This document shows positions 1 to 35,171 of a stretch of 35,171 bases of DNA, piece after piece (the stretch's first letter is position 1; each line of letters opens with the position of its first letter). Below the pieces are notes generated by a model. That model was given only the letters and a program-made list of their open reading frames with translations, was not told the origin of the DNA and did no database searches. The stretch lies in IMG/VR virus record IMGVR_UViG_3300042923_000451, positions 1 through 35,171 of that record; one strand, given 5' to 3'. Made by a program: the position numbers and the translations under genes. Source of the DNA: a virus.

Positions 1-12
1 CGTTTTCGCCAT
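1..12 (-). CDS. 5' end of a gene running off the left edge
   Basis: Only the first four codons (Met-Ala-Lys-Thr) are inside the window. The start is supported by an AAGGAGGG ribosome-binding site on the minus strand, nine bases upstream. The product cannot be named. The operator-like palindrome at 46-62 lies about 34 bases upstream, between this gene and the divergent small ORF at 91, so both could answer to the phage repressor. Confidence 0.45.
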
Positions 13-45
13 TTTCAAGAACCCTCCTTGAATAAATTCTTTCGA

Positions 46-62
46 TTCGTACATACTAAGAA
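46..62. promoter_or_regulatory. Operator-like palindrome, site A
   Basis: TTCGTAC-ATA-CTAAGAA: a perfect right half-site and a left half-site with two differences from the consensus TTCTTAG-N3-CTAAGAA. It overlaps the likely -10 region (CATACT, 52-57) of a plus-strand promoter whose -35 would be TTGAAT at 28-33. It lies between two divergent start codons, at 12 (minus) and 91 (plus). Confidence 0.55.
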
Positions 63-90
63 CCAAACCACGCGAAGGAGGAAACACCCA

Positions 91-159
91 ATGTTCTTTG
101 GTGCTGCGCTTATCATCGGTTATGCAATCGGTTTGGCTGTTAACACCTGGTTGGCTTAA
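91..159 (+). CDS. 22-residue hydrophobic peptide
   Basis: A 22-codon ORF on the plus strand, opposite to nearly all other genes. It starts with ATG nine bases after a good GAAGGAGG ribosome-binding site. The product is almost wholly hydrophobic (MFFGAALIIGYAIGLAVN, then TWLA), enough for one membrane-spanning helix. I do not recognise a family. The strong ribosome-binding site, the promoter-like sequence and the operator-like site at 46-62 argue for a real gene; its short length argues for caution. It could be a small membrane peptide or a leader peptide. Confidence 0.45.
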   Translation: MFFGAALIIGYAIGLAVNTWLA

Positions 160-172
160 TTGTGTCTGAGTT

Positions 173-188
173 TATACCTATAGGTATA
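173..188. repeat. 16-bp perfect palindrome
   Basis: TATACCTATAGGTATA is a perfect palindrome without a loop, lying between the 3' ends of the small plus-strand ORF (159) and the minus-strand regulator gene (207). It resembles a DNA-binding site for a dimeric regulator more than a terminator, because the stem is AT-rich and only a short T-run follows it on the plus strand. Confidence 0.4.
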
Positions 189-206
189 GTTTTGGTGCAA
201 AAAAAA

Positions 207-476
207 TCATTTTCGCTTTAACCCGCCATTGCCTATAACTAACGGCATGGAAATGGATTGTTCTGTTCTAGGCTTTTCAATGGCCCGTTCCTTTTCTTCT
301 TTTTGTGGCATGATCGGACGTTCAACCGTTTGATGAATCTTTGTTGTTTTAATGCCTAACATCAACCGCAACCCGTTTCTGCACATCTCAGACAGTGTAC
401 GTTGGTCAATGTCCTTCGTTGCTTCTTCAAGATCCGAATCAATTGCACGAAGTCTGAAGCTTATGGTTTTTCTCAC
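207..476 (-). CDS. Putative ribbon-helix-helix regulator
   Basis: An 89-residue protein. Its N-terminus has the layout of a MetJ/Arc ribbon-helix-helix protein: a short beta strand (KTISFRL, residues 3-9), a helix (residues 13-22) and a second helix (residues 27-40, RTLSEMCRNGLRLML). The C-terminal half is charged and Pro-rich and looks disordered. Such proteins bind DNA as dimers through the beta strand. The start is ATG after a GGTGGTG ribosome-binding site, and an operator-like palindrome (490-506) sits 14 bases upstream, which suggests control by the phage repressor. Its target is unknown; the palindrome at 173-188 is one candidate. The family call rests on pattern only. Confidence 0.6.
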   Translation of the reverse strand: MRKTISFRLRAIDSDLEEATKDIDQRTLSEMCRNGLRLMLGIKTTKIHQTVERPIMPQKEEKERAIEKPRTEQSISMPLVIGNGGLKRK

Positions 477-489
477 ATGATCACCACCG

Positions 490-506
490 TTCGTAGAAAC
501 TAAGAA
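490..506. promoter_or_regulatory. Operator-like palindrome, site B
   Basis: TTCGTAG-AAA-CTAAGAA, one change from the perfect palindrome and identical over all 17 bases to the site at 25130-25146. It lies immediately upstream of the ribbon-helix-helix gene on the minus strand, where bound repressor would block transcription of that gene. Confidence 0.65.
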
Positions 507-572
507 GTTTACAACATGTTTGCGCTAAGTAATACATTCTATGGGCTTCAGCCTAAATGATGCATGTTCCAA

Positions 573-599
573 CAAAAAAAGCCCCCGAAAAATGGGGGC
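573..599 (-). terminator. Rho-independent terminator
   Basis: Read on the minus strand, a six-base-pair GCCCCC/GGGGGC stem (581-599) with a short A/T loop is followed by TTTTTTTGTT. It ends the transcript of the 142-residue ORF at 719-1147. The A-run on the other side could also allow some plus-strand folding, but the U-tract is on the minus side. Confidence 0.8.
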
Positions 600-645
600 T
601 GATTGTATTACATCGTGTAAACTATGTGCTTTTTCGTGGGTTCTG

Positions 646-680
646 AGCTTCACTTCCGCTACGCTTACAAAGGTGAAGCT
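646..680. repeat. Inverted repeat in an intergenic stretch
   Basis: AGCTTCAC (646-653) is repeated inverted as GTGAAGCT (673-680), with a 19-base loop. It lies in the 477-718 gap together with operator B and the terminator at 573-599. There is no U-tract, so a terminator is unlikely; no function is evident. Confidence 0.4.
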
Positions 681-718
681 TATGCATACATGATACATCA
701 TATGTGAGAATGAGTGTA

Positions 719-1147
719 TTATGTGCGTTTGGTTTGTAAAAAAAGCTTGATATCCATTCCAGATTTCATAATTGGGAATAGTTCATCGGGGTCTTCATCA
801 GCAACGAGATAATCCAACATGTCTTCAAATGTACATTTCCAACCCTGAGAAGCAAAATACATATCCATTAGTTTCCCAAGATCAATGGAATCGTATTTTT
901 TCTCAATATCTTTTCCAAGCATTTGAAATGTACCGGTTATGGGATATTTCGCTTCCTTCATAAGATTGTAAAGAAAATACTCGTCCTTGCTGCCTTCGAT
1001 CCACTTCTTATTTTTTATGTTTGACTCCTGTATTTTTTCCATTGCAGCAAGGAATTTGTTGTATAAGGTATTATCATCTTCTTCTGAAACAAGAGTTTGA
1101 ATAGAATCTAGATGATGCTGAATTTGCTTCCTTTTCTCGCTGTTCAT
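719..1147 (-). CDS. Hypothetical protein, 142 residues
   Basis: The chosen start is the second of two consecutive ATG codons, six bases after GAGGTG. A longer reading frame reaches back to 1210, but its first codons lie within the upstream terminator hairpin, so it is rejected. The protein begins MNSEKRKQIQHHLDSIQ, is charged and mostly helical, and has no motif that I recognise. It sits behind the lysis cassette and its terminator and in front of its own terminator (573-599), so it is an independent unit. Genes at this place in prophages are often lysogenic-conversion or immunity genes; that is context only. Confidence 0.6.
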   Translation of the reverse strand: MNSEKRKQIQHHLDSIQTLVSEEDDNTLYNKFLAAMEKIQESNIKNKKWIEGSKDEYFLYNLMKEAKYPITGTFQMLGKDIEKKYDSIDLGKLMDMYFASQGWKCTFEDMLDYLVADEDPDELFPIMKSGMDIKLFLQTKRT

Positions 1148-1187
1148 CATTTTCACCTCATTAATGTCCTTATGAAGTTTATTGTAC

Positions 1188-1219
1188 AAAACAAAAAGCC
1201 CCCACCACAAGGGAGGGGC
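1188..1219 (-). terminator. Terminator of the late operon
   Basis: On the minus strand GCCCCTCCC (1211-1219) pairs with GGTGGGGGC (1198-1206) around a four-base TTGT loop, with one mismatch and one G-T pair, followed by TTTTTGTTTTG. It lies seven bases after the amidase stop codon and closes the late structural and lysis transcript. Confidence 0.88.
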
Positions 1220-1225
1220 AAATAT

Positions 1226-1969
1226 TTATATTAGTGCGCTATTGACTATGATGATATTGTTTGCAACGTCAAGTTCTGAACGAGTAAGGGTGCTATTGTA
1301 GGCTTTTTCTACGAAACGATAATCACCCAATAAGCCCCTTTCATATGCTCTCTGCAAAGAAGCAACTAACGCTTCCCGGACTTCTTGCGTAAGGGTCAGC
1401 ATGTTTTCACTCTCTCCTTTCCCTTTAAGCCTTCGATCAACCTCTAACTTGAAAACTTCCCATTGGCTTACATCGTCCACCCAAGGTTTAGGGCAGTTCT
1501 TCCGTGTAACGTCAAAATGTCTCATGAAATCACTTGGTGTGATGTTATACATTTTGCAAAGCTCCACGCCTAGTTGAATGGCCTTTTCGATGGTTGCAGG
1601 ATGAAAGGAACCGTCTTTTTCAATGCACAGCTCCACACCCACTGAATATGGATTTGCTTGTGATGCATGGTAAGAGACTTCTTCAATTGGAATAATAAGC
1701 AGGGTTTCAATTGGATCAATGAAGAAGTTAGCTGAAGCATAAATAAGCAGCTTTTCCGCTTGTTGCCATGTAATCTCACCGGATTGATATTGGCGCATGA
1801 CTTCATAATTCATAGCGGGCAAGGTTTTCCCGAAGTAGATGGAATGATTATATGCGCTTGCTAATGGGTTTGCGGTCCAATGCCATACAACGTTTCGAGT
1901 AAATGTGCGAATTATACCTGGTCGTGTGTACTCATTAACCGGGATAATGGCTTCGTTCCAAGGGGTCAT
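1226..1969 (-). CDS. N-acetylmuramoyl-L-alanine amidase (endolysin)
   Basis: A 247-residue endolysin that cleaves the bond between muramic acid and L-alanine of the peptidoglycan at the end of infection. It has the Amidase_2 fold, with the zinc ligands visible as His30 (VVWHWTAN), His151 and Cys159 (HFDVTRKNCPKPW); Tyr100-His101 lies in the usual substrate-pocket region. The catalytic domain takes up about residues 20-175. The C-terminal 60 residues probably form a small wall-binding or linker domain that I do not recognise. There is no signal peptide, so release depends on the holin. Its ATG overlaps the holin stop codon (ATGA), and a terminator follows it. Confidence 0.93.
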   Translation of the reverse strand: MTPWNEAIIPVNEYTRPGIIRTFTRNVVWHWTANPLASAYNHSIYFGKTLPAMNYEVMRQYQSGEITWQQAEKLLIYASANFFIDPIETLLIIPIEEVSYHASQANPYSVGVELCIEKDGSFHPATIEKAIQLGVELCKMYNITPSDFMRHFDVTRKNCPKPWVDDVSQWEVFKLEVDRRLKGKGESENMLTLTQEVREALVASLQRAYERGLLGDYRFVEKAYNSTLTRSELDVANNIIIVNSALI

Positions 1970-2376
1970 TTGTCAGTTCCCCTTTGCTTAAGAACTGCAA
2001 TAACATTCTTAAGCGGGCCAATAGGTACCCCTAATTTACCCCCGTTTTCCACTATGCTGATAAACTCGATCACGCAATAAGCAATTGCTATACCATCCCC
2101 CACATACCCTGCCGAACTAAGAACCGGTATTGCTAATTGAATCATATATACCGCACTTATCAGTAGGATGATGTAAGTTTTTTTCATCAGGCCGTTTTTG
2201 CCAATGCTGCTGTTTAATTCCTTTTGTGAATAACCCACCATTAATCCAGATAAAAAGTCAATCGTCATTAACCCCAACAGCACGACAAATGCCACGCCCA
2301 ACCCCCCTACCATCCATGAAATTACACCACCAATAAACATGAACCCTGTCTTAAGTACTGTGTCAAATCTGTCCAT
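1966..2376 (-). CDS. Phage holin (TcdE/Phage_holin_4 type)
   Basis: A 136-residue membrane protein with about three hydrophobic segments (roughly residues 10-45, 68-87 and 90-110). The motif 'LMTIDFLSGLMVGY' followed by 'LNSSIGKNGLMKK' is typical of the TcdE/UtxA holin family. It forms the membrane lesion that lets the amidase encoded directly downstream reach the wall. The start is ATG after AAAGGGGTG, and the gene overlaps the amidase by four bases, as lysis pairs usually do. Confidence 0.9.
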   Translation of the reverse strand: MDRFDTVLKTGFMFIGGVISWMVGGLGVAFVVLLGLMTIDFLSGLMVGYSQKELNSSIGKNGLMKKTYIILLISAVYMIQLAIPVLSSAGYVGDGIAIAYCVIEFISIVENGGKLGVPIGPLKNVIAVLKQRGTDK

Positions 2377-2405
2377 CCCCGCGCACCCCTTTAATTAAAT
2401 TAAAT

Positions 2406-2428
2406 ATTCCCCGCTAGGCACGGGGAAT
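2406..2428 (-). terminator. Hairpin between Tal-like gene and holin
   Basis: ATTCCCCG and CGGGGAAT form a perfect eight-base-pair stem with a seven-base loop, followed on the minus strand by ATTTAATTTAATT instead of a clean U-run. It lies in the only gap between the tail gene and the holin. It may act as a weak terminator or a processing site that lowers or delays lysis-gene expression. Confidence 0.5.
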
Positions 2429-2432
2429 GGCT

Positions 2433-4826
2433 TTAACCTATAGCTATCACTTGAAAAGTCATAGTTGAATATGCCCCCCAATACCGTACTGATGCATCTG
2501 TCCACAAAAAATAGTCCGGATCATGCCACAAATTGCCCCCGATAATCTTTAAACGTATACCATTAGGCAAAGCTTCTACGCTTTGTAACTCACATTTTTT
2601 CATTTGTACGGTATAATCTGTGGTATTACTAGATCCGGCGGCTTCATTAATAGTCAGTTGTACTTGCACATTTGTTGCTTTACCAATCCATTCTCCACCT
2701 ATTAAATCAATGTTTACAATTTGTGTACACATTTGCGTTGCTGTGCCATCGGAAGGTGGCCCAGTTGTAAACATACTCTGAGAACCTGATGGAAAAGAAC
2801 CGCTTGTAAAGGCTAACGCATCACGAAAACGAGACTTGGTGCCTTGATAACTCCGATACAATCCAATACCATCAACAGAAACAAAATGATCTGTAACATT
2901 CTTGTCCATATAAGCCTTGAAGCTTTCTCCATCAATGACTGTCTTTGCTCCGTTCGAATGCTCCACGGAAATCACAGCATCTTTGATGAATAGGTTTCCG
3001 TTTGTATCAAAGTACATGCGGTCTTGCCAAGTGCTTCCATCAGTGGAACGTTGAATTTTAATGCCTTCCGTTGCATTCATGATGGTCTTCACTTTGTTGT
3101 CTGTTCGTATGGCTTCGAATCCAACTGCGGAATTGATTTTCACACCATTGTATAGCGTTCCTTGCTGTACGGAATTATTTGCCGTTGTCTGTGCTGCGTT
3201 TGCAGTGCTTTGGGCTGCGCTTGCTGTACTGGAAGCACTATTGGCCGTAGCTTCAACAGTGTCAAGTTCTGACTGAGTTGCCTTCGTACTTGGGTCATAT
3301 CCAGGAGCATAGGTGCTATCCGGGCCAATGGTGATTCCCGCAAAGTCGATTGCTGTTGACCAACTAGAACCCCCATTTGTGGTGAACCCTATGCCGTAGT
3401 TGGTCCCGTCATACTTTCCAATCCGGATCTGCTTTTGTATGTCTAAGGGGTCAATGATGTAAATGCTTGTATCGTCCCAATAAAAATTCGTGTCACCCAG
3501 GATCTTCACCAAAGAAGCTTGAAGCGTACCGGCACGAATTTCATCAGCATTTACGGTCTTACCTGTCAGAGCTGTGCGCCATTGCCATGACCCGTCTGGG
3601 TTCTTTGCGTTAGCTATCAGAATCCAACCAGGACCAATGTACAACGCTCCAAAGTCCGGGCTTGCAGCATCGTTATTTTCTAGAAGGAAGCCTTGACCTT
3701 CGATCTCAACAGCATTCGTAAAGACTCCACCCATACGGATTTGATTGACGATTGCATTAATGGCACCATCCAACCAATAGGTGTTCAGCTTATCTTTTGT
3801 GGTGAACGTCTGCACCTTGTTTGCTGCATCCTGAAGTTTGTTTATAGTGTCTTCAATGCTGTCAATGAAGTTTGCAAGTGTCACCCGTGAACGTTCGGGT
3901 TCCAAAGGAAATTCTTCATATTCCACAACGCGGGCTTTCAGATCAAGGTTCAAGTCTTCATCGAACACCGTCACCGTGTCACCCACAAAAAAAGCTTCGG
4001 AATCGTCATAACCAACAGCTTTCTTCAATTCAACAACCGTAACTTCATAGGATACTTTTGGAGTGTCAACCGATTCTAAATAACGTTCCCCAGCTGCTTG
4101 AAGACCCGCTTCAGTTGTAATTTCGTTGAACTCAACTTTGTCTTCTTTCGGGACGGGATACAAGCCAATATTAGGGCTGTCAATAGCGGGAATGGTCAGA
4201 TCATCCTTGCCGTAACAATACAGCCGTGTAACCACTCCCTTGCTGTCCACCGTGCGTTTTATGCCCGTGATGTTCTTTCTGTAACGGAAGTGAACTCCGT
4301 TGTCATTGCCAACCTGGGGCTTCAGATTGACTGTGAAATTGTCTCGTTCAAGTTCACCATCAGAAAGGGCAATCAGATGGTTCAGCCCCCATGTTGCTGA
4401 CTTTCGGGAAACTGTGAAATCATGTGTTCCACTCATAGAAGATGCACCTCCCGTGAACCTTGTCCCACTCAGAAGCAGGGGAAGAATCACGTTTGGACTT
4501 GCTGCGGTTAACTCGATGCTGTCAATGTGCTTCCCAAGTAGCTCAGAAGATATGTGTTCACCTTCTACATAGGCAAGCAGCTCATTCTCTCCTGTCCGTT
4601 CTTCTTCTACTATGCGAATGATGAACAATTGACCACTGGCTTTCACAATGTTTTCTTCTTGAATTTCGCTGAACTTTTCGTCATCCAATGGCATTCTGAA
4701 GCTACACACATAGTCACCGTTCAGCCTTTGGAAAATGCGATAGTCATAAACCTTATCCAGAACAGCAAGACCCAGATTGGAAAAGTTCGTTTCAAATTTG
4801 TCATATACGATTGGGTAAAGGATAAT
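2433..4826 (-). CDS. Tal-like tail-associated structural protein (tail tip)
   Basis: About 797 residues. The N-terminal 250-300 residues match the phage minor structural / prophage endopeptidase-tail family, which forms the tip below Dit and carries the receptor-binding or lytic part. Visible hallmarks are the YDKFETNFSNLGLAVLD opening, 'LNGDYVCSFRMPLDDEKF' and 'ENIVKASGQLFIIRIVEE'. A coiled-coil-like Ala/Ser/Thr repeat (SASSTASAAQSTANAAQTTA, about residues 520-545) leads to a C-terminal beta-rich fibre domain. The obvious start, GTG at 4709, would cut off 39 in-frame conserved residues. No ATG, GTG or TTG exists between the upstream TGA (near 4876) and 4709, so AUU (4824-4826) or AUC (4821-4823), just after GGGTGGTGA, is the likely start. 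A terminator hairpin lies directly upstream. Confidence 0.82.
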   Translation of the reverse strand: MILYPIVYDKFETNFSNLGLAVLDKVYDYRIFQRLNGDYVCSFRMPLDDEKFSEIQEENIVKASGQLFIIRIVEEERTGENELLAYVEGEHISSELLGKHIDSIELTAASPNVILPLLLSGTRFTGGASSMSGTHDFTVSRKSATWGLNHLIALSDGELERDNFTVNLKPQVGNDNGVHFRYRKNITGIKRTVDSKGVVTRLYCYGKDDLTIPAIDSPNIGLYPVPKEDKVEFNEITTEAGLQAAGERYLESVDTPKVSYEVTVVELKKAVGYDDSEAFFVGDTVTVFDEDLNLDLKARVVEYEEFPLEPERSRVTLANFIDSIEDTINKLQDAANKVQTFTTKDKLNTYWLDGAINAIVNQIRMGGVFTNAVEIEGQGFLLENNDAASPDFGALYIGPGWILIANAKNPDGSWQWRTALTGKTVNADEIRAGTLQASLVKILGDTNFYWDDTSIYIIDPLDIQKQIRIGKYDGTNYGIGFTTNGGSSWSTAIDFAGITIGPDSTYAPGYDPSTKATQSELDTVEATANSASSTASAAQSTANAAQTTANNSVQQGTLYNGVKINSAVGFEAIRTDNKVKTIMNATEGIKIQRSTDGSTWQDRMYFDTNGNLFIKDAVISVEHSNGAKTVIDGESFKAYMDKNVTDHFVSVDGIGLYRSYQGTKSRFRDALAFTSGSFPSGSQSMFTTGPPSDGTATQMCTQIVNIDLIGGEWIGKATNVQVQLTINEAAGSSNTTDYTVQMKKCELQSVEALPNGIRLKIIGGNLWHDPDYFLWTDASVRYWGAYSTMTFQVIAIG

Positions 4827-4845
4827 TTCACCACCCTTCTGAAAG

Positions 4846-4878
4846 CAAAAAGAAAAGGGTCAGGCATCAGCCCAACCC
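4846..4878 (-). terminator. Terminator between XkdX and the Tal-like gene
   Basis: On the minus strand GGGTTGGGC pairs with GCCTGACCC over nine base pairs (two G-T) around a TGAT loop (4857-4878), followed by TTTTCTTTTTG. It lies after the XkdX stop (4890) and about 20 bases before the likely Tal start. Late transcripts must read through it to reach the Tal, holin and amidase genes, so it probably sets their level. Confidence 0.75.
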
Positions 4879-4889
4879 GTCTGTTTTAA

Positions 4890-4991
4890 TTATTCATAGC
4901 CTTCTGCGCGAAGCTGTGTTTGGTAAGGTTCTGGCACTTCGTCAATGGTCATCATGCCTTTATCAAGCTTATAGCGGTAGTAGTTAAGCAT
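4890..4991 (-). CDS. XkdX family protein
   Basis: A 33-residue ORF with the hallmark size, position and pattern of the XkdX family: it opens MLNYYRYKLDKGMMTIDEVP and ends in a short 'YQTQLRAEGYE' tail. XkdX proteins lie at the end of the tail or baseplate genes in Bacillus PBSX-like phages and their relatives; their role is not established. The ATG overlaps the stop of the preceding gene (TAATG), so translation is coupled, and a terminator follows at once. Confidence 0.82.
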   Translation of the reverse strand: MLNYYRYKLDKGMMTIDEVPEPYQTQLRAEGYE

Positions 4992-5212
4992 TAAACAGCA
5001 CCCCCTTCCAAAGCCGCAATGCGGGCTTCAAGTTCATCTTGCTTCATCATAATCATGACAAGCACGTTCCCAATGTCATCATCGTTCTGAAGTGAAAGCA
5101 TAAGCCCGTTGCCTATGTCGTTGATGACTGGTGGTTCTTCAATATTGTCCAGTTCTTCTACGGGAACCCCGCGCTGAATCAGCCATTCACGCAAGTTTTC
5201 TAAGTTCTTCAT
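4991..5212 (-). CDS. Small tail-region protein preceding XkdX
   Basis: A 73-residue acidic protein (MKNLENLREWLIQRGVPVEE). The C-terminal helix (DIGNVLVMIMMKQDELEARI) looks like a short coiled coil. Proteins of this size are common directly in front of XkdX in Bacillales prophages, but I know no function. It starts only two bases after the stop of the fibre gene and overlaps XkdX by one base, so it belongs to the tail operon. Confidence 0.8.
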   Translation of the reverse strand: MKNLENLREWLIQRGVPVEELDNIEEPPVINDIGNGLMLSLQNDDDIGNVLVMIMMKQDELEARIAALEGGAV

Positions 5213-5214
5213 AG

Positions 5215-7767
5215 TTAACCTCCCAACGCTTTCATGCGTTTGTAAAGTTGAGCAATAGCATTAACGTTCGTGCTGATTCCAGTTTCTGCGTCAGCTAACC
5301 GGCGAACGATTTGATCCTGGATGCTCTTGGAAGATGTGTTGTAATCGCCCGATGCGTCCACAACATTTGATGTTAAGCTGTACTTGTCTAAGGCTACATA
5401 TGACACGGTGTATTCGGCAGTACTGTCGTAGTCGGAATTTGCTATAAAGGCAGAATAATTGCCGTAGCCGGTGGAAGTATTGCTGTATATTGTCCATTTT
5501 TTGTCTTGCACACCGTTTTTGTATATGGCAATAAACCTGTCTAGTCTGTTTTTGAGTTTTGTTCCGTCAGCAATACTTCCAGACGCACCGTCTTTTAAGT
5601 TGAGATACCATTGGAAGTTTGTGGTATGTTGTCTTAGTGTTGCTTTCTCCCGCACAATTACGCCTTCTCCTAATTCCACCTGATTCCCACCACTCTGCAA
5701 CGAAATGGAACCTTCCGTGCTGACTACTTCCGTTTGCGTTGTTGCCAGTTGGTAGGAAAGCTTGTACGGTGTGTAGCCAGTTGCAAGTGTTGTCGGTGTA
5801 ACGGTAACAGAACCCGTATTACTCGTTGCATTCCACAGCGTCCAGGTCTTCGTTCCTGTTCCATCGTAGGCCGTGCCAAAAGTGCCGTTGTTCATCTTCC
5901 ATCCGTATGCCCAAGCCTTTATCTCTGCTTCTGATGGTGTGTAGGATTCACCCCAACCTGAGTCCGTGTCGGGTATAGAAACGTACCATCTTTTCGGTGT
6001 TGTGTTTGTTCTATACCACCCTATATCTCCGCTTGTTACACTAGAAGAATTTTTTAAAATTCCCCCATTATATTTAACGATTGTAAAGTTAGTTGTTTCT
6101 GTACCTACAAATGCAGGGAAAACATCAGCGTTTATATACATATTTTTAAATCCAACATCATCACCGCTGAATAGCCACCCCAACGAACCATCCAACACAA
6201 CATCCGTCATCCACCGCTTAGTCTTGTACCATGCACCATCCCTGAAGGTCAGAGAGTCCTTGACCGTACCGTCGATGTTTGAGGCGAGTGTTACGGGTGC
6301 GAATAGATAGTCAGGGTTTGCGGGTTCGAATGTGGTTTTTGTGGAGCCTAGCTCTAGTAACGGCTCCTCCCAAGTTCCCGTTCCCGGTCCATTCGTGACA
6401 GCTAATAAAAGTAAATGAGAAACATTCGAAACAGTTGTAATAGTAAGTTGTGATTGTGTGGATAGTGCAGTAGTAGCTAATTGTGTGCCGTTAGAATCAT
6501 ACTGACGTAAAGCATACTGGAAACCTAAACTGTTATTTTTTGCACTCAATGTGTACTGGGTATTTGGTAAAGCGGGTATTAGTGGAGAATTTGAATTTTG
6601 ATTTGCGGCTGTAGCAACAATAGACAACTTGTAAGGTTCTGTCACAACAGCATTAGCATGTAACGTCCACTCGCTAAACGGTGGTAACAGATTCTTTCCG
6701 TACTTGGTCACGCTCGGATTTGTGAGATGCTTCACGCTGTCCACGTAGGGGAATTTATCGTCTATGCTTGGGCTTGTGGTAGCGGTGAGCGTTGACCCTA
6801 TGGCTGTGTAGTCGGTTGTGCTGACTTCGTATAGGCGTATGGAGTCGAAGTAGACAACAGCGGTCGGACTGTTACCTAGTGCCACTTGCGCTCTGAATCC
6901 TGTCCCGACCAAAATGTTGGAAGTCGGTATTTTAACGTAGACAAATTGCCAGCTTCCGACTGTCGATGTTGTCGCTGAACCTATATATCTGGTCGTCGTT
7001 GTGCCAACATCCAATAAACCAATGTAAACTAACCCTGCCGTGTATGACTCGATATACACCCAACCACCCAAAATATATTGTTTGGTTAAATCTAATGGGT
7101 AAGTATAATCTCTGTAAGCGTTAGTGTTAAGTCCTGAAGCTGACAGCTTGAACGAATTGCTCCCGTTTTTAACTTGCGCTGTCGAAAGTGTGACTGCCTG
7201 TACTATCGAAAAAGGTGTTAAACTCTCGCATCCTCCGTCACTTCCAAGCAGATTCACCAACGTGCGCCCGCTGATCGTCAGGTTCAACGGCGAAGCTTCG
7301 GAAGTCAGTACATAGTTCATCCCACGCTTAAGGATTGCAGTTGAAACGGCTGCGGCCAATAGTTTGGCGTGGATCTCCCGCACCATTGTTCCCAGGTTAG
7401 CCCGCGTTGTTCCATCTGCCCCAAGTCGTGCGTCTACAACTTCGGTGTTAGCTGTCCCTGAGTTTGCAACAATGTTGTTCACCCGTGTCAACAATTCCAA
7501 CAGTGCTGCTTTCACGTTTGTTGCTGTGAACCCTGCGTCAGCCATTGTGATAACTTCGGCAGCATGTGCAGCGATTGAAGCAAGATGTGCAGCAAGTTTG
7601 GTTTCAATATCCAGTTCGTTTCCACTGATTAGCGCATTTGCTGCGGCTATAGAAGCTTCTAGTGCCGTTTTATTGCTAAGTGCTGTTGCGACAACCTCGT
7701 TAAATTTCGTGTTAACCTTGGGGTACATCGTTTTCAATGTGTCTGATCCCACAAGCAAGTCAGTCAA
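5215..7767 (-). CDS. Large tail fibre / receptor-binding protein
   Basis: About 850 residues. I chose the TTG at 7767, seven bases after GGAGGT, over the GTG at 7776, which lies inside the ribosome-binding site. The N-terminus is helical and Ala-rich; 'EVVDARLGADGTTRANLGTM' (about residues 110-130) is a motif common at the base of siphophage fibres. Two beta-sandwich, carbohydrate-binding-like segments follow (about residues 190-315, with 'NGSNSFKLSASG' and 'YFDSIRLYEV', and about 360-490, with 'NLLPPFSEWTLHAN' and 'PLLELGSTKTTFEPA'). The remaining beta-rich domains are unassigned, and a short helical C-terminus ends 'KRMKALGG'. It probably attaches below Dit and contacts cell-wall sugars. 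Its place between Dit and Tal is unusual. Confidence 0.78.
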   Translation of the reverse strand: MTDLLVGSDTLKTMYPKVNTKFNEVVATALSNKTALEASIAAANALISGNELDIETKLAAHLASIAAHAAEVITMADAGFTATNVKAALLELLTRVNNIVANSGTANTEVVDARLGADGTTRANLGTMVREIHAKLLAAAVSTAILKRGMNYVLTSEASPLNLTISGRTLVNLLGSDGGCESLTPFSIVQAVTLSTAQVKNGSNSFKLSASGLNTNAYRDYTYPLDLTKQYILGGWVYIESYTAGLVYIGLLDVGTTTTRYIGSATTSTVGSWQFVYVKIPTSNILVGTGFRAQVALGNSPTAVVYFDSIRLYEVSTTDYTAIGSTLTATTSPSIDDKFPYVDSVKHLTNPSVTKYGKNLLPPFSEWTLHANAVVTEPYKLSIVATAANQNSNSPLIPALPNTQYTLSAKNNSLGFQYALRQYDSNGTQLATTALSTQSQLTITTVSNVSHLLLLAVTNGPGTGTWEEPLLELGSTKTTFEPANPDYLFAPVTLASNIDGTVKDSLTFRDGAWYKTKRWMTDVVLDGSLGWLFSGDDVGFKNMYINADVFPAFVGTETTNFTIVKYNGGILKNSSSVTSGDIGWYRTNTTPKRWYVSIPDTDSGWGESYTPSEAEIKAWAYGWKMNNGTFGTAYDGTGTKTWTLWNATSNTGSVTVTPTTLATGYTPYKLSYQLATTQTEVVSTEGSISLQSGGNQVELGEGVIVREKATLRQHTTNFQWYLNLKDGASGSIADGTKLKNRLDRFIAIYKNGVQDKKWTIYSNTSTGYGNYSAFIANSDYDSTAEYTVSYVALDKYSLTSNVVDASGDYNTSSKSIQDQIVRRLADAETGISTNVNAIAQLYKRMKALGG

Positions 7768-7779
7768 AAACGCCACCTC

Positions 7780-8592
7780 CTACAAATATTTAGGCTGAAA
7801 ATCAAAAAAGACCGTGCAATTTAAGCCGGTCCCGCCAATCGTTATTTCTGCAAGTCCAACCGGCAATTCGAAGAACTCCCCGGACACCTTGCCTAGTTTG
7901 TTTGTTGCTCCAATTTTTGCAGTCATCTTGGCAAAGTCAATTGTTAACGTTTGGCTTGCAATGGCTTCTGAATAGCTCAATGTTTTACCATCGTAAGCCA
8001 AAGAGAAGGTTGTGAAGCTCCCTGTAATGACCACAACAGGGGAAACATCTACCGTGCCAATATTCCGCACCTGAACTGTTCCTGGAGCGTTAACAGTGAA
8101 TGTGTAGGCATCCTCACTGTCCAAAGTAATATCTTCCAACGTGTCCAACATGATTTCACTGTCCAACGTGATTGGATCGTCAGCCGAATAGTTAAGGTAT
8201 TTGAACGGGTCAACCGCAACCATAGACAATGTGAAGAAGCCCATTGCCAACAATCGTTCAATGGACAGGGTTCCGGTTATACGAACCGTATAGTGTTTAT
8301 CAATGTCATGGTCAAAGGTCAGCGTTATGTTCCGTGGTCTGCCCTTGCTGTCCGTCAGGAACTTTGCAAAAGCACGGGCTTTTTGTTGCATCTCCCTTGC
8401 TGAAATCGCATAGGGGAAAGCAAGCGGAATATCAATCATTCGTTCAGCTAGTTCAGCCCCGAAATCAATCAATCCGTCCCGTCCTGGGATTTGCAAAACT
8501 CTTTCCCGTGTTTCAGGGATTATGGGGTCACTGGCACCCTTCTGTACGATCAGGCCGAATGAGGAAATACTTTGACCATCAAGGGTTATCAC
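7780..8592 (-). CDS. Distal tail protein Dit
   Basis: A 270-residue protein of the siphovirus Dit family (Sipho_tail), which forms the hexameric hub joining the tail tube to the tip. Typical features are the 'GQSISSFGLIVQKG' opening, the 'RVLQIPGRDGLIDFGAEL' strand region (residues about 30-48) and, after about residue 130, a galectin-like C-terminal domain. The start is GTG, overlapping the tape-measure stop (GTGA). It follows the tape measure, as is usual. Confidence 0.88.
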   Translation of the reverse strand: MITLDGQSISSFGLIVQKGASDPIIPETRERVLQIPGRDGLIDFGAELAERMIDIPLAFPYAISAREMQQKARAFAKFLTDSKGRPRNITLTFDHDIDKHYTVRITGTLSIERLLAMGFFTLSMVAVDPFKYLNYSADDPITLDSEIMLDTLEDITLDSEDAYTFTVNAPGTVQVRNIGTVDVSPVVVITGSFTTFSLAYDGKTLSYSEAIASQTLTIDFAKMTAKIGATNKLGKVSGEFFELPVGLAEITIGGTGLNCTVFFDFQPKYL

Positions 8593-10346
8593 TTCAAGCC
8601 TAACCCCCTTCCGCGTTGCCTTGTCTTACCCTGCTGATGCTTGGAAACCACTTCAGCAATAACCCTACCGTCCAGAATAATTGTGTTATTGATGTATTCA
8701 GGATTGTTATTGCTCATAATGTCCTTGGTTTCTTGGTTGGTTTTAACTTGGGAACCTTGAGGAAGGTTAACTAACTCCGGACCTTGTTCCCCGACAAGAG
8801 CAAGCCCACCTCTGAAGAAATCCGTTCCTTTTGCGAATGCAGGAATGTTCGGAATGTCTAAGCCAATCGACCCGCCACCCATGATTTTAGGAAGATTGAT
8901 TTTTACACTGTTCAATTTGTTAACCAGTGAATTAACAAGCCCAATGACTTCATTTACAGCCCACTTCACGTTGTTAACAATCCCGCCCCATACATCATTT
9001 ACTAGGAAATCTTTCAGGGCTGCACCGGCTGCTTTGATCTTATCCCAGTTTTCTATGATGGTTTGGCCTAACATGACCAATGCCCCAATTGGAGGGGCAA
9101 CAGCAAACAAAATCATTTCCCAATGGTCTTTAATCCATTGCCAAAGTGCTGTCATCTTTTCTTTTACAACGTCCCAATGAGTATACAGCAGCACACCGAC
9201 AGCAATTAGGGCACCAATTGAAGCTATGACAATGCCGATAGGATTCGCTAACATAGCAACATTCCAAGCCACTTGTGCAGCTGTTACGATGGCAACAACA
9301 GCTCTCCATGCTTCCATAATGACAATGATTGTTTGAATGATTTTGAACGCTGCGATAGCAGCAACAACAGTGCCCAGAACCACAGCCAAAGCATTGAAGT
9401 GTTCGATGCAGAACCCAATCACTTGTATAAGCGTGTTAAACAGGCCTATCGCAGCACTAATTGCTTTTTCTGTGAAAGCCTGAATTTCAGGCATATGATT
9501 TGTGACCCATTGACCAAGCTGATCCAGTGAAGCCATGACTTGTGGCATCATTTGGGTGAATGCTTCAAAAAGAGGTTTAGTTGCTTCCCCCATCATCATT
9601 TTCAGATTATCTTTCATGGTGGAAAGCATACCATTGAATGTTTTGCTTTGCTTCTCCATTGCTCCGCTGAAGCGTTCGCCCATTCCGTCAATCAAAGCTG
9701 GTACCGCTTGTTCAGAGAAGATTTTCCCTTGTGCGGACAGCTCCATCAGTTGTTGTTTGCTCATGCCCATCTTCTGGGCCATAATGTCCCATGCGGGAAT
9801 GCCGCGTTCTGCTAACTGGTTCATTTCTTCTGCTGAAACCTTGCCTTTGGTTAACATCTGACCAAGGGCCATAGTCACACCTTCAAGCGTTTCCTGGGTG
9901 CCGCCAATTGCAGAAACAGCATCCCCAACTTTCTTCATATTGGGAAGGATGGATGTTGCAGAAAAGCCCATTGCAAGCATCGTTTTGGCTGCTTTATCAA
10001 TACCTTCAAACTCGAACGGTGTTTCTGCTCCGAACTTCTGAAGGTCTTCTATCATCTTCTTTGCTTTATCGGCACCACCAAGCAAGGTTTCCCACGCCAT
10101 AGCAGATTGTTCCATACTTGCATTAAACTTAACACCCATCGTGCCAACAGTCGCTAACAGACCGGCCGCAGCAGTTGCAGCGCCAAGAAACGCTTTGGTT
10201 GCAAATGATCCGAACTTATCCACTGTACTGGACATGGTTTCCATGCCCTTTGTAACCTTTTTCCCCTTATCATCCATATCTTGAAGACTTTTTCTTGCTT
10301 CTTCGTCTTTGATAAAGATGGTTCCAAACAGTTTAAAGATTTCCAA
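8589..10346 (-). CDS. Tail tape measure protein
   Basis: A 585-residue tape measure protein, short for the family. It sets tail length and is ejected ahead of the DNA. The tape-measure core ('AMAWETLLGGADKAKKMIED', 'FEFEGIDKAAKTMLAMGFS', 'ERGIPAWDIMAQKMGMS') lies at residues about 80-220. A hydrophobic stretch (residues about 310-400) with several possible membrane helices follows, then a Gly-rich segment and a basic C-terminus. At roughly 1.5 angstrom per residue it would specify a tail near 90 nm (family rule, not measured). The start is TTG after AAAGGGGTG. The gene follows the frameshifted chaperone pair. Confidence 0.92.
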   Translation of the reverse strand: MEIFKLFGTIFIKDEEARKSLQDMDDKGKKVTKGMETMSSTVDKFGSFATKAFLGAATAAAGLLATVGTMGVKFNASMEQSAMAWETLLGGADKAKKMIEDLQKFGAETPFEFEGIDKAAKTMLAMGFSATSILPNMKKVGDAVSAIGGTQETLEGVTMALGQMLTKGKVSAEEMNQLAERGIPAWDIMAQKMGMSKQQLMELSAQGKIFSEQAVPALIDGMGERFSGAMEKQSKTFNGMLSTMKDNLKMMMGEATKPLFEAFTQMMPQVMASLDQLGQWVTNHMPEIQAFTEKAISAAIGLFNTLIQVIGFCIEHFNALAVVLGTVVAAIAAFKIIQTIIVIMEAWRAVVAIVTAAQVAWNVAMLANPIGIVIASIGALIAVGVLLYTHWDVVKEKMTALWQWIKDHWEMILFAVAPPIGALVMLGQTIIENWDKIKAAGAALKDFLVNDVWGGIVNNVKWAVNEVIGLVNSLVNKLNSVKINLPKIMGGGSIGLDIPNIPAFAKGTDFFRGGLALVGEQGPELVNLPQGSQVKTNQETKDIMSNNNPEYINNTIILDGRVIAEVVSKHQQGKTRQRGRGLGLK

Positions 10347-10350
10347 ATTC

Positions 10351-10656
10351 TCACCCCTTTCCTAACTTCCGTCTTATCTCCTCCGCTTCAGCAAGAATTT
10401 CTTCAGCCGGTCTTTTGCTGATCGGCATGGTCATGCGTCTTAGAAACTCACTGAATGGAACAAAATTTTCTTTGGTATAGTTAGGGTAATTACTTGCATA
10501 GAGTGACCAAGCACGTTCTTCCTGGTGCTTTTCAAAGCACTTGTTATATTGCAAAACCCCTTCATAGAGGGGCATTTTCATTAAAAAATCAATGCTTTGA
10601 TATCGGGAAAGAAGAAGATCTAGGATTTCATGTTCATCAACTTCCCCACCGATTGC
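10351..10656 (-). CDS. Tail assembly chaperone, frameshifted C-terminal part (gpT-like)
   Basis: This frame is open, without its own ribosome-binding site, from the slippery sequence at 10656-10662 down to 10351. It adds 101 residues (IGGEVDEHEILDLLLSRY onward) to the first chaperone. The only internal ATGs (10575-10581) have no Shine-Dalgarno sequence. This is the G/GT arrangement of lambda and of most siphophages: the short and the extended chaperone coat the tape measure and recruit tail-tube subunits. The fusion would be about 212 residues, made by a -1 slip. It lies directly in front of the tape measure gene, as in other phages. Confidence 0.8.
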   Translation of the reverse strand, partial: AIGGEVDEHEILDLLLSRYQSIDFLMKMPLYEGVLQYNKCFEKHQEERAWSLYASNYPNYTKENFVPFSEFLRRMTMPISKRPAEEILAEAEEIRRKLGKG

Positions 10657-10988
10657 AAAAAACTTTTAAGCCCCTTCAATTGAGTCAATTGCATCAGAAT
10701 TTCAAATGTTTCTTCCAGTTGAAGTGCAGCAATTTGGTCCTTTGGAATTCCGGACAAAGAAGCAATAAACTCATATATTTCCTGTTCGGCCCTGTCCAAA
10801 TTCTCAACAAGCATCATGACAAAATGAATACCTTTTTCATTGCTTAATTCGTCAATTTGTTCTTTTGTCATACCACTTGCATCAGCAAAAATGCCTTTAA
10901 CTTCTTCCTTGATGTTCATTTTCTTGATGATCCGAATCAATGAAAATGCGTCAGAAAATTGTAACTCCCTTATAACTACCTTCTCCAC
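10620..10988 (-). CDS. Tail assembly chaperone (gpG-like)
   Basis: A 122-residue helical protein located between the major tail protein and the tape measure, the usual place of the gpG-type chaperone. Its sequence (MEKVVIRELQFSDAFSLIRI) resembles the phage tail assembly chaperone family of Gram-positive siphophages. A T TTT TTG heptamer in the correct frame lies 14 codons before the stop and leads into the downstream frame, giving a longer fusion product. It is transcribed after the hairpin at 11014-11051, so at a lower level than the tail tube protein. Confidence 0.82.
   Translation of the reverse strand: MEKVVIRELQFSDAFSLIRIIKKMNIKEEVKGIFADASGMTKEQIDELSNEKGIHFVMMLVENLDRAEQEIYEFIASLSGIPKDQIAALQLEETFEILMQLTQLKGLKSFLQSVGKLMNMKS
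10656..10662 (-). other. Programmed -1 frameshift site (T TTT TTG)
   Basis: In the zero frame the codons are AGT TTT TTG, so the heptamer has the X XXY YYZ form. After a -1 slip the next codon is GCA, and the frame stays open for 102 codons including the stop, through the second chaperone part. A G-rich stretch (GGTGGGGAAG) shortly downstream might help pausing. Confidence 0.78.
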
Positions 10989-11013
10989 GGGTCAACCCTC
11001 CATTTTCTGTATA

Positions 11014-11051
11014 CAAAAATAGAAGGGCACACCCCTGAAGGGCATACCCTT
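11014..11051 (-). terminator. Hairpin after the major tail protein gene
   Basis: On the minus strand a long stem of about 12 pairs (AAGGGTATGCCC with GGGTGTGCCCTT, some G-T pairs; 11023-11051) is followed by CTATTTTTG. It lies between the abundant tail tube protein and the low-copy chaperones. It probably acts as a partial terminator or as a 3' stabiliser that lowers expression downstream. Confidence 0.7.
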
Positions 11052-11063
11052 TACTTAAATGCT

Positions 11064-11570
11064 TTAAACTGTGAACTCGACTTTCCAAGGCTCAGTCGTG
11101 CGGGCTGTTTCGTCATAGGCTGCGGTGAAAGTAAGTTCAGGAACAATTTCTTCCTTGTCCACTAAGGCCCAATCAAGGTTTTCCAAGTTTATTGCGTCCT
11201 CTAGGGTGATAACCACCGCTTTTCCTGCCTTAGTTCTGCCGGTCCATGTGACTGCTGTTGCATAGTCAGTATCGGCAATTTCAGTCTTCCCGGTTAAAAC
11301 TGCTTTTGTTGGGTCAGTTGTGGTATCCAGTGACGTTGCAGGGTAAAACTTCGGCAAGTTAGCGGGAAGGACTTCCAAAGCATTCATGACCAATTTTGCC
11401 GTGCTTTTCGTCTTTCTAATTCGCCCCTTCACTGGTCCCATATCACCGTCTGCTTCTATTTGACGGTATTCTCGTTCAACTGTGAACCGACCACCACCAC
11501 GGGTAAGCGCAACGGCTGTGCCACCGATAGCAAAAACGCCATCTCCTAAAACAATTGCTTCAGCTCCCAA
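11064..11570 (-). CDS. Major tail (tube) protein
   Basis: A 168-residue protein at the canonical position between the tail completion protein and the chaperones. 'FTVEREYRQIEADGDMGPVKG' (residues about 29-49) fits the phage tail tube family of Gram-positive siphophages; the rest is beta-rich, including an Ala/Thr-rich segment. It polymerises into the tube around the tape measure. The start is TTG after GGAGGTTGAGAC. A hairpin directly after the stop (11014-11051) is in keeping with its high copy number. Confidence 0.85.
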   Translation of the reverse strand: MGAEAIVLGDGVFAIGGTAVALTRGGGRFTVEREYRQIEADGDMGPVKGRIRKTKSTAKLVMNALEVLPANLPKFYPATSLDTTTDPTKAVLTGKTEIADTDYATAVTWTGRTKAGKAVVITLEDAINLENLDWALVDKEEIVPELTFTAAYDETARTTEPWKVEFTV

Positions 11571-11574
11571 AGTC

Positions 11575-11970
11575 TCAACCTCCTAAATATGTCTTTACTT
11601 CATATCGCAGTTGTCTGCGTCTTATCTTCTCGTCTTGATCAGGTATCATAAGCCGGTTGATTCTGTAAAAATCAGCCTGAAGAACACCGGCATTGTAGTA
11701 GTGGAACCGATTCAGACCGGTTGGGTTATCAATTGCCCCATTACCGTCTATAGAGTCCGTCAAGGAATCAATTTGCCGTGTGTCAGGGTTATTTCCCCAA
11801 ACGTCTACTTCAAGAACGAAGTCTTCCCGCGTGAAATCCGTGTCACTCGTAGGAAGATTGTAAACGATGTAAGGGAACGGTGTTCCTGGTGGTGCCATAT
11901 CCGTATACACCCGGTTAATCCCGCTTAATGCTTGAAGTTTGGTTTTGATTTGCTTCAATAGTTCATTCAT
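11575..11970 (-). CDS. Tail completion / terminator protein (DUF3168-like)
   Basis: A 131-residue protein with features of the DUF3168/tail completion group: 'MNELLKQIKTKLQALSGI', 'TPFPYIVYNLPTSDTD' and 'DVWGNNPDTRQIDSLTDSI'. Such proteins cap the tail and join it to the head-closure ring. It overlaps the preceding gp10-like gene by four bases and is followed at once by the tail tube gene, which fits this role. Confidence 0.82.
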   Translation of the reverse strand: MNELLKQIKTKLQALSGINRVYTDMAPPGTPFPYIVYNLPTSDTDFTREDFVLEVDVWGNNPDTRQIDSLTDSIDGNGAIDNPTGLNRFHYYNAGVLQADFYRINRLMIPDQDEKIRRRQLRYEVKTYLGG

Positions 11971-12344
11971 TTGGGCATCGAACCTTTCACCGTTTCGGCA
12001 AAAATCTCCCGAACTTTCGATTTATTGCCTTCAACAGCCGGTGTCAAAAATGGAGTTGCCTTCATCTTGGAAGTGCCTTTTTCGTGGAATATACCCCAAA
12101 ATGCTTTAAGAATAGCACCGATCTTGACGTTCATGCTTTTCCCGTTCACACGATGCCGAATCCCGCGCCGCAAGTCTCCGGGCTTCTGTCCTTTTGGAAG
12201 CTTGGCCCCTTTAGCAGCAATCGGTGCATTTTTTCGGGCTTCGTCACGAACAAATCTTCCAACAGCAGTCAAACCCCTTCTTTCCGCGTTTCTGACCTCT
12301 TTCCAAGCTTCCTTTGTATTACTCTTATACTCGAACTTAGACAA
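11967..12344 (-). CDS. HK97 gp10-like head-tail protein
   Basis: A 125-residue basic protein of the HK97 gp10 family, a neck or head-closure component. Hallmarks are 'VGRFVRDEARKNAPIA' and 'GDLRRGIRHRV' in the middle and 'FHEKGTSKMKATPFLTPAVE' near the C-terminus. The reading frame extends upstream to 12440 inside the adaptor gene. I chose the TTG at 12344, five bases after GGAAGGTG, which gives MSKFEYKSN and an eight-base overlap with the previous gene. Confidence 0.85.
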   Translation of the reverse strand: MSKFEYKSNTKEAWKEVRNAERRGLTAVGRFVRDEARKNAPIAAKGAKLPKGQKPGDLRRGIRHRVNGKSMNVKIGAILKAFWGIFHEKGTSKMKATPFLTPAVEGNKSKVREIFAETVKGSMPK

Positions 12345-12723
12345 AGGAATCACCTTCCACTTCAACACAATGGATCTGCAACCATCGGTTCCGTTCTTCC
12401 GAATTGATAATAGATAGAATGCGGAATATCCTTGTTCCAAACTTGATTCGGAAATGGGTGGTTAGCCCTGGACGATACCTGATGGTGATTTTGTGGGTGG
12501 TTTCGGCTTGCGTTTGAGCTGCAAGAAGCAATTCCCGCCCGCTTAATGGCTGAACATTTGCAAAGACGTTGAAATCATCCAACCGAACGGCTGAGTCAAG
12601 CGGGGTTTCTTCGCTTAACACTTCGTCACCGGACAAGTTTTCTGTGTAACCTCCCGTTTCCGTTTGGTCATACATCAGTTGTTGAAATGTGATTTTGTGC
12701 CGAAGTGACCCAATTTTCTTCAT
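12337..12723 (-). CDS. Head-tail adaptor (head closure) protein
   Basis: A 128-residue protein of the Phage_H_T_join type ('MKKIGSLRHKITFQQ', 'VQPLSGRELLLAAQTQAETTHKITIRYRPGL', 'RIFRILSIINSEERNRWLQI'). It sits under the connector and helps keep the packaged DNA in the head. The ATG at 12723 overlaps the connector stop (ATGA); an upstream in-frame start (12759) is less likely. Confidence 0.88.
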   Translation of the reverse strand: MKKIGSLRHKITFQQLMYDQTETGGYTENLSGDEVLSEETPLDSAVRLDDFNVFANVQPLSGRELLLAAQTQAETTHKITIRYRPGLTTHFRIKFGTRIFRILSIINSEERNRWLQIHCVEVEGDSFV

Positions 12724-13319
12724 ACTGGCACCAACCTGTCCCCCCAAAGCAGGGCACAAACAGCAAATTCCATTTCTTTTGACATGCTGCTGCCGACACC
12801 CCCAACAATCACCGCTTCAGGGTTTTCAAACCAATGAGCAATCAACATTTTCATTGCCAACTTCATTTTTTCAGGCACCGCTTCAGCTTCGCCATAACCG
12901 GCAATAAAACGGATCTTCACCGCATTGATTGGCCGAAGATTTACGCTAGGCCATGACCCGTTTGCTGAGAGGGCAAGTCTTCCCGGTTCGGAATCCGAAT
13001 CCACGATGTAATTAGTCGCGCCCCAGGTGCTTTCAACGTTGTTTTCATCAATGAACTTGATGCTTTCAACGCTTTGCAAGGGTGCTTTAGGGAACTTCAA
13101 CGGTAAGTCAGGGAATGAATCAAACGATTGTTCCCATGTTTGCGTGATGTAAACACGATTTTGGAATGTTTCGCAATATTCGCGGGCTGCAATGATAAGG
13201 CCAGTAAGAATGCTGTCAAAGTCTTCACTATCTGCGTCTATTCGAAGATAGTCTTTAACATCATTCAGCGTTACCGGTTCCGCTGCCGGTGCTGTTATCA
13301 TCTTCACCATCGGCACCAT
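12720..13319 (-). CDS. Head-tail connector (gp6-like)
   Basis: About 195-199 residues. The pattern 'AEPVTLNDVKDYLRID' followed by 'IIAAREYCETFQNRVYITQTWEQSFDSFP' is typical of the gp6-like / QLRG connector family, which forms a ring beneath the portal. Three in-frame ATGs (13319, 13310, 13301) are possible; the first is only two bases from an AAGGA, so 13310 may be the true start. Any of these gives a long overlap (about 40-60 bases) with the upstream small gene, whose end encodes a low-complexity acidic tail. Confidence 0.85.
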   Translation of the reverse strand: MVPMVKMITAPAAEPVTLNDVKDYLRIDADSEDFDSILTGLIIAAREYCETFQNRVYITQTWEQSFDSFPDLPLKFPKAPLQSVESIKFIDENNVESTWGATNYIVDSDSEPGRLALSANGSWPSVNLRPINAVKIRFIAGYGEAEAVPEKMKLAMKMLIAHWFENPEAVIVGGVGSSMSKEMEFAVCALLWGDRLVPV

Positions 13320-13461
13320 CTTCCTTCACATAGATTGCATAACCGGATTTCACTTTTGCGGTTGCTTCTTTCGGGTCCAATTCAAGCACGGTTCCAGGCT
13401 GAATAATTCCTTTTGGACCGGCTTCTAAAGTCAATGTTTTAACTTTCACGGCTTTTGCCAT
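13261..13461 (-). CDS. Small head-region protein after the capsid gene
   Basis: A 66-residue protein (MAKAVKVKTLTLEAGPKGII) with a small beta-barrel-like pattern ('IQPGTVLELDPKEATAKVKSGYAIYV') and a strongly acidic Gly/Ser/Asp tail. ORFs of this form often follow the capsid gene in HK97-type phages; they are thought to be minor head proteins, without a proven role. The ATG at 13461 is preferred because a longer frame (to 13515) would start inside the hairpin after the capsid gene. Confidence 0.72.
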   Translation of the reverse strand: MAKAVKVKTLTLEAGPKGIIQPGTVLELDPKEATAKVKSGYAIYVKEDGADGEDDNSTGSGTGNAE

Positions 13462-13496
13462 AATTTCCAACAACCTTTCATGAATGAAATAGAGAA

Positions 13497-13520
13497 AGCC
13501 CGTGAAATTATCCACGGGCT
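13497..13520 (-). terminator. Hairpin after the major capsid gene
   Basis: AGCCCGTG pairs perfectly with CACGGGCT around an eight-base loop, then TTTCTCTATTTC follows on the minus strand. The capsid stop codon is at 13530. The U-tract is imperfect, so this is probably a leaky terminator or an mRNA 3'-end stabiliser that gives more capsid than connector. Confidence 0.65.
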
Positions 13521-13529
13521 GAATATTAA

Positions 13530-14771
13530 TTATCCCAGTTTAACGCGGGCAAATGCTTCAGACAGTACAGGCGCACCATCAGTTTCCATACGTCCGATAA
13601 AGCCAACTTGGTTAGTAGCTGCGAACAACTCAACCAAACGTTGGATACTGAATTCAAGGGAATCCGCAATCCAATACTGCGAGAAGTCACCGATAATACC
13701 GGCATAAAGGCCAGTTGTGAATGTGTTTGGTGCATATTCGGAAATACCAACAGGAACGTTCAGCAATCTGTCAGGTGCCCCAATTTGAACACTAGGCTGC
13801 CAGATGTAGTCACCGTCAGTATTCTTGATCTTGTCGATCATAGCAACAGCATCACGGTGGAAAATCCAGTTCGCGTTTTGAAGGTATCCCGCTTTCAATG
13901 ACCATTTAGCGGATTTCAGACCGTCAAAGGTTACTGCTGTTGCTGTGTTTCCTGTAGCAACGTCACGGTTAGTTGCAATACCACTTGCTGAAGCTGTGAA
14001 GACACCTAGTGGCTTGTTAGTGCCATCACCTGTCATGAATGCTTTCTCATGCGTGATAGCGAATTTGTAAGCCATACGGTCAGCAATCAAAGTATCAATT
14101 GGAATAGCAGAATTCCGAAGCAGTTTTAGTGAAACTTTGATAAGCTTTGTCAAAAGTTCCGGGGAGAACTCCCGCTTGCCAAACGTCATGGCCGTGTCCT
14201 CAGTAACGGTCTGAATTTCAGTTGTCCAATCAGCATCGTTCGGGTTTGTTTCAAGCGTAGGAAAACCCAAACTTTTTGCCGAAGTTAGCTGAAACTTAGT
14301 GGCAAGACCACGAATAAGAACCAGGTCATCCAACTTTTTAATGAGTCGGGCAATAAACTGTTGCGGGGCTACTGTGTAACCACCATCAGTGTCAGTGGAG
14401 AAGGTCAGGTTGTTGATTTGGGATGGTTTCATGCCTTGCAAACCATTCATCAAGTAGGAGTTGAACGCTTCGCCGTATGCTGCGCTAGCCCGTGGGTTTT
14501 CAGCATCCTGCTCTTGGCCCGCTTGCGGGTTCATGAAGGCGGGAACTTGGTTGTGAATTGCCAAATCATCTTCTTCAGCAGCAAGCTTTTCTTGACGCTC
14601 AATGCTATCCTTAAGGGTTTGCACTTCAGCCATGATTTTGTTGTACTGTTCAAGCTCATCTTGAAACATTTCACGGCCAGCTGCTTCAGCATGGTCCACG
14701 ATTTCACGGGCATTATTAACAAGAGTTACACGCTTTTCGCGCATTGCAACGATCTTTTGACGATTTTTCAT
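13530..14771 (-). CDS. HK97-family major capsid protein
   Basis: About 413 residues. Residues 1-75 form a charged coiled coil, the delta/scaffold domain normally removed by the prohead protease; cleavage is probably between about residues 90 and 110. The rest is the HK97 fold, with 'FSTDTDGGYTVAPQQFIARLIKKL', 'WTTEIQTVTEDTAMTFGKREF' and 'DGTNKPLGVFT' as family landmarks. The second in-frame ATG (14771) is preferred: it lies nine bases after GGAGGT, whereas the first (14780) touches it. It follows the protease gene and is followed by a hairpin. Confidence 0.95.
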   Translation of the reverse strand: MKNRQKIVAMREKRVTLVNNAREIVDHAEAAGREMFQDELEQYNKIMAEVQTLKDSIERQEKLAAEEDDLAIHNQVPAFMNPQAGQEQDAENPRASAAYGEAFNSYLMNGLQGMKPSQINNLTFSTDTDGGYTVAPQQFIARLIKKLDDLVLIRGLATKFQLTSAKSLGFPTLETNPNDADWTTEIQTVTEDTAMTFGKREFSPELLTKLIKVSLKLLRNSAIPIDTLIADRMAYKFAITHEKAFMTGDGTNKPLGVFTASASGIATNRDVATGNTATAVTFDGLKSAKWSLKAGYLQNANWIFHRDAVAMIDKIKNTDGDYIWQPSVQIGAPDRLLNVPVGISEYAPNTFTTGLYAGIIGDFSQYWIADSLEFSIQRLVELFAATNQVGFIGRMETDGAPVLSEAFARVKLG

Positions 14772-14776
14772 TAGGG

Positions 14777-15505
14777 TCATACCTCCATTTGGATGATTTC
14801 AAGATTTCGCTTCATGGCTGCGTATTTAGCCTTCAGCGGTTCTATTTCTTGCCCTTCTGGTTCAGGGGCATCATAGACAGGCAATTGAGGAGCATTCATG
14901 AACTTGGACCAATCAATTTTAATGCCGTTGATGACGGCTTGACCGTCACGGATAGAAGCAGCAATGACAGACTGTTCAACTTCTGTAGCGAAGCCATTTT
15001 CCACAGCTTCAGAAGCAGAAAACCAGGTTGTTGCATCTAACAACGCAACGATTTCTTCAGCTTTCATACCAGTTTTGTCTTCGTAAATGGACACTAAAGA
15101 ATCACGAATTTGGTCTAAGGTTTCAGCCATTTTCCGCAACTCGTTCGCGTCACCATAGGTATAAGTCCACGGGTTGTGAATCATCATCATGGAGCCTTTA
15201 GGCATCACGATTTTGTCACCCGCCATTGCGATAATGGACGCAATAGAAGCAGCTATACCGTCCACAAACACGGTCACGCTTGCGCTATGACGTTTCAACA
15301 TATTGTGGATCGCTACTCCCGCGAACACATCACCACCACCACTGTTGATTCGGACCTTGATTTCGTCTACTTCCCCAACCGCTGCCAGATCGTCAGCAAA
15401 TTGTTTCGGTGTGACTTCATCACCCCACCAACTTGATTCACTGATAGGGCCATAAAGAGTCATTTCAGCTGATTTTCCGGTTTTTTTAAGGTTCCAAAAC
15501 TTCAC
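14777..15505 (-). CDS. ClpP-like prohead protease
   Basis: A 242-residue Clp-protease-type head maturation protease. Ser87 in 'VDGIAASIASIIAMAG' and His110 in 'MMMIHNPWT' are the expected nucleophile and base; 'INSGGGDVFAGVAIHNML' (residues 53-70) forms the strand-turn of the oxyanion side. The C-terminal 40 residues are charged and probably serve for capsid binding. It cuts the delta domain of the capsid protein encoded next. The start is GTG, overlapping the portal stop (GTGA); the end overlaps the first capsid ATG. Confidence 0.93.
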   Translation of the reverse strand: MKFWNLKKTGKSAEMTLYGPISESSWWGDEVTPKQFADDLAAVGEVDEIKVRINSGGGDVFAGVAIHNMLKRHSASVTVFVDGIAASIASIIAMAGDKIVMPKGSMMMIHNPWTYTYGDANELRKMAETLDQIRDSLVSIYEDKTGMKAEEIVALLDATTWFSASEAVENGFATEVEQSVIAASIRDGQAVINGIKIDWSKFMNAPQLPVYDAPEPEGQEIEPLKAKYAAMKRNLEIIQMEV

Positions 15506-16767
15506 TGGATTGTTTCACCCCCTTTCCCTGCGTTGGGTTGCTGCTGGGGCTGTGTAGCCTGTCCAGCCATGCTTTTTGGCACCATAGCCGCATTGATGTA
15601 GTACACTTTTCCTTGTTCGTCAGGCTGTGGGTTGTCGTTTTCCTTTTCGCGGATATCATCAGCGTTGTACCAACCGTTCTGATGAGCGATTTGGTAAGCT
15701 TCGAACCGGCTTTTAATGTCACCACGAAGCAGACCATCAACGTTAAATTCAGCAAAAAAAGCTTTCCGCTCAGATTGAGAGAAAAGCTTCAGGAATATTT
15801 GTTGTTCCCAACGTTTCAGCCATGGAAGCATTGTGTGCTTAACAAAGCCAATGTCTTGCTGCTCAATGTTACTGAAAGTTGCACGTTCCAAATCGCCCAA
15901 CATATGTGGTGGAACCCTGTAAATTCGGGCAATTTCATTGATTTGAAATTTTCTTGTCTCCAAAAACTGTGCTTCATTGGGTGGGATGGAAAGTTTGTTG
16001 AACTTCATTCCTTCTTCAAGAACGATTAGCTTATGTGACCTTCCCAACCCTTCGTACTTGGTTTCAATGTCGCTTTTCAGGTTTTTATGTGCTTGTTCAC
16101 CCAATTTTCCAGGGTGTTCAAGGACACCACCGGCATTGGCCCCATTACCAAAGAATCTACCTCCAAATTCTTCAGCAGCTAAACCCAAACCAATTGCTTC
16201 ACGGGCCATTGCTATTGGTGATTGACCAGAAATGCCATCAAAACCAAGTCCCGGAATGTGAAGCACATCTTCAAAGTTGAAGATCACATTCATTCCGTTA
16301 TCGGTCACTGTCCTATATTTCAGTTCTCCATTCGCCTTCCGTTCACAAAATGTCTTGTCAGGTCGCAAAATCCACAGTCCAACAACTCTATTTCCACGGT
16401 CCCGCTGAATGTATGAATAACCGTTCCCGTAGGTCAAAATGTGGTTCATTATGGTTTCTCGCCATATGAAACTTGTGGTTTGCTCGTTCGCAATATCATG
16501 AAGAACGGAATAAAGCGGATGATCGTTTGCTCTTTCTTTGCCACCAGTAGGCAAGCGCCTATAGACCGGTAACGGGAGAACCGCCAAACTTTCTGACAAA
16601 ACACGTATGCTGCTATAAACCGCTGAAAATTTAGCTGCATTCCTTTCGTTCACCACAATGCCGGTTGATGATTGCGCACCACCAAGAAAGAAATCTTGTA
16701 GCCACTTTGACGGATTGGCAAGCGTTGTTTCTGAGTTACGGAAGATCCGTTCTAAAATTCCTGCCAT
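15502..16767 (-). CDS. HK97-family portal protein
   Basis: A 421-residue portal, the dodecameric ring through which DNA enters and leaves the head. Family features are 'SAVYSSIRVLSESLAVLPLPVYRR' (about residues 48-71), 'DHPLYSVLHDIANEQTTSFIWRETIM', 'LTYGNGYSYIQRD' and 'YRVPPHMLGDLERATFSNIEQQ' (about residues 283-304). The C-terminus is Gln/Pro-rich. The ATG overlaps the stop of the small upstream membrane protein (TAATG), with a GGGGGTGAT ribosome-binding site in that gene. Confidence 0.95.
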   Translation of the reverse strand: MAGILERIFRNSETTLANPSKWLQDFFLGGAQSSTGIVVNERNAAKFSAVYSSIRVLSESLAVLPLPVYRRLPTGGKERANDHPLYSVLHDIANEQTTSFIWRETIMNHILTYGNGYSYIQRDRGNRVVGLWILRPDKTFCERKANGELKYRTVTDNGMNVIFNFEDVLHIPGLGFDGISGQSPIAMAREAIGLGLAAEEFGGRFFGNGANAGGVLEHPGKLGEQAHKNLKSDIETKYEGLGRSHKLIVLEEGMKFNKLSIPPNEAQFLETRKFQINEIARIYRVPPHMLGDLERATFSNIEQQDIGFVKHTMLPWLKRWEQQIFLKLFSQSERKAFFAEFNVDGLLRGDIKSRFEAYQIAHQNGWYNADDIREKENDNPQPDEQGKVYYINAAMVPKSMAGQATQPQQQPNAGKGGETIQ

Positions 16768-16937
16768 TAGCTTTTATCACCCCCTTCCTTATCCTTTATC
16801 GTGGGTGTAAGAGCTGAGAAAGCGGCGAACGTCATAATCAAAACCCCATCCACCAAAAGGCATATAATCGGACTATACAGCCACAACCCAAGGGTGAAGA
16901 CGATAAAACCAAGTAAAAATATCAAGTCTTTCGTCAC
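16767..16937 (-). CDS. Small membrane protein between terminase and portal
   Basis: A 56-residue ORF (MTKDLIFLLGFIVFTLGLWL onward) with two hydrophobic helices and a charged tail (KDKEGGDKS). It starts with GTG, overlapping the terminase stop, behind AGGGGGGTGAT, and its stop overlaps the portal ATG. Small membrane ORFs of the DUF1056 kind are known at this position in Lactobacillales phages, but I cannot prove homology. The tight overlaps on both sides make it a real gene. Confidence 0.75.
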   Translation of the reverse strand: MTKDLIFLLGFIVFTLGLWLYSPIICLLVDGVLIMTFAAFSALTPTIKDKEGGDKS

Positions 16938-18631
16938 AGAGAAATCACCCCCCTTGATTCATAAACTGAAGTAGTATCTTCATGAATAATCATCCTAGAC
17001 AATCCCATGATTAAGGCAACAATACCGTCAATTCTTCCTGTTGAATTCTTTTTGTCAGGCATAATGTTTAAGTTCGGGTCAGTCCTAACCGCCACATTTT
17101 CAATCATCCAACGCAAGACAGGATTGTCACCATGATTCAACCGCTTTTGAAGCACCAATGTTTCAAGTTGCTTCGTTGGTTCCGACATTGATTTGAAACC
17201 TTGTCGGACTTCCACCATGTCAAATCCATCACCATCAAGTTCCAGTGATAGTTGCAGAGAATTCCACGGGTCAAAGGCGATTTCTTGAAATATATACTTA
17301 TCATCCCTGAGCTGATTGATCTTTTGCCGTATATAGGCATAGTCAATGACATTACCGGGAGTGGTAAACACCAATCCTTGACGAACCCAGGCTGAATAGG
17401 GAACATTATCTCTATCTTCCCGCTCCCTCATGTTTTCTTCGGGAACCCAAAAAAACGGAAGTATATCATAAACCCCGGTTTCAGGATCTTCAGGTTCGGA
17501 AAGCAGCACAAATGCAGTTATATCCGTTTTACTGGACAAGTCCAACCCACCAAACAATCTGCGGTTTTTGAGATTTTCGGGAACAATCAACCCACCTGAA
17601 GCATCCCATTTGTGCAGGGGCATCCATGCGGTCACGCTCTTTGTCCAGACGTTTAAACGTTTGGTTAAGAAGTTGTTTTGTGCTGTTGGCATTTCAATTG
17701 CTTTCTCTGCCAAACGTTGAAGGTCATCATGCTTGACGGAAACGCCATAATTAGGATTGGCTTTAACCCAAACCTTCGGGTCCTTCCAATCGTCACCTTC
17801 GTCAATCGTGGCTATAAATGCAAAGAATGTTTCGTCTTTTTTTGCATTGGTACCTTTCAGGACTTTTACGGCATATTCTCTCAGGGCATAACATGGGCCT
17901 GACTGATTAAAACCGGCTGTTGTTATGGCAAACATCAACGATTGTCTGCGGGCACCAGTGGCGGTTTCTAGTACATCCCATAGCTCTTGATTCTTATGTG
18001 CGTGAAACTCGTCCACAATCGCCCCGTGAACGTTCAGACCATCCAAACTGTCCGCATCAGCTCCAAGGGGCAAGAACTTTGAACTCGTTGTGATAACGTG
18101 TAAATTGTTCTTGTAGACACGGATTCTTTTGAACAAGTCAGGTGAAGCTTTGACCATGTTCGCTGCTTCGTCAAAAGTGATTTTTGCTTGGTCCCGTTTG
18201 GTAGCAGCTGAATAAATCTCAGCACCCGGTTCAGCATCAGCAACCAGCAAATACAGCCCAACTCCGGAAGAAAGCGTTGATTTGCCATTCTTCCTGGGAA
18301 TCTCGTTATAAGCTGTTCGAAACCTCCGCTGATGATCCGCTTTTCGTTTCCATCCGAAAATAGAACCAACAATGAATTTCTGCCACAGCTCCAAGTGAAA
18401 CTTCTTGCCGGCCCATTCACCTTTTGAATGCTTCAGAAAATTATAAAAGCCGATAGCATGACCGGCTTCGTCTTCGTCAAAGTAGAAGGGAAACCCATCA
18501 TCATCAGCTTTTTCTAAATCGTCCATATGCCGTTGACAAGCTAGTTGAACCAATTCCCCTGCAATGATTTCCCCGTTCAATACCTTTTCGGCATATTCCA
18601 GAACAGGGCAATCAGATACGCTTTTTGGCAT
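16934..18631 (-). CDS. terL: Terminase large subunit
   Basis: A 565-residue packaging motor of the HK97/Terminase_1 kind. It has an ATPase with a Walker A-like loop (IPRKNGKST, residues 111-119) and Walker B with the catalytic acid (GAIVDEFH, Asp207-Glu208), then an RNase H-like nuclease domain with 'GGLDLSSKTDITA' (Asp364) and a late 'GRIDGIVALIMG' acid. It pumps DNA into the prohead through the portal and cuts the concatemer. The ATG follows GAGGA by eight bases and overlaps the small subunit by 20 bases. Confidence 0.95.
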   Translation of the reverse strand: MPKSVSDCPVLEYAEKVLNGEIIAGELVQLACQRHMDDLEKADDDGFPFYFDEDEAGHAIGFYNFLKHSKGEWAGKKFHLELWQKFIVGSIFGWKRKADHQRRFRTAYNEIPRKNGKSTLSSGVGLYLLVADAEPGAEIYSAATKRDQAKITFDEAANMVKASPDLFKRIRVYKNNLHVITTSSKFLPLGADADSLDGLNVHGAIVDEFHAHKNQELWDVLETATGARRQSLMFAITTAGFNQSGPCYALREYAVKVLKGTNAKKDETFFAFIATIDEGDDWKDPKVWVKANPNYGVSVKHDDLQRLAEKAIEMPTAQNNFLTKRLNVWTKSVTAWMPLHKWDASGGLIVPENLKNRRLFGGLDLSSKTDITAFVLLSEPEDPETGVYDILPFFWVPEENMREREDRDNVPYSAWVRQGLVFTTPGNVIDYAYIRQKINQLRDDKYIFQEIAFDPWNSLQLSLELDGDGFDMVEVRQGFKSMSEPTKQLETLVLQKRLNHGDNPVLRWMIENVAVRTDPNLNIMPDKKNSTGRIDGIVALIMGLSRMIIHEDTTSVYESRGVISL

Positions 18632-19121
18632 CTAAGAAGTCCTCAAAGGGGTCAGATGGTGGAGCAGGGGAACCGCCACCACCAAAGTCAGGCACTTCCA
18701 TTCTTGCTCTTGCTGATGGGGAAAGGCCGAATTCAGAAGCAAGGGCTTTGATCACTATGGTTTCTTTCTGGATGATATTGATCTCCGGACGAACAATGAT
18801 GTTCTTAGCACCCGCTTTGTTTTCGTATTCGTAGGTTAAGGACTTTGCTTTCTTCAATGCTTTCTGAGCTGCCACTAATCGGCCATATGATAAGCAATAA
18901 GCTTCGAAAACGGCTGTGTCTGCTATCGTCAGAAGTCCCAACCGCCACAACTCTTTTGCAAGTCGGGTCCATTCTGCTTTTGCTATGTTGTCTAGGTGCT
19001 TTGGTGGTTCAGGAACACCCGTGCTTTTTGTTGGCTTCGGTTCGTTTTTGGTACGGTCAGGGCGATTGGTACCCTGAAGCACTTTTAGTGAAGTTGGCTT
19101 GTTCGGTCTTCCTGCGCCCAT
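18612..19121 (-). CDS. terS: Terminase small subunit (P27 family)
   Basis: A 169-residue P27-type small terminase. The N-terminus 'MGAGRPNKPTSLKVLQGTNRPDR' is the family signature; the central helices ('AEWTRLAKELWRLGLLTIADTAVFEAYCLSYGRLVAAQKAL') make the oligomerisation core, and 'IVIKALASEFGLSPSARARMEV' comes near the end. It recognises the packaging site and loads the large subunit. The ATG at 19121, nine bases after AAGGGGGG, is preferred over an upstream in-frame start at 19196. Confidence 0.92.
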   Translation of the reverse strand: MGAGRPNKPTSLKVLQGTNRPDRTKNEPKPTKSTGVPEPPKHLDNIAKAEWTRLAKELWRLGLLTIADTAVFEAYCLSYGRLVAAQKALKKAKSLTYEYENKAGAKNIIVRPEINIIQKETIVIKALASEFGLSPSARARMEVPDFGGGGSPAPPSDPFEDFLDAKKRI

Positions 19122-19389
19122 CGGACATACCCCCCTTAGAGAATTTTGACTTCGTGAAATCAACGCTGCGGGGGCGGTCTTCGCCGCCAAGGTCATAGAG
19201 ATTTTGACCCCCCTACCCCCTGCCTGTTTTCCTTCTATGCCATTTGTCAGATTTGCCGTTTAAAGCCCTTCTGACATACACGGCAATGGTTTTGTATTGG
19301 TACACCCCTAAAAGTTCTTAGAATGACCGACAGTGGCTTCCTATGCCTATATATTCTTTGTATCTAAGAATCTGTTTGCAAAGGAATGT
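19122..19389. other. Non-coding gap upstream of terS; possible cos region
   Basis: I see no gene in these 268 bases. They hold the terS ribosome-binding site, a C-rich tract (GACCCCCCTACCCCCTGCC, 19204-19222) and operator-like site C (19354-19370). HNH nucleases next to terminase are typical of cohesive-end phages, whose cos site usually lies between the two, so this gap is the best place for cos. No cos sequence can be identified by eye. Confidence 0.35.
19354..19370. promoter_or_regulatory. Operator-like palindrome, site C
   Basis: TTCTTTG-TAT-CTAAGAA: one change from the perfect palindrome, with an A/T spacer. It lies in the gap between the Cys-rich ORF and the terminase small subunit. 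Bound repressor there would block read-through into the packaging genes in a lysogen. Confidence 0.6.
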
Positions 19390-19566
19390 TCAATGATTGC
19401 TGTCCTTGCAATGCTTGTCTGTATCGTTCTCGATAATCGCACCGTCGAACATCATACAACGAAGTGTACCATTGTCATCTTTAAGTTGTTCACACTCTGA
19501 ACAGCACACAGATTCTTCAACTGGTTTTTTTCCTAATCCACAAGGAGTTAAATAATTGCCTATCAT
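19390..19566 (-). CDS. Cys-rich 58-residue protein
   Basis: A small ORF whose ATG overlaps the stop of the HNH gene (ATGA), with GGAGGG 11 bases upstream. It has six cysteines (9, 21, 22, 25, 37, 53), including a CC-x2-C cluster (VCCSECEQLKDDNGTLRCMM), and looks like a small zinc-binding protein. I do not recognise a family. Because it is translationally coupled to the packaging HNH nuclease and sits before terS, a helper role in cos cleavage or packaging is conceivable, but that is inference only. Confidence 0.65.
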   Translation of the reverse strand: MIGNYLTPCGLGKKPVEESVCCSECEQLKDDNGTLRCMMFDGAIIENDTDKHCKDSNH

Positions 19567-19925
19567 CCACGTCCAAACCCTCCATCCTCTTTCACAGTTT
19601 TAATGTTATGGTGTGTCGTGCATAACCCTTGCCAGTTGTCCTCATTCCAAAATAAATCATAGTCACCCTTATGGGGCTTGATATGGTCAACAACGTAAGC
19701 CGGTGTCAACTGTCCTTCACGGTAACAATGCACACACAATGGATTGCGTTTCAAGAACAACAGCCGTGCTTTCCTCCACCGTCCATCATAACCCCGCTGA
19801 TGTGCTGATCCTCTGTGCTGATCCTTCTGCTTGTTGTGCTGCTTCTTATGGTCTGAACAGAAACGTTCGTGTGTGAGTGCTGCACAGCCTGGTTGGTTGC
19901 ATGGTCGCTTTAGTGCGGTTGGCAT
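19563..19925 (-). CDS. HNH endonuclease of the packaging module
   Basis: A 120-residue HNH nuclease. Cys9, Cys14 and a further Cys/His pair (CNQPGC...FCSDHKKQH) form an N-terminal zinc site; the HNH core has 'CVHCYREGQLTPAYVVDHIKPHKGDYDLFWNEDNWQGLC' in pieces, with the catalytic His pair in 'VVDHIKPH' and 'TTHHNIKT'. HNH proteins encoded directly before the terminase genes are known to be part of the packaging machine of cos phages and stimulate terminase cutting. The start is ATG after AGGTGAT. Confidence 0.9.
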   Translation of the reverse strand: MPTALKRPCNQPGCAALTHERFCSDHKKQHNKQKDQHRGSAHQRGYDGRWRKARLLFLKRNPLCVHCYREGQLTPAYVVDHIKPHKGDYDLFWNEDNWQGLCTTHHNIKTVKEDGGFGRG

Positions 19926-19963
19926 GTTTTATCACCTAATCTTTTATATAAATCTATCAAAGA

Positions 19964-20025
19964 GGAAAAAGACTATTATTATTCTTATTGTTATTATTAT
20001 TCTTATTATATTCTTATTCTTATTC
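19964..20025. repeat. TTA/TTC low-complexity tract
   Basis: About 60 bases made almost only of TTATT and TTCTT units on the plus strand. It is the most AT-rich stretch of the region and lies in the leader of the HNH and terminase genes. It might be an easily melted region or an mRNA leader; nothing proves either. Confidence 0.6.
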
Positions 20026-20028
20026 CCC

Positions 20029-20109
20029 ATAGGGCAACTGTGAAGTTATAAACTGAAAATAGGGTATTTTGAGTTTTAAAAGTCACAGATAGGGTAACTG
20101 TGAAGTTAT
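20029..20109. repeat. Direct repeat of 21 bases, 60 apart
   Basis: The sequence ATAGGG(C/T)AACTGTGAAGTTA plus one further T occurs at 20029-20049 and 20089-20109, with one difference and exactly 60 bases between starts. A related ATAGGGTA occurs in between (20059-20066). The second copy also makes an inverted repeat, TCACAG (20083-20088) with CTGTGA (20098-20103). It may be a protein-binding array; no gene lies in this gap. Confidence 0.65.
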
Positions 20110-20131
20110 GGCAGTTATGGAGTTATGACCT

Positions 20132-20545
20132 TTAAAAGTCGAATTCTCTGTTTTTCATTCGTGTTAAAAACCGTATCATTTCACCAAGTTCAGTGTTTAG
20201 TTGTTGTTCAAACAATTCAAGGCTTTCTAGTGAAATAGAACCGTGTCGAACCTCATATTGAAGTAATGATAGATCGAAATCATTGAATGTCTGATGGACA
20301 CCAACAATGAATTTTGTCATTAATTCCGTGCCAGCAAGGTTCCTTCTTCGGTTGTTACACCCCTGACAAACAAGGCGAAGATTCCATTCAGAATCTTTAC
20401 CGCCCTTACTTCTAGGAACAAGATGATCCAATTCTGGATAGTCGGTTGGGATTCGTTTGTTGGTCTTCTTCCCGCATATCTGGCAAATGCGGTTGTATCT
20501 CTCAGTGATGCGCTGCCGTGCTGCCGGTGTTGCCAATGAAGCCAT
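20132..20545 (-). CDS. HNH endonuclease, second copy
   Basis: A 137-residue HNH protein unlike the first. The zinc cysteines are CQICGKK (Cys21, Cys24) and a second pair in 'LVCQGCNNRR'; the HNH core is 'YPELDHLVPRSKGGKDSEWNLRLVCQGCNN'. The C-terminal half is helical and acidic. The start is ATG after AAGGAGATGAAAC. It could be a second packaging nuclease or a free-standing homing endonuclease; its separation from the terminase by repeats favours the latter slightly. Confidence 0.85.
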   Translation of the reverse strand: MASLATPAARQRITERYNRICQICGKKTNKRIPTDYPELDHLVPRSKGGKDSEWNLRLVCQGCNNRRRNLAGTELMTKFIVGVHQTFNDFDLSLLQYEVRHGSISLESLELFEQQLNTELGEMIRFLTRMKNREFDF

Positions 20546-20548
20546 GTT

Positions 20549-20746
20549 TCATCTCCTTCCAGAAAACAAAAAAAGGCGATTGGTATGTCCAACCCCCCGA
20601 TCAGTCTGTTTGATAGTAAACCCGCATAATTGGCACTCAACAAGAAAGTGGTCGCGTCACTTCCTCCGTTTAAGTTCCGTTGCCACCGGTAAGATGCGGG
20701 TTGGCTTTGATTCAGCATGATCACCCTTTCGTATAAAGTCTGGCAC
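20549..20746 (-). pseudogene. Possible small zinc-ribbon gene split by an in-frame TGA
   Basis: One minus-strand frame reads VPDFIRKGDHAESKPTRILP then VATELKRRK, a TGA (20657-20659), and then RDHFLVECQLCGFTIKQTDR and a further 15 residues to a TGA at 20549. The second half contains a CxxC pair, and its stop overlaps the ribosome-binding site of the HNH gene, as real operon neighbours do. No start codon follows the internal TGA. I infer a small gene broken by a nonsense change; a competing frame (ATG at 20718) runs into the HNH gene and looks less natural. Confidence 0.33.
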
Positions 20747-21023
20747 AATATACTGTAGGGCTACATACCAGGGGAACAAGAGTTGAACTAACCACGAAAC
20801 GATACGTTTTAGGGTCTTACAGGGGCCGTTGTGAAGTTGCTTTGCAGCACCAACCTAGTTGGCCTTCGGACTGTCGCGCCTTGCCCGTTTCAATCTATCA
20901 GCGTGTGTGTCGTGTGTTCCATCTCTCATTTCCCACAATATCAATTTAACACATAAAAACCGTAATTTTTGCACTTTTATAGCTAATTTTGATGCGTTTT
21001 TTGTATAAGTTTAGTTTATGGGT
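20747..21023 (-). other. Gene-free, hairpin-rich intergenic region
   Basis: Between the YolD-like gene and the HNH region there is no convincing gene. On the minus strand a run of small hairpins is visible: CCAAC-TAG-GTTGG (20849-20861), TGCT-GCAA-AGCA with a GNRA loop, AAACG-TAT-CGTTT, and TGTAG-CC-CTACA. The part from about 20940 to 21023 is AT-rich. It may hold a structured leader RNA or the late promoter region; no known RNA family is recognised. Confidence 0.35.
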
Positions 21024-21350
21024 TCAGTCGGGTACATCAGCTGAGATAATGTCATTCATGTCAAACCATTCGCCATCAACCTTTAAACGTCTTTGATGGG
21101 AGTTATAATCTTCAACAATCCCAATGACTTGTAAGTCCTCAAATGTATCAAACAGTGTCAGTGTGACCGGCTGCTTTGCTGACTTCGATTGACTAACGGC
21201 TACTGAGATAGTGTGAAGCTGGTCTTCATCCAGTAAGGGTTTTTCTCTCTTGGTCCACCCCCGTTCCTGCATCCTCAATGCTCCGATATGTTCAGGCATC
21301 ATAAACCGGCTTGATTCCCACATACCATTGTCTTCTAACTTTTTGCCCAA
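21024..21350 (-). CDS. YolD-like protein
   Basis: About 108 residues of the YolD-like family ('RFMMPEHIGALRMQE', 'SQSKSAKQPVTLTLFD', 'GIVEDYNSHQRRLKVDGEWFDMNDI'). In Bacillus, yolD-type genes are damage-induced partners of Y-family polymerases such as UvrX. Here no polymerase gene is next to it. The TTG at 21350, seven bases after GGAGGT, is preferred over the TTG at 21365. The promoter carries a GAAC-N4-GTTC LexA box (21392-21403), which supports SOS control. Confidence 0.82.
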   Translation of the reverse strand: MGKKLEDNGMWESSRFMMPEHIGALRMQERGWTKREKPLLDEDQLHTISVAVSQSKSAKQPVTLTLFDTFEDLQVIGIVEDYNSHQRRLKVDGEWFDMNDIISADVPD

Positions 21351-21382
21351 TTCATCCACCTCCAATTGTTCTGGTGAAATCC

Positions 21383-21411
21383 ATTATATACGAACAATTG
21401 TTCTAATTCCA
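21383..21411 (-). promoter_or_regulatory. LexA-controlled promoter of the YolD-like gene
   Basis: On the minus strand GAACAATTGTTC (21392-21403) fits the Bacillus LexA box GAAC-N4-GTTC. A perfect TATAAT -10 (21383-21388) follows, and TGGAAT is at the -35 position with a 17-base spacer. The box fills the spacer, so LexA binding would shut the promoter until DNA damage. A second half-box (GAACAATTGG) lies just downstream. Confidence 0.75.
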
Positions 21412-21420
21412 GTTAAATAA

Positions 21421-21744
21421 TTAAGTAACATAAACCCCAAAATGTGACCAACCTATGTTACTGATTCTGGACGGAGAGACCTTAGTCATATGGTTTACAG
21501 GATCACTTTTTAAACCACAATCGTTTCCCTCGTTTTCCAATTCTTTGAGTTTAATTACTTCTTCCTCCAAGTAACCAATAGCACGTCCGTTTCCGTGTTT
21601 CCATTCGTCATATTGTTCTTTTGTGAAATAAACCTTGACCCATTTCCCCGCGTTACCTACACTGACTGGCTGCTCTTTGTGTGCAAATAACTCCTTCAGT
21701 CCCGGCAAAGTGCCGTGTGCGTATGCACCTTTTTGTTCACTCAT
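21421..21744 (-). CDS. Hypothetical protein, 107 residues
   Basis: Starts at ATG 21744 behind an excellent AAAGGAGGTG, so a longer frame to 21897 is rejected. The protein begins MSEQKGAYAHGTLPGLKELF; 'GNAGKWVKVYFTKEQYDEWK' and a Glu/Lys helix follow, and the C-terminus (SRISNIGWSHFGVYVT) is uncharged. I do not recognise it. It lies between the broken XF1762-like gene and the LexA promoter. Confidence 0.7.
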   Translation of the reverse strand: MSEQKGAYAHGTLPGLKELFAHKEQPVSVGNAGKWVKVYFTKEQYDEWKHGNGRAIGYLEEEVIKLKELENEGNDCGLKSDPVNHMTKVSPSRISNIGWSHFGVYVT

Positions 21745-21757
21745 TGGACACCTCCTT

Positions 21758-22100
21758 TTATTCTGCTTCCCAAAGTGTTTTTTGACTTGTTGGGTGCTTA
21801 TCCAATCGCGGTCTTGCAGGGCAATTCCAACTTCCACCTTTGGTCTTGTATAATTCCTTCCACCCCGCAGCACGAAGACTCGTTCCAGGCTCTTCAATAA
21901 GTGTATAGGTGATTATTCGTCTATAACCCATTGCACGGGCTGCCCGCCAAGGGCCTTCCAATCATAACTACACCAACAACCTTTTCTTCATTGGCAACGG
22001 CTATGCTGAATTTGTGGCCCTGTGGTGGGATATGGTGCCTGTGGTATTGCTTAACAAATTTGCAAGATTCAGCAAAAGAGATTGGTTGAACTTCAAGCAA
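21758..22100 (-). pseudogene. XF1762-family protein, broken by an internal deletion
   Basis: The first frame (TTG at 22100, after AAGGAG) encodes an XF1762-like N-terminus: LEVQPISFAESCKFVKQYHR, then 'GHKFSIAVANEEKVVGVVMIGRP'. It then meets a stop near 21945. The family's C-terminal half ('WRAARAMGYRRIITYTLIEE', 'GTSLRAAGWKELYKTKGGSW', 'RPRLDKHPTSQKTLWEAE') continues in another frame from about 21955. The middle of the family (the segment between IGRP and WRAA, about 30 residues) is missing, so a deletion with frameshift near 21950-21965 is the likely cause. The family is GNAT-like; its role is unknown. Confidence 0.75.
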
Positions 22101-22106
22101 TCAAAA

Positions 22107-22550
22107 TCACTCCTTCACAACATAAATGCTTAGAGAAAAAGCCAAGAGATAGAAAGCATCATTCCGGTGCTTGTAAAATGTCTTACGGCTGATACCTATA
22201 ATGTCCGTGTAAACCTCAATATCTTTTACACCAGGTTCTTTCATGTAACGTTCGGTGATGATGTTGCGTTGAAGTCGGCTCAATTTTGAAACCGCACGTT
22301 CCACCCGTTCAATGTGCTTTTGCCGTTTCTCATGTTCACTGACGTTCGACAAGGCTACGCTTGCTGTCTGGTCACTGGTCACGTTAGTTGGACCATGAAA
22401 CCGTTCAGAATAGCTCTGTGTGATGCTTGCTTCCCTTGGGTCATAATCCACCATCTTGAACAACAGATACTTCTCTAAAGCGTCAATAACCGCTGACTCA
22501 GTGGCCTGTTCGTCTACCGGTGGAAGGTGTTTTCTTACGTCCAATTGCAA
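22107..22550 (-). CDS. ArpU-family late transcription regulator
   Basis: A 147-residue protein of the ArpU/RinA-like group, which activates late genes in phages of Firmicutes. It has an N-terminal helical part and a sigma-70 region-4-like HTH near the end ('SKLSRLQRNIITERYMKEPGVKDIEVYTDIIGISRKTFYKHRNDAFYLL', about residues 91-138, given in pieces). Its place at the end of the early genes, just before packaging, is canonical. The start is TTG eight bases after AAAGGGGTG. Its target promoter is probably in the 20.6-21.0 kb gap. Confidence 0.86.
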   Translation of the reverse strand: MQLDVRKHLPPVDEQATESAVIDALEKYLLFKMVDYDPREASITQSYSERFHGPTNVTSDQTASVALSNVSEHEKRQKHIERVERAVSKLSRLQRNIITERYMKEPGVKDIEVYTDIIGISRKTFYKHRNDAFYLLAFSLSIYVVKE

Positions 22551-22580
22551 AAGTGTTTCACCCCTTTCATGAATGGGTGT

Positions 22581-22610
22581 GCCCCGACAATGCGCCGGGG
22601 CTTTTGTTTT
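22581..22610 (+). terminator. Plus-strand terminator inside the early region
   Basis: GCCCCG (22581-22586) pairs with CGGGGC (22596-22601), then TTTTGTTTT follows on the plus strand. It would stop rightward (antisense) transcription; on the minus strand no U-tract follows the stem. It lies between ArpU and the small membrane ORF and overlaps that ORF's stop codon. Confidence 0.6.
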
Positions 22611-22710
22611 ATCTGAAAATTAACCATAATGCTGTTATCCATATTGCCAAGCTGACCATTGTTCCGAACGCTAACCCTCTCCAGAAGTTCAACCCGTCAT
22701 CATTATCCAT
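22609..22710 (-). CDS. 33-residue membrane peptide
   Basis: Begins MDNDDGLNFWRGLAFGTMVS and continues as one long hydrophobic helix (LAIWITALWLIF). The acidic N-terminus and single membrane span resemble other small phage membrane peptides. Its ATG overlaps the stop of the upstream acidic protein (TAATG), so translation is coupled. No family is recognised. Confidence 0.55.
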   Translation of the reverse strand: MDNDDGLNFWRGLAFGTMVSLAIWITALWLIFR

Positions 22711-23249
22711 TAGGAAACTTCATCCATCAGACCACCAAGTTCATCTTCTTCAAGTGCATGGTCTGCGTTTGAATGTTCGAATACACCATCTGCCAATTCG
22801 TCTGCAATTTCATCCACCATTTCATCCAACGCTTCCTGGATCGCTTCGCCCAACGGCTGCTCTTGCTCGTCCAATTCTTCTTGTTCTCTCTCCTCCTGAG
22901 ACACTTCACTTTCCATTGATTCGATTTCCAATTCATCAGTACTTGGTTCACCATCAAGTTTGGAGTCCACATCATCAATATTCATTTGAACAGCATTAAC
23001 CGTTCCATCACTAGCGACTTTATAAGAACCTCTTGTTTTGTCATCCGGTGTGTAGTCGCCTTCTTCATCGTAGTCATCAATGTCGGCTTGTGCACTACTG
23101 ATAACCACAAAACCTGTTCCTGCTGCCGCGATATTGATAAGGGCAAGTTTTTGTGCGTCCGAAAGGTCACCTTTGATTACGAGAGGCAAGGTTGTTTCTT
23201 TTGCTCCGAATTTCAAGTCCTTGAATCCTACTTTTACAGTTGTTTTCAT
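22710..23249 (-). CDS. Acidic early protein, 179 residues
   Basis: Unknown. The N-terminal 60 residues (MKTTVKVGFKDLKFGAKETT, then 'LPLVIKGDLSDAQKLALINIAAAGTGFVVISS') have a compact beta-alpha pattern; the remainder is extremely acidic (Glu/Asp/Gln repeats such as EEREQEELDEQEQPLGEAIQ). Such acidic tails occur in phage DNA mimics and in proteins that bind basic partners, so an anti-defence or nucleoid-protein-binding role is possible, without proof. The start is ATG after AAAAGGAGCT, directly downstream of a 48-residue ORF. Confidence 0.7.
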   Translation of the reverse strand: MKTTVKVGFKDLKFGAKETTLPLVIKGDLSDAQKLALINIAAAGTGFVVISSAQADIDDYDEEGDYTPDDKTRGSYKVASDGTVNAVQMNIDDVDSKLDGEPSTDELEIESMESEVSQEEREQEELDEQEQPLGEAIQEALDEMVDEIADELADGVFEHSNADHALEEDELGGLMDEVS

Positions 23250-23255
23250 TGGTTT

Positions 23256-23402
23256 TTAGCTCCTTTTATTTGTTTTTGGGTAGTCAACACCGTATCTGCT
23301 TTTCCATTCTGCCTTGCATTCTTCAACGAATTTTCCTTTTTCTATCAGTAATCTAAGTTGCATTTCTGCTAGGGTATGGAAAACATTCAGATCATCCTTC
23401 AT
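23256..23402 (-). CDS. Small helical protein, 48 residues
   Basis: ATG at 23402, two bases after the methyltransferase stop codon, with a purine-rich stretch only inside that gene. The product begins MKDDLNVFHTLAEMQLRLLI and ends 'EWKSRYGVDYPKTNKRS'. It is charged and helical and has no known family. The stop lies six bases before the next ATG, so it looks like a true operon member. Confidence 0.55.
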   Translation of the reverse strand: MKDDLNVFHTLAEMQLRLLIEKGKFVEECKAEWKSRYGVDYPKTNKRS

Positions 23403-23404
23403 AA

Positions 23405-24880
23405 CTACACTAATTGCATATCAAGTTGATGTTGCGCCTTGTAAGGCAGCCCGGATTTGCATAACTCCGGTAGATTAGAACGGACCAAAGCTTCAGCGAA
23501 CGTGGGCGGTACTGAATTTCCGCAACGTGCCACTTGTGCTGTTTTAGGATACTGTTTTCCGTCTGCATCCCGGTCAATGATGTATTCGGGTGGGAACCCT
23601 TGTGCAGCGAATAGCTCATGTGGTTCAAGCATCCTCATGCCTATGTCACTGATATGGTAGCTTTCACCTTTTACCGTAACCAACCCGAATCGGTCCTTCG
23701 TTGTGACGGTGTGTAATGGCTCGTTGCAATCACTCCCAATGCTGGCACCGTAGTAGCTTGTAAGGAACGCTCTGACCTCTCCGAAATTGTTACCACCGGC
23801 AGTTACTGTATGCATAGGTTTTTCTAAGCTGCATCCATACTCTTGCCCTTTAAACTTCACAAGATGACTGGTGACTAAGGCGTTATGATCTACAGTGGTT
23901 ATGGTTGATAATGGCTCATTAATATCGTTACCGGGACCTGTGTAGTTCCCTCCGTAGTGTTTGGCGAGAAAGGCTGCAACTAATCCGTATCTGTTTGATG
24001 TGTCTAAAGTGAGCAGCGGTCTGTCCAACGTTTGCCCTCTGACTTCACTATTTGCTGTTTCGCTGTGATACTGGACCAAGAATGGAGCTGCCTGTTTCTC
24101 ACTCAACACAAATGGTTCTGGATTATCAATGACGAATTTTTGTATTCCTCTTGCGATTCGGCGCAATGTATTGTCTGCTAATGGTTTTGCTCGTTCGAAG
24201 ATACTCGGGCATTTCAGCGACCAGTCAATGATCTCCCCAGCCGTTCTCCACGGCTTTAATCGCTTGGCTGTAACCGGAAGTGTCTTAGGGTCTCCGTGTG
24301 TCGGTTCAGGCCATGTAATCGGCTTACCATCACAACGCGCCACCATGAAAAACCTTTTTCGTATCGTTGGGGCTCCATAATCACAAGCTCGAAGTTCTTT
24401 CCAATCCACTTCGTACCCTTGACGTTTAAGAGCATTGACGAATGTTCGAAATGTGCGCCCCTTTTGTTTCGGGTCCGGGTATCCGTCCTTAATGGGCCCC
24501 CAGGTAACAAATTCCTCTACGTTTTCTAACATGATGACTCTCGGTCTTACAGTAGCTGCCCATCGTAACGCTACCCAAGCAAGCCCTCTGATTGCCTTTT
24601 GTACTGGTTTACCACCTTTGGCCTTAGAAAAGTGTTTGCAATCAGGTGATAGCCAGCAAAGAGCAACCGGCGAACCTCCCGCAACCCTACGTGGGTCAAT
24701 GTCCCATACCGATTCACAATAATGTTCTGTTTCTGGATGGTTGGCCTTGTGCATGGCTATGGCAGCAGGATCGTGGTTAATTGCAATATCTACGCTGCGG
24801 CCTATTGCCAGTTCAATGCCGGTACTAGCTCCACCACCCCCGGCAAAATTATCAACAATAAGTTCCCTCAGAAGCTGCAC
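23405..24880 (-). CDS. C5-cytosine DNA methyltransferase
   Basis: A 491-residue m5C methyltransferase. Motif I is 'NFAGGGGASTG' (residues 11-21, AdoMet binding), motif IV 'SPDCKHFSKAKGG' with the catalytic Cys81 (the usual PPCQ is here PDCK), motif VI ENV (119-121), motif VIII 'GAPTIRKRFFMVA', and motifs IX-X near 'VARCGNSVPPTFAEAL'. The target-recognition region (about residues 270-400) carries repeated units of the form PL-x-T-(V/I/L)-T-T. No restriction enzyme is adjacent, so it is a solitary phage enzyme that probably shields phage DNA from host restriction. The start is GTG. Confidence 0.93.
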   Translation of the reverse strand: MQLLRELIVDNFAGGGGASTGIELAIGRSVDIAINHDPAAIAMHKANHPETEHYCESVWDIDPRRVAGGSPVALCWLSPDCKHFSKAKGGKPVQKAIRGLAWVALRWAATVRPRVIMLENVEEFVTWGPIKDGYPDPKQKGRTFRTFVNALKRQGYEVDWKELRACDYGAPTIRKRFFMVARCDGKPITWPEPTHGDPKTLPVTAKRLKPWRTAGEIIDWSLKCPSIFERAKPLADNTLRRIARGIQKFVIDNPEPFVLSEKQAAPFLVQYHSETANSEVRGQTLDRPLLTLDTSNRYGLVAAFLAKHYGGNYTGPGNDINEPLSTITTVDHNALVTSHLVKFKGQEYGCSLEKPMHTVTAGGNNFGEVRAFLTSYYGASIGSDCNEPLHTVTTKDRFGLVTVKGESYHISDIGMRMLEPHELFAAQGFPPEYIIDRDADGKQYPKTAQVARCGNSVPPTFAEALVRSNLPELCKSGLPYKAQHQLDMQLV

Positions 24881-24886
24881 CGGCTT

Positions 24887-25411
24887 TCACTTCCCCTTCC
24901 CCTTGCACACCGCTTCAATCACTTCAAGCTGATATTTAGCAATGTCCAGTTGCAACATGAAGTTGTTAACCCGCCATATGTTCAGAGCAATGCGGGCCAT
25001 AACATATGCATCCCTAACATTGTCGCTGCTGTGTTCAAATCCCCACTTCTTGAAGATGGGAAGAACCATTTCATCTTTCTTCGTGTTCCCTTTGCCCGTT
25101 GCGTATTTCTTAACCGCTGAAGGCGCAATTTCGTAGAAACTAAGAATTTTTCTGTATAGAGAATTGCGGATTCCGTGACCAATTCCATACTGGACGCTTA
25201 CACCTTGTCCCTTTGCACCAAATGCGAACCCTTCTAGTGCAATCACATCTTCTGGTTGAATGTGGTCCATAACTTCATCAAGCAGCGTGACCATTCTTTT
25301 TGGATCTTGGGAGCCTACACCAGTTAGTTCCTTTGCTCTCAGAACGTTACCTTGTTGATCAAGGGCAACGAAACCAGTTTTTGTTGACGGGTCCAATCCT
25401 ACAAAGCGCAT
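24887..25411 (-). CDS. RuvC-like Holliday junction resolvase
   Basis: About 174 residues with an RNase H fold. The acidic residues expected in RuvC-type resolvases are visible: Asp7 (FVGLDPSTKTG), Glu60 (VIALEGFAFG), and Asp130 and Asp134 (SSDNVRDAYVMA). It would resolve branched DNA before packaging. The ATG at 25411, behind GAGGTGAAAGGA, is preferred over one at 25438. The coding sequence contains an exact operator-like palindrome (25130-25146). Confidence 0.85.
   Translation of the reverse strand: MRFVGLDPSTKTGFVALDQQGNVLRAKELTGVGSQDPKRMVTLLDEVMDHIQPEDVIALEGFAFGAKGQGVSVQYGIGHGIRNSLYRKILSFYEIAPSAVKKYATGKGNTKKDEMVLPIFKKWGFEHSSDNVRDAYVMARIALNIWRVNNFMLQLDIAKYQLEVIEAVCKGKGK
25130..25146. promoter_or_regulatory. 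Operator-like palindrome inside the RuvC-like gene, site D
   Basis: TTCGTAG-AAA-CTAAGAA, identical over 17 bases to site B at 490-506, yet inside a coding sequence and far from a promoter. This is the situation of 'stoperators' in mycobacteriophage L5, where bound repressor halts elongation. Confidence 0.6.
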
Positions 25412-25416
25412 TCCTT

Positions 25417-25677
25417 TCACCTCTTTCTCCAACTCCATTGGCTTCCAATGCTTAGTTCATGCCCTTTGGTTCCACTTTCTTCAATGTTCCGCTTGCGCTG
25501 CTTTGAAATTTTCTTCCCAATATCAGGGCTGATTTTACCGGCCTTTTCAAGATGACTTCCAACCGTGTCAATGGAGATGCCTAGCAACTTAGCGATTTCA
25601 ACCCGTGAAGAATCCCGATGCAGATACAGAGTGACTATTTTCATCGTTAGGCTGAAGGTTTTAAACTTGGGCTTCAT
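25417..25677 (-). CDS. Small HTH protein
   Basis: An 86-residue basic protein with a clear helix-turn-helix in the middle ('SRVEIAKLLGISIDTVGSHLEKAGKI', residues about 24-49, quoted only as the key helices) of the LuxR/sigma-4 or resolvase type, followed by a Lys/Arg-rich tail. It may be a small regulator or a DNA-binding accessory of recombination. Its end is close to the RuvC start, and its ATG lies behind GAGAGAAGGG. Confidence 0.7.
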   Translation of the reverse strand: MKPKFKTFSLTMKIVTLYLHRDSSRVEIAKLLGISIDTVGSHLEKAGKISPDIGKKISKQRKRNIEESGTKGHELSIGSQWSWRKR

Positions 25678-25910
25678 GCCCTTCTCTCCCAGGGTGTAAG
25701 GTGACGAATTTTGTTGTAGTGCTTCCGGTCATTTTGCGTTTTGATTGGTGCACCTTCATGATGCTTGTTCAAGTAAAAAGCCATCGTTTCTGCTTCAATC
25801 AAATCCCGATGATGAAAACACACATCAACCAACGCCCAAGACGTACCGGCATGTCTTGTGCATTCAGGATAGTTGCAAGGTGTTAGCACGAAGCGTACAG
25901 GCTGTTTCAT
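25674..25910 (-). CDS. Small Cys/His protein, 78 residues
   Basis: Begins MKQPVRFVLTPCNYPECTRH. Cys12, Cys17, Cys31 and the following His-His (CFHH) could bind zinc. The C-terminal part is basic. Overlaps of four bases on both sides show it is part of the operon. No function is known to me. Confidence 0.7.
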   Translation of the reverse strand: MKQPVRFVLTPCNYPECTRHAGTSWALVDVCFHHRDLIEAETMAFYLNKHHEGAPIKTQNDRKHYNKIRHLTPWERRA

Positions 25911-26236
25911 TCTGTATCCACCCGCCTTATGCTGTCCTCTGGTCTAAAGCCATCCGGGAATCGTTTCTTCAGCTTTTCAATATTCTTTGCAGCAATATCT
26001 TCAAGATTTAAACCAAGAATTGTCGCTGTTCCGGAAAGATACCAAAGAACGTCACCAAGTTCTTTTTCGTATTCTTCAAGCGAAACGCTGTGCCCGTGAA
26101 ACACCGATTTCTTAGTTAGTTCTGCGACTTCCCCTGCTTCACCGCACAAACCCAAACACATGTTTAAACCAACTAAAGTCACATCCAAATTGGGAATAGT
26201 TCTCTTTGCAAGATGCTGGTATTCGTTCATCTTCAT
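25907..26236 (-). CDS. MazG-like nucleotide pyrophosphohydrolase
   Basis: A 109-residue all-alpha NTP pyrophosphatase. The metal-binding pattern is ExxE (Glu33, Glu36 in 'CGEAGEVAELT') and ExxD (Glu59, Asp62 in 'KELGDVLWYLSG'). Such phage enzymes hydrolyse (d)NTPs, or lower (p)ppGpp signalling through nucleotide pools, during DNA synthesis. The start is ATG after AAAGGAGAGTG. Its neighbours are DNA metabolism genes. Confidence 0.88.
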   Translation of the reverse strand: MKMNEYQHLAKRTIPNLDVTLVGLNMCLGLCGEAGEVAELTKKSVFHGHSVSLEEYEKELGDVLWYLSGTATILGLNLEDIAAKNIEKLKKRFPDGFRPEDSIRRVDTE

Positions 26237-26529
26237 CTGGTTTCACTCTCCTTTTTCAATTGTTCAACCTGGGCAATCAAAATGGCATTTTCATTTTTCA
26301 AAAAGTGGTTTTCAGAAGCCATTCTTTCACATTTGATCTGGATAGCCATAAGATAGTGCATTTGGTCAACGTTCTCCTGAACAGCATGTTCAACCAGTTC
26401 TTTGAACGTCCACGAAGATGGGGTTAGGGGTTCCGGGTACTTGGCTTCACCCTTTTCAATCTGCTGCAATTGAATGATTTGCCATAAACGCCGCGCTGAT
26501 CGATACAGATGGTGTTTGATTTCGTCCAA
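26233..26529 (-). CDS. Hypothetical helical protein, 98 residues
   Basis: The TTG at 26529, eight bases after AGGAGG, is preferred over an ATG at 26622 that would overlap the previous gene by 80 bases. The protein begins MDEIKHHLYRSARRLWQIIQ and ends with a Lys/Glu coiled coil ('ENHFLKNENAILIAQVEQLK'). No family is recognised. It overlaps the MazG-like gene by four bases. Confidence 0.65.
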   Translation of the reverse strand: MDEIKHHLYRSARRLWQIIQLQQIEKGEAKYPEPLTPSSWTFKELVEHAVQENVDQMHYLMAIQIKCERMASENHFLKNENAILIAQVEQLKKESETR

Positions 26530-26542
26530 CGTGTTTTCCTCC

Positions 26543-26836
26543 TCAGATTTTTCTTGCAAGTTTCCGCGCAATGTAGAGCCGTGCCCTTTTTCTGTCGATT
26601 CCTTCAGCAACCAGGAAATCAACGATTTGTGTCAAGAAGTGCTTCAGGTTGGCAAGCTTCTTCTCTGCTTCGCGGTTGTTCTCGTACCAAATCACATCAA
26701 GCAAATTTTTCTTTCTTCGTCTTCTCCTTCGCTGAAGCTCCCGACAAGCTGCGTACTTCAATTCCAGTTCACATGGTTCACGAAGGGCTATTTGGGCTAG
26801 TTGCTGTTTGGTTGCACCACTCAACGTACTGAGCAT
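26543..26836 (-). CDS. Hypothetical basic protein, 97 residues
   Basis: Strongly basic, with a run of Arg/Lys (LQRRRRRRKKNLLDVIW, residues about 35-50) followed by helices. It may bind nucleic acid. It begins inside the upstream small gene (59-base overlap) with ATG; a nearby TTG is an alternative start. No family is recognised. Confidence 0.6.
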   Translation of the reverse strand: MLSTLSGATKQQLAQIALREPCELELKYAACRELQRRRRRRKKNLLDVIWYENNREAEKKLANLKHFLTQIVDFLVAEGIDRKRARLYIARKLARKI

Positions 26837-27002
26837 GTCTATAGCGGTTCACCTCTCGTTCAGTGACAGTGTAGACCTTCATGATGTGTTCCCGTTCTTC
26901 CAGGGGCATATCAACTGCTAATGGATGATCTAACTGTTCAGCCTTATCAGTCAGATATTTCAAGGCTTTTTGATACTGTTCTTCAGTTTCAATACGCTTC
27001 AT
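26778..27002 (-). CDS. Hypothetical protein, 74 residues
   Basis: Begins MKRIETEEQYQKALKYLTDK; helical and charged, of a kind common near phage helicase genes, without a known function. Its ribosome-binding site (AAGGTG) touches the perfect operator palindrome at 27012-27028, so the phage repressor could block its transcription. Confidence 0.7.
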   Translation of the reverse strand: MKRIETEEQYQKALKYLTDKAEQLDHPLAVDMPLEEREHIMKVYTVTEREVNRYRHAQYVEWCNQTATSPNSPS

Positions 27003-27011
27003 GGAAACACC

Positions 27012-27028
27012 TTCTTAGAAACTAAGAA
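27012..27028. promoter_or_regulatory. Perfect operator palindrome, site E
   Basis: TTCTTAG-AAA-CTAAGAA is the only copy with both half-sites exactly complementary and defines the consensus. It lies in the 48-base gap between the helicase stop and the next ATG, overlapping the edge of that gene's ribosome-binding site. Confidence 0.7.
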
Positions 27029-27050
27029 TATTTGTACATGCTTTGGCATA

Positions 27051-28403
27051 TCATTTCTTAACGGTGGGCTTGTCCAACTCTTCATAGCGCTGCATCCACC
27101 ACTTGAACGCATACCTGAAGCGATTTGTGCCAACGTTCCTGCCTTTTGCAAAGATGCTGTGAATCAGCTTGCCACCGTCAATCTTGTCTTTCGGATCATG
27201 CCATAGGAACTCCACCACATCTGCGTCTTGCTCAATATTGCCCGATTCCTTCAGGTCTGAAAGCTTCGGTTCTTCGCGGTTCTCGCTTTCCCGTTTCAAT
27301 TGGGCTAGGAAAACGAACACCAATTTCATTTGTCGGGCAATCGTCTTGGCTTCACGGGTGACCCGTCCTATTGCTTGGTCCCTGTTCTCGTTTGGCTTTT
27401 GTATGATGTTCATGATTTGTAGATAGTCCACCAATATTGCAGCAATCTTCCCGTGCGATTTCATGAACTGCTTTGCTGTGGATCTAATTTCATCAATTGT
27501 CACACCGGCTGAATCTTGGACGTAGATGGGCAAACCTTCAAGTTCATCATAGGCTGCGTCAATCTTTTCCTGCTCCTTATCTGTAAACCCATTTTCCCCG
27601 CCTTTGTTAATCAAGCGGTTATAGTTGACACCTGAGATGCATGAGACTATACGGTCTTTCAGTTCGTCTTCATCCATCTCCTGAGAGTAGACAAGGACAC
27701 AACCACCGTCCGGATTATGTTTGGCTATACCATACGCAAGCTGAAGCATCTTAGCTGTCTTTCCTACTCCCGGCCTTCCTGCAAGTATATACAGCCAACC
27801 GCGCCACATTTGCGCCCAATCGTCAAACTGTTTGAAGCCCGTTAATAGCTTTTGCGCTTTGCTTTTTAGATGATCCATATATTTCTTACGGGTTTCCTTG
27901 AAACTCTGCATCTTACCGCTTTTCTTGGGCCTGAGACTGAAAACCTTATCTTCAATTTCACTGAAGTATTGTTCTTCGTCTTCAAACTCGCCTTTTTCAG
28001 AAAGAACCCTTAGTTCCCCTGAGACTATAAAACCTCTACGGCGCAATGCTTTAAACCGAACAATTTTGGCATAATGCTCAACGTTAGCAGCTGTAGGGCA
28101 ACTATTGGCCAGTTCCGATAAGTACGCAACTCCACCAATGCCTTCAAGCTTCTTGTAAGAATGGAACGCTTCAGTAATGGTTATCAAGTCAATCGGCTTG
28201 TTCAACTCGTTCATGTACCGCATGACACTGAAAATCTCTTCATGCTTCTTAATATGAAAGTCTCGGGGTTCCAGAAAAGGAATACTATCCAATGCATTGT
28301 TGTCCAAAAGTACAGCACCTAAAACGGATTGTTCAGCCGCTACGTCAATTAAGTCTGTCGGAACCTCATTCATCATAAATGAATTGTTCTGTGTCTGGAT
28401 CAT
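27051..28403 (-). CDS. Replicative DNA helicase (DnaB-like)
   Basis: A 450-residue hexameric helicase of the DnaB family. The N-terminal domain (residues about 18-120, 'AAEQSVLGAVLLDNNALDSI') is followed by a linker and a RecA-type domain with Walker A GRPGVGKT (209-216) and Walker B 'AAILVDYLQIM' (Asp326), plus the 'QLKRESENREEPKLSDLKES' region. It unwinds phage DNA at the fork. It follows the initiator gene with a 38-base overlap; the start is an ATG just behind GAGAAGGAC, and a later ATG pair (28371-28376) cannot be excluded. Confidence 0.93.
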   Translation of the reverse strand: MIQTQNNSFMMNEVPTDLIDVAAEQSVLGAVLLDNNALDSIPFLEPRDFHIKKHEEIFSVMRYMNELNKPIDLITITEAFHSYKKLEGIGGVAYLSELANSCPTAANVEHYAKIVRFKALRRRGFIVSGELRVLSEKGEFEDEEQYFSEIEDKVFSLRPKKSGKMQSFKETRKKYMDHLKSKAQKLLTGFKQFDDWAQMWRGWLYILAGRPGVGKTAKMLQLAYGIAKHNPDGGCVLVYSQEMDEDELKDRIVSCISGVNYNRLINKGGENGFTDKEQEKIDAAYDELEGLPIYVQDSAGVTIDEIRSTAKQFMKSHGKIAAILVDYLQIMNIIQKPNENRDQAIGRVTREAKTIARQMKLVFVFLAQLKRESENREEPKLSDLKESGNIEQDADVVEFLWHDPKDKIDGGKLIHSIFAKGRNVGTNRFRYAFKWWMQRYEELDKPTVKK

Positions 28404-29205
28404 GTCCTTCTCTCACCCACTCGTCAAATTTTTCTTGCCGTTTTCGGGCTGCAATTTCCGGATCTCTTGGCTTGCTGTTTGGCTGGATGCCCGTTCGCGC
28501 CTTTTGGTTCAGATATCCTTCAAACTTGTTCCCAAAGAGCGTTTCAGGCCGTAAATACTGCGCCATATCCGTTCCCATCCATTCGGCTGATTTGTTGTCA
28601 ACCACTGTCTTGAAGTCATCCAATCGGAAGCCTTGCCGCCAACGTGCCCGGATAAGAGTCTTTGTTGCAGGAGTTGTGGAACGATACTTTGCAGAACACT
28701 TCTGATTCAGATAAGAGATAATTTCCACATACGGCAACGGGTTTTCTTCATCTTGCTGTTCTTCGTGAATGTCTTCGTCACCATCGTCCAGTTCTTCAGC
28801 AGCCGTTTCGGAAAGAGGAAACTTTTCCTTTTGGCTGAGATTGATGAACAACCGTTTGAAGTCTTCATTTTTGATGGTCTTCAACTCTTTGACAATGCAA
28901 GACTGAATTTTAGGGCTGAATATAGGGTTGAACTTCAGCCAGTTCAGAAGCATGATTTCACGGGTTGTCGGATCAAATAGAATCTTTTTATCCCTCATGA
29001 AATGATTTAAAAGTTCATCGACCTTTTCCTTTGTAAGCCCCGTTTCAATCACGGCAAACCGCATTGAAAGTTCATAGATACCGCATTGTGTTGTCTTGTT
29101 ATTGGTCATAAGGTAAAGATAAAACAACCGATGATCTGGGCTTTCCAGTTCGATGATATAAGGGTCCTGCCAGAAGCTAACGTGTACTTGTCTGAATACT
29201 GCCAT
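28366..29205 (-). CDS. Phage replication initiator (winged helix plus phage C-terminal domain)
   Basis: About 279 residues. The N-terminal 100 residues ('FRQVHVSFWQDPYIIELESP', 'DHRLFYLYLMTNNKTTQCGIYE') form the winged-helix part typical of phage replisome organisers. The C-terminus 'IISYLNQKCSAKYRSTTPAT' and 'FKTVVDNKSAEWMGTDMAQY' is the conserved phage domain (Phg_2220_C type), linked by an acidic spacer (about residues 135-155). It binds the origin and loads the helicase encoded next. The ATG at 29205, nine bases after AAAGG, is preferred over the one at 29214. Confidence 0.88.
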   Translation of the reverse strand: MAVFRQVHVSFWQDPYIIELESPDHRLFYLYLMTNNKTTQCGIYELSMRFAVIETGLTKEKVDELLNHFMRDKKILFDPTTREIMLLNWLKFNPIFSPKIQSCIVKELKTIKNEDFKRLFINLSQKEKFPLSETAAEELDDGDEDIHEEQQDEENPLPYVEIISYLNQKCSAKYRSTTPATKTLIRARWRQGFRLDDFKTVVDNKSAEWMGTDMAQYLRPETLFGNKFEGYLNQKARTGIQPNSKPRDPEIAARKRQEKFDEWVREGHDPDTEQFIYDE

Positions 29206-29383
29206 TTTCACCATCCTTTCTCACCATAATTATGAACGGTCTTTCAAATCGCACCGGCTTATTGTTGGGGTAGCTCTTGCCGATGTACCAGGCAACCTTT
29301 GCCCTGAATGCGTCTTTGTCGGGGAGAAGGTTCCAAATGGCTTCAGCAAGAAGGATCTTACTTTCCGGTTGGTCCTCGGTCAT
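29177..29383 (-). CDS. Hypothetical protein, 68 residues
   Basis: Begins MTEDQPESKILLAEAIWNLL. Its start overlaps the YopX stop (ATGA) and its end overlaps the initiator gene by about 29 bases. The ribosome-binding site is poor, so it may depend on translational coupling. No family is recognised. Confidence 0.6.
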   Translation of the reverse strand: MTEDQPESKILLAEAIWNLLPDKDAFRAKVAWYIGKSYPNNKPVRFERPFIIMVRKDGENGSIQTSTR

Positions 29384-29838
29384 TGTAGCAATTCAGGGTT
29401 CTCATAGATATTTCCGATGACTTCACAACGGTATCCTGCAACGCTTTTGTACTGGTTCGAAATATTGGTTTCATCTGTTTCTTCTGAGTAGCAGAGCGGA
29501 CTTTTCATACAAACACCTTTACTGGCTGTGATAACAACAGACCCGATGTGATGCCCGTCAAAAGTCATATAAGTTCCATCGTGAACATTACCGCGTTCGA
29601 TATGATAGGTTTGTTTAAGTATGTCACCCTCATAAATTTCATTGCCGTTCTTGTCCTTTAAGCCTGTGTATTGCATGAGTTCAAAGTTTAATGTCCCTTG
29701 TTCTTCACCACCAAAGGAAGTCAAGTAATCGAAAGCGAAATCGAATCCTTCATCTCGGCTGTACGATAAACTCAGATGTTCATGCTCAACCATTTTATTT
29801 TCCAAAGTGAACCATGCCCGAAACTTAATCTCCCGCAT
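29380..29838 (-). CDS. YopX family protein
   Basis: A 152-residue YopX-type protein: 'MREIKFRAWFTLENKMV' at the start, 'LMQYTGLKDKNGNEIYEGDI' in the middle and 'YRCEVIGNIYENPELLQ' at the end are the family signature. The function of YopX proteins is not established. The ATG at 29838 follows TTAAGGAGGG; the longer frame to 29937 lies within the neighbouring gene. Confidence 0.92.
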   Translation of the reverse strand: MREIKFRAWFTLENKMVEHEHLSLSYSRDEGFDFAFDYLTSFGGEEQGTLNFELMQYTGLKDKNGNEIYEGDILKQTYHIERGNVHDGTYMTFDGHHIGSVVITASKGVCMKSPLCYSEETDETNISNQYKSVAGYRCEVIGNIYENPELLQ

Positions 29839-29852
29839 CTTTACAACCCTCC

Positions 29853-30458
29853 TTAATCCACATATTCGATTTCGGCATGAACTGTATTGGGCTGCTCTAT
29901 AACGGCTGTCAGTATGCTTTGTATAACACCAGTACAAGCTGTGAACCCTTGATTCGTGTACTTCAGCAAACGCCGGGTTGTTGCAACTCCATATGTGAGT
30001 TTGTGAAGTGCCAAACGTCTTCTAGCCAAGTCCCATAAGGAATAGCCACCGCAATACAATGATTCGCCATCATAAGCAAACTGAGAAATGGTAAAGTCAA
30101 ATGAGTCCAATAAAGATTCAACGTTCTTATAAAACCCGATCTTGATAAGTTGAACGATGTAGTTCCCTTCAACACCTTCTACAATATAGGTTTCGTGATG
30201 TTCTGTGGATGCTGTTTTTCGCCCTTTACTTGCTTCTATTTTCTTTCTAAACTCGTTCAGTTGTTCGGGAGACTTGAAGAAGAAATCATAATCAGAAGAT
30301 AACGGATCACCTATCAACGTTCTACGGATTGCACCGCCAGCCAACCAAGGTCCTTCTTCACTGAGTTTTGGCAGTTCTTCCAACACAAGGAATAATTTCA
30401 TTTCTGGAACGTCATTGTTGTATCTTTCAAGAAATTGTTCAAATTTATATTTTTGCAA
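29853..30458 (-). CDS. Poly(A)-polymerase/CCA-adding-type nucleotidyltransferase
   Basis: About 201 residues. 'WLAGGAIRRTLIGDPLSSDYDFFF' (quoted as key parts: Gly41-Gly42, Arg45, Asp56 and Asp58) matches the class II head domain of poly(A) polymerases and tRNA nucleotidyltransferases: GG, a few residues, then D-x-D. The remaining sequence lacks an obvious RNA-binding neck. It could modify RNA or protein by nucleotidyl transfer; the substrate is unknown. TTG at 30458, eight bases after GGAGGT, is the chosen start. It sits behind the MBL hydrolase gene. Confidence 0.78.
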   Translation of the reverse strand: MQKYKFEQFLERYNNDVPEMKLFLVLEELPKLSEEGPWLAGGAIRRTLIGDPLSSDYDFFFKSPEQLNEFRKKIEASKGRKTASTEHHETYIVEGVEGNYIVQLIKIGFYKNVESLLDSFDFTISQFAYDGESLYCGGYSLWDLARRRLALHKLTYGVATTRRLLKYTNQGFTACTGVIQSILTAVIEQPNTVHAEIEYVD

Positions 30459-30459
30459 C

Positions 30460-31209
30460 CTATACAACCTCCATGAAAAAATCTTTTCCCATCATCAAAC
30501 CTTTGCGCCTTAGTTCTCGCATTACAGTTCCCAGAGCCAACGCAGCAAGGTTGTTGCTCTTACTCATATGGGTTAGGTAAATCTGCTCACCCCTGCCCTT
30601 TACAAGCCTTGCCAAAGCCCTTGCAGCAACCATATTGCTTAGATGCCCTATGTCACTTGCAATGCGGGCCTTCACACTTTGCGCATACATCGACATTTGC
30701 AACATATCCGTGTCATGGTTGCATTCAAACACATAGATGCTGCTGTCCATCATGGCTTCAATCATGCTGTCTGTTACGGTTCCAGTGTCCAGGCATATGC
30801 TTAACTTGTGTTCTGCATTCTCGATCACATAGCCAACCGGTTCATAAGCGTCATGGGATACTACAAAAGGGGTTATGACTGTATGTACAGCTGTTGAACA
30901 AGGAACCCCTTCTCCCGCTTTGACGATACGTTTTAGGCTGCCATCTATGCCCTCGATTTCCTTCCATGTGCCTTCTGTGGCCCATACAGGGATCATGTAC
31001 TTGTTAGCTAACACTAGGCCCCTGATATGATCCCCATGCTCATGTGTCACAAAGATTGCTTTGATTTCATGGGGCACAATGTCATTCTGCAATAGAACCT
31101 TTTCAGCTTTGGTTTTGGAAATCCCAATGTCCACCAACAGTTGCGTTTCACCGGACTGAACATAGATCATGTTCCCGTCAGAACCGGAAGCTAGGATTTT
31201 GACTATCAT
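30460..31209 (-). CDS. MBL-fold metallo-hydrolase (WalJ/YycJ-like)
   Basis: About 249 residues with the metallo-beta-lactamase signature 'VTHEHGDH' (His56, His58, Asp60, His61), later Asp ('SICLDTGTVTD') and His ('SDIGHLSN', 'YLTHMSKSN') ligands, and overall similarity to the WalJ/YycJ group. WalJ-like proteins have been proposed to be 5'-3' exonucleases. It lies directly after the Bet gene and is the only nuclease-like gene in the recombination cassette. The ATG at 31209, nine bases after GAGGT, is preferred over the TTG/ATG at 31218/31215. Confidence 0.85.
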   Translation of the reverse strand: MIVKILASGSDGNMIYVQSGETQLLVDIGISKTKAEKVLLQNDIVPHEIKAIFVTHEHGDHIRGLVLANKYMIPVWATEGTWKEIEGIDGSLKRIVKAGEGVPCSTAVHTVITPFVVSHDAYEPVGYVIENAEHKLSICLDTGTVTDSMIEAMMDSSIYVFECNHDTDMLQMSMYAQSVKARIASDIGHLSNMVAARALARLVKGRGEQIYLTHMSKSNNLAALALGTVMRELRRKGLMMGKDFFMEVV

Positions 31210-31214
31210 AGGCA

Positions 31215-32162
31215 TCAAACCTCTTCCATCAGAGAAGCAAGACCGTCACCACCATCAGCAGCCGGCGGTTCATTTAATTCTTCAATCTCCATTTCCATTG
31301 TCTTGATTAGCCCTTTCAGCTTGGCAAGATCCATTGTTCCTTTAACACGCTCTTTCACATATGCGTCAATGTTCTCTTTGCCTTTGATACCCAATGCGGT
31401 CAAGTGCTTCTTCATCGTTTCACGAAGCTTGGCTTCTTCGGTAGGAGTTTGTTGATTTGCTTCTGGTGCTGTTGGTGGTTGTGCAACCTCTCCTTCAACC
31501 ACTTCAGCTGTTATGTCTTTCCTTTCTGCCGGTGGTATATAAGCAGGGATGTTGTCAACGGATGATGTAGAAGCTGAATATTCGTCTTCTGAAATTTCAA
31601 TTCCGAACTGGCGCTTGAAAGCCCGCTTGATTGCATATTTCACAATCATGTCATCAAAGTAGTTCTGCCACATCTTTTGTTGAGCCCCTATGTTGCTTTT
31701 CTTCAGGTGTTCCACTTGATCGGCTGTCACGATGACTAGAATGTTTGGAGAACCTTCACGATAGGCCACGCAGTAAGCCCCTATAGTTGGACCCCTGTTC
31801 GCCATACCTTTGACATTATGAACCACATCACCGGTTGTATAGTCGGCTGAGAATTCGTCATTTGTTCTAACTTCAGCGGCTATGAATCCCTTGTATAGTG
31901 GATTCTTTTTCGCAAGCATTACAATGCCTTCAACGGCAATCTGAATGGACATTTGAGGGCCGTTCTTCTCGCTTTGGTATACGGTGCAGAAGATTTGATT
32001 CAAGAACGGATTCAGACCGGATGCAGCGCACGTTTGCACGAATAATGAGAACTGTTCATTCGTGGTGCCCTTTGCAATTGTGGATTTTAATGTATCAAGT
32101 TCTTTTTCAGTGAAACCAGCAACAACAGCTTGCGTATTAATGTTTGAAAGTTGAGTGGACAT
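31215..32162 (-). CDS. bet: Phage recombination protein Bet (RecT/Redbeta superfamily)
   Basis: A 315-residue single-strand annealing protein. The N-terminal 200 residues carry the Bet pattern ('FTEKELDTLKSTIAKGTTNE', 'CAASGLNPFLNQIFCTVY', 'KNPLYKGFIAAEV', 'YAIKRAFKRQFGIEISEDEY'). The C-terminal part, after a Pro/Thr-rich linker, is a helical domain ending in an acidic 'LASLMEEV' tail that may recruit partners such as host SSB. It promotes annealing during phage recombination and replication. The start is ATG after AGGGGGAACTAATCT. Confidence 0.92.
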   Translation of the reverse strand: MSTQLSNINTQAVVAGFTEKELDTLKSTIAKGTTNEQFSLFVQTCAASGLNPFLNQIFCTVYQSEKNGPQMSIQIAVEGIVMLAKKNPLYKGFIAAEVRTNDEFSADYTTGDVVHNVKGMANRGPTIGAYCVAYREGSPNILVIVTADQVEHLKKSNIGAQQKMWQNYFDDMIVKYAIKRAFKRQFGIEISEDEYSASTSSVDNIPAYIPPAERKDITAEVVEGEVAQPPTAPEANQQTPTEEAKLRETMKKHLTALGIKGKENIDAYVKERVKGTMDLAKLKGLIKTMEMEIEELNEPPAADGGDGLASLMEEV

Positions 32163-32165
32163 AGA

Positions 32166-32372
32166 TTAGTTCCCCCTATTTTGTTTTCTGGAAATATTAG
32201 CTTGCTTGTTACGCTTATTGCGGGCTACACGTTCTTTCGCGGAAATGGAACTCACCCGCTGATGATGATGCTTCTGAACAACAGGCTTCGGTCTGCCCTG
32301 AGTGAGTAGCCCGCCGATGCCTAGCATGGTTGCCAACCCTAACAACAAGCCTGATTTTTTGTTAGACAACAT
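32166..32372 (-). CDS. Small basic protein with an N-terminal membrane helix
   Basis: A 68-residue ORF (MLSNKKSGLLLGLATMLGIG onward) with one hydrophobic segment followed by a very basic tail rich in Lys, Arg and His (KPVVQKHHHQRV). It could be a membrane-anchored nucleic-acid binder. It lies between the ATPase and Bet genes with good ribosome-binding sites on both sides (GGAGGTTTAAACC). No family is recognised. Confidence 0.65.
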   Translation of the reverse strand: MLSNKKSGLLLGLATMLGIGGLLTQGRPKPVVQKHHHQRVSSISAKERVARNKRNKQANISRKQNRGN

Positions 32373-32375
32373 GGT

Positions 32376-33902
32376 TTAAACCTCCAATTTTTCTGTTTTT
32401 GTTTCGACAATCTCAACTTTCAATTCATGGTTTGCGACGCGGGCTTCGATCAATTGCCCCAATGGTGCTGTATAGTTCAAAATGGATTCTGCACAATCCA
32501 CGAACACCGGTACCACAATGTCACTTTGCTGATTCAAAACGTCAATGAGTTCCAGACCGGCCTTTATCTTCTCAGCTGTAGAAAGCTTGCTGTAAGGCTT
32601 GCCATGCATCATAATTTCAAAGTCTGGTTTTATCTCTCCGTCCGTTTTGTTCACTTTAAACAACCTCAACGAAAGGTTGGTGAACAGATCGGATACTTTT
32701 TTTGCTTGCATTTCCGCAGCCTTGGCATGGAATGCTTTCAGAGCATCTAAGACGAAAATTGATTCATTCCTAGATTCTAAGAATTTTTCCTCAGTCTTTT
32801 TGGCTTCGACAACCATATTGCGGGATTGTTCGATTGCCTGGGATTCCTGAAGCATGTTCCGAAGTTCATTCTGACGGTTGTAAAGTGGCTGAAGGTCAAC
32901 CGTTTCTTCAACAGATCCGATGCTGTTTGATTCCTCTTGCAGCTGCTTGAACTCTTTAATCGCGTCATTGATTGCCTTTGCTTGACGGTTTAAGTCTGCT
33001 TGTTTGCTTTGTTCAGCCTTCTCTAATGCTTCCCCCTGTAAATCCTGCCCACATGTCTTGCAAGCACCTTCAACGGGTTCAACTTTGGCTTTTGCGTGGT
33101 TCTCTTTACCTGATGATATAAACACTTTGATTTGATCCATTCGGTTGCTTATTAGGGAAAGCTTTCTATTGACTGTAACGGCTTCCTTCCGTTTCCCTTC
33201 AAACCCCGCAAGTTCTTGTTCAATCTCCCCAATTTCCTTCTGAACCGCTTGAACGTCAATGTTCTTACCATCCGCACGTTGTAGCTGTTCCGTTAACGTC
33301 TTCACACGGCTTTGCTGTGCAATGATATCCTTATCCAACTTTGTTTTGTTTGCCCTGTGAATCTTCTCCAAATCGTCAGGACCGTGTTTCTTGAACAACT
33401 CGCCTAACTTCTCAGACTGTGGCTTTTCCAACTCCTTGAACACTTCCACATTTGCCGGGGCTGTGACATGCTGAAGGATTTGCGCCCGCTGCTCGTCCCA
33501 TTTCTGAGTAAAGAAGTATGATGGATTGAACAAGGTCAAGAATAGGTTCTTGTCAAACATTGATTCAACCGTGGTTTCAAATTCTGTTGCTTTCACGGGA
33601 ACGTCATTGACGATGTAACCGGCTTTGCCTTTCACGATGCTACGACCTAGCAACACGGATTTACCGTCAACATTCATTAGCAGCTTTGCAATCACTTCAT
33701 CGAACTCATAGTTCGTTGGTGTCGGGTCAGTCTTGCTGCCCAACGTGTCGGTTCCGAAAAGAATCCAAGTGATTGCTTCACCTATACTGGATTTACCCGC
33801 GCCATTCGTTCCGCTGATCCGAGTGATTTCTGGGAAGCTCAGTGTTAAATATTTGTGGTTCTTGAAGTTAATTAGGGTCAGACCATCGAAGATGATTTTC
33901 AT
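32376..33902 (-). CDS. SbcC/Rad50-like SMC ATPase with zinc hook
   Basis: A 508-residue ATPase of the Rad50/SbcC type. Walker A is GTNGAGKS (31-38). Two coiled-coil arms (about residues 180-275 and 290-400) flank a zinc-hook CxxC (Cys281, Cys284 in ACKTCGQD). Near the C-terminus 'VVPVFVDCAESI' serves as Walker B. It would tether or open DNA ends for recombination, but no SbcD-like nuclease is next to it. Its ATG overlaps the previous gene (ATGA). An operator-like palindrome (32767-32783) lies within the coding sequence. Confidence 0.9.
   Translation of the reverse strand: MKIIFDGLTLINFKNHKYLTLSFPEITRISGTNGAGKSSIGEAITWILFGTDTLGSKTDPTPTNYEFDEVIAKLLMNVDGKSVLLGRSIVKGKAGYIVNDVPVKATEFETTVESMFDKNLFLTLFNPSYFFTQKWDEQRAQILQHVTAPANVEVFKELEKPQSEKLGELFKKHGPDDLEKIHRANKTKLDKDIIAQQSRVKTLTEQLQRADGKNIDVQAVQKEIGEIEQELAGFEGKRKEAVTVNRKLSLISNRMDQIKVFISSGKENHAKAKVEPVEGACKTCGQDLQGEALEKAEQSKQADLNRQAKAINDAIKEFKQLQEESNSIGSVEETVDLQPLYNRQNELRNMLQESQAIEQSRNMVVEAKKTEEKFLESRNESIFVLDALKAFHAKAAEMQAKKVSDLFTNLSLRLFKVNKTDGEIKPDFEIMMHGKPYSKLSTAEKIKAGLELIDVLNQQSDIVVPVFVDCAESILNYTAPLGQLIEARVANHELKVEIVETKTEKLEV
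32767..32783. promoter_or_regulatory. Operator-like palindrome inside the ATPase gene, site F
   Basis: TTCCTAG-ATT-CTAAGAA, one change from the consensus, with an A/T spacer. It lies within the coiled-coil coding part, far from a start codon, about 1.9 kb into the early transcript, and so could work as a stop site for elongating polymerase. Confidence 0.55.
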
Positions 33903-34222
33903 TTGCTCACCTCGTATTTCACATCTTCAAAGAACTCACTAAGGAGATAAGCGCAGCCAGCTTCTTTGTGTTCGTGCTTTGGCTCCCAAGATGCCATAAC
34001 TGCTTTCAAATGACGTAATGCTTTTTGAGTTTCAATGCCTTCTTTTGGCTTCCATTCACATTTCTTAAGTCCTCGATAAAACCAATCGGTAACAACTTTG
34101 TTCCACTTCGTTTTACCGTCCCTAAATTCTTCAGGAATGCTTGCAAATTCCGGTAAAAGTTTGCTCATGTCACCACCAAAGGCAAGATCAGCATTTGTTA
34201 CTTCTTGTATTTTAATCTGCAT
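33899..34222 (-). CDS. Conserved early phage protein, 107 residues
   Basis: Begins MQIKIQEVTNADLAFGGDMS; 'LLPEFASIPEEFRDGKTKWN' and 'LKAVMASWEPKHEHKEAGCA' are well-ordered segments that I associate with proteins found next to recombination ATPases in other Bacillales phages, without a known role. The start is ATG behind AAAAGGAGCC. Confidence 0.72.
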   Translation of the reverse strand: MQIKIQEVTNADLAFGGDMSKLLPEFASIPEEFRDGKTKWNKVVTDWFYRGLKKCEWKPKEGIETQKALRHLKAVMASWEPKHEHKEAGCAYLLSEFFEDVKYEVSK

Positions 34223-34252
34223 ATGTTACGGCTCCTTTTCCTTTTATTGAAC

Positions 34253-34369
34253 TTACCTTGCAAGATCAGCGATAAAACAAAGACCAACATAAGCGACTAA
34301 GCCAACAACAACGAACGAAGCAGAAGTTGCAAAAACCATGAAATAATCAAATGCTGAGACTTTTTCCAT
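34253..34369 (-). CDS. 38-residue membrane peptide
   Basis: Begins MEKVSAFDYFMVFATSASFV and continues VVGLVAYVGLCFIADLAR, one long membrane helix. It starts within the end of the HTH gene (23-base overlap) behind AAGGAAGGGTG. No family is recognised; the strong ribosome-binding site and coupling favour a real gene. Confidence 0.55.
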   Translation of the reverse strand: MEKVSAFDYFMVFATSASFVVVGLVAYVGLCFIADLAR

Positions 34370-34583
34370 CCGTTTCACCCTTCCTTTGTTTGCTTTCTAA
34401 CCAAGCAAAGAAACTGTCTCGAAGTACACGCTTATTGCCGTTCAACTTATCAAGTGCGGGAAAGTCAGTCAGTTTGAACATTTCGTAAGCTGTGCTTTGA
34501 GCTACACCCATAATTTCAGCAACATGTTTCACTGACAAAACAACTGGGTACACCTCTTTATGGTTGAAATTCTCAGTTGCCAA
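34347..34583 (-). CDS. Excisionase-type HTH protein
   Basis: A 78-residue protein with a MerR/excisionase winged HTH ('VLSVKHVAEIMGVAQSTAYE', residues about 15-34, then 'DFPALDKLNGNKRVLRDSFFAWLES'). It is the first gene of the leftward early operon, as Xis or Cro-like genes often are. The start is TTG seven bases after a near-perfect AAAGGAGGTG. Its promoter is at 34679-34707 and carries the repressor operators. It may act as an excisionase or as an early regulator. Confidence 0.82.
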   Translation of the reverse strand: MATENFNHKEVYPVVLSVKHVAEIMGVAQSTAYEMFKLTDFPALDKLNGNKRVLRDSFFAWLESKQRKGETDGKSLSI

Positions 34584-34607
34584 GATTTTTCACCTCCTTT
34601 ACAATAT

Positions 34608-34624
34608 TTCTTAGAAACTATGAA
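34608..34624. promoter_or_regulatory. Operator-like palindrome, site G
   Basis: TTCTTAG-AAA-CTATGAA, one change from the consensus. It lies in the transcribed leader of the early operon, 25 bases upstream of the TTG start, downstream of the early promoter. Confidence 0.65.
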
Positions 34625-34650
34625 ACCTGTTGTTTAATTCTGCGTATGTT

Positions 34651-34667
34651 TTCTTAGATTCATAGAA
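34651..34667. promoter_or_regulatory. Operator-like palindrome, site H
   Basis: TTCTTAG-ATT-CATAGAA, with a perfect left half-site and two changes in the right one. It lies just downstream of the -10 of the early promoter, around the expected transcription start. Confidence 0.6.
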
Positions 34668-34678
34668 TCCGTGAGATA

Positions 34679-34707
34679 ATCATAATTCTTAGATACTACG
34701 AAGTCAA
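34679..34707 (-). promoter_or_regulatory. Leftward early promoter
   Basis: On the minus strand TTGACT (34702-34707) and TATGAT (34679-34684) are separated by exactly 17 bases, a strong sigma-A promoter. It drives the early operon starting with the excisionase-type gene at 34583. The spacer is filled by operator site I. Confidence 0.85.
34686..34702. promoter_or_regulatory. Operator palindrome in the early promoter spacer, site I
   Basis: TTCTTAG-ATA-CTACGAA, one change from the consensus. It covers the whole spacer of the early promoter and the last base of its -35, so repressor binding would directly exclude RNA polymerase. Confidence 0.75.
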
Positions 34708-34745
34708 CTCTATTTTTCGGTTTATTCAATGTTTTTACGAATACT

Positions 34746-34762
34746 TTCTATGATTCTAGGAA
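34746..34762. promoter_or_regulatory. Operator-like palindrome near the repressor promoter, site J
   Basis: TTCTATG-ATT-CTAGGAA, the most divergent copy (three changes). It overlaps the expected -35 position of a GATAAT -10 (34778-34783) in front of the repressor gene and so may give negative autoregulation. Confidence 0.5.
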
Positions 34763-34842
34763 ATTCTTATAAAAGGTGATAATCTGTATCAGTGGATATA
34801 ACGCTGATGTGAGGTAAAGTGACAAATTGGAGGGAATTAAGG

Positions 34843-35171
34843 ATGGATCAGGATTTGGCAAGCCGCTTGACTGCCGCAAGAAAAAGAAAAAACCTGAGTC
34901 AAGTTCAGGTTAAGTCAAGAACGGGGATAAATAATAAAACCCTGAGTGGTTATGAAAGAGGAATTAGTGAACCTGATGCTGAGACTCTTGTCACTTTAGC
35001 CAATCTTTATGAAGTGTCTGTGGATTGGCTATATGGCAATCAGCAAGATACGAAAAAATTCATTGAAGATGTTCAGCGTGAAATGCCAATACAGGAATTA
35101 CAATCACGCTATGAGTTGTTGACTTTAGACGGAGAAGTTATGGATAAAAAAGAATTTGAAGATGCTATTGC
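34843..35171 (+). CDS. XRE-family repressor (cI-like), partial at the right edge
   Basis: The first 109 residues of an XRE/HTH_3 regulator; the 3' end lies outside. The HTH takes up residues about 8-62 (LTAARKRKNLSQVQVKSRTG, then 'NNKTLSGYERGISEPDAETL'), with the typical 'VSVDWLYGN' end. A helical, charged linker follows; a C-terminal dimerisation domain would be beyond the edge. It is divergent from the early operon with four palindromes in between, the hallmark of a lysogeny repressor. The start is ATG eight bases after GGAGGG, with a GATAAT -10 at 34778-34783. Confidence 0.9.
   Translation, partial: MDQDLASRLTAARKRKNLSQVQVKSRTGINNKTLSGYERGISEPDAETLVTLANLYEVSVDWLYGNQQDTKKFIEDVQREMPIQELQSRYELLTLDGEVMDKKEFEDAI

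Follow-up and report, generated by a model that had tools for sequence, protein, structure and literature searches.

The window analysed here comprises all 35,171 nt of IMG/VR record IMGVR_UViG_3300042923_000451. At its right end, an XRE/HTH_3 immunity repressor gene (34843..35169, plus strand; Pfam HTH_3, 1.1e-14; PHROG transcriptional regulator) can be read for its first 109 codons before it leaves the record. A presumed early promoter, PR (34679..34707, minus strand; TTGACT - 17 - TATGAT, a 10/12 match), is followed on the same strand by a first gene of the HTH_17 type (34347..34583; excisionase/AlpA-like; Pfam HTH_17, 1.2e-7; PHROG). Four copies of the palindrome TTCTTAG-N3-CTAAGAA are clustered beside the repressor gene, as the first-pass annotation had noticed. 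The copy closest to that gene (34746..34762) scores 16.5 bits, the one at 34686..34702 forms the spacer of the presumed PR, that at 34651..34667 lies directly past PR on its downstream side, and that at 34608..34624 falls in the leader of PR, ahead of the first early gene; the last three match both the motif and the scoring matrix described below.

All ten copies listed in the first-pass annotation were recovered at their coordinates. The site at 27012 agrees fully with the consensus, those at 490, 19354, 25130, 32767, 34608 and 34686 carry one change and those at 46 and 34651 carry two; 34746 is the only copy with three, in agreement with the earlier statement that nine of the ten have at most two. 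They are near-perfect palindromes. Allowing three changes, the window holds 13 matches, whereas 100 dinucleotide shuffles gave 1.65 and never more than 6. The additional matches, omitted from the first-pass annotation, are found at 18622 (two changes), 32737 (three) and 34570 (three). Outside the immunity region, in positions 1-34500, we counted 1, 5, 7 and 8 matches with up to 0, 1, 2 and 3 changes, whereas 400 second-order Markov sequences gave expectations of 0, 0.0075, 0.18 and 2.0; the rough estimate of 0.1 chance sites made earlier was thus about right at up to two changes.

A scoring matrix trained solely on the immunity regions of ten related phages places exactly the ten sites above all other window positions, with 15.3-24.8 bits. 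The next position reaches 11.2 bits, a gap of 4 bits, and the three omitted matches (10.5, 10.2 and 11.2 bits, respectively) score below every reported site. Mean pairwise identity among the copies is 79% within the 17-bp site and drops to 32% and 27% over the 15 bp on either side, with 26% expected; because similarity stops at 17 bp, the copies are not fragments of a larger repeat. The spacer, previously described as A/T only, is so in all ten window sites, but in the relatives it is about 87-98% A/T per position. Judged from these sites, an A/T spacer characterises the operator family.

The palindrome and the repressor were linked in both directions. From motif to protein, a DNA pattern search was scanned in 80 of its 84 matched stretches, 15 of which had a further match with up to two changes. 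Six of them with matches far apart (L054, L064, L073, L075, L085 and L112) were excluded, as was L116, which is the same record as L040, and in all eight remaining contigs with close matches a close repressor homologue lies beside the cluster (E 9e-20 to 2e-27). In the reverse direction, three to six copies lie upstream of the homologue, at similar offsets, in 28 of 37 loci, and the other nine have at most one site. The repressor helix INNKTLSGYE is still present in five of these nine (L177, L179, L182, L201 and L203) and reads IHNKTLSGYE in three site-bearing loci (L185, L186 and L188), so helix and site do not correspond one to one. Its conservation is partly a product of selection, since our repressor alignment, A1, included only repressors accompanying the cluster and the scan used the helix as its search word. 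Homologues retrieved in a plasmid search were all below 60% identity. The XRE repressor at 34843 very probably uses the ten palindromes as its operators; the proposal that it binds all ten is supported, by the relatives' matrix and the two-way linkage, as far as sequence can carry it.

In lambda-type switches two regulators share operators, and the window encodes other small HTH proteins, at 34347-34583 and, weakly, at 25417-25677. The dispersed sites might then be used by another phage regulator of the same specificity, Cro-like or lytic. Nevertheless, neither of these proteins has an INNKTLSGYE-like helix in its first 60 residues and the motif accompanies the repressor across phages, which makes such a second regulator very improbable.

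The immunity regions of relatives resemble one another in several respects. In a survey of 31 loci chosen for having operators (nine site-poor loci and L037, a near copy of L036, were omitted), an operator forms the spacer of PR, at 10/12 or better, in 17. In 30 of the 31 an operator lies at some distance from PR, overlapping the end of the first early gene, so that the family already places an operator in presumably transcribed DNA. One operator lies about 225-295 bp from the core cluster in every one of them. In the window the first early gene has no such outer copy at its end, and none of the 22 best window positions is near 34347.

The remaining six sites of the window are dispersed. The first (46..62, 15.3 bits) lies 30 nt upstream of a leftward gene that exits the record and whose start was placed by eye, and the second (490..506, 17.9 bits) precedes the GTG of a small gene, 207-476, by 13 nt. 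A bidirectional terminator-like hairpin (580..600) separates the lysis genes from this gene, which therefore probably has its own promoter. A third site (19354..19370, 22.0 bits) is noncoding and sits in the gap that precedes the gene for the terminase small subunit. The fourth (25130..25146, 17.9 bits), identical over its 17 bp to the site at 490, lies within a RuvC-like gene, and the consensus-perfect fifth (27012..27028, 24.8 bits) lies in the 48-bp gap after a DnaB-like helicase gene, abutting the presumed ribosome-binding site of the next gene. The last (32767..32783, 22.5 bits) is inside an SbcC-like ATPase gene (32376..33902, minus strand; 49% identity to its counterpart in Paenibacillus phage Fern), within a stretch in which the two genes differ. 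An Rfam search of the window found nothing.

Outside the immunity region six sites score 15.3 bits or more where 0.10 are expected, and four of them are noncoding, against 6.3% of the sequence according to our own gene calls (P about 2e-4). That the relatives do without dispersed sites, and that two of the six are intragenic, might suggest chance matches around a cluster that alone is functional. These counts, the noncoding enrichment and the five matches with at most one change where 0.0075 are expected leave that explanation hardly credible, and a chance origin of the dispersed set as a whole is refuted statistically. A weak single member, such as the site at 46, could still be a chance match.

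Promoter-like hits of the sigma-A type (at least 9/12, transcribed strand) do not overlap any dispersed site in a consensus scan. Since shuffled sequences yield such hits just as often, little weight attaches to their absence at the sites; one leftward 10/12 hit is located some 80 bp upstream of the site at 19354. All five asymmetric dispersed sites have their stronger half on the same side, the sixth being symmetric. We rejected this polarity as proof of stoperators and give it no independent weight, since the immunity operators of relatives lean the same way (stronger half right in 89, left in 29, equal in 15).

Our best guess is that the dispersed sites are elongation roadblocks, that is, stoperator-like, with operators of local promoters as a real rival. 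According to the latter, the sites would be ordinary operators at which initiation at several local promoters is blocked, with no block to elongation, as for MrpR and its SPBRE sites in the Bacillus phage SPbeta, which provides a precedent (PMC10516654). The sites at 46 and 490 are just upstream of gene starts, and a promoter at 490 is likely because the hairpin and the gene flank the site. On the other hand, the promoter scan found no hit on the transcribed strand over any of the six, 25130 and 32767 are intragenic and 27012 sits in a 48-bp intergenic gap, and we regard the local-promoter account as rather unlikely for the set.

The dispersed sites might also anchor long-range contacts of the repressor, through looping or compaction of the DNA, or serve to titrate it, with no block to transcription. 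The outer operator present in 31 of 31 chosen relatives is compatible with looping, and TP901-1 CI uses three operators and forms hexamers (PMC7250872). The spacings of the dispersed sites are, however, irregular (0.4 to 19 kb), their noncoding bias is not predicted by this reading, and oligomerisation of the short repressor is only putative here; we consider this explanation improbable.

An XRE operator family at PR, with dispersed copies acting mostly as elongation roadblocks, is in our view the best explanation and a reasonably likely one. A repressor dimer, suggested by the palindromic site, would bind at 34686 within the PR spacer and shut off PR. The copies at 34651 and 34608 would reinforce this shut-off in the leader, and that at 34746 probably also controls synthesis of the repressor itself. 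The six dispersed copies would extend the reach of the repressor to the replication genes, the terminase and the left-end genes. Most of them would intervene once transcription is under way, as roadblocks in the path of leftward-moving RNA polymerase that escapes PR or initiates within the operon; we think such action likely because no promoter hit on the transcribed strand overlaps the sites and three of them lie close before start codons. Those at 490 and 46 may alternatively control initiation at a promoter nearby, as ordinary operators do. The sequence itself shows the site family, its association with the repressor, the operator within PR and the dispersal beyond chance, while binding, dimerisation and the roadblock are inferred from it. 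A small controller protein, C.Kpn2I, is documented as an elongation roadblock (PMC6237814): its site is inside a coding region, where it stalls RNA polymerase. It differs in belonging to restriction-modification control, with no phage repressor.

The dispersal is the new part, since the relatives examined confine their sites to the immunity region. Outside that region, 28 related records (about 1.23 Mb) hold four matches with up to two changes, which is the chance level, whereas the window has seven in 34.5 kb. This count includes the near copies G008-G010 and excludes two records of a set of eight, G013 and G014, which have weak homologues and no cluster. The pieces of G002 were left unscored because G011 has the same operators. 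Conservation in related phages, raised in the first-pass annotation, thus holds for the immunity-region copies, which are kept, but not for the dispersed ones, which are absent from the relatives examined. No close sibling of the phage backbone was found in viral contigs, where RecT, SbcC, capsid and DnaB queries returned 40-59% identity or nothing. A second phage with dispersed copies was sought in contigs and genome draws and not found. The pattern TTCGTAGWWWCTAAGAA matched 70 stretches, six of which (L211, L223, L232, L234, L257 and L269) contain a further site scoring 15.3 bits or more. Draws of 15 genomes of one order and 398 of the phylum gave two hits and one hit, each including the centre genome G001, so that a single new hit, G030, was obtained.

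A dispersal habit at the level of the backbone was looked for by de novo palindrome search in 11 phages, with a null of only four simulations each. The window family appeared with eight copies, against a null top of 4. In Fern, AATGAA-N6-TTCATT has five copies, one at 21517 beside the repressor gene and the rest scattered; as this equals its null (up to 5), the word was counted neither way. Words slightly above the null were found in G015 (6 vs up to 5), Jimmer1 (7 vs 5) and A403 (9 vs up to 8), those of Jimmer1 and A403 being A/T only, and G011 gave five copies of an unrelated word against 4. Palindrome clusters within one short region were observed in G007, G011 and G016.

More tentatively, with the odds somewhat against it, one lineage with a palindrome-binding XRE repressor may have spread its operators and evolved genome-wide elongation silencing, convergent with the asymmetric, monomer-bound stoperators of mycobacteriophages. 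In its relatives the repressor would act at the switch only, and their first early gene already contains one operator. If true, silencing of a whole phage genome by its repressor would have arisen a second time, on a different structural basis. How a local switch gave way to dispersed silencing would then be open to comparison, because the other members of the family examined show the non-dispersed state. Additionally, the 17-bp operator is of practical use as a marker by which Firmicutes prophages with this immunity type can be recognised and sorted into groups.

As regards known systems, the closest solved chain to the window repressor by sequence is the Xre-family regulator of ICEBs1 (7t8i, E 1.4e-10), which we take to be ImmR. 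In the two relatives whose ORFs were read, a gene with a HELGH metallopeptidase-type motif directly follows the repressor; the window record ends before the position where a peptidase gene could appear. TP901-1 has a CI protein with a helix-turn-helix domain (PMC4941734) and three operators, OR, OL and OD, around divergent promoters (PMC7250872). This layout resembles that of the window's relatives, a cluster plus one outer operator, whereas the window has dispersed copies but no outer one where its first early gene ends. A literature search combining TTCTTAG, repressor and phage gave no title or abstract start on this motif among the matches listed, and another for dispersed operators found no paper, most subscription papers being outside its coverage.

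In L5 and other Cluster A phages, sites of the one immunity repressor occur at the early promoter and genome-wide, many of them in short intergenic gaps and off promoters; they are 13-bp, asymmetric and orientation-dependent, number 20-30 per genome and are bound by a two-domain monomer (PMC6550527, PMC9283540). The window is like L5 in that its repressor sites are dispersed beyond chance and unlike it in that they are 17-bp palindromes, ten in all, at which a block to elongation is only putative. The earlier comparison with stoperators is plausible but unproven: like stoperators, the sites are scattered, lie for the most part in gaps and keep clear of recognisable promoters, but their palindromic form and smaller number, six dispersed against the 20-30 of L5, set them apart. 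The accompanying view, that phages of Bacillales do not usually have such scattered sites, has to be corrected in the light of SPbeta (PMC10516654) and of phi105, which is cited for multiple operators (PMC1934351). In SPbeta of Bacillus subtilis, ChAP-seq located ten dispersed places bound by MrpR, which resembles tyrosine recombinases, at the SPBRE, a 15-bp element in promoter regions (PMC10516654). The window repressor, over the 109 residues read, has instead an HTH_3 domain and no tyrosine-recombinase-like fold, and its sites are palindromic, with two of the dispersed ones intragenic; in the consensus scan no dispersed site coincides with a promoter-like hit on the transcribed strand. Dispersed repressor sites are already known in this Bacillus phage, and the window is a variant of that theme.

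All ten 17-bp palindromes of the form TTCTTAG-N3-CTAAGAA reported by the first-pass annotation are present in the window (46, 490, 19354, 25130, 27012, 32767, 34608, 34651, 34686 and 34746), and its excess over chance held up on shuffling, with 13 matches of up to three changes against 1.65 in shuffled sequence. Outside the immunity region, that is, the right end beyond ~34500, we found five matches with at most one change and seven with at most two; the corresponding counts expected from second-order Markov sequences are 0.0075 and 0.18. A matrix trained on immunity-region sites of ten relatives (56 in number, 45 distinct), excluding the window, ranked exactly the ten reported sites on top (15.3 to 24.8 bits; next 11.2); its training sites were chosen by likeness to the annotation's consensus (four changes at most), so the matrix owes nothing to the sites of the window but does depend on that consensus. 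Little is shared by the flanking DNA outside the 17 bp. These statistics apply to the set of sites, and any weak single member could be a chance match, site 46 most of all.

The window spans the whole of a 35171-base virus record, which is classified as linear and may be a fragment. Based on our choice of ORFs, its genes lie on the - strand and run leftward, except for the XRE repressor gene, which starts at 34843 and is truncated by the right end of the record, and perhaps a 22-codon ORF at 91. The latter (91-159, + strand, read by eye) may encode a hydrophobic peptide; it has a ribosome-binding-like sequence, opposes the general gene direction and adjoins operator 46. A bidirectional terminator-like hairpin is found at 580-600, between the lysis genes and a small leftward gene (207-476), and a phage DNA methyltransferase gene occupies 23405-24880 (- strand) in the early region. 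The gene order (SbcC-like ATPase, RecT, metallo-hydrolase, DnaD-like, DnaB-like, RuvC-like, PHROG 248 'transcriptional activator', HNH and terminase) is the same as in Paenibacillus phage Fern, with protein identities of 49% for SbcC-like and 53% for RuvC-like; by analogy with Fern, the PHROG 248 protein may be ArpU-like. Protein-query searches of viral contigs revealed no sibling of this backbone.

Whether the palindromes are operators of this repressor, as is very probable, was asked starting from the DNA and starting from the protein. Scanning viral contigs for the exact motif gave 84 matching stretches, of which 80 were listed and some are expected as chance background; a further match with at most two changes occurred in 15 of the 80. 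Eight of these, with close matches, were used, a ninth was the record of the already known locus L040, and six with distant matches were left out. A repressor homologue lay beside the cluster in all eight contigs used (E 9e-20 to 2e-27). From protein to DNA, 28 of the 37 viral loci encoding a homologue had three to six sites of at least 13 bits within 700 bp upstream, and the remaining nine had zero or one. The same cluster was found at four prophage loci of Aneurinibacillus and Sporolactobacillus, in whose genomes the motif was not enriched overall (24, 14, 16 and 17 sites within two changes of it vs 54, 40, 39 and 43 for the reversed control pattern). No such cluster appeared in the examined stretches of RecT-related phages (L011-L020) or of Brevibacillus and Anoxybacillus phages (L043-L046). 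The recognition helix is informative only in part. Fifteen aligned repressors all read INNKTLSGYE, but each had been selected for occurring with the cluster. The same helix is carried by five homologues that lack the cluster, with no more than a single weak operator-like match close by (L177, L179, L182, L201 and L203), while three loci with the cluster encode IHNKTLSGYE (L185, L186 and L188). Those five are perhaps orphan regulators, or use a different spacing of half sites.

Among the phages examined, dispersal of the sites is special to the window. Beyond their immunity regions, 28 cluster-bearing viral records (G007-G012, G020-G027 and G439-G452; ~1.23 Mb summed from listed lengths) contain four sites within two changes of the consensus (G010 11647, G020 31089, G025 8396 and G445 10930), where the window's chance rate, 0.18 in 34.5 kb, would predict ~6. 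At 15.3 bits or above, the score of the weakest reported site, the matrix found three positions outside the immunity region in ten relatives (~490 kb; ~1.4 expected), and six in 34.5 kb of the window, where the chance rate is 0.10; both rates derive from the window's composition and are approximate for relatives. The far sites at or above this score in L178 and L187 are two of the same four matches. The conservation in related phages that the first-pass annotation had proposed to check is thus missing for the dispersed copies, relatives being at chance level in these 28 records. In other viral contigs, two operator-like matches lie ~1.8 kb apart (L223, L232, L234, L257 and L269), and L064 and L085 share three such matches in mirrored order.

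In the window's immunity region, where the cluster spacings, at 43, 35 and 60 bp, differ from those of relatives, operator 34686 fills the spacer of a leftward promoter-like sequence, TTGACT-17-TATGAT (34707-34679). The same arrangement was found, at 10/12 or better, in 17 of 31 relatives, all picked for having operators (from L021-L024, L035, L036, L038-L040, L118, L178, L180, L181, L183-L198, L200 and L202, not every one included). A core cluster is common to the relatives, its sites often lying near -146, -110, -81 and -60 relative to the repressor match. About 225-295 bp beyond it, and 344 to 474 bp from the repressor match on the upstream side, all 31 also have an outer operator, a copy that the matrix scan did not find in the window. 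In 30 of the 31 this copy overlaps the first early gene, in most cases no more than ~30 bp from its stop codon, so that an operator in presumably transcribed DNA, away from the promoter, is a trait of the family. This outer operator may be a loop anchor or a built-in roadblock, at which bound repressor would stop elongating RNA polymerase.

Four of the six dispersed sites are noncoding, against 6.3% noncoding sequence by our gene calls (P about 2e-4): 46 lies 30 nt upstream of a leftward gene leaving the record, 490 is 13 nt upstream of the start of gene 207-476, 19354 precedes the terminase small subunit gene, in the gap on its upstream side, and 27012, which abuts the presumed ribosome-binding site of the next gene, occupies the 48-bp gap that follows the DnaB-like gene. 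Sites 25130 and 32767 fall within the RuvC-like and SbcC-like genes, respectively, where the encoded proteins differ from those of Fern, and so could have arisen at little cost. The location of 25130, 27012, 32767 and perhaps 19354 would favor a block downstream of initiation, and we give about an even chance to most dispersed sites acting mainly as roadblocks. That the dispersed sites are instead operators at local promoters seems rather less probable, but is just as likely at 490, which has the terminator-like hairpin on one side and its gene on the other. No promoter-like match of at least 9/12 on the transcribed strand overlaps any dispersed site, which is weak evidence against local promoters because such matches are as frequent in shuffled sequences. 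Near 19354, an opposite-strand match overlaps the site by two bases and a leftward 10/12 match lies ~80 bp upstream. The stronger half is on the right (+ strand) in all five asymmetric dispersed sites; this polarity is uninformative on mechanism, since most operators of relatives lean the same way (89 right, 29 left and 15 equal, in 29 distinct sets).

Other palindrome families were also observed. Fern (L283) has five copies of AATGAA-N6-TTCATT (7789, 21517, 22341, 26849 and 27582), one beside the repressor gene and the others scattered, a second candidate for dispersed operators in this backbone type, though not above the null. In record G016 (L281/L282), five TTTACC-N4-GGTAAA-like copies within 160 bp (contig 27170-27313), close to an HTH gene (26763-27032; a weak homologue), are probably operators of another repressor type.

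A literature search of limited coverage, partly through excerpts, found no account of a family of palindromic XRE operators that is spread through one phage yet stays within the immunity region of its relatives. The genomes of L5-type phages carry 20-30 sites, most of them away from promoters and aligned with the direction of transcription (PMC6550527); these sites are asymmetric, and the repressor binds them as a two-domain monomer (PMC9283540). The view that scattered repressor sites are unusual in phages of Bacillales calls for correction: SPbeta has ten MrpR-bound places, with SPBRE in promoter regions (PMC10516654), and phi105 is cited for multiple asymmetric operators (PMC1934351). On these precedents, dispersed repressor sites were already known, also in Bacillales.

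Follow-up and report, generated by a model that had tools for sequence, protein, structure and literature searches.

Near-cognate AUH start codons have been regarded as rare curiosities, known from infC and a few other genes. The infC gene starts with ATT in E. coli and with ATC in Streptomyces (PMC5472188), and in S. aureus it has AUA together with an extended Shine-Dalgarno (SD) sequence (PMC13009471). The ccpN gene of S. aureus and B. subtilis (AUA) and the cvfC1 gene of S. aureus (AUU) likewise combine such a start with a strong extended SD at a proper spacer, and AUU and AUA starts of this kind yield about 10% of the AUG output in S. aureus (PMC13009471). An AUU start also functions in clostridia (PMC11040787). 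Among phage tail-hub genes, SPP1 gp21 (tail spike/Tal) has an unusually weak start, UUG (PMC6316719). Two other phages are comparable to the one described here: the Clostridioides phage AR1075-1 (Leicestervirus), whose Tal gene lacks a standard start and is annotated too short, and the Psychrobacillus phage Spoks, which has the gene order TMP-Dit-fibre-small ORF-XkdX-like-Tal-holin-endolysin.

The locus under study lies in the window, i.e. the whole 35,171-nt stretch of viral DNA that was analysed (IMG/VR record IMGVR_UViG_3300042923_000451), which has the same gene order as Spoks and a Tal gene with a putative AUC start. It shares a near-cognate AUN start with infC, which differs in being autoregulated by its own product, IF3, whereas Tal is a structural component of the virion and is not known to act in initiation. 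Similarly, ccpN and cvfC1 are host genes with conserved starts, whereas Tal encodes a structural protein of the phage and its start codon differs from lineage to lineage. The UUG of SPP1 gp21 is a standard bacterial start, unlike the AUC proposed here. In AR1075-1 the Tal gene has ATT after GGAGGGAGGG instead of ATC and follows Dit directly, with no terminator, while the tail-associated endopeptidase of Spoks starts with GTG and has no clear terminator before it. The GTG start in Spoks (L003:8320-8330) overlaps a two-codon AUG-UGU-UAA frame behind the same SD.

By its family matches and predicted fold, the large minus-strand gene at 2433-4823 (796 aa from ATC 4823-4821 to the stop at 2433) is a Tal, or prophage endopeptidase tail hub, with a gp27/gp44/gp18-like fold. 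In Pfam it matches PF06605 with 133.6 bits (cut-off 31.3) and PF18994 with 43 bits (cut-off 23.6), and its PHROG 5555 match aligns from residue 5 of a translation begun at 4829. Residues 1-345 were modelled with AF2 at a pLDDT of 91.8, and Foldseek matched the model in the PDB to monocin FtbL (9j1k_L, E 3e-24), Listeria gp18 (3gs9, E 1e-21), the 80alpha hub (6v8i, E 4e-18) and also the NF5 lysin (9m7n). The frame is open from an in-frame TGA at 4862-4860 down to 2433, and between this TGA and the GTG at 4709-4707 it contains no ATG, GTG or TTG. Directly upstream of the conserved N-terminus stands the SD AAGGGTGGTGA (4838-4828), whose predicted duplex with the 16S tail amounts to -12.9 kcal/mol, followed by the codons ATT-ATC-CTT-TAC; ATT (4826-4824) comes after a spacer of 4 nt and ATC (4823-4821) after one of 7 nt. 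An earlier note, made from the sequence alone, had described both the family N-terminus in frame for 39 codons above GTG 4709 and an SD-like sequence before ATT ATC; both were found as described on the minus strand, and the SD proved to be strong. A weak hairpin covering the SD and ATC (-8 kcal/mol) did not exceed shuffled sequences in stability (z -1.1 and -0.06), so no claim is made that the SD is sequestered.

To place the start, we compared 16 IMG/VR loci whose Tal has the N-terminal motif YPI.Y. The start lies two codons before this motif in 14 of them (11 ATG, 2 TTG and 1 GTG) and one codon before it in the other two. The codon at this family position in the window (-6 from the YPI codon) is ATC 4823. 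In L157, which has the same SD and the same 7-nt spacer before its TTG, the junction reads GGGTGGTGAGAAT-TTG-AGT-TAT-CCA-ATC, compared to GGGTGGTGAAATT-ATC-CTT-TAC-CCA-ATC in the window. The earlier note had proposed a start at either AUU or AUC. The non-AUG start as such is well supported; between the two codons, the positions in the 14 relatives and the spacing make AUC 4823 the most likely start and AUU 4826 the lesser candidate.

We consider it probable that Tal is translated from the near-cognate AUC at 4823-4821, which would have arisen from an ATG by a single third-base change and been tolerated. In the proposed sequence of events, the 30S subunit would be held by the strong SD AAGGGUGGUGA, 7 bases upstream of the AUC, and fMet-tRNA would initiate there despite the mismatch in the third position, so that the protein would still begin with Met. 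Since AUU and AUA starts work in S. aureus and AUU works in clostridia, a similarly reduced near-cognate output can be expected for the window Tal, possibly several-fold below that from AUG, and initiation would presumably depend on IF3. Such a codon might be tolerated owing to the strength of the SD and the small number of Tal copies needed per virion. That AUC is the codon actually used is something we infer from the sequence comparisons, which include AUH codons at the equivalent position in two other Tal lineages.

Each of the other readings of this junction has some feature of the sequence in its favor. Initiation at AUU 4826, which would give Met-Ile-Leu-Tyr-Pro, appeals to a codon that is in frame, adjoins the SD and is the best-known near-cognate start, as in E. 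coli infC (PMC5472188). However, it stands only 4 nt from the GGTGG core of the SD, while the relatives with the same SD have spacers of 6-10 nt, mostly 7-8, and it lies one codon beyond the start of 14 of the 16 relatives, which makes this choice unlikely. The first standard start codon of the frame, GTG 4709-4707, has a modest SD-like GGTGA above it (duplex only about -7 kcal/mol), and starting there would leave the homologous codons above it untranslated. Those 39 codons, by alignment and model alike, encode conserved protein. With them the PF18994 match covers positions 3-81, and without them it shrinks to positions 32-81 and 24 bits; in the alignment of 40 Tals, three of the seven invariant residues (G19, L23 and N36) precede the GTG, which is residue 40. 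In the AF2 model the GTG codon falls inside the beta-strand 39-46 of the first domain of the hub, and a start there would remove the strands 6-8 and 27-34, both modelled with a pLDDT of at least 90. The frame above it moreover stays open and protein-like as far as the ATC, and we regard a start at GTG 4709 as highly improbable.

A sequence or assembly error would mean that the true phage has ATG at 4823, or that an extra base near GTGAAATT puts a GTG in frame. A single wrong consensus base in a metagenome contig would look the same as an AUC start, members of the Tal family do have ATG, TTG or GTG at this place, and one A added near GTGAAATT would give GTG AAA ATT ATC. Yet no obvious breaks interrupt the other main genes of the window, the GTG restored by the extra A would have AGAAGG at a distance of only 3 nt and would lose GGTGGTGA as its SD, and AUH-type starts occur naturally in independent Tal lineages and in other genes. 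The earlier note had named an ATG at this place in related phages as the sign of an error or mutation here. Such relatives exist at the level of the family, but the closest share only about 25-34% identity, and their ATG does not separate a natural mutation from a sequence error. Peptide patterns brought up no close relative of the phage in either IMG/VR or GTDB, IMG/VR contains no second copy of the exact start junction, and the terminase has distant relatives only. On balance, we think an error of this kind improbable, somewhat more so than the AUU start. Finally, Tal could be made by readthrough or frameshifting from upstream, either from the XkdX-like ORF, which occupies the same frame, or from the two GTG triplets within the SD, which are out of frame. 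The XkdX-like ORF is separated from Tal by TAA 4892, TGA 4862 and a terminator hairpin, the GTG triplets have no SD of their own, and the relatives of Tal begin independently at this point; the two stops and the missing SD rule this origin out for practical purposes.

The starts of other Tals were compared as well. An internal motif retrieved 89 Tals from IMG/VR. Four of them lacked a standard start in the 60 nt ahead of the motif, and the only ATG of a fifth lay inside its SD; all five belong to one clade of C. difficile phages. Considering 205 distinct Tal N-termini, 174 had ATG, 16 TTG and 8 GTG, and seven had none, of which L280 (ATG with a weak SD) and L213 were set aside for other reasons. 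The Tals of the C. difficile phages have only ATT, 7-8 nt after GGAGGGAGGG, in four haplotypes that include complete replicons (L008/L018/L067/L072/L116, L319, L100 and L019/L084), and the sole ATG, in L019/L084, belongs to the SD. They have no terminator upstream, and the Tal of a phage related to this AUU clade, L020, starts with ATG. In GenBank/PGAP the Tal of these Leicestervirus-type phages (L008:1483-3576, L018, L019 and L319) carries four different annotated starts: 1777, ATC 1618, the ATG inside the SD, and 1198. PHROG 8687 matches this protein from residue 99 on, and for that reason looks to have been built from shortened annotation.

The other lineage, for which a Clostridium-type host was deduced from composition and Tal similarity, comprises seven contigs (L320-L326) in which an ATA is invariant down to 57% protein identity, whereas the Ile codon after it is ATA in some and ATT in others. 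The SD is AGGTAGGTGA, AGGTGGTGA or AAAGAGGTGA, with an 8-nt spacer to the ATA, and the small gene before Tal has the same SD and the same 8-nt spacer followed by ATG. There is an in-frame GTG nine bases above the ATA; since it sits within the SD and no separate SD precedes it, the ATA is most likely, though not certainly, the start of these Tals. On L307 the genes are arranged as TMP, Dit, fibre-like, small gene, terminator, Tal, holin-like and lysin-like, with functions read from order and sequence. The putative AUN start is constant within each of the two lineages, C. difficile and Clostridium-type. The window Tal would fall in the same class, as its conserved N-terminus has no ATG, GTG or TTG and is preceded by a strong, correctly spaced SD.

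The surroundings of the window Tal raise the question of dosage. Although a Tal gene usually follows Dit directly, an order that does not define it, here the Dit gene (7780-8592, GTG start, family matches) is separated from Tal by three genes, all on the minus strand: a tail fibre-like gene of 853 aa (5215-7776, PHROG 13022), with a strong-SD start at TTG 7767, a 73-aa gene (4991-5212) that occupies the same place in Spoks, and the 33-aa XkdX-like ORF (4890-4991; weak PHROG 1382 match, E 0.005), whose frame is parted from that of Tal by TAA and TGA. The same intervening genes are present in Spoks and in the Clostridium-type lineage. Many late genes of the window phage have TTG or GTG starts behind strong SDs (TMP 10346, fibre 7767, Dit 8592 and 15505). 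The terminator that the earlier note placed just upstream of Tal is real: at 4878-4847 on the minus strand, GGGTTGGGCTGATGCCTGACCC is followed by TTTTCTTTTT, and the intrinsic-terminator-like hairpin (4878-4857, 9 bp, -16.5 kcal/mol, z -5.3) was matched in stability by no shuffle. In the record of Bacillus phage vB_BboS-125 a terminator is annotated directly after its XkdX-like gene. No promoter was found before Tal in the window, and with the terminator preceding them, Tal and the lysis genes would have to be expressed by readthrough, by antitermination or from a promoter that escaped our search.

The suggestion of the earlier note that the start and the terminator together would keep the low-copy Tal scarce is plausible. 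A further step would be to propose that both were selected as a two-step throttle, which would hold synthesis of the displaced Tal below that of the other tail proteins; this does not compete with the AUC explanation, to which it adds a purpose. In its favor, the order of fibre, small gene, terminator, SD, AUH Tal, holin and lysin is common to the window and the unrelated Clostridium-type lineage, and terminator-like hairpins precede two of the three AUH Tal lineages, as opposed to 15 of the 210 Tals with a standard start (p 0.017, in a comparison chosen after the fact). Likewise, gp21 is the only gene of known function in SPP1 with UUG (PMC6316719). The UUG of gp21 fits a low demand for the hub protein. 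Against the throttle, the AUU Tals of the C. difficile phages have no terminator, AUH starts are also seen in Dit and portal genes, and the arrangement is found in two lineages only. Nor is Tal enriched in weak starts over Dit: among Dit N-termini of the same loci ATG accounts for 148 of 203, compared to 174 of 205 for Tal. Selection for such a two-step brake may have taken place, but we hold it to be rather doubtful. Slightly more tentative still is the broader proposal that several unrelated phages of Gram-positive bacteria keep a displaced hub gene behind fibre and XkdX-like genes, under a partial terminator and a strong-SD AUH start, which would set its dosage relative to the other tail proteins and might make it responsive to the level of IF3 in the host.

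The AUH starts do not appear to be specific to Tal; their sporadic occurrence in phage genes looks real. The survey covered 1,206 homologous genes for which a start was predicted; 19 of these were flagged and then inspected, and the convincing cases were the three Tal lineages, the Dit of L321 and a portal-like gene of L259. Counted by lineage this corresponds to ~0.5% of about 1,200 genes, a rough figure, as it leaves aside another 44 genes that lack a good start. The Dit of the prophage L321 has ATC (2668-2760), and L320, a relative from the same IMG genome, has ATG at the same place (2673-2760). The portal-like gene on the minus strand of L259 has ATA after AAGGAGGTGAGCATAT, and the relative on the plus strand of L255 has ATG. 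An ATA start is probable for the Dit of L159. Several flagged candidates were dropped: the holin of L133, which has an upstream ATG with an SD; L187, L211 and L228, which are antisense; the Dit of L074 (ATT, with ATG in L119), where an in-frame GTG nine bases upstream could serve; and the Dit of L157, on a frameshifted contig, the frame seeming to shift about 25 codons in.

In all, putative near-cognate starts recur in about five separate cases among the structural genes of phages, where annotation overlooks them. Should these codons indeed be used, gene finders for phages will need to include them, and the genes that carry them would provide a simple natural system for start-codon fidelity and tail-hub dosage. 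In the L321 phage, AUH starts are present in both Dit (ATC) and Tal (ATA).
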